From: Galerina marginata
Lineage: Eukaryota; Basidiomycota; Agaricomycetes; Agaricales; Galerinaceae
Reading direction: 5' to 3'
DNA: 64,000 bases
Assembly: GCA_023014335.1 (NCBI GenBank)
Contig: JAECYW010000004.1
Span: 2,604,001 to 2,668,000 of the forward strand
The notes below the pieces were generated by a model. The model saw nothing but the letters and a program-made list of their open reading frames with translations. It was not told the origin of the DNA and made no database searches. Positions 1 to 64,000 of this stretch are shown piece by piece. Within the stretch, counting starts at the first letter, position 1; every line of letters starts with the position of its first letter. The translations under genes and the position numbers were made by a program.

Positions 1-1882
1 ACACAAGTCTAATGAAATTGAATTTGATGATCAGCATGAAATATGGAAACTTAGGCATGGTGCTACTGAAAACTTTGCTGGAAAATTATCTTTATGTCTT
101 GGAATGCCAGTTATGATTAGAAATAATGATGCCACTGAATTATGTATAACTAAAGGCCAAGAAGGAATTGTAGTTGGCTGGCAAGCTGAAACTGGTCCAC
201 ATGGAAAAAGAGTTCTTGATACATTATTTGTTAAACTTATAAAACCTGCAAAAATAATTCAAATTCCTGGATTGCCCAAAAATGTTGTACCTTTGATGAA
301 AAATACCAAAACAATTACTTGTATTTTTCCAAGTGATTTAAAAGAAAGTGTTGAACGTCAACAAGTCTGGGTTTTGCCTAATTTTGCAATGACTGATTAT
401 GCAAGTCAAGGAAAAACTAGACCTTATAATGTAGTGCATTTAAGTAGCTGCTATTCACATATGTCATATTATACTTGTTTATCTAGAAGTGCAAGTGCTG
501 CAGGAACAATAATTATGCAAGGCTTTGAACCAAGTGTTATTACTAGAGGATGTTCAGGTTATCTTAGACAGGAATTCAGAGAACATGAAATTCTTGATGA
601 TATTACAAGACTTAGATATGAAGACTCTTTACCTACCAATATTCAAGGGTATACTAGAAATACATTAATAAGACAATATCAACAGTGGAAAGGTGAAGAT
701 TATGTACCTGAAAAAGTTGATTCAGCTCTTAAATGGACAGCTAGAGATCCAATGAATTTATTACCTATAGTTACAGACAGTCCTTGGCAGATCATTGAAT
801 CTAAAAAGAAAAAAAATACACTCAAGACAGCTCTTATTACTACATTTGTTCCTGCTAAAGGTAGTCAAGCTTTAAAAAGAAAACATAATGATGCTGACTT
901 GGAAAATAATAAAAGAATCAAAAATGATACTGTTACTTCAAATATTAGTAGGCCTATTGGATTGAAATGGGATAGTAAAAATTATAGTTGCTCATATGAT
1001 AGCTTACTTGTGATTTTATATGATATTTGGAAAGAAAATCCAGATGAATGGACAGAAAACTTTGAGTCAATTAATGAAATTTATATGAAAAATTTAGCTA
1101 GTGGTTTTAAACAAGTTTATGAAGGCAGCAAGTCTTTGGAAAATATTAGAAATGATTTAAGACAAGATTTAAATAGTATTAGCTCTGATAAATTTCCAAT
1201 GGGCAAAAATAATGCCAGTGTGGCTGAACTTGCATTTGAATTATTAAAATCCAATAATGAAAATGCAATTTCTCAAATTTTCTGTGATCATTGTGACCAC
1301 ACTGGGATAGAATATTCTGACCATCTTGAATATGTTTTTGATATAGAAAAACACACAGTGTCTTCAACTGAAAAATGGGGTAAAAAACTAAAAGGATCAA
1401 CTTCTGAAAAATGCAATAACTGTCTTAACAAGCTTAGCCATGAACTTCAGTATAAAGAAAGTCCAAAATTAGTAATATTAGAGTATCCATTTAGTAATAT
1501 TGAAACTAGTCATAAAATTAAAATAAAAGGTAATAATCAAATGAATATTTTGTCACTAAGAGGAATTGTTTATCATGGAGAAAACCATTTCACATCTAGA
1601 ATTATTTCCTTAGAAGGAAAGATTTGGTATCATGATGGAATTGAAACAGGAAAAAAATCAGTAGAAGATGGATATTTGTTTTCAATGGATAGTAAAACTC
1701 TAAAAACTTGTCAAGAAAAAAATCTTGTACTTGCTGTTTATGCATAGATAACTGATTATATTAATATAATGGGTGGGTGGTTGGGATAATAATACTTTAT
1801 ATATCTAAATATTTAAATATATACATTAAGCAGAAAAAAGGACGAATACATGCCATGCGAAGCAATGGCCCACTACACCAAG
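1..1882 (+). mobile_element. Autonomous Helitron/Helentron A, 3' portion
   Basis: This is the right part of an element whose 5' end lies before the window. It holds the helicase-tail ORF (stop at 1747). About 90 bp after the stop comes a 3' terminus: the arm AAAGGACGAATAC, the hairpin GCCATGCGAAGCAATGGC at about 1852-1869, and the end CACTACACCAAG at 1882, followed by host T. The same terminus ends the non-autonomous elements throughout the window. The right flank resumes the coding frame of a second helicase-type ORF, so A inserted into element B. Confidence 0.8.
2..1747 (+). CDS. Helitron helicase C-terminus fused to a USP-like cysteine protease domain (partial)
   Basis: The frame is open from base 2, so the protein is cut by the window edge and the ATG at 104 is internal. 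The first 200 residues after that ATG match the C-terminal part of PIF1-like SF1 helicases of Helitrons: GMPVMIRNN, ITKGQEG, then DYASQGKTR and YTCLSRS near motifs V/VI. A basic linker follows. The last 260 residues look like a peptidase of the ubiquitin-specific (C19) type: Cys296 in NYSCSYDS, two CxxC pairs (394/397 and 437/440) as in a zinc finger, His495 in GENHFTSR and Asp511 in WYHDG (numbered from the ATG). Helentrons are known to carry cysteine protease domains, usually OTU-type; the USP-like assignment is my inference from motif order. The protein would drive rolling-circle transposition in the nucleus. No stop or frameshift is present. Confidence 0.82.
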   Translation, partial: HKSNEIEFDDQHEIWKLRHGATENFAGKLSLCLGMPVMIRNNDATELCITKGQEGIVVGWQAETGPHGKRVLDTLFVKLIKPAKIIQIPGLPKNVVPLMKNTKTITCIFPSDLKESVERQQVWVLPNFAMTDYASQGKTRPYNVVHLSSCYSHMSYYTCLSRSASAAGTIIMQGFEPSVITRGCSGYLRQEFREHEILDDITRLRYEDSLPTNIQGYTRNTLIRQYQQWKGEDYVPEKVDSALKWTARDPMNLLPIVTDSPWQIIESKKKKNTLKTALITTFVPAKGSQALKRKHNDADLENNKRIKNDTVTSNISRPIGLKWDSKNYSCSYDSLLVILYDIWKENPDEWTENFESINEIYMKNLASGFKQVYEGSKSLENIRNDLRQDLNSISSDKFPMGKNNASVAELAFELLKSNNENAISQIFCDHCDHTGIEYSDHLEYVFDIEKHTVSSTEKWGKKLKGSTSEKCNNCLNKLSHELQYKESPKLVILEYPFSNIETSHKIKIKGNNQMNILSLRGIVYHGENHFTSRIISLEGKIWYHDGIETGKKSVEDGYLFSMDSKTLKTCQEKNLVLAVYA

Positions 1883-2088
1883 TAACTAGATTATCATTAA
1901 AAGGTATTATATATAGTGGAAGCAATTATTTTACATCAAGATTTATAGTTAATAATGAAATCTGGTACCATGATGGTATTTCTACTGGTGCTAAATGTAT
2001 AAAAGAAGGACAGTTAGATGATTTTGAAGGAGATTTATTATTTAAGTGCAAAAAGAAAGAAGCAGTGGTTGTTATATATGGAGTATGA
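1883..2088 (+). pseudogene. C-terminal tail of a second helicase/USP-like protein
   Basis: About 65 residues aligning with the end of the upstream protein: LSLKGIIYSGSN, then YFTSR and WYHDGIS, the predicted His and Asp boxes of the cysteine protease domain, and a stop at 2088. The His-box residue here is Tyr-Phe after Asn (NYF) where the upstream copy has NHF, so the putative catalytic His is missing in this copy. The N-terminal part was displaced by insertion of element A at 1882/1883 and is not in the window. The apparent ATG at 1777 lies inside element A and is not a real start. Confidence 0.72.
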
Positions 2089-2291
2089 ATTGATAATAAT
2101 TATACAGAGCTGATAATATACTGGTAGTTTGTAGAGTAATTTAGTTTAATTGCTAATTAGCTTTTTTCTAACTAATGTAGTTTAATTCAAACAGTTAAAA
2201 GGATATTTGTAATAAGTGTACTATTATAGATAAAAAGCAGCAAAGAAAAAGAACTCGTTTTTGCCATGCGAAGCAATGGCCTCTAAACAAG
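1883..2291 (+). mobile_element. Autonomous Helitron/Helentron B, 3' remnant
   Basis: Remnant between the insertion point of element A and a second 3' terminus. The terminus has the arm AAGAACTCGT, the hairpin GCCATGCGAAGCAATGGC and the end CTCTAAACAAG at 2291, followed by T. The next bases resume a Ty1/copia reverse transcriptase frame, so B inserted into copia and A later inserted into B. The arm is the reverse complement of the 5' arm of the 2.8-kb elements at 45826 and 51257 (ACGAGTTCTT), which makes B-type proteins candidates for mobilising them. Confidence 0.78.
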
Positions 2292-3455
2292 TCGTTCTGT
2301 TGACATTTCTGCTGCATTCACCCAAGGTGACCTTGAGGAAGACATCTATATGCCTCAACCTGAAGGATTCCACCAAGTTGGTCCTAATATGGTACTCAAG
2401 CTCTGCCGGCCACTTTATGGGTTGAAACAAGCTGGATATCAATGGAACATCAAACTGCATAAGGCTCTCACTGAAACGGGTTATAAACGCATTGAATCTG
2501 ACCGCTTTGTTTACATCTATTCAGATGGAGTTGTCAAGATCATTGTTCCCATTTACATTGATGACATTACCTATGCATCCAAGTCCAATGCTGCTATTGA
2601 CAAGGCTGTAAAGCAACTGGCTGCACATTTTACACTTCGTGATTTGGGACCCACACAGTTTTTACTTGGTGTTGCAGTTGGCAGAAACCGTGAAACCAAG
2701 ACTATCACACTCCATCAACGCCAGTACATTCTGGACATGTTGGAGAAGTATGGTATGTCTGACTGCCACCCTGTCCAAACACCAATGGCTACTGGAACTA
2801 TATTGTCCAAAACCATGGGTCCTCAAAATGCTGAAGAGGTGGAACAAATGCGCAATGTCCCATACCTCAGTGCAGTTGGCTCTTTGCAGTACTTGGCTAC
2901 AATGACCCGCCCAGACATTGCTTACACTGTGGCCTATTTGGCACGCTTCAACTCCAATCCTGGACCTAAACACTGGGCTGCTGTCAAGCACCTATTCAGA
3001 TATCTTAAAGGCACTCTTGAGTACAAGTTACAGTATTGTGGTGAACATGGTCAAGAACCATTCATTACATTTACTGACTCTGCTCATGGTGATTCTGTTG
3101 ATACTGGAAAATCCACAAGTGGCTATGTTACCACTATGGCTGGTGGTTCAATTGGTTGGTCAAGCAAGCTCCAAGGCATTATTGTACTGTCTACAACAGA
3201 GGCTGAATATGTAGCTGCAGTAGAAGCTGGCAAGGAGAGATGTTGGATGCGCAATATTCTTCATGAATTTGGGCACACTGTCACCCGGCCTTCTATTATG
3301 CATGTTGATAACCAAGGTGCTCTCAGTGTTTCTAAAAATCCTGAACACCATGGGCGCATGAAGCACTTGGACTTGCGGTTTTACTGGCTCAGGGATGCTG
3401 TTGCTGTTGGACTTATTTCACCATCTTTTATCTCAACTGATGAACAAGTGGCAGA
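2292..3455 (+). CDS. Ty1/copia polyprotein fragment: reverse transcriptase and RNase H
   Basis: Open frame of about 388 residues with no stop. It starts in the RT (SVDISAAFTQGDLEE, then YMPQPEGF, YGLKQAGYQWN and the catalytic YIDD). The connection domain and RNase H follow with the acidic residues in TDSAH, STTEAEY and HVDNQGA, then HLDLRFYWLRD. The 5' part is separated by Helitron B at 2291 and is not present. The 3' end is interrupted after VA(D) at 3455 by element C and resumes at 4730. The protein copies retrotransposon RNA into DNA in virus-like particles. The lack of stops suggests a fairly young copy, but gag, protease and integrase are not in this locus. Confidence 0.9.
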
Positions 3456-4729
3456 CTTGGTCAGAGGCCATTGCTGCACATGGCAAAAACAAGTTCTTAC
3501 TTTTAAGGTAAGTCTGACTATAAATAAAGGTTAAATAAGTAAATAATACATAGTCCGCTCAGTTCTGAAGCTATTGGGATGATCTTATACTCAAAAAAAG
3601 CAGAAAAATGAGGCCAATCTAACAAGCCTAAAACGGCCTGGTCACGTGACCAGGAAGGCCCTGATTTTTACGAATTTTTTGATACCAAAATCATCAAAAT
3701 TGGCTGAGTAATGGCTGAGATACAGAAACCATGCAGGGTCACTGTATGAGTGGGAGAATTTCGAACCATTGCGTTAGGAATGTTTTCTGCCTGCTATGCA
3801 GGCCGGAAAACAAGTTCTTTTACTATGTAAGAACTTGTAACAAGATTAATTATTAGACTACAATAAGAAACTTATAAGAAGATTAATTTATACGTCGCTT
3901 AGTTTTTATCAGATTGCCTTGAAACAAAATGTGCAATTATCAGAAAAATCAGGGCTAAAGGATGGTGTCACATGCGTATTGTGACATCTTTATGTGACTT
4001 ACCAAATGCGGAATATTGTTGAAAACACAGTAAATAAGCTATATTGAGAGATTTTAAAGGCATTAAAATAAAATAAAAATACTGATAATGTTTTTTACCT
4101 AAGAGATGGTCTGTGCACACATATCACATGACATATCCCTGAGAATATTTTGGTCTAACTTGGTGCATCAACTGATTCCAAGGCAATTGCACAGAGTTCT
4201 GTTGTGAGTTTGATTGTGTAAGCATCTATTACATCATATTGAAGCTATTTGGTCATGTTTTGCAGTGTTTGGTATGCCTTTTATGGGTTATCCAGTCAGT
4301 TTAACACTAATTTTGCGATTTTCACTGAGTTAAGCTGGCTGTTTGCCAGATTTAGACACCATGAGATCATTGCAAAACATATGTAAATATTTGTACATTA
4401 TTTTAGATTGGTCTGGGCAACATATTTTAGCATATCTAGCTCACTGAAATCTGCTTCAAGTGTAAATTCACACAAATTTCCGCTTTTTGGGTCGTGTGAA
4501 CAGATCACATGACCAAATCGTCCCTGGATACCCATGCCACATGAAAACCCTGATTTTTACGAATTTTTTGATACCAAAATCATCAAAATTGGCTGAGTAA
4601 TGGCTGAGATACAGAAACCATGCAGGGTCACTGTATGAGTGGGAGAATTTCGAACCATTGCGTTAGGAATGTTTTCTGCCTGCTATGCAGGCCGGAAAAC
4701 AAGTTCTTTTACTACATAAGAACTTGTAA
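3456..4729 (-). mobile_element. Non-autonomous Helentron C (n = 1)
   Basis: It lies 3'-end-left: CTTGGTCAGAGG with hairpin at 3456, and the 5' end ...AACTTGTAA at 4729. Two 5'-end palindromes start at 3810 and 4699, 889 bp apart, so the 1,274 bp are 385 + 1 x 889. The flanks GCAGA and TCTTCTT rejoin as Val-Ala-Asp-Leu-Leu-Thr-Lys, the normal copia C-terminus, proving an A/T insertion without target duplication. It has no coding capacity. Confidence 0.9.
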
Positions 4730-4799
4730 TCTTCTTACCAAACCCCTTTCACCTTCCAAAGTTGCATTTTGCAGAGAACGAATGGGTCTTAGGCCTTAG
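4730..4799 (+). CDS. Ty1/copia C-terminal exon-like remainder
   Basis: The codons after element C read LLTKPLSPSKVAF and end at TAG 4797-4799. This is the typical ADLLTKPL ending of copia RNase H and continues directly from the frame ending at 3455. Confidence 0.85.
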
Positions 4800-4844
4800 G
4801 CCAATTGTTTTTGTGTTCTGGAGACTGGCCAGATCAGGGGGGTG

Positions 4845-5189
4845 TGTTAAAGCTGCTTTCCCACTCTCCATAACATTCTATTCTGTCTATCTTATCTTAT
4901 CAGATTAGATTAGATTCTTATCAGAACATACTTCATTTATGTAGTTCTTCATTTGATCTTTATCAGATTCTTATCACCTTTTTCCCCATTTGGGTATATT
5001 GCTCATTTTCATATATAAAGGCTTAGCTAGTTGCCAGAAGTCCCCAGTTACTCACTCCGGACTTCAGGCAAGTATATAGTCATTTCACAATATCATCAGT
5101 TACTCACTCCGGACTTCAGCTCTTTTACTGAGTTCCTCATATTTGGCACTCCGCTGCCTCATGTGTTCCCACGCTCGCCTGCTTTAACA
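4845..5189 (+). repeat. 3' LTR of the Ty1/copia element
   Basis: The LTR is 345 bp, bounded by TGTTAAAGC and GCTTTAACA, perfect 9-bp inverted termini with TG...CA. A polypurine tract (AGGGGGGTG) lies just before 4845. A TATA-like TATATAAAGG near 5012-5021 fits an LTR promoter. A motif around CAGTTACTCACTCCGGACTT is repeated twice downstream of it (about 5047 and 5097). The 5' LTR is not in the window, so no target duplication can be tested; CCTAG follows directly. Confidence 0.85.
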
Positions 5190-5407
5190 CCTAGCACAGG
5201 TCATGTCAGTTGATTGTGTATAGGCTAGAAAAGGGCTTTGCTGGCGCTTTTTTATCTTTTTTTTTGCTTTCTGTATGGATTAAAACTTGATATAAAGCAA
5301 TAACTCACTAGATTTATATCTTTAGACTACTTTTACAAATGCATAACAAGCATAAGTACTGTGTACAAGCTAAACTAGTGATTTTCTGGTTTATACCATA
5401 AAATGCA
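5190..5407. repeat. Dispersed AT-rich repeat, inverted copy of 26206-26423
   Basis: Non-coding. The sequence around GTACTGTGTACAAGCTAAAC and GGTTTATACCATAAAATGCA recurs as its reverse complement at about 26206-26423. It also contains the GGGCTTTGCTGGCGC motif found in the minisatellite near 27400-27620 and in elements L1/L2. The copia LTR sits at one edge and Helentron D at the other. Confidence 0.7.
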
Positions 5408-5799
5408 TTACAAGTTCTTACGTAGTAAAAGAACTTGTTTTACGTCCTGCATAGCAGGCAGAAATGGTTTCTAACGCAATCGTTTGAAATTCTCCCACTC
5501 ATACTGTGACCCTGCATGATTTCTGTATCTCAACCATTACTGGGCCAAATTTTATGATTTTGGTATCAAAAAAAATTGTAAAAATCAGGGCCTTCCTGGT
5601 CACGTGACCAGTTGATTTTAGGCTTGTTAGAATTGCCTTATTTTTCTGCTTTTTTTGAGTATAAATAAGATCATCCCAATCGGTTCAGATTTGAGCGGAC
5701 TACCTATTATTTACTTATTTAACATGTATTTAGATAATAACAAAAACCCCCAAGGTAAGAACTTGTTTTTGCCATGCGCAGCAATGGCCTCTTAACAAG
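5408..5799 (+). mobile_element. Non-autonomous Helentron D (n = 0, 392 bp)
   Basis: The minimal form: the 5' end TTACAAGTTCTTAC with its palindrome, the palindrome-like ...GGTCACGTGACC... in the middle, the internal arm GTAAGAACTTGT, hairpin GCCATGCGCAGCAATGGC, and the end CTCTTAACAAG at 5799. The flanks are A and T. The left flank is the 5190-5407 repeat but the right flank is gypsy coding sequence, so the two sides were not one uninterrupted sequence before insertion. Confidence 0.88.
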
Positions 5800-8112
5800 T
5801 AGTTGAAGGAAGCAAAGGAATTTGTCGGTTCATTTGGGAACATGCCCAAGATGTCCATTGCATTATGCATCGCGTCAAGTTAGCAGGAGCTACGTTCGCC
5901 TCCAACAAGACCCAAATATGTCTTCCAGAAGTTTTAATCGTAGGACAATGATGCAATTCCATGGGTAGAGAACCGGACAGATCTAAAATTAGCAAGGTTC
6001 TAGACTGGCCCACTCTCACAGACCCAAAAGAAGTCCGACGCTTCTTGGGACTATGTGGAACCATGCGTGTATGGATTCCAAATTATTCCGCCTTAGTCCG
6101 GCCACTGTCAGAGCTATACCACAAGGACCAAGAATTTATTTGGGATGACCGACAACAAGCTGCATTCAATCAGATCAAACACTCAATTACCACAGCTCCA
6201 GCCCTTATGCCAATTGACTATCAATCAGACCGACCAGTCGTTCTTTCAGTTGATTCAAGCCAAGAAGCAGTGGGAATGATCTTATCCCAAATAAATGAGC
6301 AAGGAAGAAAGCGACCCGCTCGATTTGGTTCTATTCCCATGAGTGAATGTGAATCCCGCTATTCTCAACCCAAACTAGAGTTATTTGGACTTTATTGCGC
6401 TCTTTGCCATTGGAGATTGTACATCATTGGAGTCAAGAAGCTTATTGTTGAAGTTGATGCAAAGTACATTAAAGGAATGCTAAACGACCCAGACCTTCAA
6501 CCCAATGCAGCTATCAACCGATGGATCCAAGGGATAATGCTCTTTCCATTTGAGCTTGTGCACGTTCCAGCCAAGAATCATAAGGGACCTGATGTGCGTT
6601 CTTGTTGCACATTAGCTGAAGGAGAAATTGTAGAATCCGATGACGACAGCTGGCTTGATGGAATTGCGTTGCTGACCTTCTATCCAGACTTACATACATC
6701 GCGAAATCCTATACAACCAAACAAACCCTTTAAAAATCCAAACAATGATCCGATCACACTCCCATCATGCCTTGCCGCTAGTCGCATCACTCAGGAAGAA
6801 ATGTTACAGGATATAGAACATTTCCTTAAAACCTTGGAAACCCCCGTAATAACCGATATTCAGAAGAAACAAAGGTTTCTTGCCAAAGCGACAGAGTTTA
6901 TTGTCAAGGACAACCGGCTTTTCAAGAGAAATGGAAACCAACCCCCGCTTCTTGTCATTTCCGAACCTGAAAAGAAGCTGTCAATACTTCATCAGGCACA
7001 TGAAGAATTAGGACACCGTGGAGTTCAGGCCGTTTATGAGATCCTCTGACACTGCTTTTTCTGGCCGCATATCCGAGCTGACATTCACCATCATGTGAAA
7101 TCATGTCACAAATGCCAAGTCCGAAGCCTAAAGAGGACTGAAATTCCTCTGACAATTTCGACACCCACAAAACTATTCTCAAAAATTTACGTCGACATTA
7201 TGCACATGCCCAAGTCAGTCGATAATAAAGTGTGCATAGTAGTAGCCCGAGACGACTTATCTGGAGCATGCAAAGCAAGAGCATTACCTGATAAGACATC
7301 TGACGAACTGCGTAAATTCTTCTGGGAACAGATATTTTGCAGATATGGAGCCCCCGATCATGTTATCACCGATAACCAGACCAGAAATCAAAGGAGTCTT
7401 TGCAGAATTGCTAAAGCGACTCAAAATTCCCCACATCCGTATCACGCCATACAATCATCATGCCAATGGAGTCGTAGAGCGGGGACATTTTATATTGCGC
7501 GAATCCCTGGTTAAGTCATGCCAAACAACAGGCACACCAATAACGCGATGGCCAGAAAAGTTAGCGGAAGCAGTATTTGCCGATCGAATCACCATCAGCC
7601 AAGTTACTGGATTTTCCCCATACCAGCTTCTCCATGGTACCGAACCGATGCTACCGCTAGATCTAGCAGAAGCAACCTTTATGGTCGAAGGATTTCACGC
7701 CAATATGAAAACCAGTGATCTGATAGCTCTTAGGATGCAACAGCTTAACAAACATCCAGACGATATAGCTCGAGCTGCTCGGAGACTGAAGAAAGCTCGA
7801 TTTGCATCAAAAGAACAATTTGAGAAACGCTTTATTCATCACCTCTCTCGTGATACTTACGAGAAAGGAGAGCTTGTGCTAGTGCGTAATTCTCAAATCG
7901 AAATGAGCCACAATTGGAAGCATAAAGTCCGCTACCTAGGGCCATATATAGTATCAATGCGAAGTGAAAATGGCTATTATTGGTTAAAGGAATTAGATGC
8001 AACTCCTTACAAGCATAAAATATCGCCCACTCGACTTTTGCCATATATTACAAGAGACCATTCATTTATGAAGAAGAACACGCAAGGAGACTATGATGGA
8101 CCCAGAGGATGA
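5800..8112 (+). pseudogene. Ty3/gypsy pol remnant: RT end, RNase H, integrase
   Basis: It begins in the RT thumb (RFIWEHAQD, then KLAGATFASNK) and runs through RRFLGLCG, RNase H (LSVDSS, then LELFGLYCALCHW), the integrase zinc finger (HEELGHRG ... CHKC), the catalytic D,D,E residues (YVDIMHM, VITDN, VVERGH) and a C-terminal domain to the stop at 8112. It is broken three times: TGA at 5949, TGA at 7047 where an Arg codon is expected, and a +1 frameshift near 7376 in VITDN. The TGA at 7047 and the nearby TGC for expected CGC look like C-to-T changes at CpG. The 5' half of the element (gag, protease, most of RT) is missing and helentron D sits at the break. It cannot make an active polyprotein. 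Confidence 0.88.
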
Positions 8113-8290
8113 CAGATTAGGATCAGCAATCAAATCGGCAATCTCAGATTAGTGACCAGATTACCCTGAATTTAAGAATCCTACATTTCCACCATCAATA
8201 ATCCCAAAACAGAAATTGACTGAAAACTTCTTTAAAAATTGACACGCCCCAAAACTTTGGACGCCACTCTTTAAAGTACGCACCCTCATT
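8113..8290. other. Spacer between gypsy pol and hypothetical gene
   Basis: AT-rich, no ORF, no recognisable LTR terminus. It may be the 5' leader of the next ORF. Confidence 0.4.
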
Positions 8291-9274
8291 ATGCCGACTA
8301 GACCATCCAACCATTTAGTACGACATCCGAGACTCATACTCAATCTTGCTTGCTCTCCGCCAGTACCATCCCCTAGATTTCCACCAAGAGAACCACCACC
8401 GTCGCCTGTCGAACTTTCACCGGACACTCCAGCCATGTCATCTCCGACCGCTACACTTTGCGCTCCTTCTGTAGAAGACTTGGAGAATACTCAAGAGCAT
8501 CCAAGATGCACTCGTACTACCTCTACTACTAGTAGCATCACAATCCAGGCTTCAGCTCATCCAATTCAGCAAATTTCAAGGAAGGCCTCTAGGCAATACG
8601 CACCCCACCCATTCTTCAATCCTATTCCCCTTCAATCCAGATCTGAAAGTATTGGTCTGACTAATACTGATGGTTGTAAACGATTTTCCCACTTCAAACG
8701 ACCTCTTTTCGAACATTTGACAACATTTAGCGGTGTTTACCAGGAGGTCCACCCTCAATTTTTCGAAAGTCTGGAATTCAAGAAGTATTGGGAGGCTGAT
8801 CCAATCATTCTACGTGCGCAAGATGTTATCATTTTCCCTGAATCCGAATTTAGAGGTGCTCGATGGCGCCTCAATCTTGAAGCTTGCGCTCTTTCCACCA
8901 CCATTTATAGAGGTTCAAACATCGTAGTCAGCCAGCAAGATGAACCTTCCATCAAGTATATTGCGACCATCTGTCGAAGGACTGGATCCAACACCTCCTT
9001 GATCCAACTCAATGCATTCCTCAAAACACAGCAGCTTATACATGCCGACAATGACGATTGGCCGGTCCTCCTTCTTTGCGTACCAAACAAGTATTGCGAT
9101 GTGCCGCTTGCTGACAAACTCAAGAGGTATTACGAGACGGGACTTGCTAGTTCAACAATTGAAGCTACACGGAGGTTAGTTTGTCGGTTTGCCCGGTATA
9201 TCTTCAAGTTTCCTGACAACGTCATTATCGACAACCCCACTGGCAACACTATTCCAATCACGCAAATTGTTTAA
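8291..9274 (+). CDS. Hypothetical protein, 327 aa, paralogue of the split gene at 9628
   Basis: I do not recognise this family. The first 150 residues are Pro/Ser/Thr-rich and look disordered (SPPVPSPRFPPREPPPSP). The second half looks folded, with YQEVHPQFF, KYIATICRR, LIQLNAFL and DNDDWPVLL. The last three are shared in position and pattern with the downstream split gene (REVHPHS, KYLATV, LVQLNAY, DNEDWPALL). There is no signal peptide, membrane segment or Cys cluster. It lies 178 bp after a gypsy pol on the same strand, so it may be an extra ORF of that retroelement rather than a host gene; a tandem duplicated host gene is the alternative. The start is the first ATG of the open frame; a later Met is at MSSPTAT. 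Confidence 0.55.
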   Translation: MPTRPSNHLVRHPRLILNLACSPPVPSPRFPPREPPPSPVELSPDTPAMSSPTATLCAPSVEDLENTQEHPRCTRTTSTTSSITIQASAHPIQQISRKASRQYAPHPFFNPIPLQSRSESIGLTNTDGCKRFSHFKRPLFEHLTTFSGVYQEVHPQFFESLEFKKYWEADPIILRAQDVIIFPESEFRGARWRLNLEACALSTTIYRGSNIVVSQQDEPSIKYIATICRRTGSNTSLIQLNAFLKTQQLIHADNDDWPVLLLCVPNKYCDVPLADKLKRYYETGLASSTIEATRRLVCRFARYIFKFPDNVIIDNPTGNTIPITQIV

Positions 9275-9627
9275 TTAACGTATCAGTCCAGCGTTTGCAT
9301 TGAGAAGGAAGCCTTGCGTAGATTGTAGCAGATTGGATGATGATTGGATTTAAATGTACATTATTGAGGACTTTTTTTATATCTAGAGAGACGCAAATCA
9401 AATTTCGCAAATGCCATGCAAATTTAATCTTTGCAGAAGTCGTCGAGATCAAAATTTGGAATTCCACAATTAAGGTTTCCTGGGAATTTCCAGGCACCTG
9501 GGAGATCAGCAACCGACAAACCGAATTAACCGATCACCGTCAACCCTGCAGGGTGCAAACGACAACCTGTTCAAGGGAAGCGAGTTTGACAAACTCTCTC
9601 TTTCTTTCCCCCACTTTGTCTCACAGA
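9275..9627. promoter_or_regulatory. Upstream region of the split paralogue
   Basis: No coding signal on either strand. A CT-rich stretch (about 9592-9620, TCTCTCTTTCTTTCCCCC) directly before the ATG at 9628 is typical of fungal core promoters and 5' leaders. No clear TATA box. Confidence 0.35.
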
Positions 9628-10049
9628 ATGCACCTCAACGCGTCTTTTCGCTCGCTCAAGGACAAGATCCTTGCAGGCCGCACTTTGTCTTCCAGTGACT
9701 CCAAAGCCAACACACCTTCCCACGACCAAGTCATGCCAACAGCCCCCGGCGGGCTATCAAATTTTGATGCGATATCTACAGCCAACGTGACTCTCATTGA
9801 TTTTGAGCCGTTGACAATTAACGTCGAACCACCTTCCAAAGACTCTGAGTCTTCTACGACTCCACGTGCATCCCCTGCTCCTGATTGCCTTTCTACCATC
9901 ACTGAAAAGTCTGTTGAGTCGTCTTCCACCGAGCTCGATTTAGAAAAGACCGGTCTAGCCTTTACTGGAGGGCGTCATCGTTTTCCGACCTTTACTCAAC
10001 CTATATTCGAAGAACACAACACCTATGGCAGTCCATTCCGTGAAGTCCA

Positions 10050-13000
10050 TTACAAGTTCTTACGTAGTAAAAGAACTTGTTTTCTACACTTGATAGCAGA
10101 AGGAAATGGTTTCTAACGCAATGGTTGGAAATTCTCCCACTGCTATAGTGACCCTGCATGGTTTCTGTATCTCAGCCATTACTGGGCCAATTTTGATGAT
10201 CTTGGTATCAAAAAAATTGTAAAAATCACGGCTTTCATGTGGCATGTGTATCCAGGGTTGATTAGGTCATGTGACCTGTTCACACGACCCAAAAAGCGCA
10301 AATTTGTGTAAATTTACACTTAAAACAGATTTCAGTGAGCTAGATATACTAAAATATGTTACCCAGACCAATCTAGAATAATGTACAAATATTTACATAT
10401 GTTTTGCAATGATGTCATGGTGTCCAAATCTGGCAAACAGCTAGCTTAACTCAGTAAAAATCGCAAAATTGGTGTTAAACTGACTGGATAACCCATGAAA
10501 GCCACACCAAACATTGCAAAACATGACCAAATGACTTGAATATAATGTTCTAGATGCTTACATAATCAAACTCACAGCAGAACTTTGTGCAATTGCCTTG
10601 GAATCAGTTGATGCACCAAGTTAGACCAAAATATTTTCAGGGATATGTCATGTGATATGTGTGCACAGACCATCTTTTAGGTAAAAAAACATCATTAGTA
10701 TTTTTATTTTATTTTAATGCCTTTAAAATCTCTTAAAATGGCTTATTTACTGTGTATTTCAAACAATATTCCGCATTTAGTAAGTCACATAACAATGTGA
10801 CAATACATATGTGACATCATTTGATAGCCCTAATTTTTCTGATAATTACACACTTTATTTCAAGGCAATCCGATAAAAACTAAGCGATGTATGAATTAAT
10901 CTTGTTACAAGTTCTTACGTAGTAAAAGAACTTGTTTTCTACACTTGATAGCAGAAGGAAATGGTTTCTAACGCAATGGTTGGAAATTCTCCCACTGCTA
11001 TAGTGACCCTGCATGGTTTCTGTATCTCAGCCATTACTGGGCCAATTTTGATGATCTTGGTATCAAAAAAATTGTAAAAATCACGGCTTTCATGTGGCAT
11101 GTGTATCCAGGGTTGATTAGGTCATGTGACCTGTTCACACGACCCAAAAAGCGCAAATTTGTGTAAATTTACACTTAAAACAGATTTCAGTGAGCTAGAT
11201 ATACTAAAATATGTTACCCAGACCAATCTAGAATAATGTACAAATATTTACATATGTTTTGCAATGATGTCATGGTGTCCAAATCTGGCAAACAGCTAGC
11301 TTAACTCAGTAAAAATCGCAAAATTGGTGTTAAACTGACTGGATAACCCATGAAAGCCACACCAAACATTGCAAAACATGACCAAATGACTTGAATATAA
11401 TGTTCTAGATGCTTACATAATCAAACTCACAGCAGAACTTTGTGCAATTGCCTTGGAATCAGTTGATGCACCAAGTTAGACCAAAATATTTTCAGGGATA
11501 TGTCATGTGATATGTGTGCACAGACCATCTTTTAGGTAAAAAAACATCATTAGTATTTTTATTTTATTTTAATGCCTTTAAAATCTCTTAAAATGGCTTA
11601 TTTACTGTGTATTTCAAACAATATTCCGCATTTAGTAAGTCACATAACAATGTGACAATACATATGTGACATCATTTGATAGCCCTAATTTTTCTGATAA
11701 TTACACACTTTATTTCAAGGCAATCCGATAAAAACTAAGCGATGTATGAATTAATCTTGTTACAAGTTCTTACGTAGTAAAAGAACTTGTTTTCTACACT
11801 TGATAGCAGAAGGAAATGGTTTCTAACGCAATGGTTGGAAATTCTCCCACTGCTATAGTGACCCTGCATGGTTTCTGTATCTCAGCCATTACTGGGCCAA
11901 TTTTGATGATCTTGGTATCAAAAAAATTGTAAAAATCACGGCTTTCATGTGGCATGTGTATCCAGGGTTGATTAGGTCATGTGACCTGTTCACACGACCC
12001 AAAAAGCGCAAATTTGTGTAAATTTACACTTAAAACAGATTTCAGTGAGCTAGATATACTAAAATATGTTACCCAGACCAATCTAGAATAATGTACAAAT
12101 ATTTACATATGTTTTGCAATGATGTCATGGTGTCCAAATCTGGCAAACAGCTAGCTTAACTCAGTAAAAATCGCAAAATTGGTGTTAAACTGACTGGATA
12201 ACCCATGAAAGCCACACCAAACATTGCAAAACATGACCAAATGACTTGAATATAATGTTCTAGATGCTTACATAATCAAACTCACAGCAGAACTTTGTGC
12301 AATTGCCTTGGAATCAGTTGATGCACCAAGTTAGACCAAAATATTTTCAGGGATATGTCATGTGATATGTGTGCACAGACCATCTTTTAGGTAAAAAAAC
12401 ATCATTAGTATTTTTATTTTATTTTAATGCCTTTAAAATCTCTTAAAATGGCTTATTTACTGTGTATTTCAAACAATATTCCGCATTTAGTAAGTCACAT
12501 AACAATGTGACAATACATATGTGACATCATTTGATAGCCCTAATTTTTCTGATAATTACACACTTTATTTCAAGGCAATCCGATAAAAACTAAGCGATGT
12601 ATGAATTAATCTTGTTACAAGTTCTTACGTAGTAAAAGAACTTGTTTTCTACACTTGATAGCAGAAGGAAATGGTTTCTAACGCAATGGTTGGAAATTCT
12701 CCCACTGCTATAGTGACCCTGCATGGTTTCTGTATCTCAGCCATTACTGGGCCAATTTTGATGATCTTGGTATCAAAAAAATTGTAAAAATCACGGCTTT
12801 CATGTGGCATGTGTATCCAGGGTTGATTAGGTCATGTGACCTGTTCACACGACCCAAAAAGCGCAAATTTGTGTAAATTTACACTTAAAACAGATTTCAG
12901 TGAGCTAGATATACTAAAATATGTTACCCAGACCAATCTAGAATAATGTACAAATATTTACATATGTTTTGCAATGATGTCATGGTGTCCAAATCTGGCA

Positions 13001-16000
13001 AACAGCTAGCTTAACTCAGTAAAAATCGCAAAATTGGTGTTAAACTGACTGGATAACCCATGAAAGCCACACCAAACATTGCAAAACATGACCAAATGAC
13101 TTGAATATAATGTTCTAGATGCTTACATAATCAAACTCACAGCAGAACTTTGTGCAATTGCCTTGGAATCAGTTGATGCACCAAGTTAGACCAAAATATT
13201 TTCAGGGATATGTCATGTGATATGTGTGCACAGACCATCTTTTAGGTAAAAAAACATCATTAGTATTTTTATTTTATTTTAATGCCTTTAAAATCTCTTA
13301 AAATGGCTTATTTACTGTGTATTTCAAACAATATTCCGCATTTAGTAAGTCACATAACAATGTGACAATACATATGTGACATCATTTGATAGCCCTAATT
13401 TTTCTGATAATTACACACTTTATTTCAAGGCAATCCGATAAAAACTAAGCGATGTATGAATTAATCTTGTTACAAGTTCTTACGTAGTAAAAGAACTTGT
13501 TTTCTACACTTGATAGCAGAAGGAAATGGTTTCTAACGCAATGGTTGGAAATTCTCCCACTGCTATAGTGACCCTGCATGGTTTCTGTATCTCAGCCATT
13601 ACTGGGCCAATTTTGATGATCTTGGTATCAAAAAAATTGTAAAAATCACGGCTTTCATGTGGCATGTGTATCCAGGGTTGATTAGGTCATGTGACCTGTT
13701 CACACGACCCAAAAAGCGCAAATTTGTGTAAATTTACACTTAAAACAGATTTCAGTGAGCTAGATATACTAAAATATGTTACCCAGACCAATCTAGAATA
13801 ATGTACAAATATTTACATATGTTTTGCAATGATGTCATGGTGTCCAAATCTGGCAAACAGCTAGCTTAACTCAGTAAAAATCGCAAAATTGGTGTTAAAC
13901 TGACTGGATAACCCATGAAAGCCACACCAAACATTGCAAAACATGACCAAATGACTTGAATATAATGTTCTAGATGCTTACATAATCAAACTCACAGCAG
14001 AACTTTGTGCAATTGCCTTGGAATCAGTTGATGCACCAAGTTAGACCAAAATATTTTCAGGGATATGTCATGTGATATGTGTGCACAGACCATCTTTTAG
14101 GTAAAAAAACATCATTAGTATTTTTATTTTATTTTAATGCCTTTAAAATCTCTTAAAATGGCTTATTTACTGTGTATTTCAAACAATATTCCGCATTTAG
14201 TAAGTCACATAACAATGTGACAATACATATGTGACATCATTTGATAGCCCTAATTTTTCTGATAATTACACACTTTATTTCAAGGCAATCCGATAAAAAC
14301 TAAGCGATGTATGAATTAATCTTGTTACAAGTTCTTACGTAGTAAAAGAACTTGTTTTCTACACTTGATAGCAGAAGGAAATGGTTTCTAACGCAATGGT
14401 TGGAAATTCTCCCACTGCTATAGTGACCCTGCATGGTTTCTGTATCTCAGCCATTACTGGGCCAATTTTGATGATCTTGGTATCAAAAAAATTGTAAAAA
14501 TCACGGCTTTCATGTGGCATGTGTATCCAGGGTTGATTAGGTCATGTGACCTGTTCACACGACCCAAAAAGCGCAAATTTGTGTAAATTTACACTTAAAA
14601 CAGATTTCAGTGAGCTAGATATACTAAAATATGTTACCCAGACCAATCTAGAATAATGTACAAATATTTACATATGTTTTGCAATGATGTCATGGTGTCC
14701 AAATCTGGCAAACAGCTAGCTTAACTCAGTAAAAATCGCAAAATTGGTGTTAAACTGACTGGATAACCCATGAAAGCCACACCAAACATTGCAAAACATG
14801 ACCAAATGACTTGAATATAATGTTCTAGATGCTTACATAATCAAACTCACAGCAGAACTTTGTGCAATTGCCTTGGAATCAGTTGATGCACCAAGTTAGA
14901 CCAAAATATTTTCAGGGATATGTCATGTGATATGTGTGCACAGACCATCTTTTAGGTAAAAAAACATCATTAGTATTTTTATTTTATTTTAATGCCTTTA
15001 AAATCTCTTAAAATGGCTTATTTACTGTGTATTTCAAACAATATTCCGCATTTAGTAAGTCACATAACAATGTGACAATACATATGTGACATCATTTGAT
15101 AGCCCTAATTTTTCTGATAATTACACACTTTATTTCAAGGCAATCCGATAAAAACTAAGCGATGTATGAATTAATCTTGTTACAAGTTCTTACGTAGTAA
15201 AAGAACTTGTTTTCTACACTTGATAGCAGAAGGAAATGGTTTCTAACGCAATGGTTGGAAATTCTCCCACTGCTATAGTGACCCTGCATGGTTTCTGTAT
15301 CTCAGCCATTACTGGGCCAATTTTGATGATCTTGGTATCAAAAAAATTGTAAAAATCACGGCTTTCATGTGGCATGTGTATCCAGGGTTGATTAGGTCAT
15401 GTGACCTGTTCACACGACCCAAAAAGCGCAAATTTGTGTAAATTTACACTTAAAACAGATTTCAGTGAGCTAGATATACTAAAATATGTTACCCAGACCA
15501 ATCTAGAATAATGTACAAATATTTACATATGTTTTGCAATGATGTCATGGTGTCCAAATCTGGCAAACAGCTAGCTTAACTCAGTAAAAATCGCAAAATT
15601 GGTGTTAAACTGACTGGATAACCCATGAAAGCCACACCAAACATTGCAAAACATGACCAAATGACTTGAATATAATGTTCTAGATGCTTACATAATCAAA
15701 CTCACAGCAGAACTTTGTGCAATTGCCTTGGAATCAGTTGATGCACCAAGTTAGACCAAAATATTTTCAGGGATATGTCATGTGATATGTGTGCACAGAC
15801 CATCTTTTAGGTAAAAAAACATCATTAGTATTTTTATTTTATTTTAATGCCTTTAAAATCTCTTAAAATGGCTTATTTACTGTGTATTTCAAACAATATT
15901 CCGCATTTAGTAAGTCACATAACAATGTGACAATACATATGTGACATCATTTGATAGCCCTAATTTTTCTGATAATTACACACTTTATTTCAAGGCAATC

Positions 16001-18599
16001 CGATAAAAACTAAGCGATGTATGAATTAATCTTGTTACAAGTTCTTACGTAGTAAAAGAACTTGTTTTCTACACTTGATAGCAGAAGGAAATGGTTTCTA
16101 ACGCAATGGTTGGAAATTCTCCCACTGCTATAGTGACCCTGCATGGTTTCTGTATCTCAGCCATTACTGGGCCAATTTTGATGATCTTGGTATCAAAAAA
16201 ATTGTAAAAATCACGGCTTTCATGTGGCATGTGTATCCAGGGTTGATTAGGTCATGTGACCTGTTCACACGACCCAAAAAGCGCAAATTTGTGTAAATTT
16301 ACACTTAAAACAGATTTCAGTGAGCTAGATATACTAAAATATGTTACCCAGACCAATCTAGAATAATGTACAAATATTTACATATGTTTTGCAATGATGT
16401 CATGGTGTCCAAATCTGGCAAACAGCTAGCTTAACTCAGTAAAAATCGCAAAATTGGTGTTAAACTGACTGGATAACCCATGAAAGCCACACCAAACATT
16501 GCAAAACATGACCAAATGACTTGAATATAATGTTCTAGATGCTTACATAATCAAACTCACAGCAGAACTTTGTGCAATTGCCTTGGAATCAGTTGATGCA
16601 CCAAGTTAGACCAAAATATTTTCAGGGATATGTCATGTGATATGTGTGCACAGACCATCTTTTAGGTAAAAAAACATCATTAGTATTTTTATTTTATTTT
16701 AATGCCTTTAAAATCTCTTAAAATGGCTTATTTACTGTGTATTTCAAACAATATTCCGCATTTAGTAAGTCACATAACAATGTGACAATACATATGTGAC
16801 ATCATTTGATAGCCCTAATTTTTCTGATAATTACACACTTTATTTCAAGGCAATCCGATAAAAACTAAGCGATGTATGAATTAATCTTGTTACAAGTTCT
16901 TACGTAGTAAAAGAACTTGTTTTCTACACTTGATAGCAGAAGGAAATGGTTTCTAACGCAATGGTTGGAAATTCTCCCACTGCTATAGTGACCCTGCATG
17001 GTTTCTGTATCTCAGCCATTACTGGGCCAATTTTGATGATCTTGGTATCAAAAAAATTGTAAAAATCACGGCTTTCATGTGGCATGTGTATCCAGGGTTG
17101 ATTAGGTCATGTGACCTGTTCACACGACCCAAAAAGCGCAAATTTGTGTAAATTTACACTTAAAACAGATTTCAGTGAGCTAGATATACTAAAATATGTT
17201 ACCCAGACCAATCTAGAATAATGTACAAATATTTACATATGTTTTGCAATGATGTCATGGTGTCCAAATCTGGCAAACAGCTAGCTTAACTCAGTAAAAA
17301 TCGCAAAATTGGTGTTAAACTGACTGGATAACCCATGAAAGCCACACCAAACATTGCAAAACATGACCAAATGACTTGAATATAATGTTCTAGATGCTTA
17401 CATAATCAAACTCACAGCAGAACTTTGTGCAATTGCCTTGGAATCAGTTGATGCACCAAGTTAGACCAAAATATTTTCAGGGATATGTCATGTGATATGT
17501 GTGCACAGACCATCTTTTAGGTAAAAAAACATCATTAGTATTTTTATTTTATTTTAATGCCTTTAAAATCTCTTAAAATGGCTTATTTACTGTGTATTTC
17601 AAACAATATTCCGCATTTAGTAAGTCACATAACAATGTGACAATACATATGTGACATCATTTGATAGCCCTAATTTTTCTGATAATTACACACTTTATTT
17701 CAAGGCAATCCGATAAAAACTAAGCGATGTATGAATTAATCTTGTTACAAGTTCTTACGTAGTAAAAGAACTTGTTTTCTACACTTGATAGCAGAAGGAA
17801 ATGGTTTCTAACGCAATGGTTGGAAATTCTCCCACTGCTATAGTGACCCTGCATGGTTTCTGTATCTCAGCCATTACTGGGCCAATTTTGATGATCTTGG
17901 TATCAAAAAAATTGTAAAAATCACGGCTTTCATGTGGCATGTGTATCCAGGGTTGATTAGGTCATGTGACCTGTTCACACGACCCAAAAAGCGCAAATTT
18001 GTGTAAATTTACACTTAAAACAGATTTCAGTGAGCTAGATATACTAAAATATGTTACCCAGACCAATCTAGAATAATGTACAAATATTTACATATGTTTT
18101 GCAATGATGTCATGGTGTCCAAATCTGGCAAACAGCTAGCTTAACTCAGTAAAAATCGCAAAATTGGTGTTAAACTGACTGGATAACCCATGAAAGCCAC
18201 ACCAAACATTGCAAAACATGACCAAATGACTTGAATATAATGTTCTAGATGCTTACATAATCAAACTCACAGCAGAACTTTGTGCAATTGCCTTGGAATC
18301 AGTTGATGCACCAAGTTAGACCAAAATATTTTCAGGGATATGTCATGTGATATGTGTGCACAGACCATCTTTTAGGTAAAAAAACATCATTAGTATTTTT
18401 ATTTTATTTTAATGCCTTTAAAATCTCTTAAAATGGCTTATTTACTGTGTATTTCAAACAATATTCCGCATTTAGTAAGTCACATAACAATGTGACAATA
18501 CATATGTGACATCATTTGATAGCCCTAATTTTTCTGATAATTACACACTTTATTTCAAGGCAATCCGATAAAAACTAAGCGATGTATGAATTAATCTTG
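10050..18599 (+). repeat. Tandem array, 10 x 855 bp, each unit starting with a 5' terminus
   Basis: Palindromic 5' ends start at 10052, 10907, 11762, 12617, 13472, 14327, 15182, 16037, 16892, 17747 and (the single-copy base) 18602, exactly 855 bp apart. Blocks 3,420 bp apart read letter for letter the same. Each unit is about 183 bp of 5' end (to ATCACGGC) plus about 672 bp of AT-rich spacer containing GGTCATGTGACC. The spacer is replaced after the last 5' end by the 3' segment that begins TTCCTGGTCACGTGACC. Confidence 0.95.
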
Positions 18600-18985
18600 T
18601 TACAAGTTCTTACGTAGTAAAAGAACTTGTTTTCTACACTTGATAGCAGAAGGAAATGGTTTCTAACGCAATGGTTGGAAATTCTCCCACTGCTATAGTG
18701 ACCCTGCATGGTTTCTGTATCTCAGCCATTACTGGGCCAATTTTGATGATCTTGGTATCAAAAAAATTGTAAAAATCACGGCCTTCCTGGTCACGTGACC
18801 AGGCCGTTTTAGGCTTGTTAGAACGGCCTCATTTTTCTGCTTTTTTTGAGTATAAGATCATCCCAATAGCTTCACATTTGAGCGGACTATGCATTATTTA
18901 CTTATTTTAACCTTTATTTATAGTCGGACTCACCTAGAAAGTAAGAACTTGTTTTTGCCATGCGCAGCAATGGCCTCTGACCAAG
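10050..18985 (+). mobile_element. Non-autonomous Helentron E with a 10-unit array
   Basis: The 5' TTACAAGTTCTTAC starts at 10050. The 3' end has the arm GTAAGAACTTGT at 18941-18952, the hairpin GCCATGCGCAGCAATGGC at 18957-18974, and the end CTCTGACCAAG at 18985. The length of 8,936 bp equals 386 + 10 x 855. The flanks ...GTCCA and TCCAC restore the host ORF, with no target duplication. No ORF of note lies inside. The same element with 6 units is found inverted at 38464-43979. Confidence 0.93.
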
Positions 18986-19361
18986 TCCACATTCCATAAG
19001 CTCATTCGACTTCAATGTATACTGGAATTTGACTCCCCAGATTCTTCTCGATGGTGATGTAACCATTAAAACCGAAAGACAGCTCCGCAGAATTCGATAC
19101 CGCATTTGCATCAATGCAGATTACAATTGGGATCTCGTGAAGAAAGGAACCATTTTGATCATTGGCGGACTCAACAACCCAGAGGTCAAGTACTTGGCCA
19201 CCGTTTGACGCACCCTCACCAAAGAAGGCTCACTAGTGCAATTAAATGCATACACGAAGCAAGGACGTCTCATTAATCCGGACAATGAAGACTGGCCAGC
19301 ATTATTGATCACTATACCTAACCAGCACTGCAAGGTTCAATTGTCAAAGGAGATACTTCAA

Positions 19362-22300
19362 CTTGGTCAGAGGCCATTGCTGCGCATGGCAAAAACAAGT
19401 TCTTACTTTTAAGGTGAGTCCGACTATAAATAAAGGTTAAATAAGTAAATAATATGTAGTCCGCTCAAATCTGAACGGATTTGGATGATCATATACTCAA
19501 AAAAAGCAGAAAAATGAGGCGGTTCTAACAAGCCTAAAACGGCCTGGTCACGTGACCAGGAAGGCCCTGATTTTTACGAATTTTTTGATACCAAGATCAT
19601 AAAAATTGGCCCAGTAATGGCTGAGATACAGAAACCATGCAGGGTCACTGTATGAGTGGGAGAATTTCAAACCATTGCGTTAGAAACCATTTCTGCCTGC
19701 TATGCAGGCCGGAAAACAAGTTCTTTTACTACGTAAGAACTTGTAACAAGATTAATTATTAGACTACAATAAGAACTTGTAATAAGATTAATTCTTACGT
19801 CGCTTAGTTTTTATCGGATTGCCTTGAAACAAAGTGTGTAATTATCAGAAAAATCAGGGCTAAAAGATGGTGTCACATATGTATTGTCACACCTTTATGT
19901 GACTTACCAAATGCGGAATATTGTTTGAAATACACTATATTGGGAGATTTAAAGGCATTAAAATAAAATAAAAATACAGATGATGTTTTTTTTACCTATG
20001 GGATGGTCTGTGCACACATATCACATGACATATCCCTGAGAATATTTTGGTCTAACTTGGTGCCTCAATTGATTTCAAGGGATTTGCACAAAGTCCTGCT
20101 GTGAGTTTGATTATGTAAGCTTCTAGAACATTATTTCCATGTTATTTGGTCATGTTTTGCAATGTTTGGTGTGCCTTTTATGGGTTATCCAGTCAGTTTA
20201 ACACCAATTTTCGGATTTTCACCAAGTTGAACTGACTGTTTGCCTGATTTGGACACCATGACATCATTGCAAAACATATGTAAATATTTGTACATTATTC
20301 TAGATTTGTCTGGGCAACATATTTTAGCATATCTAGCTCACTGAAATCTGTATCAAGTGTGAATTCACACAAATTTGCGCTTTTTGGCTTGTGTGAACAG
20401 GTCACATGACCTAATCAACCCTGGATACACATACCACATGAAAGCCCTGATTTTTACAAATTTTTTGATACCAAGATCATAAAAATTGGCCCAGTAATGG
20501 CTGAGATACAGAAACCATGCAGGGTCACTGTATGAGTGGGAGAATTTCAAACCATTGCGTTAGAAACCATTTCTGCCTGCTATGCAGGCCGGAAAACAAG
20601 TTCTTTTACTACGTAAGAACTTGTAACAAGATTAATTATTAGACTACAATAAGAACTTGTAATAAGATTAATTCTTACGTCGCTTAGTTTTTATCGGATT
20701 GCCTTGAAACAAAGTGTGTAATTATCAGAAAAATCAGGGCTAAAAGATGGTGTCACATATGTATTGTCACACCTTTATGTGACTTACCAAATGCGGAATA
20801 TTGTTTGAAATACACTATATTGGGAGATTTAAAGGCATTAAAATAAAATAAAAATACAGATGATGTTTTTTTTACCTATGGGATGGTCTGTGCACACATA
20901 TCACATGACATATCCCTGAGAATATTTTGGTCTAACTTGGTGCCTCAATTGATTTCAAGGGATTTGCACAAAGTCCTGCTGTGAGTTTGATTATGTAAGC
21001 TTCTAGAACATTATTTCCATGTTATTTGGTCATGTTTTGCAATGTTTGGTGTGCCTTTTATGGGTTATCCAGTCAGTTTAACACCAATTTTCGGATTTTC
21101 ACCAAGTTGAACTGACTGTTTGCCTGATTTGGACACCATGACATCATTGCAAAACATATGTAAATATTTGTACATTATTCTAGATTTGTCTGGGCAACAT
21201 ATTTTAGCATATCTAGCTCACTGAAATCTGTATCAAGTGTGAATTCACACAAATTTGCGCTTTTTGGCTTGTGTGAACAGGTCACATGACCTAATCAACC
21301 CTGGATACACATACCACATGAAAGCCCTGATTTTTACAAATTTTTTGATACCAAGATCATAAAAATTGGCCCAGTAATGGCTGAGATACAGAAACCATGC
21401 AGGGTCACTGTATGAGTGGGAGAATTTCAAACCATTGCGTTAGAAACCATTTCTGCCTGCTATGCAGGCCGGAAAACAAGTTCTTTTACTACGTAAGAAC
21501 TTGTAACAAGATTAATTATTAGACTACAATAAGAACTTGTAATAAGATTAATTCTTACGTCGCTTAGTTTTTATCGGATTGCCTTGAAACAAAGTGTGTA
21601 ATTATCAGAAAAATCAGGGCTAAAAGATGGTGTCACATATGTATTGTCACACCTTTATGTGACTTACCAAATGCGGAATATTGTTTGAAATACACTATAT
21701 TGGGAGATTTAAAGGCATTAAAATAAAATAAAAATACAGATGATGTTTTTTTTACCTAAGGGATGGTCTGTGCACACATATTACATGACATATCCCTGAG
21801 AATATTTTGGTCTAACTTGGTGCCTCAATTGATTTCAAGGGATTTGCACAAAGTCCTGCTGTGAGTTTGATTATGTAAGCTTCTAGAACATTATTTCCAT
21901 GTTATTTGGTCATGTTTTGCAATGTTTGGTGTGCCTTTTATGGGTTATCCAGTCAGTTTAACACCAATTTTCGGATTTTCACCAAGTTGAACTGACTGTT
22001 TGCCTGATTTGGACACCATGACATCATTGCAAAACATATGTAAATATTTGTACATTATTCTAGATTTGTCTGGGCAACATATTTTAGCATATCTAGCTCA
22101 CTGAAATCTGTATCAAGTGTGAATTCACACAAATTTGCGCTTTTTGGCTTGTGTGAACAGGTCACATGACCTAATCGACCCTGGATACACATGCCACATG
22201 AAAGCCCTGATTTTTACGAATTTTTTGATACCAAGATCATAAAAATTGGCCCAGTAATGGCTGAGATACAGAAACCATGCAGGGTCACTATAGCAGTGGG

Positions 22301-22386
22301 AGAATTTCCAACCATTGCGTTAGAAACCATTTCTGCCTGCTATGCAGGCCGGAAAACAAGTTCTTTTACTACGTAAGAACTTGTAA
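19362..22386 (-). mobile_element. Non-autonomous Helentron F with a 3-unit array
   Basis: The 3' terminus is at the left (CTTGGTCAGAGG, 19362) and the 5' terminus at the right (ends 22386). Palindromes start at 19716, 20596, 21476 and 22356, 880 bp apart, so 3,025 bp = 385 + 3 x 880. The units differ from those of E (880 vs 855 bp) and carry a partly duplicated 5' end (AAGAACTTGTAATAAG). The left flank is the end of the split paralogue on the plus strand; the right flank is a minus-strand ORF starting CCTCG, not the expected T. The flanks do not rejoin. Confidence 0.88.
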
Positions 22387-23436
22387 CCTCGTGATGATGT
22401 CCAAAAGACGATCACCCTCAACCGCGGGGGGTGAAGGCAAGGCAAAGTCGACGAGAACCTGCTTGCGCGAGGGACCTGACGAGGTGAAAAGAGGGGTCTC
22501 CCTCTTCTGCTCCTTAGCAGGAGCGGGATTGCCCTGGGGGACAGAAGGCGTAAGCAGCCTTTTGGAGGGACCAGCCGCAGGAGCTGGCTTAACCGCGGCA
22601 GCCGCATAGCCCACGCGAACGGGTTTCTGCGCCCTACCAGGCTTGGAATGTAGAGGAATCGGCGGGGAAGGCCTCTGAAAAGGAACCACCTTCTTGGCCT
22701 TCGCAGGCCGCGGTTGTGGTTGGACTGGTTTCCGACCTCCTTTCGGATGGTCGGCATTCCCCTTGCCTTTCCTATTGGGAGGAGGGGGAATGTCGGGGGG
22801 TCCAGACCTCTCCGGAGGGAATAGGGCTGGGGCGGATGAAACAGCTGTGACAGGGCGATGGATTGTCTGATTGTCGACGTCCATTCCCCAGGGAAGCTGA
22901 ACAAAAGGGAGGATCGCCTTGGATAATCCGACAAATCCATGGGGGGCACCGGTGGAAACATCTATCCACCCGGTATTGTTGAGGGCTGCGACAAAATCGA
23001 CAACCCCGGATGCAAGCCGTCAAGAACTGGCAAGATTGGTGTCGGCCTTAGGTCTCCCACTCAGGAGAGCCCTAGTGGCGCACTCAATGCCGACAGCAAT
23101 GGATGCCGCAGTTACACTCCCTTCAGTGACTGCTTCATTGCCATCTTGATCGTCTGAGGAGGGCTCAAAGTCAGCCATCTCCGAATCAGAGGGGGGTGGT
23201 CCGTGCGCAGAGAGCTGAACTGTAGAACTGGACACCCTAGAGGATGGCCTGGAAGGTCCCCGACGTTCCTGAGCAGGGACATCAGGGGTATAGCGAGCTC
23301 TAGCTGCAGAAGATGCAGCAGAACCGGAAGATCCATCTGCAGGAGCTGCAGTGAAGACCGGAGGGGTGTTTCGACTTGTCTGGCCCGTATCGCGGGCGCT
23401 TTGAGGGCACTTGTCCCCAGGCTTCAGAGGCATCAT
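22387..23436 (-). pseudogene. Proline-rich hypothetical ORF with one in-frame stop
   Basis: Read on the minus strand from ATG 23436, one frame runs to the edge of element F at 22387, broken only by TGA at 23020-23022. After the stop it continues LASGVVDFVAALNN, then FVQLPWGMDVDNQ. The ORF is far more GC-rich than the surrounding DNA. It is rich in Pro, Ser, Ala, Lys and Arg (GPPDIPPPPNRKGK, VPFQRPSPPIP), has an acidic patch (DSEMADFEPSSDDQD) and no evident catalytic motif. The basic low-complexity tail would suit a retroelement gag or nucleic-acid-binding protein, but I cannot assign it. The C-terminus is cut by element F after LLDIITR. Confidence 0.45.
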
Positions 23437-23774
23437 TGATAGTGTGCGGTGAAGCGGTGTACCAAGTTTCGAGTTGATCGGACGAGTGGTTATTGCGTGA
23501 TGAACGAGTTAAGCGATGTCGAGGTTTTCTCACGCTATGTACCAATATGGTAGAAAGCAAGAAGGGATGACTTTGGCAGTACATTGAAGATGCATATGCT
23601 AGAATTGCCCCAAAGTCGCAGGTGAAGAGACTAATTGGATACGTCTTCCTCACCACTAACTCCCTGTCTCGCAGCGCGTTTGGGTCAGCATGTAACTGAT
23701 CAGTGCATCATGGGTCAAGACAGACACGGTTGGGGGGCTGTAGATTGTAGACACCTAAACTGGACATGTAAGAA
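23437..23774. other. Region without a clear gene
   Basis: Only short overlapping ORFs are present. On the minus strand, the frame of the KDZ-accessory-like fragment (25393 to 25019) would continue from 23774 as FLHVQFRCLQ before a stop, so part of this may be its downstream exon or intron. Confidence 0.3.
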
Positions 23775-25018
23775 CTTGGTCAGAGGCCATTGCTGTACAT
23801 GGCAAAAACAAGTTCTTACTTTGGGGGGGAGGCAGTACTGAGAGATGTCATTACATAAATACATGTTAAATGAGTAAATAATGTGTAGTCCACTCAAATC
23901 TGAACCGATTGGGATGTTCTTATACTCAAAAAAAGCAGAAAAATAAGGTGGTTCTAACAAGCCTAAAATGAACTGATCACGTGACCAGGAAGGCCCTGAA
24001 TTTTACGAATTTTTTGATACCAAGATCGTAAAAATTGGCCCAGTAATGGCTGAGATACAGAAACCATGCAGGGTCACTATAGCAGTGGGAGAATTTCAAA
24101 TGCTTGCGTTAGGAACCATTTCTGCCTGCTATGCAGGCTGGAAACAAGTTCTTTTACTAAGTAAGAACTTGTAACAAGATTAATTCATACGTCGCTTAGT
24201 TTTTATCGGATTGCCTTGAAACAAAGTGTGTAATTATCAGAAAAATCAGGGCTATAAAATGGTGTTACATATGTATTGTCACACCTTCATGTGACTTACC
24301 AAATGCAGAATATTGTTTGAAATACACTATATTGGGAGATTTAAAGGCATTAAAATAAAATAAAAATAGAGATGATGATTTTTTTACCTAAGGGATGGTC
24401 TGTGCACACATATCACATGACATATCCCTCAGAATATTTTGGTCTAACTTAGTGCCTTAACTGATTTCAAGGGATTTGCACAAAGTCCTGCTGTGAGTTT
24501 GATTATGTAAGCTTCTAAAACATTATTTTCATGTTATTTGGTCATGTTTTGCAATGTTTGATGTGCCTTTTATGGGTTATCCAGTCAGTTTAACACCAAT
24601 TTTCGGATTTTCACCAAGTTAAGCTGACTGTTTGCCAGATTTGGACACCATGACATCATTGCAAAACATATGTAAATATTTGTACATTATTCTAGATTGG
24701 TCTGGGCAACACATTTTAGCATATCTAGCTCACTGAAATTTGTTTTAAGTGTAAATTCACACAAAATTGCGCTTTTTGTGTCGTGTGAACAAGTCACATG
24801 ACCTAATCATCCCTGAATACACATGCCACATGAAAGCCCTGATTTTTACAAATTTTTTGATACCAAGATCGTAAAAATTGGCTCAGTAATGGCTGAGATA
24901 CAGAAACCATGCAGGGTCACTATATGAGTGGGAGAATTTCGAATGCTTGCGTTAGAAACCATTTCTGCCTGCTATGCAGGCCGGAAAACAAGTTCTTTTA
25001 CTACATAAGAACTTGTAA
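23775..25018 (-). mobile_element. Non-autonomous Helentron G (n = 1)
   Basis: The 3' end is at 23775 (CTTGGTCAGAGG, hairpin with TGTACATGG variant) and the 5' end ...AACTTGTAA at 25018. Palindromes at 24144 and 24989 lie 845 bp apart; the length of 1,244 bp = 399 + 845. The flanks are A and T, consistent with clean insertion into the minus-strand gene fragment. Confidence 0.87.
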
Positions 25019-25393
25019 TTTTGCTAAACGTTTGAATGTTTTTGCACCTACTTTCCAGCTAATACCGTGCTCCAAAAAGAGGAGGAGATGCTTCTGAACA
25101 GCAGCCTGGATTTCACCTTCACCAGCAAACGGCGTAGCCCAAGCAAGTTTGCAGAACGACTCCCAAGCAAGCTTGCCCATGTAATCCGACATAGAAAAGC
25201 AAGTGTGCAGAAATTCATGGGTGTCAACAGGAAGGGTAGGAGGTGGACCGACGTGATAGGAAGCCATTAAGGCCTCCAGTTTTGGTTTGAGGAGATTGAC
25301 AAATTCGACGTAGGTAGTGACAGCTTTGTAGTCGAAGACCAAGCATAGTTCTGGTGTTTGCTTGAGCGTGTCAGCAAGTGTAAGAAAGTTCAT
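25019..25393 (-). CDS. N-terminal fragment resembling KDZ-transposon-associated (CxC-type) protein
   Basis: About 125 residues from the ATG at 25391-25393: MNFLTLADTLKQTPELC, then YVEFVNLLKPKLEALMASY and LFLEHGISWKVGAKTF. The layout (helical N-terminus, then HG and a Cys-rich part to follow) is reminiscent of the Cys-cluster proteins encoded beside KDZ transposases in Agaricomycetes. This is recalled pattern similarity, not a proven match. Element G interrupts it after RLAK; the frame rejoins at 23774 as FLHVQFRCLQ and stops about 15 codons later, so the cysteine cluster is not seen. A host gene of unknown function remains possible. Confidence 0.4.
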
Positions 25394-25618
25394 AGCTAGG
25401 CTGGAAGTTTGATTGAGGCAAGAGTGAGGAAGTGGTGGGCGATGATATTGAAGTCAGCTTACCAATGTTTAGGAATTTATAAAAAAGGGTGTCATTTCAA
25501 GAAGGGTGTTGCATGGGGTGTTTCTGATTGCCGGACAACAAATAAAAGGGCGCAAAAGATGATCAATGAGTTTCAGAGAGGAGTGATGTCACTATAATAA
25601 TATCAGCTTGAAGTAAGA
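25394..25618. other. Upstream region of the KDZ-accessory-like fragment
   Basis: Non-coding. On the minus strand it would contain the promoter. A TTTATTTGTTG stretch near 25540 is AT-rich, but I cannot name a specific element. Confidence 0.3.
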
Positions 25619-25696
25619 CTTGTTAAAAGGCCATTGCTCTGCATGGCAAATACGAGTTCTTTTTCTTTTTAATTCTGTTTATCAAAGATTTTTCAA
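25619..25696 (-). mobile_element. Relict Helentron W, 3' end only
   Basis: CTTGTTAAAAGGCCATTGCT with a degenerate hairpin and the arm ACGAGTTCTTT is a 3' terminus of the GAACTCG type, reading leftwards. Element H interrupts it at 25697. The sequence after H (26092-26205) may be its continuation, but no matching 5' end is found. Confidence 0.6.
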
Positions 25697-26091
25697 TTAT
25701 GAGTCTTTTGATTTATCAAAAACTCATTCATTATTCCAGGACTTAGGCTGAAAATTGATTCATTCATTCATCCATCAACACCACGGTAAAAACTTTCCTA
25801 TTACAAACAATTGTCTATATCTCAGCCAGTTCTAGGCCAATTTTTATGATCATGCCACTAATAAATCCCATTTTTTGCCCCCCTACACGTCACATGACAA
25901 GGTGCATTTATGCTTAAAATAACTGCCTTCAAAATCCCTACAATTTGAGTATAAGATCATATTTTTTGGCCCTGACTTCATTGCACAGCACAATATTCTT
26001 TGTATTTTATGCTTTTTTATAGGATTAATATTCTATCCAACTTAAAAAAGACTCATACATGCCATGCGCAGCAATGGCCCACTCACCCGAG
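25697..26091 (+). mobile_element. Non-autonomous Helentron H, second family (n = 0, 395 bp)
   Basis: The 5' end is TTATGAGTCTTTTGATTTAT, an imperfect palindrome closing with ATCAAAAACTC. The 3' end has the arm AAAAGACTCAT, hairpin GCCATGCGCAGCAATGGC and the end CCACTCACCCGAG at 26091. The flanks are A and T. The body is unrelated to the ACAAGTTC family, but the architecture and the 3' hairpin are the same. Confidence 0.86.
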
Positions 26092-26205
26092 TATATTATT
26101 GGGTTGGCAAAAATAAGTCCTCATGTACTATGTCTCAGGTAATTGATTAATAATGGAGTGAGATGTTATCTGATTGGACTGATCTTAGATTCCTTGGAAA
26201 GATAA

Positions 26206-26423
26206 TAAAAATATGCATTTTATGGTATAAACCAGAAAATCAGTAGTTTAGCTTGTACACAGTACTTATGCTTGCTATGCTTTTGTAAAAGTAGTCTAAA
26301 GATATAAGTCTAGTAAGTTATTGCTTTTCCACACAAAAAGCAAAAAAAAAAAAGCATAAAAAAGCACCAACAAAGCACTTTTTTAGCTTTAAACAGTCAA
26401 CTGACATGATCTAGGCTAGTGAA
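26206..26423. repeat. Dispersed repeat, inverted relative to 5190-5407
   Basis: It shares TGCATTTTATGGTATAAACC and the sequences around TTAGCTTGTACACAGTACTT with the reverse strand of 5190-5407. It ends with AGCACCAACAAAGCACTTT, the minisatellite-type motif. No ORF. Confidence 0.7.
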
Positions 26424-26803
26424 CTTGGTCAGAGGCCATTGCTTGCGTATGGCAAAAACAAGTTCTTACTTTCAAGGTAAGGCATAAATAAAGATTAAAT
26501 AAGTAAATAATGTGTAGTCCGCTCAAATCTGAACTGATTGGGATTATCTTATACTCAAAAAAAGCAAAAAAATGAGGCGGTTCTAACAAGCCTAAAACGG
26601 CCTGGTCACGTGACCAGGAAGGCCCTGATTTTTACAAATTTTTGATACCAATATCATAAACATTGGCTCAGTAATGGCTGAGATACAGAAACCATGCAGG
26701 CTCACTGTATGAGTGGGAGAATTTCAAATGATTGCGTTAGAAACCATTTCTGCCTGCTATGCAGGCCGGAAAACAAGTTCTTTTACTATGTAAGAACTTG
26801 TAA
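26424..26803 (-). mobile_element. Non-autonomous Helentron I (n = 0, 380 bp)
   Basis: CTTGGTCAGAGGCCATTGCT (hairpin with one extra base, GCTTGCGTATGGC) starts at 26424 and the 5' end ...GAACTTGTAA is at 26803. One palindrome only (about 26773). The flanks are A and T. Confidence 0.87.
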
Positions 26804-27720
26804 TAAAAGTGCTCTAAAAACAGATATCTAGCTATTTACTACTGTTTATTAAGTTTTACTCTACAGAAAAAGGTAAAAAAGAGATAAAAAAGCACTATCA
26901 AAGCACTTTTCTAGCCCACAAACAAACAACTGACATGACTTATGCCAGAAACAAAAGCTATTTACAAATGAAAGTGCTCTAAAAACAAATATCTAGCTAT
27001 CTACTACTGTCTACTTGGTCAGAGGCTATTGCTGCGCATGGCAAAAACAAGTTCTTATTTTCTAGGTGAGTCCGATTATAAATAAAGGTTAAATAAGTAA
27101 ATATTGCATAGTCCGCTCAAATCTGAAGCTATTAGAATGATCTTATACTCAAAAAAAGCAGAAAAATGAGGCGGTTCTGGCAAGTCTAAAACAGCCTGGT
27201 AACGTGACCAGGAATGCCCTGATTTTTTTGATTTTTTTGATACCAAGATCATAAAAATTGGCCCAGTAATGGCTGAGATACAGAAATTGGTGCAGGGTCA
27301 CTATGTCAGTGGGAGAATTTCAAATGGTTGTGTTAGGAACCATTTCTGCCTGCTATGCAGGCCAGAAAACAAGTTCTTTTACTACGTAAGAACTTGTAAT
27401 CAAGTTTTACTCTACACAAAAAGGTAAAAAAAAGATAAAAAAAGTGCCAGCAAAGCACTCTCATTGCCTCATAATCTATACTAGAGAAGAAAGCTATCTA
27501 CTAATGTAAGTACATTTAAAAACTTATATTTAGCTAGTTAGTATTGAGTCAATTAAGTTTTGAACTGTATAAAAAGCACAGAAAAAAAGGGGGAAAAGTG
27601 CCAGCAAAGCACTTTTCTGCTCTATACAAACCTATAATGAATCTAAAAAGAAAGAGACAATAGTTAGTAAGGCTTGACCAATATGTCATGGTAGCTCCTC
27701 AGCGAGGAGTACACTATCAA
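26804..27720. repeat. Minisatellite-like repeat with CAAAGCAC motifs, split by element J
   Basis: Diverged units of about 160-180 bp are built of AAAGTGCTCTAAAAACA, then TATCTAGCTATTTACTACTG, AAGTTTTACTCTACA and AGCACTATCAAAGCAC. They are visible at 26805, 26971, 27400 and 27500 onward, and related to parts of L1/L2. No coding content. One unit gives the uninterrupted version of the target of element J. Confidence 0.7.
27014..27399 (-). mobile_element. Non-autonomous Helentron J (n = 0, 386 bp)
   Basis: The 3' end CTTGGTCAGAGG is at 27014 and the 5' end ...AACTTGTAA at 27399. It is exactly as long as the non-array part of elements E and P. The host reads ACTACTGTCTA + TCAAGTTTTACTC, and the neighbouring minisatellite unit at about 26840-26860 reads ACTACTGTTTATTAAGTTTTACTC without the insert, so no target base was duplicated. 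Confidence 0.92.
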
Positions 27721-28476
27721 CCTATCCGGCAGACAGACATACTGGTAAAGAAGAAAGAAAGAAGTGATGAGGTGGCAGTTTATAACTATGTGACATATGT
27801 TACAAGTCACACAAATTTATCTAATCCAGTAAGATAAGATAAGATAAAAAGATAACTCTGGTGTTGTATATACTGATTGTATATAGTTGATTTTCAGGAT
27901 TCTCCATACTTAATTAATAATTGATCTAATAAGCAATAAAACATTTGATATTTTGAGAATTGTGGTAGTAGTGACTGAGACAAACTTAAATCAGATTTGT
28001 TGTGGCTACATAGAGTACCATTACAAAGCCTTGAATTTTATAATTTTTGTGTGATGTGACTAAATACTAACATTTTAAATGTAAATTTAGAGATTTTATT
28101 TTTTTTGGGTGGCTGTGCAGAGTACCTACGCATCGGTGCTCTGCACAGCCACAGAAAATATTGGTTTCAGTGTATCTCAACCATCACTGCCTCAATTGTT
28201 ATGAAATTAATGTTTAAAAAATTGCAAAATTCAGGCCTTTCCAATGGTATTTTGCACAGCCACAGAATATACCAGCTAGCCACAATCAAACAACTACAAA
28301 CTATTTTATTCAATCTATTAAGCTGAGTTCTCCATGGATTCCTTTAAAATAAAATGTATAATTAGTAGAAAATTCAGGGCTATCAAATAGTAAACTATTA
28401 GCAAAGGTCACATGACTTTAAAATTGCCAAATTTTGATATTTTCAAATTTCAGTTATTTAAATTGAAGGAAATTGA
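27721..28476. other. AT-rich L-like relict sequence with a GTGGCTGTG hairpin
   Basis: Non-coding. It contains a 44-bp hairpin at 28109-28152 (GTGGCTGTGCAGAGTACC ... CACAGCCAC) and stretches similar to the inside of L1/L2. The sequence just before 28477 (TTGATATTTTCAAATTTCAG and onward) aligns with 52790-52830. This locus is therefore an older L-type element that received the K composite. Confidence 0.6.
28109..28152. repeat. GTGGCTGTG hairpin
   Basis: Near-perfect inverted repeat with arms GTGGCTGTGCAGAGTACC and the complement ending CACAGCCAC. Similar hairpins lie at 46597, 47398 and 59830. Confidence 0.8.
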
Positions 28477-30117
28477 TTATGAGTTCTTATGTTAGTAAAA
28501 GAACTCGTTTTTATTCTGACTTTCCGCTAATTTGCTTGCAGTGCGACCACATTTTTCATTCATTTTCTCTCACGGCTTCACTTTTTTTGTAGTCTTTGTT
28601 CCTAGTTGCTACAAATGTTTGTAGTCTTTTAATTCAAAAAATGAAGTCGTGAGAACACATTTGATGACAACTTTGATTGATTGGTGATGCATTATTTTCC
28701 CTAGTAACCATCTGTTGCGTGTTGCCAATGTGATTGATTCCCAAAATAATACATCATTCAATTGCGCAACTGCTAAACCTTCTTAATAAAAACTGATCCC
28801 ATTAATTTTCCAAGTAATATCTTTTTTTTTTTCAGGAAAATTGGTGCAGAATAGCATAAAATACATCAATCCTCAGTATTGATTGCTTAAAGTAACACAT
28901 TCTAAATTTAGCTTGATTGATTGATGGGATCAATGACATCACATTGCTATATTTATGACATCAGATCCATCACTTCCCTTGGTAACCAATGATGCAATAC
29001 TCTGATATGCCGTCAACAACTCTTATAACGCCCATACGTCACCAAATAGTCCGATTCCCGCAACGCACATTTAATATGATTTATAGCCCTGAATTTTCTA
29101 AATATTTTACAATTTATTTCATCAGAATCCGTGAAGATTTGATGGAGATACGCCTAAAATAAATATTTACATGTATGGAATTGCACATTAATGACATCAC
29201 GCATCATTAATTGACTGATGACGCACGCCAAGATCAAAAGTGGGTCGACTAAACCCATTTTTGATCTTGGCGTGCATCATGCTGTGCACAATGTCGATCA
29301 TGATCGGATTATTAGGCTTTTAAGCATGCAGATCTGATCTGCGGGGTGAGAATGTTATGTAATAAATCCGGAAAAAATACTGAAAAATAGCTTGAATTTT
29401 TCTGATTACAAATATATTAAAATCATGTGACCAGGTAATTTCCTCATTGAGAAATGACTTTTGGATGCAAGTCTGCAAATCAGTAATCAGTCTCTAACAT
29501 GCTCAGTTCTGACTCAAATTACATAATTTTAATATCAGAAAATTCAGAAAATTCAGGGCAATAAAATCGGTGGATAATAATTTGCAAATATTTGGTTCTG
29601 TTTGTATTATTCAAGAAATAAGTGTTTTGCAACCAAGTGTGGGAAAGTTGTGGAAAGCAAAAAAAATTTGTAAAATAAGAGAAATTTTTTCTGAGTCCAA
29701 ATATATTTATACCATGCAATCTGATAACTTAATTTTCAAGTAAATGCCCAAGATAAGAGATTAAATATATTATAATATCATAGCTTTCTGGATTCTTGTT
29801 CAAATATCATGAATTTTGTATCATAAAATTTGCAAAATTCTGGGTTATCTGCTGAGTATATTTATGCTCACAAATATTGACAAATATTTGCACCATTCCT
29901 CAAATACTTCAATTTATTATTCAAATGAATGAATTTATTACTAATTGTAAATGCTGAGGAATTGTGTGATTTGTTTTGAGTCTTTAAATATTTTATGCTG
30001 TTTTTATCTAGTCTAAAAATTATAATCAATAGCTGGGTATTTGATACTGATGAACTTATGACAATAAAAACAAAAAGAACTCATATTTGCTATGCGCAGC
30101 AATGGCTGCTTCACAAG
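28477..30117 (+). mobile_element. Helentron K1 proper (1,641 bp)
   Basis: 5' arm ATGAGTTCTT, 3' arm AAGAACTCAT, hairpin GCTATGCGCAGCAATGGC and end TGCTTCACAAG at 30117, followed by T. It has no transposition gene: the longest ORFs are short and AT-driven. It contains a strong palindrome at 29223-29275. A second copy lies inverted at 63342 and runs off the window. Confidence 0.83.
29223..29275. repeat. Long hairpin inside K1
   Basis: CACGCCAAGATCAAAA ... TTTTGATCTTGGCGTG, with inner arms GGGT/ACCC around GTCGACT. The stem is about 20 bp. Its role is unknown; it could extrude as a cruciform. Confidence 0.85.
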
Positions 30118-30358
30118 TCAATTGGATGTCTCGACGACGCAGGCTTTTTCACCACCTTTGGTGGGCAGTATGCCGAGATCCGACATGGCAACAGCGAGCT
30201 TATTGGGGTCATTCCAAAGGTTAAGGACCTATATCGCGTCTTTTGTGATCAGCCTTTGGTTAATGCTGCGGAAACTGAGGATGTACAGAAATTAACTCTT
30301 ATGGAGTTTCATTGTTGCATGGGACACATTAATTTGGCAGATGCAAAGAAACTAGTAA
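30118..30358 (+). pseudogene. Captured copia fragment, part 1 (GAG-pre-integrase region)
   Basis: One frame (GCLDDAGFFTTFGGQYAE ... LMEFHCCMGHINLADAKKLV) is the region before copia integrase that carries the zinc-binding His/Cys residues (EFHCCMGHIN). It is cut on the left by the K1 3' end and on the right by a 497-bp TIR element. Joined across that element the frame continues KDGLIKGVELVDSDEP. Confidence 0.8.
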
Positions 30359-30855
30359 GGCCCCATTCGGGATCTCAGTTACTCTCGGTTTTTGTTGGTT
30401 AGGTTAGGTTTCAAGCTGATGTGATGATGGGAGTCACAGCATGCACGTGGGCTGAGATCATTCTCATGTTCCTTCCCCAACAACCAAAATTCTTGCTCAT
30501 TGTCTGCCACTCCCACCAACATTTATGGCGGGCCTCAATATCTCAGTAAATACAAGCTTATTCAATTATAAAAAGTCTGTAATGCAAAGTAAAACTTATT
30601 TTTAATTTATTTGTGCAAAAGCGCCAGTGTAAGTGCAAGAGGGACAGCCAACACTGAGCTCACTGTTGCAAACGATGATGAAGACCATTAGAAACAGCGA
30701 TGAGCTGGCAGAGATGATGTGAAAAAACAGCAGAATCACATGAGTTTGGTCATGCTTGGGATCAAAGGTAGGATCTCCTTTTTAAAAATGTGTGCCTAAC
30801 TTAACCAAGCCTAACCGGCCTAAACTGAGAGATAACCGGGATCCTGAATAGGGCC
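30359..30855. mobile_element. 497-bp MITE with GGCCC...GGGCC ends
   Basis: Inverted ends GGCCCCATTCGGGATC and GATCCTGAATAGGGCC, continuing imperfectly for about 30 bp. TAA is duplicated on each side (30356-30358, 30856-30858). Removing it restores the copia frame. A 3-bp TAA/TTA duplication is typical of PIF/Harbinger-type MITEs. No transposase. An equally long copy sits at the same site in the inverted locus (62604-63100), so insertion preceded the copying of this copia fragment. Confidence 0.85.
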
Positions 30856-30941
30856 TAAAGGATGGTCTCATTAAGGGTGTGGAATTAGTGGATTCGGACG
30901 AACCTATTCAGTACGATGCCTGTATTCAAGCCAAAACAAAG
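30856..30941 (+). pseudogene. Captured copia fragment, part 2
   Basis: The frame GLIKGVELVDSDEPIQYDAC, then IQAKTK, stops at the 8-bp target duplication AAACAAAG (30934-30941) of the large TIR element. It continues at 57536 as RKAVSKVCEGK. Confidence 0.8.
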
Positions 30942-32400
30942 CACTTCAGTGGCCCCCGACCAGGTACCTGGAAGGTAGGTACATTATATGTAAACAACCA
31001 ACCTAATGGAGGCCCTGCACGACAAAAAACTAAAATAAAAACTCTGCCAAAAAAAAATAAAATTGTTAATAATTGTTGTAACCCTAGGCATATTAGTTGA
31101 AAATTTCTGAAAAATATCAAAAACAAAAGCATAATTTATAAACAAGTTGAAATATAAAACTTATAATTTGAAATAAAAATGCAAAGTTTAAACAATTTGT
31201 AAAGATAACAACTATTTGTAAATTATTATAGAATGAGGGGTGCCAGGGGTCTTTTTTTCCAAATATTAAATCTGGGCTAGCGGGCCATCCAGGATAGATA
31301 GCAGGAATCTATAAAAAGATCTTGAAATGCAATGTAGAGTACTATCTATTGCCAAAAGATTGAAGCAATCCAATGTCCTGAAATCTTTCAGCCATAAAAT
31401 ATATTTTGCAATTGCAGGCCAGCCAGAAAGCAGAGCTGAGATCCATGAGAGTGCTATTCAGTAGACAAAGCCCAGAAAACAGAAATATCAATATATATAT
31501 GTCTGCTAAATATAATGAATTCACAACAGTCTAATGGACTATGAAAGATAATTTAAAGCTTAAAACCAGTCACCAGAGCATTAATCACAATTCTACAGCA
31601 TTAGTTGAGTCACTGTAAGTCATTTGCAAATTATAGAAAGGATACAATGATTTTTCTTTAGCTTCATCCAAGTCACCGCAAGTTATTCGTAAATGAAATT
31701 CAATGTCACTGCAAGTCATCCACAAGTCATAAAAACAATATGATGAATTTGCTCCAGCTTCAGTCATGTTACTGCAAGTTACTCAAAAATAAAATTCAAC
31801 TCATCAGACCATGAACCAAGTCATCAGAAGTTGTTGTAAGTCATAAAAAGGATAAAAAACCAAGCAATTTAAAAAGTAATATCTATTCGATTTAATGTCA
31901 TGTTGTAGATCTGAATTTTCTGAATTTTCTGATATTTAAATTATGGCAATTGGATAAAAACTGGGCAAGTTATAGTCAAATTACATAAAGAGGCATGTTT
32001 AAACGTGTATTTTTGTGTATTTCTTGGCAACTAAGATGCCAAGTCACATGATACTGACAGATTCCAGATCAGAAAAAATGGCCCTACATTTTCTATTTAT
32101 AGACCCTGACCTGAAAATGCCTTTTTGGAACTTGTTCTATTTATAGATTAAACTCAAATTTATGAACTATTTTTATACTACAGCAAATGATCTAGACAAT
32201 ACATTTAACTTTTCTATTTTTAGAGCTAAATCCTGATACATCTATATTTAGAACAAGTTTTATTTTTAAATTTTGACCCTGAAATTCCTTTTTTAGAAAG
32301 TGAGCCTATTTTACAATGATCTCCAAAATTGGTTTTTAAGACTATTTCTATTTTTAGATTGAAATTTTGACATTTCTTTTTTAGGTAGTATTTGGAGCTT
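30942..32400. repeat. Left arm of the large TIR element (about 1.4 kb)
   Basis: It reads as the near-identical reverse complement of about 56150-57527, from the terminus through GGGGTGCCAGGGGTC (about 31238), a set of AAGTCAT/CACTGCAAG repeats (31600-31860) and the AAAAATAGAA-rich part. The inner limit, near the phrase ATCTCCAAAATTGG at 32320, is approximate. Short ORFs here are not genes. Confidence 0.8.
31600..31860. repeat. Degenerate tandem repeat with CACTGCAAGTCAT
   Basis: About four or five imperfect copies with GTCACTG(C/T)AAGT(C/T)AT and AAATTCAA. The right arm holds the counterpart at about 56680-56890. Confidence 0.6.
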
Positions 32401-33777
32401 TAATTCTATTAATTGATTAATACCTAAACCTTGACAACTGTACTGTTTCTATTTATAGATGAGCCATTTAAATCTATAAATAGTTGTCCATTAAAATTGG
32501 ATCTCTCTTCATTTTAAATGAATCATGTGATCAGTCTATTTTTAGGATATTATGAATAACTATCTTTAAAAAGTAGCCAAATATCGTGATTCACTTATAA
32601 ATAAGCAGAACAAAGTCAATTCTAAAAATACTTAAGCACTATCAAAATTATTATCAGGTTTTTCCAGTCTCATTTGGCAGATGGGAAAATCTCCTAAAAA
32701 GAAAAGTGTGTTTTAAATTGTGATCTATATTTAGAATGGTCTAAATATAGATCATGTGATCATTTACTTTTTTATACTGAGATATTAGCCAAGTAATATC
32801 AGTTCTAAAAATAGCTTATACTGTTATATAGACATAATTCTATTAAATATAAGAACATTATTAATCGCAAACAGCTTTGCTGTCTGCTCTTGTTCATCTA
32901 GGCCCTGGTGACAGGCAGACACTTGAGAGGCTTGCTACATCATCCCACAGGGGGGGGTTATTTTGATTTTTGTAGGTCATGTGTGGCTAAGGAATGAGAT
33001 CATCTGTACAAAAAGAACAAGCCCCCCAATTAAAGCAAATGAATTTAATCTATTTTTGGAACACCTGACCAAATCAGCATTCATCAGATCTATTAGTTAA
33101 TCATGTGCCTTCTATGGGCTCAATTTAAGTCAAAGCATTTACAGCAAAATATGTCTTACTCTGACCAACAGGTCAAAAATAGGCAATATCGGTGAGGTGG
33201 CTTGGGGCCTGACTGCTGTTTCAGTATTATGATTCTTGAATACAGATAGCAATGATAATTCAGTAGACAGTCATCAATTGGATCAAAACATTAGACTATC
33301 TGAGTTTGACATACATATAAATAAATGTGAAATAATCCCAACTTATGTCAAATAGACCTGTCACTGGGTTAGCATATTTGCAGCAGTAGAGATTGTATGT
33401 ATATCAATTTTTTAGCCCACGAGAAGACTTCAGCTATAAAAATTTGCAGACTTTGCACTGTATATGTGTTGGTCTAGAGTGGCTACTATGCTTGACCCAA
33501 ACATTGGTCGGACCCCTTAGTCAGCCAAACCAATCAGATCGTTCTATTTGCACAGCTCATCAGTCACTGTGTCATATTTTCCTGCCAAAAAGTGTGACTG
33601 ACTGACTGAGGGGTCTGACCGATGTTCAGGTAACCCATAGTATCATTTTGCATACAGCTGTAAGCTAATTATAATGTCCATAACCTATGATATAGATAAC
33701 CCACATCAACCTGTGTATTTTTCTAAGTGTCCAGCTGAGCAACAAAGAGATACCCTCACTTACTGCCCAAGTATCAA
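32401..33777. other. Unassigned AT-rich interior of the large TIR element
   Basis: No ORF of coding character. A short foldback MITE is at 33500-33626. The sequence at 32660-32780 (TTTGGCAGATGGGAAAATCTCC) resembles the arm of foldback element M. Otherwise I see nothing specific. Confidence 0.45.
33500..33626. mobile_element. Short MITE-like inverted repeat (127 bp)
   Basis: AACATTGGTCGGACCCC at the left is matched by GGGGTCTGACCGATGTT at the right, an inverted pair of about 27 bp with 3-4 mismatches. No clear target duplication. Superfamily not assigned. Confidence 0.6.
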
Positions 33778-33995
33778 CTTGGTCAGAGGCCATTGCTGCG
33801 CATGGCAAAAACAAGTTCTTACTTTGGGGGTGAGGCAGTACCTCGAGAAATGTTATTACATAAATACATGTTAAATAAGTAAATAATATGTAGTCCGCTC
33901 AAATCTAAACCGATTGGGATGTTCTTGTACTCAAAAAAAGCAGAAAAATGAGGCGGATCTAACAAGCTTAAAATCAACTGGTCACATGACCAGGA
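33778..33995 (-). mobile_element. Truncated Helentron V (3' part)
   Basis: CTTGGTCAGAGG and hairpin at 33778, then the 3' segment up to GGTCACATGACCAGGA. It is cut at 33996 by the TG...CA end of a gypsy LTR. The 5' half is not found on the other side of the gypsy. Confidence 0.82.
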
Positions 33996-34460
33996 TGTCA
34001 GACGTGGGCGGCGAGTCTCACGAAGGCGAGCAAGCGGACGTTGGTGAAGAGACCTGAGTCTCAGCCTCGTCAGTCGAGAACCCCGAAGACTCTGTTCTCA
34101 GAGATTCGGCGTTCTCCGTTCTCAAGGTTATCCTCGAGAACGTCGAGAGGCTAAGTCAGAAGTCTCTAATCCTCACTCTTAGTTCTCGAGAAGAGGAGCT
34201 GGTAGTACAGCGCTCTTACTCTCGAAGCTAACAGATGAAGGATTGTGAAAGAGATAATATTCCTCGAGGCGTACATGAGGCATAATACATAGGAGTTTGT
34301 CTTAGGTAATCTACTTAAGTAATCTACTTACATAATGCGATCACAAGACAAACGACTTTGAGAACGAGAGGCGACTGGAAACTCCCTATCGCCTTCGTCG
34401 TGGAGTTGAATCCGAAGGAGTTGAATCCATAGGAAGGCACGCAGTAAGAGATATCTTACA
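33996..34460 (-). repeat. 3' LTR of Ty3/gypsy-2 (465 bp)
   Basis: On the minus strand it begins TGTAAGATATC directly after a polypurine run (CTGGGGGGGCTC) and ends CGTCTGACA, giving TG...CA. It is rich in CTCGAGAA motifs. The partner 5' LTR is absent, so the element is truncated at its 5' side. Confidence 0.65.
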
Positions 34461-34611
34461 GAGCCCCCCCAGTTTCTAGTTGCAAAGAAAAAGAAAAGAA
34501 ATGATCGGAAATGTGGAGCGATGAGCCGTTGAAGATGTTGCGGTATGTTTTTCGAAGTTTCGGGGGATATCTCGCGAAATGTAGGCGACGGTGTTGCGTT
34601 TTCGATGATAA
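34461..34611. other. Polypurine tract and spacer before the gypsy-2 LTR
   Basis: On the minus strand, the end of the 887-aa ORF is followed by about 140 bp of spacer and then the G-rich tract at about 34460-34471, where plus-strand DNA synthesis would be primed. Confidence 0.5.
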
Positions 34612-37275
34612 CTAGTCAGCATGTTCTGGAACGTTGATATTCGCAAGCGGCATTTGATCCCATGTTGGTGGTAAACCGGCCAGAGTAAGCCCTTTGAAGA
34701 TGTTCGCGACGTCCTCGTTCTGTAGGCGATAAACGGGTTGATAGGGTCCTCTGTTGTACGATCGTAGCCAGTCCTTCCAACCGCTTCGGCCCATTGGTGC
34801 GAGCGTTGCTGGTTTAGCAATGTAGCCTTCGGAGATGAATTCGAAAATGCCGTCGAGAGTCGCGTTCCACTCGCCGGACCAGTGATGACAGAAGGCCTCC
34901 AAAAAGTGTGGCGGTGGATAAAGCCATTGATCGTGACGACGGTCCTTGAGGTTGGGGATATTGCCGAAAAGAAGTGCGATGTCTTGAGCAGAGATATCGT
35001 CCCAGTGCAGGCCCTGCGGATTTTTGGATTTGATATCGGTGGCGCCGCTGTTGAAGATCGTCGTTTGTACGGAAGGTCCTTGCATGTACCTGTAGATGAT
35101 CTGACTTCCACCCCAGTGCTCCGCGAGCCAACTACACGCGCCGCCTGCTCCTACGGCCGAGCTTGCATGTGGACGGCGAAGGAATTCAGTTATCCTTGTT
35201 GCGTATATGATGATAAGTGCTTCGATTGTGGTGTTGGTCAAGGGGGGTTCCATGTAGTCCGTGCTGTAAAGAGAATCGTAGGCGATGCGGTCTGCGTGGC
35301 TTAAGGGGGATCTTGGGGCGAATTTCGGGAGGTGTTCCTTCGGCACTGCGATTCGGAACGGCATCCTGTGTTCGATGGCGATCCGGAGAACATCTCGAAT
35401 GGTCCTGACGTCGCGATTGCAGTTCGCAAAGTAGCGGAGGCGTACTTCGGCTCGTTTGTCTGGGAGCATCAGTATTCCATGAGTCAGGAGGTCCGGGTTC
35501 CAGGCTTCGGGATTGGGTAGGATCGAAATTTGACGGTGGTAGGTCAGCTTGCTGCCTAATTCGCGCAGGCTGCGGCGAAAAAGAGTGACGGGGCGGTGGT
35601 ACGGCGAGATATGTCCGGCTAGCGTTGGTCGTGGCGAACAGGATCTTGGGTTACCGGCTCTAGGCATCATCGGAGGAGGTGGTACTCCTTCGTCCTCTTC
35701 GACGCGTCGGCCGACGTTCCTCCAAGAAGTTACCGTAGTGATGCTTGACGTTGAATCCACGTATTGCGAGGGCGCGATGGGCGTAAAGAGGAGTCTCTCG
35801 AGGAGAGGTCGTGAGGGAAGACTGTCGATTGGCCGAACGATCGAGTCGCCATTGTCTGCCGATAGCGTTTGGTGTTCCCTGTGTCTTTCGCTTTCGTCGT
35901 CGTCCCCTTCCTCGTCTGAGGCGTCGGGACTTGACATGGCTTGGTCGTTGAACAAGTCTGAAGGCTCTCCCGGCTCGAGGTTTGTTCCGTCTTCGAGGCC
36001 CGTCGATGCGTCGTATGTCTTGCCGTGACCTGGGGCGTAAGCAAACTTGTAGAGCTCGCGCAGCGTACTTTCCTTGTGGAAGTCAATACCCCGTGTCCAA
36101 TTTTCGTCCGCCCTTTCCCTTAGTGAGATCGGCTTCTTCTTCCAGCGCCAGAAAGTTACTGTAGGCCTAGTTTCACCTCGCTCTTGACTGACTAGGAAGT
36201 GGAAGCGTAGAGCGTAGGCGGATGAGTCGATTCCGTCTGGCAGGCGCCTTCGTTTCCATCCCATGAAGTCGATGATGTAGAATATCGCGTCGCTTTCGAA
36301 TGAGAGATGGAACGTCGAGAGAGGTGGGTGCCTAGGCTGACAGAAGTCGTCGTAGAGCTTCGTGTTGTCTGCTGCTGCGCGAGTTCCTTCGTCTTCCTCC
36401 AAATCTTCGATCACCACGCGGCCATCGCTCTCGTCGAGGGCGATAACTCTTGGGTTGAATTTCGAAAGACGTGGTTCTAAGGATTCTTCCGGCCCCCATA
36501 TGTAGTGAATCGGTACTTCCTGGTCCAGAAGGAGTTGAATGTTGATTTCGGTCCAGTCCCGGGTTAGATTGAATATGTAGCCTCGCGATTTATACAATGG
36601 ATTTGTTAGCCGTAAGAATCGGGCGAAGAGAGCTTCGGACATTTTTACTCTTATGTCTTCGAGACCGACCACAGTGCGCCACCAACGTAGCCAGCCGACG
36701 CGATCTAAGATAGCCCTTTTGGCGCCGGTCCCAGCGCGTTGGAGAGATTCCAGAGAGTCGTAGGGAGAGTCGGTGAATTCGAAAACGCTGAAATCCGCTG
36801 GTTTACCATAAGCCTGTTCTCGGAAAGGGTACAGAAGCGAGGTTTCGAATACCAAATTGTCCGCCTCTCCGAAGTCGTCTTGTATGACCTTCGCTGCTTG
36901 ACGGGTTACTGAGAATCGAAGATTGTCATTGCTGGCATTAAAAGGGATCTTTTCGTCGGGTTTCATCCACCACGGGTCCGTATTGTTTCTCTCCGTGTTG
37001 ACGTCGAGGCAGGGAATAAAGCCGCGCCAGTGCCTATACCACCAGTACCAATCGGGTTCGTATCCCCAATCCATTTCTTTGGCTCTGCCCGCTTCGTTAA
37101 TCGGCTCTTCGTACCAGTCGCGCTTGTCTTCCGGATAGTCTCGAAAGAACCGAGCCTCAGTGGGGATAGTGCTCGCGTCCGCGTTCCAGGCAATCCATTG
37201 GGTCCAGTCGTGTAGGTGCGTTGTGAGGTCTGGCAAATGCCCTTCACTGTCTTTGATCAGTTCCGCGAAGATCAT
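34612..37275 (-). CDS. Intact 887-aa hypothetical ORF between gypsy-2 pol and LTR
   Basis: Uninterrupted, ATG at 37273-37275, stop at 34612. It lies on the same strand as the gypsy pol, 389 bp after its stop and just before the polypurine tract, so it is inside the retroelement. The N-terminal half is Trp- and charge-rich (DWYWWYRHWRG, FWRWKKKPISL), an acidic linker follows (SSPDASDEEGDDDESERH), then a basic segment (PHHRPVTLFRRSLRELGS-like) and a C-terminal half with LRYFANCNRDVRTIRDVL. No transmembrane span, signal peptide, retroviral zinc knuckle or enzyme motif. It is not an obvious envelope protein. The surrounding pol is broken by a stop and insertions while this frame is not. Function unknown; similar-looking proteins near gypsy elements of mushrooms are a vague recollection only. 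Confidence 0.7.
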   Translation of the reverse strand: MIFAELIKDSEGHLPDLTTHLHDWTQWIAWNADASTIPTEARFFRDYPEDKRDWYEEPINEAGRAKEMDWGYEPDWYWWYRHWRGFIPCLDVNTERNNTDPWWMKPDEKIPFNASNDNLRFSVTRQAAKVIQDDFGEADNLVFETSLLYPFREQAYGKPADFSVFEFTDSPYDSLESLQRAGTGAKRAILDRVGWLRWWRTVVGLEDIRVKMSEALFARFLRLTNPLYKSRGYIFNLTRDWTEINIQLLLDQEVPIHYIWGPEESLEPRLSKFNPRVIALDESDGRVVIEDLEEDEGTRAAADNTKLYDDFCQPRHPPLSTFHLSFESDAIFYIIDFMGWKRRRLPDGIDSSAYALRFHFLVSQERGETRPTVTFWRWKKKPISLRERADENWTRGIDFHKESTLRELYKFAYAPGHGKTYDASTGLEDGTNLEPGEPSDLFNDQAMSSPDASDEEGDDDESERHREHQTLSADNGDSIVRPIDSLPSRPLLERLLFTPIAPSQYVDSTSSITTVTSWRNVGRRVEEDEGVPPPPMMPRAGNPRSCSPRPTLAGHISPYHRPVTLFRRSLRELGSKLTYHRQISILPNPEAWNPDLLTHGILMLPDKRAEVRLRYFANCNRDVRTIRDVLRIAIEHRMPFRIAVPKEHLPKFAPRSPLSHADRIAYDSLYSTDYMEPPLTNTTIEALIIIYATRITEFLRRPHASSAVGAGGACSWLAEHWGGSQIIYRYMQGPSVQTTIFNSGATDIKSKNPQGLHWDDISAQDIALLFGNIPNLKDRRHDQWLYPPPHFLEAFCHHWSGEWNATLDGIFEFISEGYIAKPATLAPMGRSGWKDWLRSYNRGPYQPVYRLQNEDVANIFKGLTLAGLPPTWDQMPLANINVPEHAD

Positions 37276-37664
37276 CGTGCGCAGTTACCATACGCGGCGA
37301 TAATCACTCTAGTTCAGCGCAGCCAGGTTACCCTAGAAGACTGTCGTAGAGGCAGAACGGAGGTCGTGTTGACAGTCAAGTGGGTCCTTAGTGAAAAAAA
37401 GGAAAATGCTCAGGTCAAAGCGCGACCAGGCTTATGAGAGTGTCGAAAACAAGCCTCGAGGCGTCCGGATGGAGTTCGCTGATCTTCGCGATAGATAATA
37501 GTCCACGTTTTCCGAGGTAAGAATAAACACTTTACTGAAAAAGGAGGATAGCATATGGTCAGTGAACGTCGCGGAGAATGATTAAATACGCAGTTAGAAT
37601 TGGAAAATCAGTCGTGAGCGCAGATGGTTGGGAAAGGCGTAGTCGTCGATCCTTCGTAGAGTTG
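37276..37664. other. Spacer between gypsy-2 pol and the 887-aa ORF
   Basis: No coding frame. On the minus strand it would be the leader or linker of the downstream ORF. I see no intron signals or promoter I would name. Confidence 0.35.
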
Positions 37665-38463
37665 TTAGAGGCCAGCGTTCTCCTTGTAGCTCCTAAGTAG
37701 CTCGGGAGCGTTGGTCAAGTCCTTTGCAGTGACCCACTCGTCGAACTGCGGCCCGTAACCGGTCCATCTGATCAAATATTTAAGAGTCCGCGCGCGACCA
37801 ACTCTCTTGTGTGTGAGAATTTTCTCTACTTCCTCCTCTGGCGTTTCCTCTTTCCTGTGCGGATTGTATTGCAAGTGACTTCGGGTTTCACCTTCGGCCG
37901 GTTCTTCGTATTTCTTCAGGTGCTCGATGTTGAAGACTGGATTCCCAGGATAGCTATCAGGCAATCTCAACCGGAAGACATTAGGGTTTATCCTGGCCAT
38001 CACCTCGAAAGGCCCGACCCATCTTGGAGTCAACTTAACGCCGTCGACCTTTGATTCTATCCATTCCAGGGAGTGCGGGTTGATTAGCACTCTATCTCCA
38101 ATCTGTATGTCCGGAACTGCTTTCCTCTTCGAGTTGAATTGTACTGCCTGCTGATGTTGAGCTTTGGCAATCGCGTTCCTAGCGCTTTCCCGATGCATCT
38201 CTAAGGTTTTCAGGAATTCTTCCGAAAATCTGTTCATCTCGAGCTCGCCTTTTTCGTTCCGAGGGATAGGCAGGAAGTCAAGCATCGAACGGGGTAGGAA
38301 ACCATACAGCAGCTTGAAGGGCTCCGTTCCGGTGGACGAGTGGACGCTGGAGTTGTATGCGAATTCGAGCAAGTGGAGCCATTCCGACCAGTCCGTGCGG
38401 TCATCGTTAATGTACGCTCGGAGCATTGTAGTAAGTCCTTTGTTGACAATCTCCGTTTGACCA
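37665..38463 (-). CDS. Ty3/gypsy-2 integrase C-terminus with chromodomain
   Basis: On the minus strand the frame enters at 38463 with GQTEIVNKGL (integrase catalytic Glu in QTE) and continues through EFAYNSSVHSSTG, GDRVLINP, RWVGPFEVMARINP and a chromodomain (RTLKYLIRWTGYG, then EWVTAKDL) to a stop at 37665. The chromodomain class targets integration to marked chromatin. The upstream part (ending HHPQTD) lies at 43980; element P separates them at a Gly-Asp boundary with no bases gained or lost. The ATG at 38426 is internal. Confidence 0.9.
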
Positions 38464-41400
38464 CTTGGTCAGAGGCCATTGCTGCGCATGGCAAAAACAA
38501 GTTCTTACTTTCTAGGTGAGTCCGACTATAAATAAAGGTTAAAATAAGTAAATAATGCATAGTCCGCTCAAATGTGAAGCTATTGGGATGATCTTATACT
38601 CAAAAAAAGCAGAAAAATGAGGCCGTTCTAACAAGCCTAAAACGGCCTGGTCACGTGACCAGGAAGGCCGTGATTTTTACAATTTTTTTGATACCAAGAT
38701 CATCAAAATTGGCCCAGTAATGGCTGAGATACAGAAACCATGCAGGGTCACTATAGCAGTGGGAGAATTTCCAACCATTGCGTTAGAAACCATTTCCTTC
38801 TGCTATCAAGTGTAGAAAACAAGTTCTTTTACTACGTAAGAACTTGTAACAAGATTAATTCATACATCGCTTAGTTTTTATCGGATTGCCTTGAAATAAA
38901 GTGTGTAATTATCAGAAAAATTAGGGCTATCAAATGATGTCACATATGTATTGTCACATTGTTATGTGACTTACTAAATGCGGAATATTGTTTGAAATAC
39001 ACAGTAAATAAGCCATTTTAAGAGATTTTAAAGGCATTAAAATAAAATAAAAATACTAATGATGTTTTTTTACCTAAAAGATGGTCTGTGCACACATATC
39101 ACATGACATATCCCTGAAAATATTTTGGTCTAACTTGGTGCATCAACTGATTCCAAGGCAATTGCACAAAGTTCTGCTGTGAGTTTGATTATGTAAGCAT
39201 CTAGAACATTATATTCAAGTCATTTGGTCATGTTTTGCAATGTTTGGTGTGGCTTTCATGGGTTATCCAGTCAGTTTAACACCAATTTTGCGATTTTTAC
39301 TGAGTTAAGCTAGCTGTTTGCCAGATTTGGACACCATGACATCATTGCAAAACATATGTAAATATTTGTACATTATTCTAGATTGGTCTGGGTAACATAT
39401 TTTAGTATATCTAGCTCACTGAAATCTGTTTTAAGTGTAAATTTACACAAATTTGCGCTTTTTGGGTCGTGTGAACAGGTCACATGACCTAATCAACCCT
39501 GGATACACATGCCACATGAAAGCCGTGATTTTTACAATTTTTTTGATACCAAGATCATCAAAATTGGCCCAGTAATGGCTGAGATACAGAAACCATGCAG
39601 GGTCACTATAGCAGTGGGAGAATTTCCAACCATTGCGTTAGAAACCATTTCCTTCTGCTATCAAGTGTAGAAAACAAGTTCTTTTACTACGTAAGAACTT
39701 GTAACAAGATTAATTCATACATCGCTTAGTTTTTATCGGATTGCCTTGAAATAAAGTGTGTAATTATCAGAAAAATTAGGGCTATCAAATGATGTCACAT
39801 ATGTATTGTCACATTGTTATGTGACTTACTAAATGCGGAATATTGTTTGAAATACACAGTAAATAAGCCATTTTAAGAGATTTTAAAGGCATTAAAATAA
39901 AATAAAAATACTAATGATGTTTTTTTACCTAAAAGATGGTCTGTGCACACATATCACATGACATATCCCTGAAAATATTTTGGTCTAACTTGGTGCATCA
40001 ACTGATTCCAAGGCAATTGCACAAAGTTCTGCTGTGAGTTTGATTATGTAAGCATCTAGAACATTATATTCAAGTCATTTGGTCATGTTTTGCAATGTTT
40101 GGTGTGGCTTTCATGGGTTATCCAGTCAGTTTAACACCAATTTTGCGATTTTTACTGAGTTAAGCTAGCTGTTTGCCAGATTTGGACACCATGACATCAT
40201 TGCAAAACATATGTAAATATTTGTACATTATTCTAGATTGGTCTGGGTAACATATTTTAGTATATCTAGCTCACTGAAATCTGTTTTAAGTGTAAATTTA
40301 CACAAATTTGCGCTTTTTGGGTCGTGTGAACAGGTCACATGACCTAATCAACCCTGGATACACATGCCACATGAAAGCCGTGATTTTTACAATTTTTTTG
40401 ATACCAAGATCATCAAAATTGGCCCAGTAATGGCTGAGATACAGAAACCATGCAGGGTCACTATAGCAGTGGGAGAATTTCCAACCATTGCGTTAGAAAC
40501 CATTTCCTTCTGCTATCAAGTGTAGAAAACAAGTTCTTTTACTACGTAAGAACTTGTAACAAGATTAATTCATACATCGCTTAGTTTTTATCGGATTGCC
40601 TTGAAATAAAGTGTGTAATTATCAGAAAAATTAGGGCTATCAAATGATGTCACATATGTATTGTCACATTGTTATGTGACTTACTAAATGCGGAATATTG
40701 TTTGAAATACACAGTAAATAAGCCATTTTAAGAGATTTTAAAGGCATTAAAATAAAATAAAAATACTAATGATGTTTTTTTACCTAAAAGATGGTCTGTG
40801 CACACATATCACATGACATATCCCTGAAAATATTTTGGTCTAACTTGGTGCATCAACTGATTCCAAGGCAATTGCACAAAGTTCTGCTGTGAGTTTGATT
40901 ATGTAAGCATCTAGAACATTATATTCAAGTCATTTGGTCATGTTTTGCAATGTTTGGTGTGGCTTTCATGGGTTATCCAGTCAGTTTAACACCAATTTTG
41001 CGATTTTTACTGAGTTAAGCTAGCTGTTTGCCAGATTTGGACACCATGACATCATTGCAAAACATATGTAAATATTTGTACATTATTCTAGATTGGTCTG
41101 GGTAACATATTTTAGTATATCTAGCTCACTGAAATCTGTTTTAAGTGTAAATTTACACAAATTTGCGCTTTTTGGGTCGTGTGAACAGGTCACATGACCT
41201 AATCAACCCTGGATACACATGCCACATGAAAGCCGTGATTTTTACAATTTTTTTGATACCAAGATCATCAAAATTGGCCCAGTAATGGCTGAGATACAGA
41301 AACCATGCAGGGTCACTATAGCAGTGGGAGAATTTCCAACCATTGCGTTAGAAACCATTTCCTTCTGCTATCAAGTGTAGAAAACAAGTTCTTTTACTAC

Positions 41401-43979
41401 GTAAGAACTTGTAACAAGATTAATTCATACATCGCTTAGTTTTTATCGGATTGCCTTGAAATAAAGTGTGTAATTATCAGAAAAATTAGGGCTATCAAAT
41501 GATGTCACATATGTATTGTCACATTGTTATGTGACTTACTAAATGCGGAATATTGTTTGAAATACACAGTAAATAAGCCATTTTAAGAGATTTTAAAGGC
41601 ATTAAAATAAAATAAAAATACTAATGATGTTTTTTTACCTAAAAGATGGTCTGTGCACACATATCACATGACATATCCCTGAAAATATTTTGGTCTAACT
41701 TGGTGCATCAACTGATTCCAAGGCAATTGCACAAAGTTCTGCTGTGAGTTTGATTATGTAAGCATCTAGAACATTATATTCAAGTCATTTGGTCATGTTT
41801 TGCAATGTTTGGTGTGGCTTTCATGGGTTATCCAGTCAGTTTAACACCAATTTTGCGATTTTTACTGAGTTAAGCTAGCTGTTTGCCAGATTTGGACACC
41901 ATGACATCATTGCAAAACATATGTAAATATTTGTACATTATTCTAGATTGGTCTGGGTAACATATTTTAGTATATCTAGCTCACTGAAATCTGTTTTAAG
42001 TGTAAATTTACACAAATTTGCGCTTTTTGGGTCGTGTGAACAGGTCACATGACCTAATCAACCCTGGATACACATGCCACATGAAAGCCGTGATTTTTAC
42101 AATTTTTTTGATACCAAGATCATCAAAATTGGCCCAGTAATGGCTGAGATACAGAAACCATGCAGGGTCACTATAGCAGTGGGAGAATTTCCAACCATTG
42201 CGTTAGAAACCATTTCCTTCTGCTATCAAGTGTAGAAAACAAGTTCTTTTACTACGTAAGAACTTGTAACAAGATTAATTCATACATCGCTTAGTTTTTA
42301 TCGGATTGCCTTGAAATAAAGTGTGTAATTATCAGAAAAATTAGGGCTATCAAATGATGTCACATATGTATTGTCACATTGTTATGTGACTTACTAAATG
42401 CGGAATATTGTTTGAAATACACAGTAAATAAGCCATTTTAAGAGATTTTAAAGGCATTAAAATAAAATAAAAATACTAATGATGTTTTTTTACCTAAAAG
42501 ATGGTCTGTGCACACATATCACATGACATATCCCTGAAAATATTTTGGTCTAACTTGGTGCATCAACTGATTCCAAGGCAATTGCACAAAGTTCTGCTGT
42601 GAGTTTGATTATGTAAGCATCTAGAACATTATATTCAAGTCATTTGGTCATGTTTTGCAATGTTTGGTGTGGCTTTCATGGGTTATCCAGTCAGTTTAAC
42701 ACCAATTTTGCGATTTTTACTGAGTTAAGCTAGCTGTTTGCCAGATTTGGACACCATGACATCATTGCAAAACATATGTAAATATTTGTACATTATTCTA
42801 GATTGGTCTGGGTAACATATTTTAGTATATCTAGCTCACTGAAATCTGTTTTAAGTGTAAATTTACACAAATTTGCGCTTTTTGGGTCGTGTGAACAGGT
42901 CACATGACCTAATCAACCCTGGATACACATGCCACATGAAAGCCGTGATTTTTACAATTTTTTTGATACCAAGATCATCAAAATTGGCCCAGTAATGGCT
43001 GAGATACAGAAACCATGCAGGGTCACTATAGCAGTGGGAGAATTTCCAACCATTGCGTTAGAAACCATTTCCTTCTGCTATCAAGTGTAGAAAACAAGTT
43101 CTTTTACTACGTAAGAACTTGTAACAAGATTAATTCATACATCGCTTAGTTTTTATCGGATTGCCTTGAAATAAAGTGTGTAATTATCAGAAAAATTAGG
43201 GCTATCAAATGATGTCACATATGTATTGTCACATTGTTATGTGACTTACTAAATGCGGAATATTGTTTGAAATACACAGTAAATAAGCCATTTTAAGAGA
43301 TTTTAAAGGCATTAAAATAAAATAAAAATACTAATGATGTTTTTTTACCTAAAAGATGGTCTGTGCACACATATCACATGACATATCCCTGAAAATATTT
43401 TGGTCTAACTTGGTGCATCAACTGATTCCAAGGCAATTGCACAAAGTTCTGCTGTGAGTTTGATTATGTAAGCATCTAGAACATTATATTCAAGTCATTT
43501 GGTCATGTTTTGCAATGTTTGGTGTGGCTTTCATGGGTTATCCAGTCAGTTTAACACCAATTTTGCGATTTTTACTGAGTTAAGCTAGCTGTTTGCCAGA
43601 TTTGGACACCATGACATCATTGCAAAACATATGTAAATATTTGTACATTATTCTAGATTGGTCTGGGTAACATATTTTAGTATATCTAGCTCACTGAAAT
43701 CTGTTTTAAGTGTAAATTTACACAAATTTGCGCTTTTTGGGTCGTGTGAACAGGTCACATGACCTAATCAACCCTGGATACACATGCCACATGAAAGCCG
43801 TGATTTTTACAATTTTTTTGATACCAAGATCATCAAAATTGGCCCAGTAATGGCTGAGATACAGAAACCATGCAGGGTCACTATAGCAGTGGGAGAATTT
43901 CCAACCATTGCGTTAGAAACCATTTCCTTCTGCTATCAAGTGTAGAAAACAAGTTCTTTTACTACGTAAGAACTTGTAA
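38464..43979 (-). mobile_element. Non-autonomous Helentron P with a 6-unit array
   Basis: The 3' end is at 38464 and the 5' end at 43979. Palindromes start at 38819, 39674, 40529, 41384, 42239, 43094 and 43949, each 855 bp apart. The length is 5,516 = 386 + 6 x 855. Everywhere I compared, the unit and the 3' segment are the exact reverse complement of element E. It inserted in gypsy-2 integrase between HHPQTD and GQTE at GACCA/TCTG, with no target duplication. Confidence 0.94.
38819..43948 (-). repeat. Tandem array, 6 x 855 bp
   Basis: Same unit as the array at 10050, in opposite orientation. Each unit holds a complete 5' terminus and the spacer. Confidence 0.94.
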
Positions 43980-45557
43980 TCTGTCTGAGGGTGATGTGAA
44001 GACGATAGTAGCATGGCTACTTTGAGTGCTTTGGCGACTGCTCGCCAAAAGTCAGCTATCCATCTAGGGTCCCGGTCGGTGATTATACTTTCTGGCAGAC
44101 CGAAGCGATTGACGATGAAGCGTACAAACAGTTTGGCGAAGTCCTCGGAGTTCAATCCAGTCGTCGTTGGTATGAAGTTTGCATGCTTCGTTAGTCGGTC
44201 GACCACTACGAAGATCGCATTGAATTCTCCGGACATGGGTAGGTTGACTATAAAATCCATGGAGATCGACGCATACGGCCTACTAGGAATCGGATTCGGG
44301 ATAAGGTACCCCCATTTGTTGAATGCGGATTGTTTAGTCTTCTGACAGGTATCGCAAGTTTTACAGAATCGTACCACGTCGGCTTTCATTCGTCTCCAGT
44401 AGAACTTCGGGCTCAGCTTTCCCCATAGCTTCTCCGGGCCTCCATGAGCTCCTTCACTAGCCGCTTCGTGCGCTAGTTCTAGTGGGGGTTTCTGAAAACC
44501 TTCGGGAACGCAAAGACGCGCTTGGTAGTCGGCGTCTTCGAAGAAGAGTAAGTTGTTCTCATCTTTGAAGAAGCGGAATCCTGGAGCAGCGGAGCCTAGC
44601 TCCGATCGCGGATCGTCGTATATCGTTCTCCAAGCTTTGCTTTCCTTGTAACCTTGGATCCAGGAGGCTACTGTGTCGTCATCCAATTTAACGTGTAGGT
44701 ACGCTTTTGGATTAGCATTTCCTTCTTCTGATGAGAGTTTTCGTTTAGACTTCTTTGCTGTCTTCTTCCCTCCTGTTAAAGCTTCGTTGGTACGTTCGCT
44801 ACCTGGGGCGTCGACGATAGCTTCTTTGATTGACCAAGCCACGAATGAAACCTTTTGAGTCGGGGAAGATCTCGTTGTCTCCCCTCCCACTCCTGAAATG
44901 ACGATCGCATTTGAGTCGTCTCGTAAGGGCGATGTATGTTCAGGAGGCGTGCGTAAAATCCTGGAAAGAGGATCAACATTCGAATGTTTCTTTCCCGGAC
45001 GGTGGATGATTTCGAGGCCTGGGGCGTAGGCGGAAAAAACAGCACCCCATGCTGCAAGTCTGCGGTTTGAGTTTTCGTAGGTTTTAGCCCATTGTAAGGC
45101 GGCGTGGTCTGTTACCAGTAAGATTGTTTCTCCCTCTATGAACGGTTGAAATCTGATCAATCCTTCTTTTGCTGCCAGCGCTTCTTTCTCCGTTGCCGAA
45201 TACCTTGTTTCCGCCGATTTGAAGGATCGTGACCAATACGCGATTACTCTTTCTACCGCTATCAGGGTTTCCTCCACTGGGTTAGCCCAATTCTGCTCCA
45301 TTTTATCGTCCCTAATCTTCTGTGATAAGATTATAGGTATCTTGGGAGGAGGATCGCCTCGCTTAAAAGCTCTCATGACTATGTCGTAGGTTTTGGTCCC
45401 TATCAAGTCTTTCAGTTTCATCGGTTGAATCTGTTGAAGCGCGCATCCGATTGCATAGTCTGAAGCGTCCGTGTATAGTCGGTATGGCCTGCCTTCCTGT
45501 GAGTGACCTAGTAGTGGTGCCTCCTGCAAAGCTTCACCAATAGCTGTCAGTTTGAAA
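43980..45557 (-). pseudogene. Ty3/gypsy-2 RNase H and integrase N-terminal part
   Basis: Minus-strand open frame from about 45557: KLTAIGEALQEAPLLG, RNase H (RLYTDASDYAIGCAL, then RYSATEKEALAAKEGL, VTDHAALQW, HRPGKKHSNVDPLSR), the integrase zinc finger (HEAASEGAHGG ... CKTCDTCQ), catalytic Asp in SMDFIVNLP and TDRDPRW, ending SSSHHPQTD at 43980. No stop within. Upstream it is cut by foldback element M, downstream by P. The predicted fusion into element P (YKFLRSKRT...) is only read-through of the transposon end. Confidence 0.9.
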
Positions 45558-46596
45558 CATAAATCTTGGGGAATTGCCCATTAAGCCTCATGCATCAGAA
45601 GGGACAACTGTCCTTTGGACAGTTTACCAAGATATAATATAAGGCATATTGTTGGCCTAATATCTCAATAGGGAATGGGATTGACCATGTGATTTAAATG
45701 CTAGAAAGGTCTAAAAATAGATTACGTTAATCTGAGGGTATATTTCCTTTTTTGGAAATTTTCCCGTCTGCCAAAAATTTCCCAGAGAAGCCTGATAATG
45801 ATTTTTTGTTTGGACAATAGCTCAATTACGAGTTCTTACGTAGTAAAAGAACTCGTTTTCCACACTTGATAGCTGAAGGATATGGTTTCTAACGCGAACG
45901 ATGGAAATTCTCCCACTGCTTCATTTTTTGTGACTGACCCTGAATTATAAGTCTACAAATTTTGTAATAGTGGGAATTTTTTTTGACAGTGAGAATGGTT
46001 GTGTGATGCGCATTGCTATGGGCTATTTTTAGCTTTTGTGTCTAAAAACCTAAGTTAGGGTTAGATCTTTTGTGCTGCGCTACTGACCACTATGGCTAGT
46101 ATTTTTTTGCAAAGCAAATATAAGTCCTAAACTAACTACTATAGACTGCTTAGAATACTCTAGTCTACAAAAAACACTAGAGAGGTACACCAGAAACCCT
46201 ATTCTAGCCTATAAACAATCAACTAATATGTTATACCAGGAAAAGAAGTTATTTACCTGTAAAAGTACTTAAAACTTAGGTTTCTCTACTAAATTCTGCC
46301 TATAACTACATAGAAGACACAACAAAGACAACAAACCATGTAAAAGGCCACAAAAAGCGCCAGCAAAGCACTGGTATAGCCTAGAACTAAGGCAAAAGAA
46401 ACCTAGAGAAAGAGAAACAACAGTTAGTAGGATACCTTGACCAGCATACCATGGTAGTCCTCTCAAGAGAGGTACACTATCATCCTATCCGGGACAACTG
46501 GCATGCTGGTAAAGAAGAAAGAAGCGATGAGCTGGCAGTTTATGACAGTGTGAAATGTGTCATGTGATTTTGTTTTTTTAGGGTTAAGGTTCCAAT

Positions 46597-46638
46597 GTGG
46601 CTGTGAAAGCTCCGTCGCGACGGAGGCCTCACAGCCAC
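46597..46638. repeat. GTGGCTGTG hairpin in L1
   Basis: GTGGCTGTGAAAGCTCCGTC, then a centre at CGCG, then the complement ending CACAGCCAC; the stem is about 20 bp with two mismatches. The mirrored copy in L2 is near 53262-53303. Confidence 0.85.
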
Positions 46639-47265
46639 CAAATAACACCTAAGGTTAGGTTTATTTTGTATTTTAGCCATATCTCACTGATTTTTCAATC
46701 AAATCCAATGATTCTAACACCAATAAAAGGGGAAAATCAGATAGTTTCATATCAATAGACAAAAAGTTGAAAAAAATCCATCAAATTAGGTAATATATTG
46801 GGAAATGCATATAATTGTAGTGCTCTGCTTTATGTTCTTCTACTTTCCCCTCACTTGGTTAAAAAACATTGCTCTGGTAAAAGATTTGGTGCATTTGAGT
46901 TTGAAATCATTTCCCAAATGTCTTAAACATGATAAAAGTGGCTCAGATTGCAGAAATCACATGAAAAAGAAGTCAAATCACTCAAAAAATGCACTTTTAC
47001 TGTTATTGAACCCAGAGATCAATATTTATAGGTATATAGCCATCCACCAAAGTCTTTAACTTTCTTAAATTACCAAATTCCTTTACTTTAAATGATTAAA
47101 ATATCAAAATCTCCAAATTTTGCAATTTTGCAGTCATGTGACCTTTGCTCACAGACCACCATTCTATAGCCCTGAATTTTTTGCTTTTTATACATTTTAT
47201 TTTAAAGAAATCCATGAAAAACTCAGCTCAATACAGTGAATAACATAAGGTGTAGTGATTTGATT

Positions 47266-47593
47266 GTGGCTGTGCAGAATACTTTGTGGCTGTGCATAAT
47301 GCCCTTTGAAAGGCCTGAATTTTACAAATTTTTTGACATTATTTTTGTGAGAATTGACCCAGTAATGACTGAGATACACTGAAAACAATATTTTGGTGTG
47401 GCTGTGAGACCTCCATCAGGACGGAGGTCTCACAGCCACATTGGAACCCTAACCCTAAAAAACAAAATCACCAATTTACCTTTAAAACATCAATTACTGG
47501 GTCAATTCTCACAAAATTAATGTCAAAAAAATTGTAAAATTCAGGCTTTTCAAATGGCATTATGCACAGCCACAAAGTATTCTGCACAGCCAC
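47266..47593. repeat. Nested palindrome of about 330 bp in L1
   Basis: Outer arms start GTGGCTGTGCAGAATAC and end with the complement. Inner arms share GCATAATGCC, TTGTGAGAATTGACCCAGTA and others. The centre is a second hairpin at 47398-47439 (GTGGCTGTGAGACCTCC ... CACAGCCAC). A CCCTAACCCTAAA stretch follows the centre. This is a foldback-like insertion or a palindrome formed inside L. Confidence 0.8.
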
Positions 47594-49491
47594 ATCAAAT
47601 TATTATTTTTAGTGTATTTTATTCATTACTCAGTCAATTCTTGCAAAAATGATATCAGAAAAATTGTAAAATTCAAGCCTTATAAATGTAGTACTTTTTG
47701 ATTACAAATATATTAATATCATGTGACCAGGTATTTTTTTATTATTGAGAAATAGCTTTTGGACCCAAGTCTCCAAATCAGTAGTGAGCCTGTAATATGC
47801 TCAAATCTGATTCAAATTGCACAAATTTAATATTAAAAAGACCAGAATATTTAGGGTAATTAAATAGCGGGATAACTATTTGCAAATATTTGGCTTTGTT
47901 TGTTTTATTCAAGAAATAAGTATTTTGCATCCATGAGTGGGAAAGCTCTGGAATGAGAACAAAATCTGTAAAATAAAAGATATTTTTTGGGGTCAAATAT
48001 ATTATACTATGTAATCTGGCAACTTTCTTGTTCAGAAAATGACAAAGATAGGAGTATAAATATATTATACCATCACAGTTTTCTGAATTCTGCTCAAAAT
48101 ATTGTGAAGTTTATACCATAAAATTTGGAAGTTCTTGACAATCCACTGCTTATATTTATACTGACAAATATTTGCAAATATTTGCAACATTCCTAAAATA
48201 CTTTAATTTAATATTTAAATTATTCATTTTGTTGTACTTGTAAATGCTGAGCCATAATTACAATTTCTTTAGGTCTTTAAATATTCCTTAATGTTTTTAA
48301 TCTACAAATTATCTTTAATAATGGGGTAGTTGATACTAAAAAGCCTATAAAGCCAACATTGATTTTTTGCATATTTAGCTTACTTTTAGCCAAACTGATA
48401 GTCCTGAATAGCATGTATATTTGGCATGATACTCTTCTTACAATATTATATGACTATTGAGTGGCTAAAATGAGTATATTGGGATATATTTATTAAATCA
48501 GTAATTAATTTTATCAATAAATACCAATCTACTGTATGATAAATTAGTCTGGCCTATTGATTATGTAAACTTATTGAAAAAAGAAAAAAAAATGATATAA
48601 AGAACTCGTATTTGCCATGCGCAGCAATGGCTGCTTTACAAGTAAGGAAAGCAGATAGGGGTACGATTTGAGTGGATTCAGGGTCGTCTAGCCTAAACGC
48701 AGGTTTTTTATTAGTAGCACAGCCACATCCAAGAACATTTAATATATTTTTGGACAGTTGACCAAATAGAGACTTGTCCATTTCATAAATTGCCCAAATG
48801 GACAACTGTCCAAGAATATGTCAAATGTTCTCGGATGTGGCTGTGCTACTAACAAAAAACCTGCGTTTAGGCTAGACGACCCTGAATCCCCTCAAATCGT
48901 ACTCCTATCTGCTTTCCTTATTGAGCTATTGTCCAAACAAAAAATCGTTATCAGGCTTCTCTGAGAAATTTTTGGCAGATGGGAAAATTTCCAAAAAAGG
49001 AAATATACCCTCAGATTAACGTAATCTATTTTTAGACCTTTCTAGCATTTAAATCACATTACTAGTTGCATTCCTCATTGAGATATAAGCACTTTAATAA
49101 TATTTAATAGATTAAGAAACTTATCAGAAATACTGCTAAGTACAGAACTGGCTGGATGACTAAGTCTTGCCATTTTGGGAATTTACACTGTTTTGGCTTT
49201 TTATATCATAAATGCAGTGGCTCTGAGGACTTATATTTATATTTGTTTGGATTTGAGGCCATAAAATTACATAAATGTGCGACAAGCATGTAAATAGAGG
49301 CAAATCCAAAGTCACATGATCTTATTTGATGCCATCAAACTGTAAACAACCAATACCATTATAGTATAAATGTATCATATAGCGTAAACGTCTTATAGAT
49401 GGACAATTGCCCAAAGGACAGTTGTCCGTTCTGATGCATGAAGCTTATTGGGCAACTGTCCATCCTGATGGCTTCATATGACAGCCATGGC

Positions 49492-51168
49492 TGAAAGCTT
49501 TCTTTAATTTCAACCAAGAATCCTCGTGTTCCGCTCTCCATTGCCATTTGGTTCCCTTTCGTAGTAGAGCATAGAGGGGCAGGCAAATGTCGGAGTAGTA
49601 TGGGATGAATGCTGAAAAATAGACGGTCATTCCCAAAAAAGATTGCAGTTCTGAAAGTTTTGACGGCCGTTGAAGCTCCAGAACCGCTTTGACTTTTTCT
49701 AGATGCGTGGAGAGCCCTAATCGTGAAACCTTATGCCCTAATAGTAGAATTGAACCGTAGAACAGATGACACTTAGTCGGCGATAACGTGATTCCTGATT
49801 CCTCGATGATCTTGAGGACTTTATCCAAATGTTTGATGTGGTCTTCGTAGGTTTTCGAATAGATCACTATGTCGTCAATATACACTAAGCAGAAGATCCA
49901 GAGGTAGGGCGAGAGTATCCCTTGCATTATCCGTTGGAAGATGGACGGGCCGTTCCGTAAGCCGAATGGCATTCGCTTGAATTGGAAAAGGCCTCGGTGA
50001 GTTCGGAACGCCGTTTTTTCTTTGTGCTCTTCATCCATTTCCAACTGTGTAAAGCCTGCTAGTGCATCTAGTGATGAGAGAACGTTCGCGCCTGCTAGGG
50101 AGCCCAGTATTTCCGATTGTCGGGGCAGAGGGAATTCATCCGGGATGGTCACCGCGTTGAGTTTCCTGTAGTCGACGCAGAACCTCGGTTTGCCGTTTCT
50201 GTAGGCTATTACTACTGGGGCGCCCCAGGGGCTTTTTGAAGGTTCGATTACTTCTAATTCGAACCACTTGTCCAGTTGTTCGTCTATCAGCTTCCTCTTC
50301 GCTGGCGAAGTGCCATACATCGGTAGCGCTATCGGCGTTTGTCCTGGACGAGTCCTGACTTCGACCTTACTTGGGTGTTGGCCCAGTCTGCCGTCGAATC
50401 CAAAGGCTTTCACATGCGACTTGAGCATGTTCCAAGCTTTTTCCTTCAGTTCTTCTGGGAGGTCTCCTACGTCGAGTAACTTTGTGATGTCCTCAGATGG
50501 GTAAACTGCCAAGTCCGGGAGCTCTGCTGTCTTAGGTCCTAGATCGTCGTCGACGTGTTCGTCTTCCTGTGGCTTTTGTTCTTCCGCTGGTTTGTCAGCC
50601 GATTCCTGTCGTATGTTCTCGTTGGTTTTGTCGGCCTGTTCTCTGATTATTCCGGCATATGCGTTAGCCCTTCCCATGAATGTTCGCCACTCCACGGATG
50701 ATCCAGGAGTGTCAAAGTATTCTTCTGGGTCTTTTAGGTATCCAATGATATCTCCTTTCCTGACCATTCTTGGCTTTGGTGAAGTGTTCGCTACTGGAAT
50801 GAAGGGGATTTTCGGGTCGAATAGTAAGTTCGGGGCGACAAGGAAAGCATCGGTTGACGAAATGATCAGATCGCGTTCAAAGAACCATTCTTTGTCCAAG
50901 TCTGCGTGACAAGTTACCGGGACTTTCTTGCATTCATCGGGTCTAATTTTAACGTCGCAGGAAGCCCGTAGGGTTAACTTTTCCTTTTCCGCTCTGAGTT
51001 TCTCTGCTCTTCATTTGTTCTTTCTTTTCCGATGTAATTTGTTCTTTTCGAAAGCCGCAGCCAGGTGAGCACTTTTTCGAAGGCGTTCGAAATCCTTAGT
51101 CTTCTCCGCAGCGCTAGCTTCGATTGAAAAGGGTGTCCCTCCAAAGTGTATTCTCTTGCCCTCTTCGA
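49492..51168 (-). pseudogene. Ty3/gypsy-2 protease-side region and reverse transcriptase
   Basis: On the minus strand: RIHFGGTPFSIEASA, a TGA at about 51015 (KRKNK stop RAEKL), then KEWFFERDLIISS, RT motifs (KPRFCVDYRKLN, FKRMPFGLRNGP, catalytic LVYIDDIVIYS) and the tether ending WLKLKKAF at 49497. The stop is in frame, so full-length translation would fail; from ATG 50899 the RT frame is open. The 5' third of the element (gag, 5' LTR) is missing, and N sits at the break. Confidence 0.88.
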
Positions 51169-54100
51169 CTTGGTCAGAGGCCATTGCTGCGCATGGCAAA
51201 AACAAGTTCTTACTTTCTAGGTGAGTCCGACTATAAATAAAGGTTAAATAAGTAAACTTGTAAAGCAGCCATTGCTGCGCATGGCAAATACGAGTTCTTT
51301 ATATCATTTTTTTTTCTTTTTTCAATAAGTTTACATAATCAATAGGCCAGACTAATTTATCATACAGTAGATTGGTATTTATTGATAAAATTAATTACTG
51401 ATTTAATAAATATATCCCAATATACTCATTTTAGCCACTCAATAGTCATATAATATTGTAAGAAGAGTATCATGCCAAATATACATGCTATTCAGGACTA
51501 TCAGTTTGGCTAAAAGTAAGCTAAATATGCAAAAAATCAATGTTGGCTTTATAGGCTTTTTAGTATCAACTACCCCATTATTAAAGATAATTTGTAGATT
51601 AAAAACATTAAGGAATATTTAAAGACCTAAAGAAATTGTAATTATGGCTCAGCATTTACAAGTACAACAAAATGAATAATTTAAATATTAAATTAAAGTA
51701 TTTTAGGAATGTTGCAAATATTTGCAAATATTTGTCAGTATAAATATAAGCAGTGGATTGTCAAGAACTTCCAAATTTTATGGTATAAACTTCACAATAT
51801 TTTGAGCAGAATTCAGAAAACTGTGATGGTATAATATATTTATACTCCTATCTTTGTCATTTTCTGAACAAGAAAGTTGCCAGATTACATAGTATAATAT
51901 ATTTGACCCCAAAAAATATCTTTTATTTTACAGATTTTGTTCTCATTCCAGAGCTTTCCCACTCATGGATGCAAAATACTTATTTCTTGAATAAAACAAA
52001 CAAAGCCAAATATTTGCAAATAGTTATCCCGCTATTTAATTACCCTAAATATTCTGGTCTTTTTAATATTAAATTTGTGCAATTTGAATCAGATTTGAGC
52101 ATATTACAGGCTCACTACTGATTTGGAGACTTGGGTCCAAAAGCTATTTCTCAATAATAAAAAAATACCTGGTCACATGATATTAATATATTTGTAATCA
52201 AAAAGTACTACATTTATAAGGCTTGAATTTTACAATTTTTCTGATATCATTTTTGCAAGAATTGACTGAGTAATGAATAAAATACACTAAAAATAATAAT
52301 TTGATGTGGCTGTGCAGAATACTTTGTGGCTGTGCATAATGCCATTTGAAAAGCCTGAATTTTACAATTTTTTTGACATTAATTTTGTGAGAATTGACCC
52401 AGTAATTGATGTTTTAAAGGTAAATTGGTGATTTTGTTTTTTAGGGTTAGGGTTCCAATGTGGCTGTGAGACCTCCGTCCTGATGGAGGTCTCACAGCCA
52501 CACCAAAATATTGTTTTCAGTGTATCTCAGTCATTACTGGGTCAATTCTCACAAAAATAATGTCAAAAAATTTGTAAAATTCAGGCCTTTCAAAGGGCAT
52601 TATGCACAGCCACAAAGTATTCTGCACAGCCACAATCAAATCACTACACCTTATGTTATTCACTGTATTGAGCTGAGTTTTTCATGGATTTCTTTAAAAT
52701 AAAATGTATAAAAAGCAAAAAATTCAGGGCTATAGAATGGTGGTCTGTGAGCAAAGGTCACATGACTGCAAAATTGCAAAATTTGGAGATTTTGATATTT
52801 TAATCATTTAAAGTAAAGGAATTTGGTAATTTAAGAAAGTTAAAGACTTTGGTGGATGGCTATATACCTATAAATATTGATCTCTGGGTTCAATAACAGT
52901 AAAAGTGCATTTTTTGAGTGATTTGACTTCTTTTTCATGTGATTTCTGCAATCTGAGCCACTTTTATCATGTTTAAGACATTTGGGAAATGATTTCAAAC
53001 TCAAATGCACCAAATCTTTTACCAGAGCAATGTTTTTTAACCAAGTGAGGGGAAAGTAGAAGAACATAAAGCAGAGCACTACAATTATATGCATTTCCCA
53101 ATATATTACCTAATTTGATGGATTTTTTTCAACTTTTTGTCTATTGATATGAAACTATCTGATTTTCCCCTTTTATTGGTGTTAGAATCATTGGATTTGA
53201 TTGAAAAATCAGTGAGATATGGCTAAAATACAAAATAAACCTAACCTTAGGTGTTATTTGGTGGCTGTGAGGCCTCCGTCGCGACGGAGCTTTCACAGCC
53301 ACATTGGAACCTTAACCCTAAAAAAACAAAATCACATGACACATTTCACACTGTCATAAACTGCCAGCTCATCGCTTCTTTCTTCTTTACCAGCATGCCA
53401 GTTGTCCCGGATAGGATGATAGTGTACCTCTCTTGAGAGGACTACCATGGTATGCTGGTCAAGGTATCCTACTAACTGTTGTTTCTCTTTCTCTAGGTTT
53501 CTTTTGCCTTAGTTCTAGGCTATACCAGTGCTTTGCTGGCGCTTTTTGTGGCCTTTTACATGGTTTGTTGTCTTTGTTGTGTCTTCTATGTAGTTATAGG
53601 CAGAATTTAGTAGAGAAACCTAAGTTTTAAGTACTTTTACAGGTAAATAACTTCTTTTCCTGGTATAACATATTAGTTGATTGTTTATAGGCTAGAATAG
53701 GGTTTCTGGTGTACCTCTCTAGTGTTTTTTGTAGACTAGAGTATTCTAAGCAGTCTATAGTAGTTAGTTTAGGACTTATATTTGCTTTGCAAAAAAATAC
53801 TAGCCATAGTGGTCAGTAGCGCAGCACAAAAGATCTAACCCTAACTTAGGTTTTTAGACACAAAAGCTAAAAATAGCCCATAGCAACGCGCATCACACAA
53901 CCATTCTCACTGTCAAAAAAAATTCCCACTATTACAAAATTTGTAGACTTATAATTCAGGGTCAGTCACAAAAAATGAAGCAGTGGGAGAATTTCCATCG
54001 TTCGCGTTAGAAACCATATCCTTCAGCTATCAAGTGTGGAAAACGAGTTCTTTTACTACGTAAGAACTCGTAATATTACATAGTCCGTTCAAATCTGAAG

Positions 54101-55259
54101 CTATTAGGATGTTCTTATACTCAAAAAAAGCAGAAAAATGAGGCGGATCTAACAAGCCTAAAACGGCCTGGTCACGTGACCAGGAAGGCCCTGATTTTTA
54201 CAATTTTTTTGATACCAAGATCATAAAAATTGGCCCAGTAATGGCTGAGATACAGAAACCATGCAGGGTCACTATAGCAGTGGGAGAATTTCCAACCATT
54301 GCGTTAGGAATGTTTTCTGCCTGCTATGCAGGCCGGAAAACAAGTTCTTTTACTACGTAAGAACTTGTAACAAGATTAATTAATTGACTACAATAAGAAC
54401 TTGTAATAAGATTAGTTCATACGTCACTTAGTTTTTATCAGATTTCCTTGAAATAAAGTGTGTAATTATCAGAAAAATTAGGGCTAAACGATGGTGTCAC
54501 ATGCGTATTGTCACATGTTTATGTGACTTACCAAATGCGGAATATTGTTGAAAACACAGTAAATAAGCTATATTGAGAGATTTTAAAGACATTAAAATGA
54601 AATAAAAATACTGATAATGTTTTTTTTACCTAAGAGATGGTCTGTGCACACATATCACATGACATATCCCTGAGAATATTTTGGTCCAAGTTGGTGCATT
54701 ACCAAATCCAAGGCAATTGCACAAAGTCCTGCTGTGAGTTTGATTATGTAAGCTTCTAGAACATTATTTCCATGTTATTTGGTCATGTTTTGCAATGTTT
54801 GGTCTGCCTTTTATGGGTTATCCAGTCAGTTTAACACCAATTTTCGGATTTTCACCAAGTTGAGCTGACTGTTTGCCTGATTTGGACACCATGACATCAT
54901 TGCAAAACATATGTAAATATTTGTACATTATTCTAGATTGGTCTGGGCAACACATTTTAGCATATTTAGCTCACTGAAATCTGTTTTAAGTGTAAATTCA
55001 CACAAATTTGCGCTTTTTGGGTCGTGTGAGCAGGTCACATGACCTAATCAACCCTGGATAAACATGCCACATGAAAGCCCTGATTTTTACGATTTTTTTG
55101 ATACCAAGATCATAAAAATTGGCCCAGTAATGGCTGAGATACAGAAACCATGCAGGGTCACTATAGCAGTGGGAGAATTTCCAACCATTGCGTTAGGAAT
55201 GTTTTCTGCCTGCTATGCAGGCCGGAAAACAAGTTCTTTTACTACGTAAGAACTTGTAA
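51169..55259 (-). mobile_element. Non-autonomous Helentron N (n = 1), split by L2
   Basis: The 3' end CTTGGTCAGAGG is at 51169 and the 5' end ...AACTTGTAA at 55259. Palindromes at 54340 and 55229 lie 889 bp apart. Without L2 (51257-54073) the element is 88 + 1,186 = 1,274 bp, the same length and unit size as element C, so the two are sister copies. The left flank is the gypsy-2 frame (A), the right flank T but non-gypsy. Confidence 0.88.
51257..54073 (-). mobile_element. Non-autonomous Helentron L2 (2,817 bp), inverted copy of L1
   Basis: It begins CTTGTAAAGCAGCCATTGCT and ends ...GAACTCGTAA at 54073. It has the same length as L1 and is its reverse complement with very few differences (for example GCGCG vs GCGCA near 53888). 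It inserted inside Helentron N at AAGTAAA/TATTACATAG, which other family members show uninterrupted, so again A/T with no duplication. Confidence 0.92.
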
Positions 55260-56150
55260 TATTGCTGACCAATAGTAGTCTTCATAACTTCAATTGTGTG
55301 CTTTGTCATCATTAAACAATCTATCATACTATTTTAATCAATTCATCCAGGGTACAACTGGATGTAATTTTTGCAGATTACAAATTTTGACCACTCTGTG
55401 TATAAGAGCCAGACTTGAAGGGTGCCATCAAGACTAAAGGAAGAATTCAAGGATTAAACTGCAGACTGAGGTGTGAGACCCAAGAATATAAGTCAAGCTC
55501 TTTGGTTGGGAAAGAGTCTAACATTGTAAGCCAAAGTTAACTTATTCCAATTCAGATCTTGGTGTACCCAAGCCAAAATATCCAAATAGCATAAGTAGCC
55601 TCAGTTTTGACAGCTTGGGCCGCTTGTATGTGGCTGTGCTATTAATAAAAAATGTGTGGCCAAGCTATCTGACTGTGAATTCATCCAAATGTTGTGCCTA
55701 GCTATGTTTCCCACAGAGAAAAATCCAAAAATCCAAAAAAAAGCCAGCAATGGGAAATTTTTGGCTGATGAGAAAATTTCCCAAAGAGGAAAGAGAGTCT
55801 CAAAAGAATGTAAACTATTTTTAGACTATACTACAATTTAAATCACATGACAAGCTACCTTTCTCATTAAGATATAAACTTTTTATGTTAATTAATAAAT
55901 TAAAGCATTAGCATAAATGCTGCTAAGTCCAAAATTAGATAACTGACTAAATGCTGCCATTATAGGCAACTGTGTTTTGATTGTCTTTTTTATCATGGAT
56001 GTCATTATCACGGCCTGAAAGCCTTTATTTATATTGGTTTATATTAATCATAAAGCTTGGGAACTATTTTTAGAACTGATCTTATTTGGCTAATTTCTCG
56101 ATATAAAAAACCAGTGATTATATAATCTATATTGGTCTATAAATAGAAAG
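55260..56150. other. Unassigned AT-rich interior, right side of the large TIR element
   Basis: Non-coding. The phrase GGCTGATGAGAAAATTTCCC at 55760-55780 resembles foldback element M and 32680. GTGGCTGTGCTATTAAT at about 55629 is a single GTGGCTGTG arm. Confidence 0.45.
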
Positions 56151-57527
56151 CAAGAAATTTTCAAAATTTCAATCTAAAAATAGAAATAGTTTTAAAAACC
56201 AATTTTGGAGATCATTGTAAAATAGGCTCACTTTCTAAAAAAGGAATTTCAGGGTCAAAATTTAAAAATAGAACTTGTTCTAAATATAGATGTATCAGGA
56301 TTTAGCTCTAAAAATAGAAAAGTTAAATGTATTTTCTAGATCATTTGCTGTAGGATAAAAATAGTTCATAAATTTAAGTTAATCTATAAATAGAACCAGT
56401 GCCAAAATGGCATTTTCAGGTCAGGGTCTATAAATAGAAAATGTAGGGCCATTTTTTCTGATCTGGAATCTGTCAGTATCATGTGACTTGGCATCTTAGT
56501 TGCCAAGAAATACACAAAAATACACGTTTAAACATGCCTCTTTATGTAATTTGACTATAACTTGCCCAGTTTTTATCCAATTGCCATAATTTAAATATCA
56601 GAAAATTCAGAAAATTCAGACCTACAATATGACATTAAATTTGATAGATATTACCTTTAAAATTGCTTGGTTTTGTATCCTTTCTATGACTTGTAGATGA
56701 CTTGTGATAACTTGTGGTGACTTGGTTGATGTCCTGATGAGCTGAATTTTATTTGCAAGTGACTTGCAGTAACATGGCTGAAGCTGCAGAAAATTCATCA
56801 TATCCTTTTTATGACTTGCAGATGACGCAGATGACTTACAATGACTTGACTGATGCTGTAGAATTGTTGTGACTAGGTTAATGCTCTGGTGACTTGCTTT
56901 AAACTTTAACATCTCTTTTATAGTCTACTAGACTGTAGTGAATTCATCATATTTGGCAAATATATATATATATTGATATTTCTGCTTTCCGGGGAGTGCT
57001 TTTACTAAATAGCACTCTCATGGATCTCAGTTCTGCTTTCTGGCTGGCCTGAAATTGCAAAATATATTTTATGGCTGGAAGATTTGATGACATTGGATTG
57101 CTTCAATCTTTTGGCAATAGATAGTACTCTACATTGCATCTCAAGATCTTTTTATAGATCCCTGCTATCTATCCTGGATGGCCCGCTAGCCCAGATTTAA
57201 TATTTGGGAAAAAAGACCCCTGGCACCCCTCATTTTATAATAATTTACAAATTGTTGTTATCTTTCAAACAAATTGTTTGAACTTTGCATTTTTATTTCA
57301 AATTACAAGTTTTATATTTCAACTTGTTTATAAATTATGCTTTTGTTTTTGATATTTTTCAGAAATTTTCAACTAATACGTCTAGGGTTACAACAATTAT
57401 TAACAATTTTATTTTTTGTTGGCAGAGTTTTTATTTTAGTTTTTTGTTGTGCAGGGCCTCCATTAGGTTGGTTGTTTACATATAATGTACCTACCTTCCA
57501 GGTACCTGGTCGGGGGCCACTGAAGTG
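56151..57527. repeat. Right arm of the large TIR element
   Basis: Reverse complement of about 30942-32400, including GACCCCTGGCACCCC (about 57215) and the terminus ending CACTGAAGTG at 57527. The inner limit is approximate. Small differences between the arms show they have started to diverge. Confidence 0.8.
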
Positions 57528-57535
57528 AAACAAAG

Positions 57536-57676
57536 CGGAAGGCTGTTTCAAAGGTTTGCGAGGGCAAGAGAGCTTTGGAGTTTGGGGAGGAGATCCACTC
57601 GGATGTTTGGGGGCCTGCCAACGTCAATACTCTTGGCGGACAGCAATATTTTGTCAGTTTCACAGATGATAACACA
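57536..57676 (+). pseudogene. Captured copia fragment, part 3 (start of integrase)
   Basis: It continues AKTK with RKAVSKVCEGKRALEFGEE, IHSDVWGP and VSFTDD, the first catalytic Asp region of copia integrase, and stops at AACACA (57676), where the second K-type 3' terminus starts. In the donor-like copy the frame goes on with TRWT. Confidence 0.82.
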
Positions 57677-57730
57677 ATAAAAACAAAAAGAACTCATATT
57701 TGCCATGCGCAGCAATGGCTGCTTCACAAG
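57677..57730 (+). other. Second K-type 3' terminus closing the composite
   Basis: ATAAAAACAAAAAGAACTCA, hairpin GCCATGCGCAGCAATGGC and end TGCTTCACAAG. It differs from the terminus at 30117 by one base in the hairpin (GCCAT vs GCTAT), so it came from another family copy or was copied with a change. Confidence 0.8.
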
Positions 57731-57836
57731 TGATTTGACTGTGCTGAACACCTTGATTTGTTGGCATATACATACAAATAATGATCTCAGAATTTAATAT
57801 TATCCAAATTATTTGTTTTTCGATGTAATTGACTTT
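57731..57836. other. Right-hand host of the composite
   Basis: TTGGCATATACATACAAATA and TGATCTCAG align with TGGCTATATACCTATAAATA and TGATCTCTG inside L2 (about 52855-52890), continuing from the host sequence before 28477. Confidence 0.55.
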
Positions 57837-58443
57837 TTATGAGTCTTTGATTTATCAAAGACTCATTCTTTATAAACCCAGAACTTAGTTGAAAATTTCA
57901 TTAATTGATTGATTGATCATTCAATACTGCAGAAAAAAATTTCCCAAAAAGGAAAATTTTGACCAAATGATTGATTTAGGTCTTTTGACCAGAAATCTGA
58001 AAAAATCATGTGACTAGCTCTTCCTGTTCCTGAGATATTGACCTTTTAACTCCAAAAATCACAAAAATGCCAGCCTTTTTCAAGTTTTTTGCATTTTTCT
58101 CAATAAGGAAGGCAGCTAATCACATGTTTTTTAACAGATTCAGAGTCCTCAAATCATTCCCCATAGTTTTGTTTTTTTTCTCCTGAAATGGGAATTGCCA
58201 AATTCAGTAGCTTGTTCTCACTCTATATAACAAGTTGAACTTTGAAACTTCTTTCTTTTTTTCCTTCATCACAAATGCTGCTATTGACTTGGTTTTTCTT
58301 GCTATGTTCTCTGACTACTCTCTACTATTATTTAGGATACTCTTCCAGCCTCCAAGGTGTTTGGTTGTGCTATTAACTTTTGACCTTTTGAAATTGAAAA
58401 GGACTCATATATGCCATGCGGAGCAATGGCCCACACCCCCAAG
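57837..58443 (+). mobile_element. Non-autonomous Helentron Q, second family
   Basis: 5' end TTATGAGTCTTTGATTTATC with a palindrome closing at GACTCATTC. 3' arm AAAGGACTCAT, hairpin GCCATGCGGAGCAATGGC and end CACACCCCCAAG at 58443. 607 bp, no ORF of note. The left flank is T rather than A, the right flank T. Confidence 0.82.
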
Positions 58444-58530
58444 TATTTCTATTACTTAAACCAAGTTTATCATATTTCAAAAATGTGGAAAATAATTTTA
58501 AACTCAGGAACAGGAAACATTTATTCCTCA

Positions 58531-59614
58531 CTTGGGTGAGTGGGCCATTGCTGCGCATGGCATGTATGAGTCTTTTTTAAATTGGATAGAATATTATTCA
58601 TATAAAAAAGCACAAAATACAAAGAATATTGTGCTGTGCGATGAAATCTAGGCTAAAAAATATGATCTTATACTCAAATTGTAGGGATTTTTAAGGCGGT
58701 TATTTTAAGCCTAAATGCGCCCTGTCACGTGACGTGTAGGGGGCGAAAAATGGGATTTACTGGTGGCAGGATCATAAAAATTGGCCTAGAACTGGCTGAG
58801 ATATGGACAATTGTTTGTAATAGGAAGGTTTTTACCGCGGTGTTGATGGATGAATGAATGAATGAATCAATTTTTGGCCTAAGTCCTGGAATAATGAATG
58901 AGTTTTTGATAAATCAAAAGACTCATAACAAGATTTTATCCGTTTGCCTTGATTTTAGGTTCAAAATTTCGGGAAAAATCAGGGCTACAATCTGATGGCA
59001 TCAAACAAATTATTACATAAGCATATCTTACGAGAAACTCCTCATTTGGGCCAAATCTCAGAGAAATATGAAGTTTTTATATGTTTCGGACAGGTAATAA
59101 CAAGGGGAGTTTAAATTTTGAGGTTTTTAGAATATTTGGCAATGTTTGCACAACTTTGTTTGTCCCTGTGACATGTGTCTAGTAACTCAATTTTGGCAAA
59201 TTACTCCAAGTCAGAGCCAGAGGTGATATGACATGTACTATGGATTGTTTTGGTATATTCCCAGGACCATATTGATTACATAATATGTCTGAAAACAAGT
59301 TGAATCACTTAAATATGACATAAAACAGCCCAGTTGGGTGCTTTTGAAGCATAAAATGACATGTTTGGGCCGATATTCCCACAGAATTGATGCCATCATG
59401 CTTACCTGATAACATGATCATGTAGAGAGCAAAAAATGGGATTTACTGGTGGCAGGATCATAAAAATTGGCCTAGAACTGGCTGAGATATGGACAATTGT
59501 TTGTAATAGGAAGGTTTTTACCGCGGTGTTGATGGATGAATGAATGAATGAATCAATTTTTGGCCTAAGTCCTGGAATAATGAATGAGTTTTTGATAAAT
59601 CAAAAGACTCATAA
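58531..59614 (-). mobile_element. Non-autonomous Helentron R, second family (n = 1)
   Basis: The 3' end CTTGGGTGAGTGGGCCATTG is at 58531 and the 5' end ...AAAAGACTCATAA at 59614. The 5' palindrome GAGTTTTTGATAAATC appears twice, at 58900 and 59586, 686 bp apart. The length of 1,084 bp = 398 + 686, where element H (n = 0) is 395 bp. The right flank is C, unlike most copies. Confidence 0.86.
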
Positions 59615-60899
59615 CATAATCTAGTCACTCCATCTTCACTAAAGCTGAGGAGGCCCTCAAAAAGACTACATTGGTTAAAAAGATATAGCTGTAAGAGTGA
59701 TATAATATTAGATAAAAAAAAGTGATTGATGAAAAAAATAAATAGGAGGCATGTGCATAGCCAGCTAAAGAAACAACCAGCATAAATTACTTTTAAAAGC
59801 ACTTTAGAATTTTCATTTATTTGTGATTTGTGGCTGTGCAGAGTACTGATGTGTCGGTACTCTGCACAGCCACAATAGAAAAACTTAAACTGCAGATTTT
59901 TATTTAAAAGACATTTTAGAAGTTTTAAAGCTTTATATGTACATAATGTTAGACTTTCAAAATAAAGTGTGTTACTAGTGATTTACACTAATGAGAGCAC
60001 AATAAGCTTAGTTTACACAAGGGATTACATGTTGGTACATATGTGATTATCTTACAGAGTGAGATGTGACTATAATTGTTCACAATATTGTGTTTGAAAT
60101 AATTGTGACACAGAACTCCAAATTACACTACAAAAATGATAACAACAGAAAGGTGTTAATGAGGAGATTACCAAACAGTAAAACTTTTTACATAATATCA
60201 CTTTTATCTTATGCTATAAGCAAATGATTATGCAAATCATGCTATTTTACAGTGAAACAGATTGAAAACAATATGAAACCAAAACTAAAATACTATCTAT
60301 AGCATTCAAAAGTATTTTATCAATTAATCCTAACTTATAATAAGCCTGTCTATATTATCATATGATCAAATCTCTTGATTTTAAACTGAAAACAACTGTA
60401 AGAAGAGGTTTAACATATCACTTACTATCTAGGGATGCAGAAAGTACTTTGGAAAGTTTATTAAGTTTACAAATAGTATGATTTATAACTGAGATGGAGC
60501 AAAACAGGTCTAAAAGCCTATAAATAGCTATACAACTGACATAAACAATGTTTAGTCATATCAGCTAAATATATAAAACATAACAACCGAAGCCAGAGCA
60601 TCTAACTGACTGAAAAGTGAAAGGAATAATAATATTTAATCATGTTACTGGCAAGACCTAACCTTAGTTTAGGTGTCTAGGAACAAAAGCTAAAAGTAGA
60701 CCCTAGCAACGGACATCAGACAATCATTCCCATGGTCAATAATGATTTTGATACTATTAGAAAAGTTTGTAGACTTTTAATTCAGAGTCGGTCACAAAAA
60801 ATAAAACAGTAGGAGAATTTCCATTGTTTTTGTTAGGAACCATTTTCTTCTGCTATCAAGTGTAGAAAACAAGTTTTTTTACTATGTAAAAACTCATAA
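59615..60899 (-). mobile_element. L-like relict L3, 5' end at the right
   Basis: It ends with a degenerate 5' terminus (TGATAG-type body TCTGCTATCAAGTGTAGAAA, then AAAAACTCATAA at 60899). The preceding 250 bp (AACAAAAGCTAAAAGTAGAC, then GTCACAAAAAATAAAACAGT) parallel L2 near 53860-53980. It contains a hairpin at 59830-59873. No 3' terminus is found; the left limit is set by element R. No gene. Confidence 0.55.
59830..59873. repeat. GTGGCTGTG hairpin in L3
   Basis: GTGGCTGTGCAGAGTAC, a short loop, and the complement ending CACAGCCAC. It has nearly the same arms as the hairpin at 28109 but a different loop. Confidence 0.8.
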
Positions 60900-61142
60900 C
60901 ATAAATGTGTGACAAGCATGTAAATAAAGGCAAATTCAAAGTCATGTGATCTGAATTGATGTCATCAATCACCAAATAAATACCCTATGTATATACATAT
61001 GTACAAGAGCAACGTCATAGCACGTCGTAGTCTACTACGTAGGCAGACTGTTGGTAAACTGCTGTTGGGCAGTTTACCTACCTGATGTCTTCAACTAGCG
61101 GCATAGGCTGCTAAATATGACACTATGTTCGATGCTAACATT
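60900..61142. other. Remnant of an M-like foldback element
   Basis: ATAAATGTGTGACAAGCATG and the following 70 bp resemble the right part of M (49272-49330). GGTAAACTGCTGTTGGGCAG resembles its end region. It adjoins the copia integrase pseudogene. Confidence 0.5.
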
Positions 61143-61674
61143 TCACTTTTCTGGCCAATAGATGCAATGTCCGTTGCTCTGCAAGTCAAAACCAACCCAA
61201 TAACCTGGCTTAGCACGAACACACAGCTTACCAGTATCCGTATCATGAACCCAAACTTTGCAACCCCACTTGGGTAAGTCGGAAAGATTCAGAGGTTTCT
61301 TGCTGACTAAATGATAAGGTGTCCAACCATCCAGGGCTTTTGTAGATGTGCAATTCTTCAAGTAAACGACATGGAGAAGACATCTACCCAGAGAAAAAGT
61401 GGTAAACCACTTGTGACAATCATCGCTTGCACATTCTCCATCAAGATACAATTAAGCCATTCGGAGACACCATTGTCTTTGGGAGTGTCATGCATGGTAA
61501 GCTTCAATTGTGTGCCCTTCAATTCAAGATAATTCATGAAATTGTGATCCAGGTATTCACCGCCACGGTCGGCACAAAGACATTTGATGAGGGCATCGAG
61601 GTGGACATAACACCAAGTTTTGAAGTTCTTGAAGCAAAGAAAAACTTTGGACTTCTTCCGCAGAAGGTAAACCA
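61143..61674 (-). pseudogene. Copia integrase fragment, frameshifted
   Basis: On the minus strand: VYLLRKKSKVFLCF, CADRGGEYLD (catalytic Asp), DNGVSEWLN (catalytic Glu region), SGLPLFLW; then after a one-base shift near 61385, LLHVVYLKNCTSTKALDG, TPYHLVSKKPLNLSDL, WVHDTDTGK and GHCIYWPEK. It continues the donor-like copia at 62367 once elements S and T are removed (...DDNTRWT then VYLLRK). Confidence 0.82.
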
Positions 61675-61899
61675 CTTGTGGGTGTGGGCCATTGCTTTGC
61701 ATGGCATGTATGAGTCCTTTTTAATTTCAAAAGGTCAAAAGTTAATGGCACAACCAGACACTTTGGAGGCCAGAAGAGTGTTCTAGATGATAGTAAAGAG
61801 TAGCCAGAGACCATAGCAAAAGGAACCAAGTCAATAGCTGCATTAGTGATGGAGGGAAAGAAACAAAAAAGTTTCAAAGTTCAATTTATTATACATATA
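61675..61899 (-). mobile_element. Helentron S, second family, truncated
   Basis: 3' end CTTGTGGGTGTGGGCCATTG at 61675, hairpin GCCATTGCTTTGCATGGC, arm ATGAGTCCTTTTT; the body matches the reverse of Q (58215-58443). It is cut at 61900 by element T. Only the last bases ATAA of its 5' end seem to survive at 62363-62366. The flanks fit an A/T insertion in copia integrase. Confidence 0.75.
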
Positions 61900-62362
61900 C
61901 TTGGTCAGAGGCCATTGCTGTGCATGGCAAAAACAAGTTCTTACTTTGGGGGTGAGGCAGTACCTAGAGAAATGTTATTACATAAATACATGTTAAATAA
62001 GTAAATAATATGTAGTCTGCTCAAATCTGAATGGATTGGGATGTTCTTATACTCAAAAAAAGCAGAAAAATGAGGCAATTCTAGCATGCCTAAAATTGCC
62101 TGGTCACTTGACTAGAAAGGCCCTGATTTTTACGAATTTTTTGATAGCAAGATCATCAAAATTGGCCTAGTAATGGCTGAGATACAGAAACCATGCAGAG
62201 TCACTCTATGAGTGGGAGAATTTCAAATGATTGCGTTAGGAACCATTTCTGCCTGCTATGCAGGCCAGAAAACAAGTTCTTTTACTACGTAAGAACTTGT
62301 AACAAGATTAATTATTAGACTACAATAAGAAACTTGTAACAAGATTAATTTATACGTCGCTT
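61900..62362 (-). mobile_element. Helentron T, 5'-side truncated
   Basis: 3' end CTTGGTCAGAGG at 61900; palindrome at about 62274; then the start of the next repeat unit (AAGATTAATTTATACGTCGC) which stops abruptly at CTTA. The element therefore had at least one unit, and a deletion removed the rest together with most of S. Confidence 0.78.
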
Positions 62363-62366
62363 ATAA

Positions 62367-63341
62367 TTGTCCAACGTGTGTTATCATCTGTGAAACTGAC
62401 AAAATATTGCTGTCCGCCAAGAGTATTGACGTTGGCAGGCCCCCAAACATCCGAGTGGATCTCCTCCCCAAACTCCAAAGCTCTCTTGCCCTCGCAAACC
62501 TTTGAAACAGCCTTCCGCTTTGTTTTGGCTTGAATACAGGCATCGTACTGAATAGGTTTGTCCGAATCCACTAATTCCACACCCTTAATGAGACCATCCT
62601 TTAGGCCCTATTCAGGATCCCGGTTATCTCTCAGTTTAGGCCGGTTAGGCTTGGTTAAGTTAGGCACACATTTTTAAAAAGGAGATCCTACCTTTGATCC
62701 CAAGCATGACCAAACTCATGTGATTCTGCTGTTTTTTCACATCATCTCTGCCAGCTCATCGCTGTTTCTAATGGTCTTCATCGTCGTTTGCAACAGTGAG
62801 CTCAGTGTTGGCTGTCCCTCTTGCACTTACACTGGCGCTTTTGCACAAATAAATTAAAAATAAGTTTTACTTTGCATTACAGACTTTTTATAATTGAATA
62901 AGCTTGTATTTACTGAGATATTGAGGCCCGCCATAAATGTTGGTGGGAGTGGCAGACAATGAGCAAGAATTTTGGTTGTTGGGGAAGGAACATGAGAATG
63001 ATCTCAGCCCACGTGCATGCTGTGACTCCCATCATCACATCAGCTTGAAACCTAACCTAACCAACAAAAACCGAGAGTAACTGAGATCCCGAATGGGGCC
63101 TTACTAGTTTCTTTGCATCTGCCAAATTAATGTGTCCCATGCAACAATGAAACTCCATAAGAGTTAATTTCTGTACATCCTCAGTTTCCGCAGCATTAAC
63201 CAAAGGCTGATCACAAAAGACGCGATATAGGTCCTTAACCTTTGGAATGACCCCAATAAGCTCGCTGTTGCCATGTCGGATCTCGGCATACTGCCCACCA
63301 AAGGTGGTGAAAAAGCCTGCATCGTCGAGACATCCAATTGA
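62367..63341 (-). pseudogene. Donor-like copia locus (GAG-pre-integrase and integrase start) with MITE
   Basis: Minus-strand counterpart of the captured fragment: GCLDDAGFF ... EFHCCMGHIN ... AKKLV, interrupted by the 497-bp MITE (62604-63100), then KDGLIKGVELV ... AKTKRKAVSK ... VSFTDDNTRWT. It lacks the large TIR element, giving the empty site CCAAAACAAAGCGGAAGG. It also continues into more integrase (61143-61674), which the captured copy does not, so this looks like the source. One visible difference: STMQ here, STTQ in the captured copy (alternative frame). Confidence 0.82.
62604..63100. mobile_element. 497-bp MITE, second copy
   Basis: GGCCCTATTCAGGATCC ... GAATGGGGCC with TTA on both sides (62601-62603, 63101-63103). 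It is the reverse complement of the 30359-30855 element at the homologous copia position. Confidence 0.85.
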
Positions 63342-64000
63342 CTTGTGAAGCAGCCATTGCTGCGCATAGCAAATATGAGTTCTTTTTGTTTTTATTGTCA
63401 TAAGTTCATCAGTATCAAATACCCAGCTATTGATTATAATTTTTAGACTAGATAAAAACAGCATAAAATATTTAAAGACTCAAAACAAATCACACAATTC
63501 CTCAGCATTTACAATTAGTAATAAATTCATTCATTTGAATAATAAATTGAAGTATTTGAGGAATGGTGCAAATATTTGTCAATATTTGTGAGCATAAATA
63601 TACTCAGCAGATAACCCAGAATTTTGCAAATTTTATGATACAAAATTCATGATATTTGAACAAGAATCCAGAAAGCTATGATATTATAATATATTTAATC
63701 TCTTATCTTGGGCATTTACTTGAAAATTAAGTTATCAGATTGCATGGTATAAATATATTTGGACTCAGAAAAAATTTCTCTTATTTTACAAATTTTTTTT
63801 GCTTTCCACAACTTTCCCACACTTGGTTGCAAAACACTTATTTCTTGAATAATACAAACAGAACCAAATATTTGCAAATTATTATCCACCGATTTTATTG
63901 CCCTGAATTTTCTGAATTTTCTGATATTAAAATTATGTAATTTGAGTCAGAACTGAGCATGTTAGAGACTGATTACTGATTTGCAGACTTGCATCCAAAA
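63342..64000 (-). mobile_element. Helentron K2, partial
   Basis: CTTGTGAAGCAGCCATTGCT at 63342 is the 3' terminus; the rest is the reverse complement of K1 and would end about 980 bp beyond the window if full length. It is inserted in the donor-like copia at the same position as the internal K terminus of the composite (TCAATTGGATG). Confidence 0.85.

What the first reader, a model, noticed from the sequence alone, without database searches (positions are those of the whole stretch)
3456..55259. One Helentron family obeys length = 385 + n x ~870 bp, with a complete 5' end in every unit and one 3' end
Seen directly. Nine members give: D 392, I 380, J 386 (n=0); C 1,274, G 1,244, N 1,274 (n=1, units 889, 845, 889); F 3,025 (n=3 x 880); P 5,516 (n=6 x 855); E 8,936 (n=10 x 855). 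Each unit begins with the full TTACAAGTTCTTAC palindrome and about 180 bp of 5' end; only the last is joined to the 3' hairpin segment. Inference: rolling-circle initiation at any internal 5' end would release shorter elements, down to the 386-bp form. An array element would then be a factory producing a ladder of sizes from a single 3' end.
Basis: partly seen in the sequence, partly recalled or inferred. Interest (0 to 1): 0.92.

Follow-up and report, generated by a model that had tools for sequence, protein, structure and literature searches.

The report
Rolling-circle transposon with copy-number ladder
A fungus carries a small rolling-circle transposon whose copies hold from zero to at least eleven start units but only one end, a pattern already reported from plant centromeres that can be read here in fresh, undecayed copies.

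Summary
A non-autonomous rolling-circle family has the plan (A-B)n-A-C: A is a 5' end of about 183 bp with a palindrome, B is 660-700 bp, C is the only 3' end. The ladder holds outside the window: 38 elements closed from position lists on two other contigs measure 361-411, 1230-1275, 2103-2183 and 4847 bp (24 of 62 3' ends could not be closed). The unit is not a universal ~870 bp; it is fixed within an array (12 of 13) and ranges from 843 to 891 bp. All units are identical in 10 of 18 arrays read, while B differs between elements by a median 7%. Copies with 0-2 other differences sit at unrelated sites with n = 10, 6, 1, 1. Empty sites show clean insertion of arrays with n = 5, 5, 2, 1. Internal starts fit the shorter copies but cannot lengthen arrays; mosaic units point to template switching or recombination in A and B. 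Closest precedent: plant centromeric Helitron arrays with many 5' ends and one 3' end (Xiong et al. 2016, seen only as summarised in a review). No endonuclease was found in the RepHel relative, so Helitron2 is the better name. New variant of a known kind.

The parts
10050..18985 (+). Element E, n=10: ten identical 855-bp A-B units and a last A joined to C
18600..18782 (+). last A of E (183 bp), identical to the A of its units
18783..18985 (+). C of E: start palindrome CCTGGTCACGTGACCAGG, subterminal inverted repeat, hairpin GCCATGCGCAGCAATGGC, end CAAG before T
38464..43979 (-). Element P, n=6; units and last A-C identical to those of E; different flanks
19362..22386 (-). Element F, n=3 x 880; first unit differs at 9 positions from the other two
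3456..4729 (-). Element C, n=1 (889-bp unit); near-copy in C34:2457700-2459250 (unit 2 differences, last A-C 0)
23775..25018 (-). Element G, n=1 (844-bp unit)
51169..55259 (-). Element N, n=1, 1,274 bp once the nested element is left out
51257..54073 (-). 2,817-bp related non-autonomous element nested in N (5' TTACGAG); 1 mismatch from the copy at 45826-48642
45826..48642 (+). second copy of the 2,817-bp related element
5408..5799 (+). Element D, n=0, 392 bp
27014..27399 (-). n=0 element, 386 bp
26425..26803 (-). n=0 element, 379 bp
1..2291 (+). 3' part of a 10.9-kb RepHel (Helitron2-type) element that starts at C34:2595397; its 3' hairpin and end resemble those of the array family

Best explanation
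A non-autonomous Helitron2/HINE-type rolling-circle transposon has a second copy of its own replication start downstream of the first, so that the minimal form A-C became A-B-A-C and then (A-B)n-A-C. Shown: exact ends, clean insertion before a T, variable n between otherwise nearly identical copies, one fixed and often identical unit per array, and mosaic units and mosaic last A's. Inferred: a RepHel protein nicks at any A and stops at C, so a start at an internal A releases a copy with fewer units. When synthesis switches template from one A to another, or rolls round an A-B circle that has lost C, it adds identical A-B units. Copy number is therefore reset often, at or near transposition, and new copies settle mostly in the same block of the same contig.
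For: n varies among copies with almost no other difference: E n=10, P n=6, C34:2388188 n=1 (0 differences), C34:2435524 n=1 (2 substitutions), all with different flanks; C5 n=5 and n=4 (units 0, last A-C one indel); C1 n=5 and n=2 (last unit 0, C 4 substitutions). All units identical in 10 of 18 arrays with n of 2 or more, against a median 7% substitution in B over 861 element pairs. Last A identical over 183 bp to the A of the array's own last unit in 10 of 11 arrays with n of 4 or more, and in 17 of 40 elements with n of 1 or more. Switching: L050- carries units of one lineage and a last A identical (0/183) to that of its neighbour L050+ of another lineage; the first unit of the C23 array equals the second over positions 1-272 and then differs at 70 alignment positions. 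The 3'-most unit of a heterogeneous n=2 array is the one found in short copies: four n=1 copies on C4 (0, 0, 0, 1 differences) and two on C23 (1, 0). Joints of C to A are few, 13 places with up to one mismatch of which 6 exact, against 719 B-to-A junctions: the repeated piece lacks the 3' end.
Against: No circle, nick or intermediate was seen. On C4 the diagnostic sites lie only at unit positions 804-853, and on C23 the two units are identical over 1-272, so recombinational deletion would give the same n=1 copies; two of the four C4 copies (L058, L059) also lack 61 bp of C and differ from the array's last A at 10 and 1 positions. Patchy odd units fit ordinary gene conversion and unequal exchange. 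No n=0 copy of the E lineage in the list. In 8 of 18 arrays the units are not all identical, and in 23 of 40 elements the last A differs from the unit A. The RepHel elements with both ends read have other 5' letters than the arrays, so which RepHel moves them is inferred.
Confidence: 0.5

Rival explanations
1. Arrays grow, shrink and are homogenised in place by unequal exchange, slippage and gene conversion, as satellites are; transposition only copies whatever n is there, always from the outermost 5' end to C.
For: Differences between units of one array come in patches (804-853 in L056; 203-317 in L051) or scattered sites (78-628 in F), like conversion tracts. The last A of L050- matches that of its inverted neighbour.
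Against: n = 10, 6, 1, 1 with 0-2 substitutions over about 17 kb needs in-place change far faster than mutation at several sites. Empty sites show arrays present between exact ends at clean insertions, though they do not date the array. The same insertion with different n was not found; the one candidate pair (L066, L067) shares its flank but L067 is interrupted, so it is inconclusive.
Confidence: 0.3
2. One reading: donor arrays of fixed length spin off shorter copies by internal initiation.
For: Short copies hold the unit that is 3'-most in a longer relative; n=0 is scattered over the tree of A-C (10 changes, shuffled mean 11.3, 102 of 500 shuffles as low).
Against: Gives no growth, yet several lineages have arrays of freshly identical units. 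No n=0 copy of the E lineage in the list.
Confidence: 0.15
3. Array copy number is an assembly artefact (collapse or expansion of tandem repeats).
For: No reads were available to check it.
Against: 43 contigs for 69.3 Mb suggests long reads (inference), and arrays of at most about 10 kb are within their reach. Single unit variants are kept apart inside arrays: one substitution in one of ten units in L047, different first units in F and L051. n of 1 and 2 is hardly subject to collapse.
Confidence: 0.05

Closest known systems
Tandem centromeric Helitron arrays of plants (Xiong, Dooner and Du 2016, Plant J 88:1038; paper itself not read; seen as passages of the review PMC12628747, and as citations in PMC5148889 and PMC5876387)
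   Same: Many 5' ends and a single 3' end; the repeated piece is truncated at its 3' side; proposed cause is rolling-circle amplification of a circular template that lost its terminator; reported from plant centromeres.
   Different: Described there as partially decayed, truncated plant Helitrons, with several to several hundred units. Here the ends are Helitron2/HINE-like, the longest array seen has at least 11 units, units are often identical, and n is graded within one lineage.
HINE / DINE-1 / Cg_HINE elements with central tandem repeats (PMC4067079 and PMC7492417, passages)
   Same: Non-autonomous, subterminal inverted repeats, 3' stem-loop, T-rich target, satellite-like repeats, homogeneity of arrays noted.
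   Different: There the repeat is a central monomer (mostly 140-180 bp in oyster) between one left and one right flank; here the repeat of 843-891 bp itself starts with the full 5' end.
Helitron2-type elements of Fusarium, FoHeli (PMC5148889, passages)
   Same: Fungal, asymmetric terminal inverted repeats, hairpins, no endonuclease, PCR evidence for joined ends.
   Different: No array ladder is described in the passages read; one tandem pair is mentioned.

Membership tests
Helentron (strict) | AP endonuclease fused to the C-terminus of RepHel (PMC4067079 passage) | tested here: not met
   Pfam scan of three pieces of one RepHel (L039 and window): DUF6570, Helitron_like_N, PIF1; no endonuclease family up to E=1; about 35 codons at the window edge were not scanned, and only this copy was scanned
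Helitron2 / HINE | subterminal inverted repeats, palindromic 5' end | tested here: met
   the 34-base 5' end folds at -7.8 kcal/mol, z -4.6; its arm recurs inverted as GTAAGAACTTG near the 3' end
Helitron2 / HINE | stem-loop near the 3' end | tested here: met
   GCCATGCGCAGCAATGGC, 11 bp before the end, within the 34-base pattern found 547 times; but the fold of the 47-base 3' stretch is not exceptional (z -0.5)
Helitron2 / HINE | insertion at T without target duplication | tested here: met
   paralogous empty sites of elements with n = 5, 5, 2, 1, 0: N|T, one T in the empty site, which is ambiguous with the T at the element's start
Helitron2 / HINE | autonomous RepHel partner with the same ends | tested here: inconclusive
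   11.0-kb and 10.9-kb RepHel elements share the 3' hairpin but for one base and the CAAG end; their 5' end reads TTATGAGTCCTTT, not TTACAAGTTCTTAC
Plant-type tandem Helitron arrays | multiple 5' ends, one 3' end | tested here: met
Plant-type tandem Helitron arrays | located in centromeres | tested here: inconclusive
   202 of 206 listed hits of five capped searches lie within 300 kb of one centre on each of 16 contigs; no centromere protein data
Plant-type tandem Helitron arrays | rolling-circle origin | not testable with these tools
   no reads or DNA circles available

The most novel reading that the evidence does not exclude
Unit number is reset at almost every transposition because the element carries its replication origin in tandem: an A-B circle without a terminator is rolled out into identical units and then capped by an A-C end through a switch in A. 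The copies re-insert in the same block of the same chromosome, so one transposon family builds chromosome-specific, satellite-like arrays in what may be the fungal centromeres.
Probability: 0.3. Interest if true: 0.75.

Novelty: new variant of a known kind. Interest (0 to 1): 0.55.

Why it matters
Rolling-circle transposons are thought to seed satellite DNA, but the plant arrays are described as decayed. Here copies with n = 10, 6, 1 and 1 that differ by 0-2 substitutions lie at unrelated sites, so the making of arrays can be tested in a living fungus: circle PCR, strain comparison, and cutting assays on tandem 5' ends. It also looks like a transposon whose closest copies mostly stay on one chromosome.

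Tried and rejected
Origin of B: of 579 candidate B copies 40 were scored, and all 40 matched over 634-660 of 660 bases, so no B without its context was seen in that capped list. RepHel elements hold only short repeats like A positions 116-187; stretches of 53-71 bp like unit positions 766-836 occur in the 2.8-kb elements and at window 28336. Rfam gave no match in the window at gathering thresholds. Whole-element concatemers as the cause were set aside: few C-to-A joints, and the pair read in L044 at 6978/7025 joins different C types, so it looks like insertion at a 3' end. n=0 as a separate self-propagating clade was rejected by the tree (51 elements, 13 with n=0; 4 of 55 rows left out as duplicates or interrupted). 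My first length census chained neighbouring elements in three cases; one search replaces it. That no fungal report was found rests only on searches of an open-access library, of which I saw listings; one search returned no paper. PMC5876387 (Helraiser): passages seen.
Full report
The window lies at C34:2604001-2668000 of an unnamed 69.3-Mb genome in 43 contigs. The best relatives of its RepHel helicase piece are unnamed; the best named ones are Galerina marginata P0012 (74% over 67% of the query) and P0024 (69% over 65%), so the host is probably an agaric fungus; this is inference. Several long reading frames of the window look like retrotransposon pieces.

Anatomy. The element is (A-B)n-A-C. 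A begins TTACAAGTTCTTACGTAGTAAAAGAACTTGT, a hairpin with a 10-bp stem (-7.8 kcal/mol, z -4.6), and runs about 183 bp. B is 660-700 bp and ends ATTAATCTTG in the junctions searched. C is about 200 bp and in E starts with the palindrome CCTGGTCACGTGACCAGG; near its end it has a short inverted copy of the 5' end, the hairpin GCCATGCGCAGCAATGGC and finally CAAG, followed by T at every 3' end listed. The same A is joined either to B or to C. Paralogous empty sites for elements with n = 5, 5, 2, 1 and 0 show insertion between a base and a T with nothing duplicated beyond the ambiguous T (35 flank joins were tried, whose listing was cut, so this is not a full count). Arrays thus lie between exact transposon ends at clean insertion sites.

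Ladder. On C1 and the first part of C4, lists of exact ends gave 62 3' ends; 41 had an exact 5' end 280-380 bp upstream, 3 of these had B upstream but no exact outer 5' end, and the remaining 38 measure 361-411 bp (22), 1230-1275 (11), 2103-2183 (4) and 4847 (1). The 24 dropped 3' ends could hide other lengths, and the pairing rule favours the ladder. A first count had chained neighbours in three cases and is replaced. So the law is 385 + n x u, where u belongs to the array. Whole-genome counts are 1,171 5' ends, 719 B-to-A junctions and 547 3' ends. Thresholds differ, so 719/547 = 1.3 units per element is only a rough mean.

Identity inside, divergence outside. Of 18 arrays with at least two units that were read, 10 have all units identical, including E (10), P (6), L049 (8), L040, L041 and L050+ (5 each). 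The others: one substitution in one unit in L043, L047 and L066; an odd first unit in F (9), L051 (11), L056 (8) and C23 (56 substitutions and 14 gap positions); an odd last unit in L042. Between elements B differs by a median of 7% (42 elements, 861 pairs, range 0-10%). The last A equals the A of the array's own last unit over 183 bp in 10 of 11 arrays with n of 4 or more, but only in 17 of 40 elements with n of 1 or more; A differs by up to 13% between lineages (24 of 183 between E and C).

Same lineage, different n. E (n=10), P (n=6), an n=1 element at C34:2388188 with no difference and another at C34:2435524 with two substitutions have different flanks. On C5, n=5 and n=4 have identical units and last A, and C differs by one indel; two n=0 copies on the same contig differ from them at 4 and 6 of 385 positions. 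On C1, n=5 and n=2 share the last unit exactly but differ at 4 positions in C. On C4, the second unit of an n=2 array is shared, with 0, 0, 0 and 1 differences, by four n=1 copies at four other sites; the first unit was not seen alone among the 40 scored of 576 B candidates. Two of the four also match the array's A-C exactly; the other two lack 61 bp of C and differ at 10 and 1 positions in the last A. On C23, two n=1 copies match the second, 3'-most unit of an n=2 array with 1 and 0 differences, and its A-C with none. These are products expected of a start at an internal A. They do not prove it: on C4 the diagnostic sites lie only at 804-853, and on C23 the two units are identical over 1-272, so recombinational deletion would leave the same product. 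In a tree of 51 A-C ends, n=0 (13) is scattered: 10 changes, shuffled mean 11.3, 102 of 500 shuffles as low; support is weak, with 20 of 39 inner branches open.

Growth. Internal starts only shorten. L050- joins at least five units of one lineage to a last A identical to that of its inverted neighbour L050+ of another lineage; the break lies before position 93 of A. The first unit of the C23 array equals the second up to position 272 and then differs at 70 alignment positions. L058's last A differs from that of L059 at 9 sites although their C parts are identical. These mosaics show switching or recombination within A and B. Joints of C to A are few (13 with up to one mismatch, 6 exact, with the one pattern used). 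The amplified piece therefore lacks the 3' end, which fits the plant model in which a template that lost its terminator is rolled out (review passage). I favour this, with a switch in A that supplies the A-C cap, at 0.5; in-place exchange is the main rival at 0.3.

Place in the genome. 202 of 206 listed hits of five searches (each scoring 40 candidates) lie within 300 kb of one centre on each of 16 contigs (the centres were set from the same hits). The 5' ends of RepHel-type elements lie in the same blocks, 40 of 40 listed of 84 candidates. Against strict confinement: exact palindromes also lie at C4:717-723 kb, A-C copies at C39:1078-1222 kb, and the 120 matches to the Rep domain family are spread much more widely, many perhaps from other Helitron families. 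One main block per contig suggests centromeres; this was not tested. Near-identical sets of array elements lie on one contig each: E (4 elements), C5 (2), C1 (2), C4 (5), C23 (3), C34 (2). Against a strict rule, B copies on C43 and C42 score almost as high as the C5 set (1252 and 1248 against 1261 bits). Whether this is local re-insertion or conversion inside a block is open.

Partner. RepHel elements of 11.0 kb (C40, two copies 99.98% identical over the 5.4 kb compared on the 5' side) and 10.9 kb (C34, ending at window 2291) were delimited. Pieces of the C34 one carry DUF6570, Helitron_like_N and PIF1 and no endonuclease. Their 3' hairpin differs by one base from that of the arrays and they end in CAAG; their 5' end follows the same hairpin plan with other letters. 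By the definition and the fungal survey passage this is Helitron2-type rather than a Helentron.

Verdict. A real and clear case of a kind known from plants, new here in its Helitron2/HINE ends, its fungal host and its fresh, graded copies. Listings of the open-access library showed no fungal report of such arrays; most subscription papers are not held, and the 2016 plant paper itself was not read.

Noticed in passing
16 contigs, for example C1:336-572 kb, C5:76-200 kb, C34:2365-2647 kb: The listed hits of the array family and of RepHel-type 5' ends fall mostly in one block per contig, possibly the centromeres.
   Followed up: partly
end of B in many units of about 880-891 bp, for example window 19769-19782 and 20649-20662: An extra piece of about 36 bp holds a broken second copy of the 5' end just before the next A; the 855-bp units of E and P lack it.
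   Followed up: no
window 45826-48642 and 51257-54073: Two copies of a 2,817-bp related element with 5' TTACGAG and 1 mismatch between them; the second is nested in the 3' part of element N.
   Followed up: partly
L040 about 7500 (-), L041 8580 (+): An n=0 and an n=1 element of different C types sit at the same position of two copies of one host repeat, hinting at a preferred target or at conversion.
   Followed up: no
L044 5777-9900: Elements placed exactly at the 3' end of another element (CAAG joined to TTACAAG), and a segment of about 2,045 bp that seems to be present twice.
   Followed up: partly
L066 and L067 (C40:2634000-2636500, C40:2729300-2730900): Two elements share 168 bp of 5' flank, so the host repeat with its insertion may have been copied; L067 is interrupted inside its second A.
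   Followed up: partly
tree: n=0 elements seem to have longer end branches than array elements, as if recent births were mostly n of 1 or more; not tested.
   Followed up: no
window 104-1747: The C-terminal part of the RepHel reading frame has no Pfam match up to E=1.
   Followed up: no
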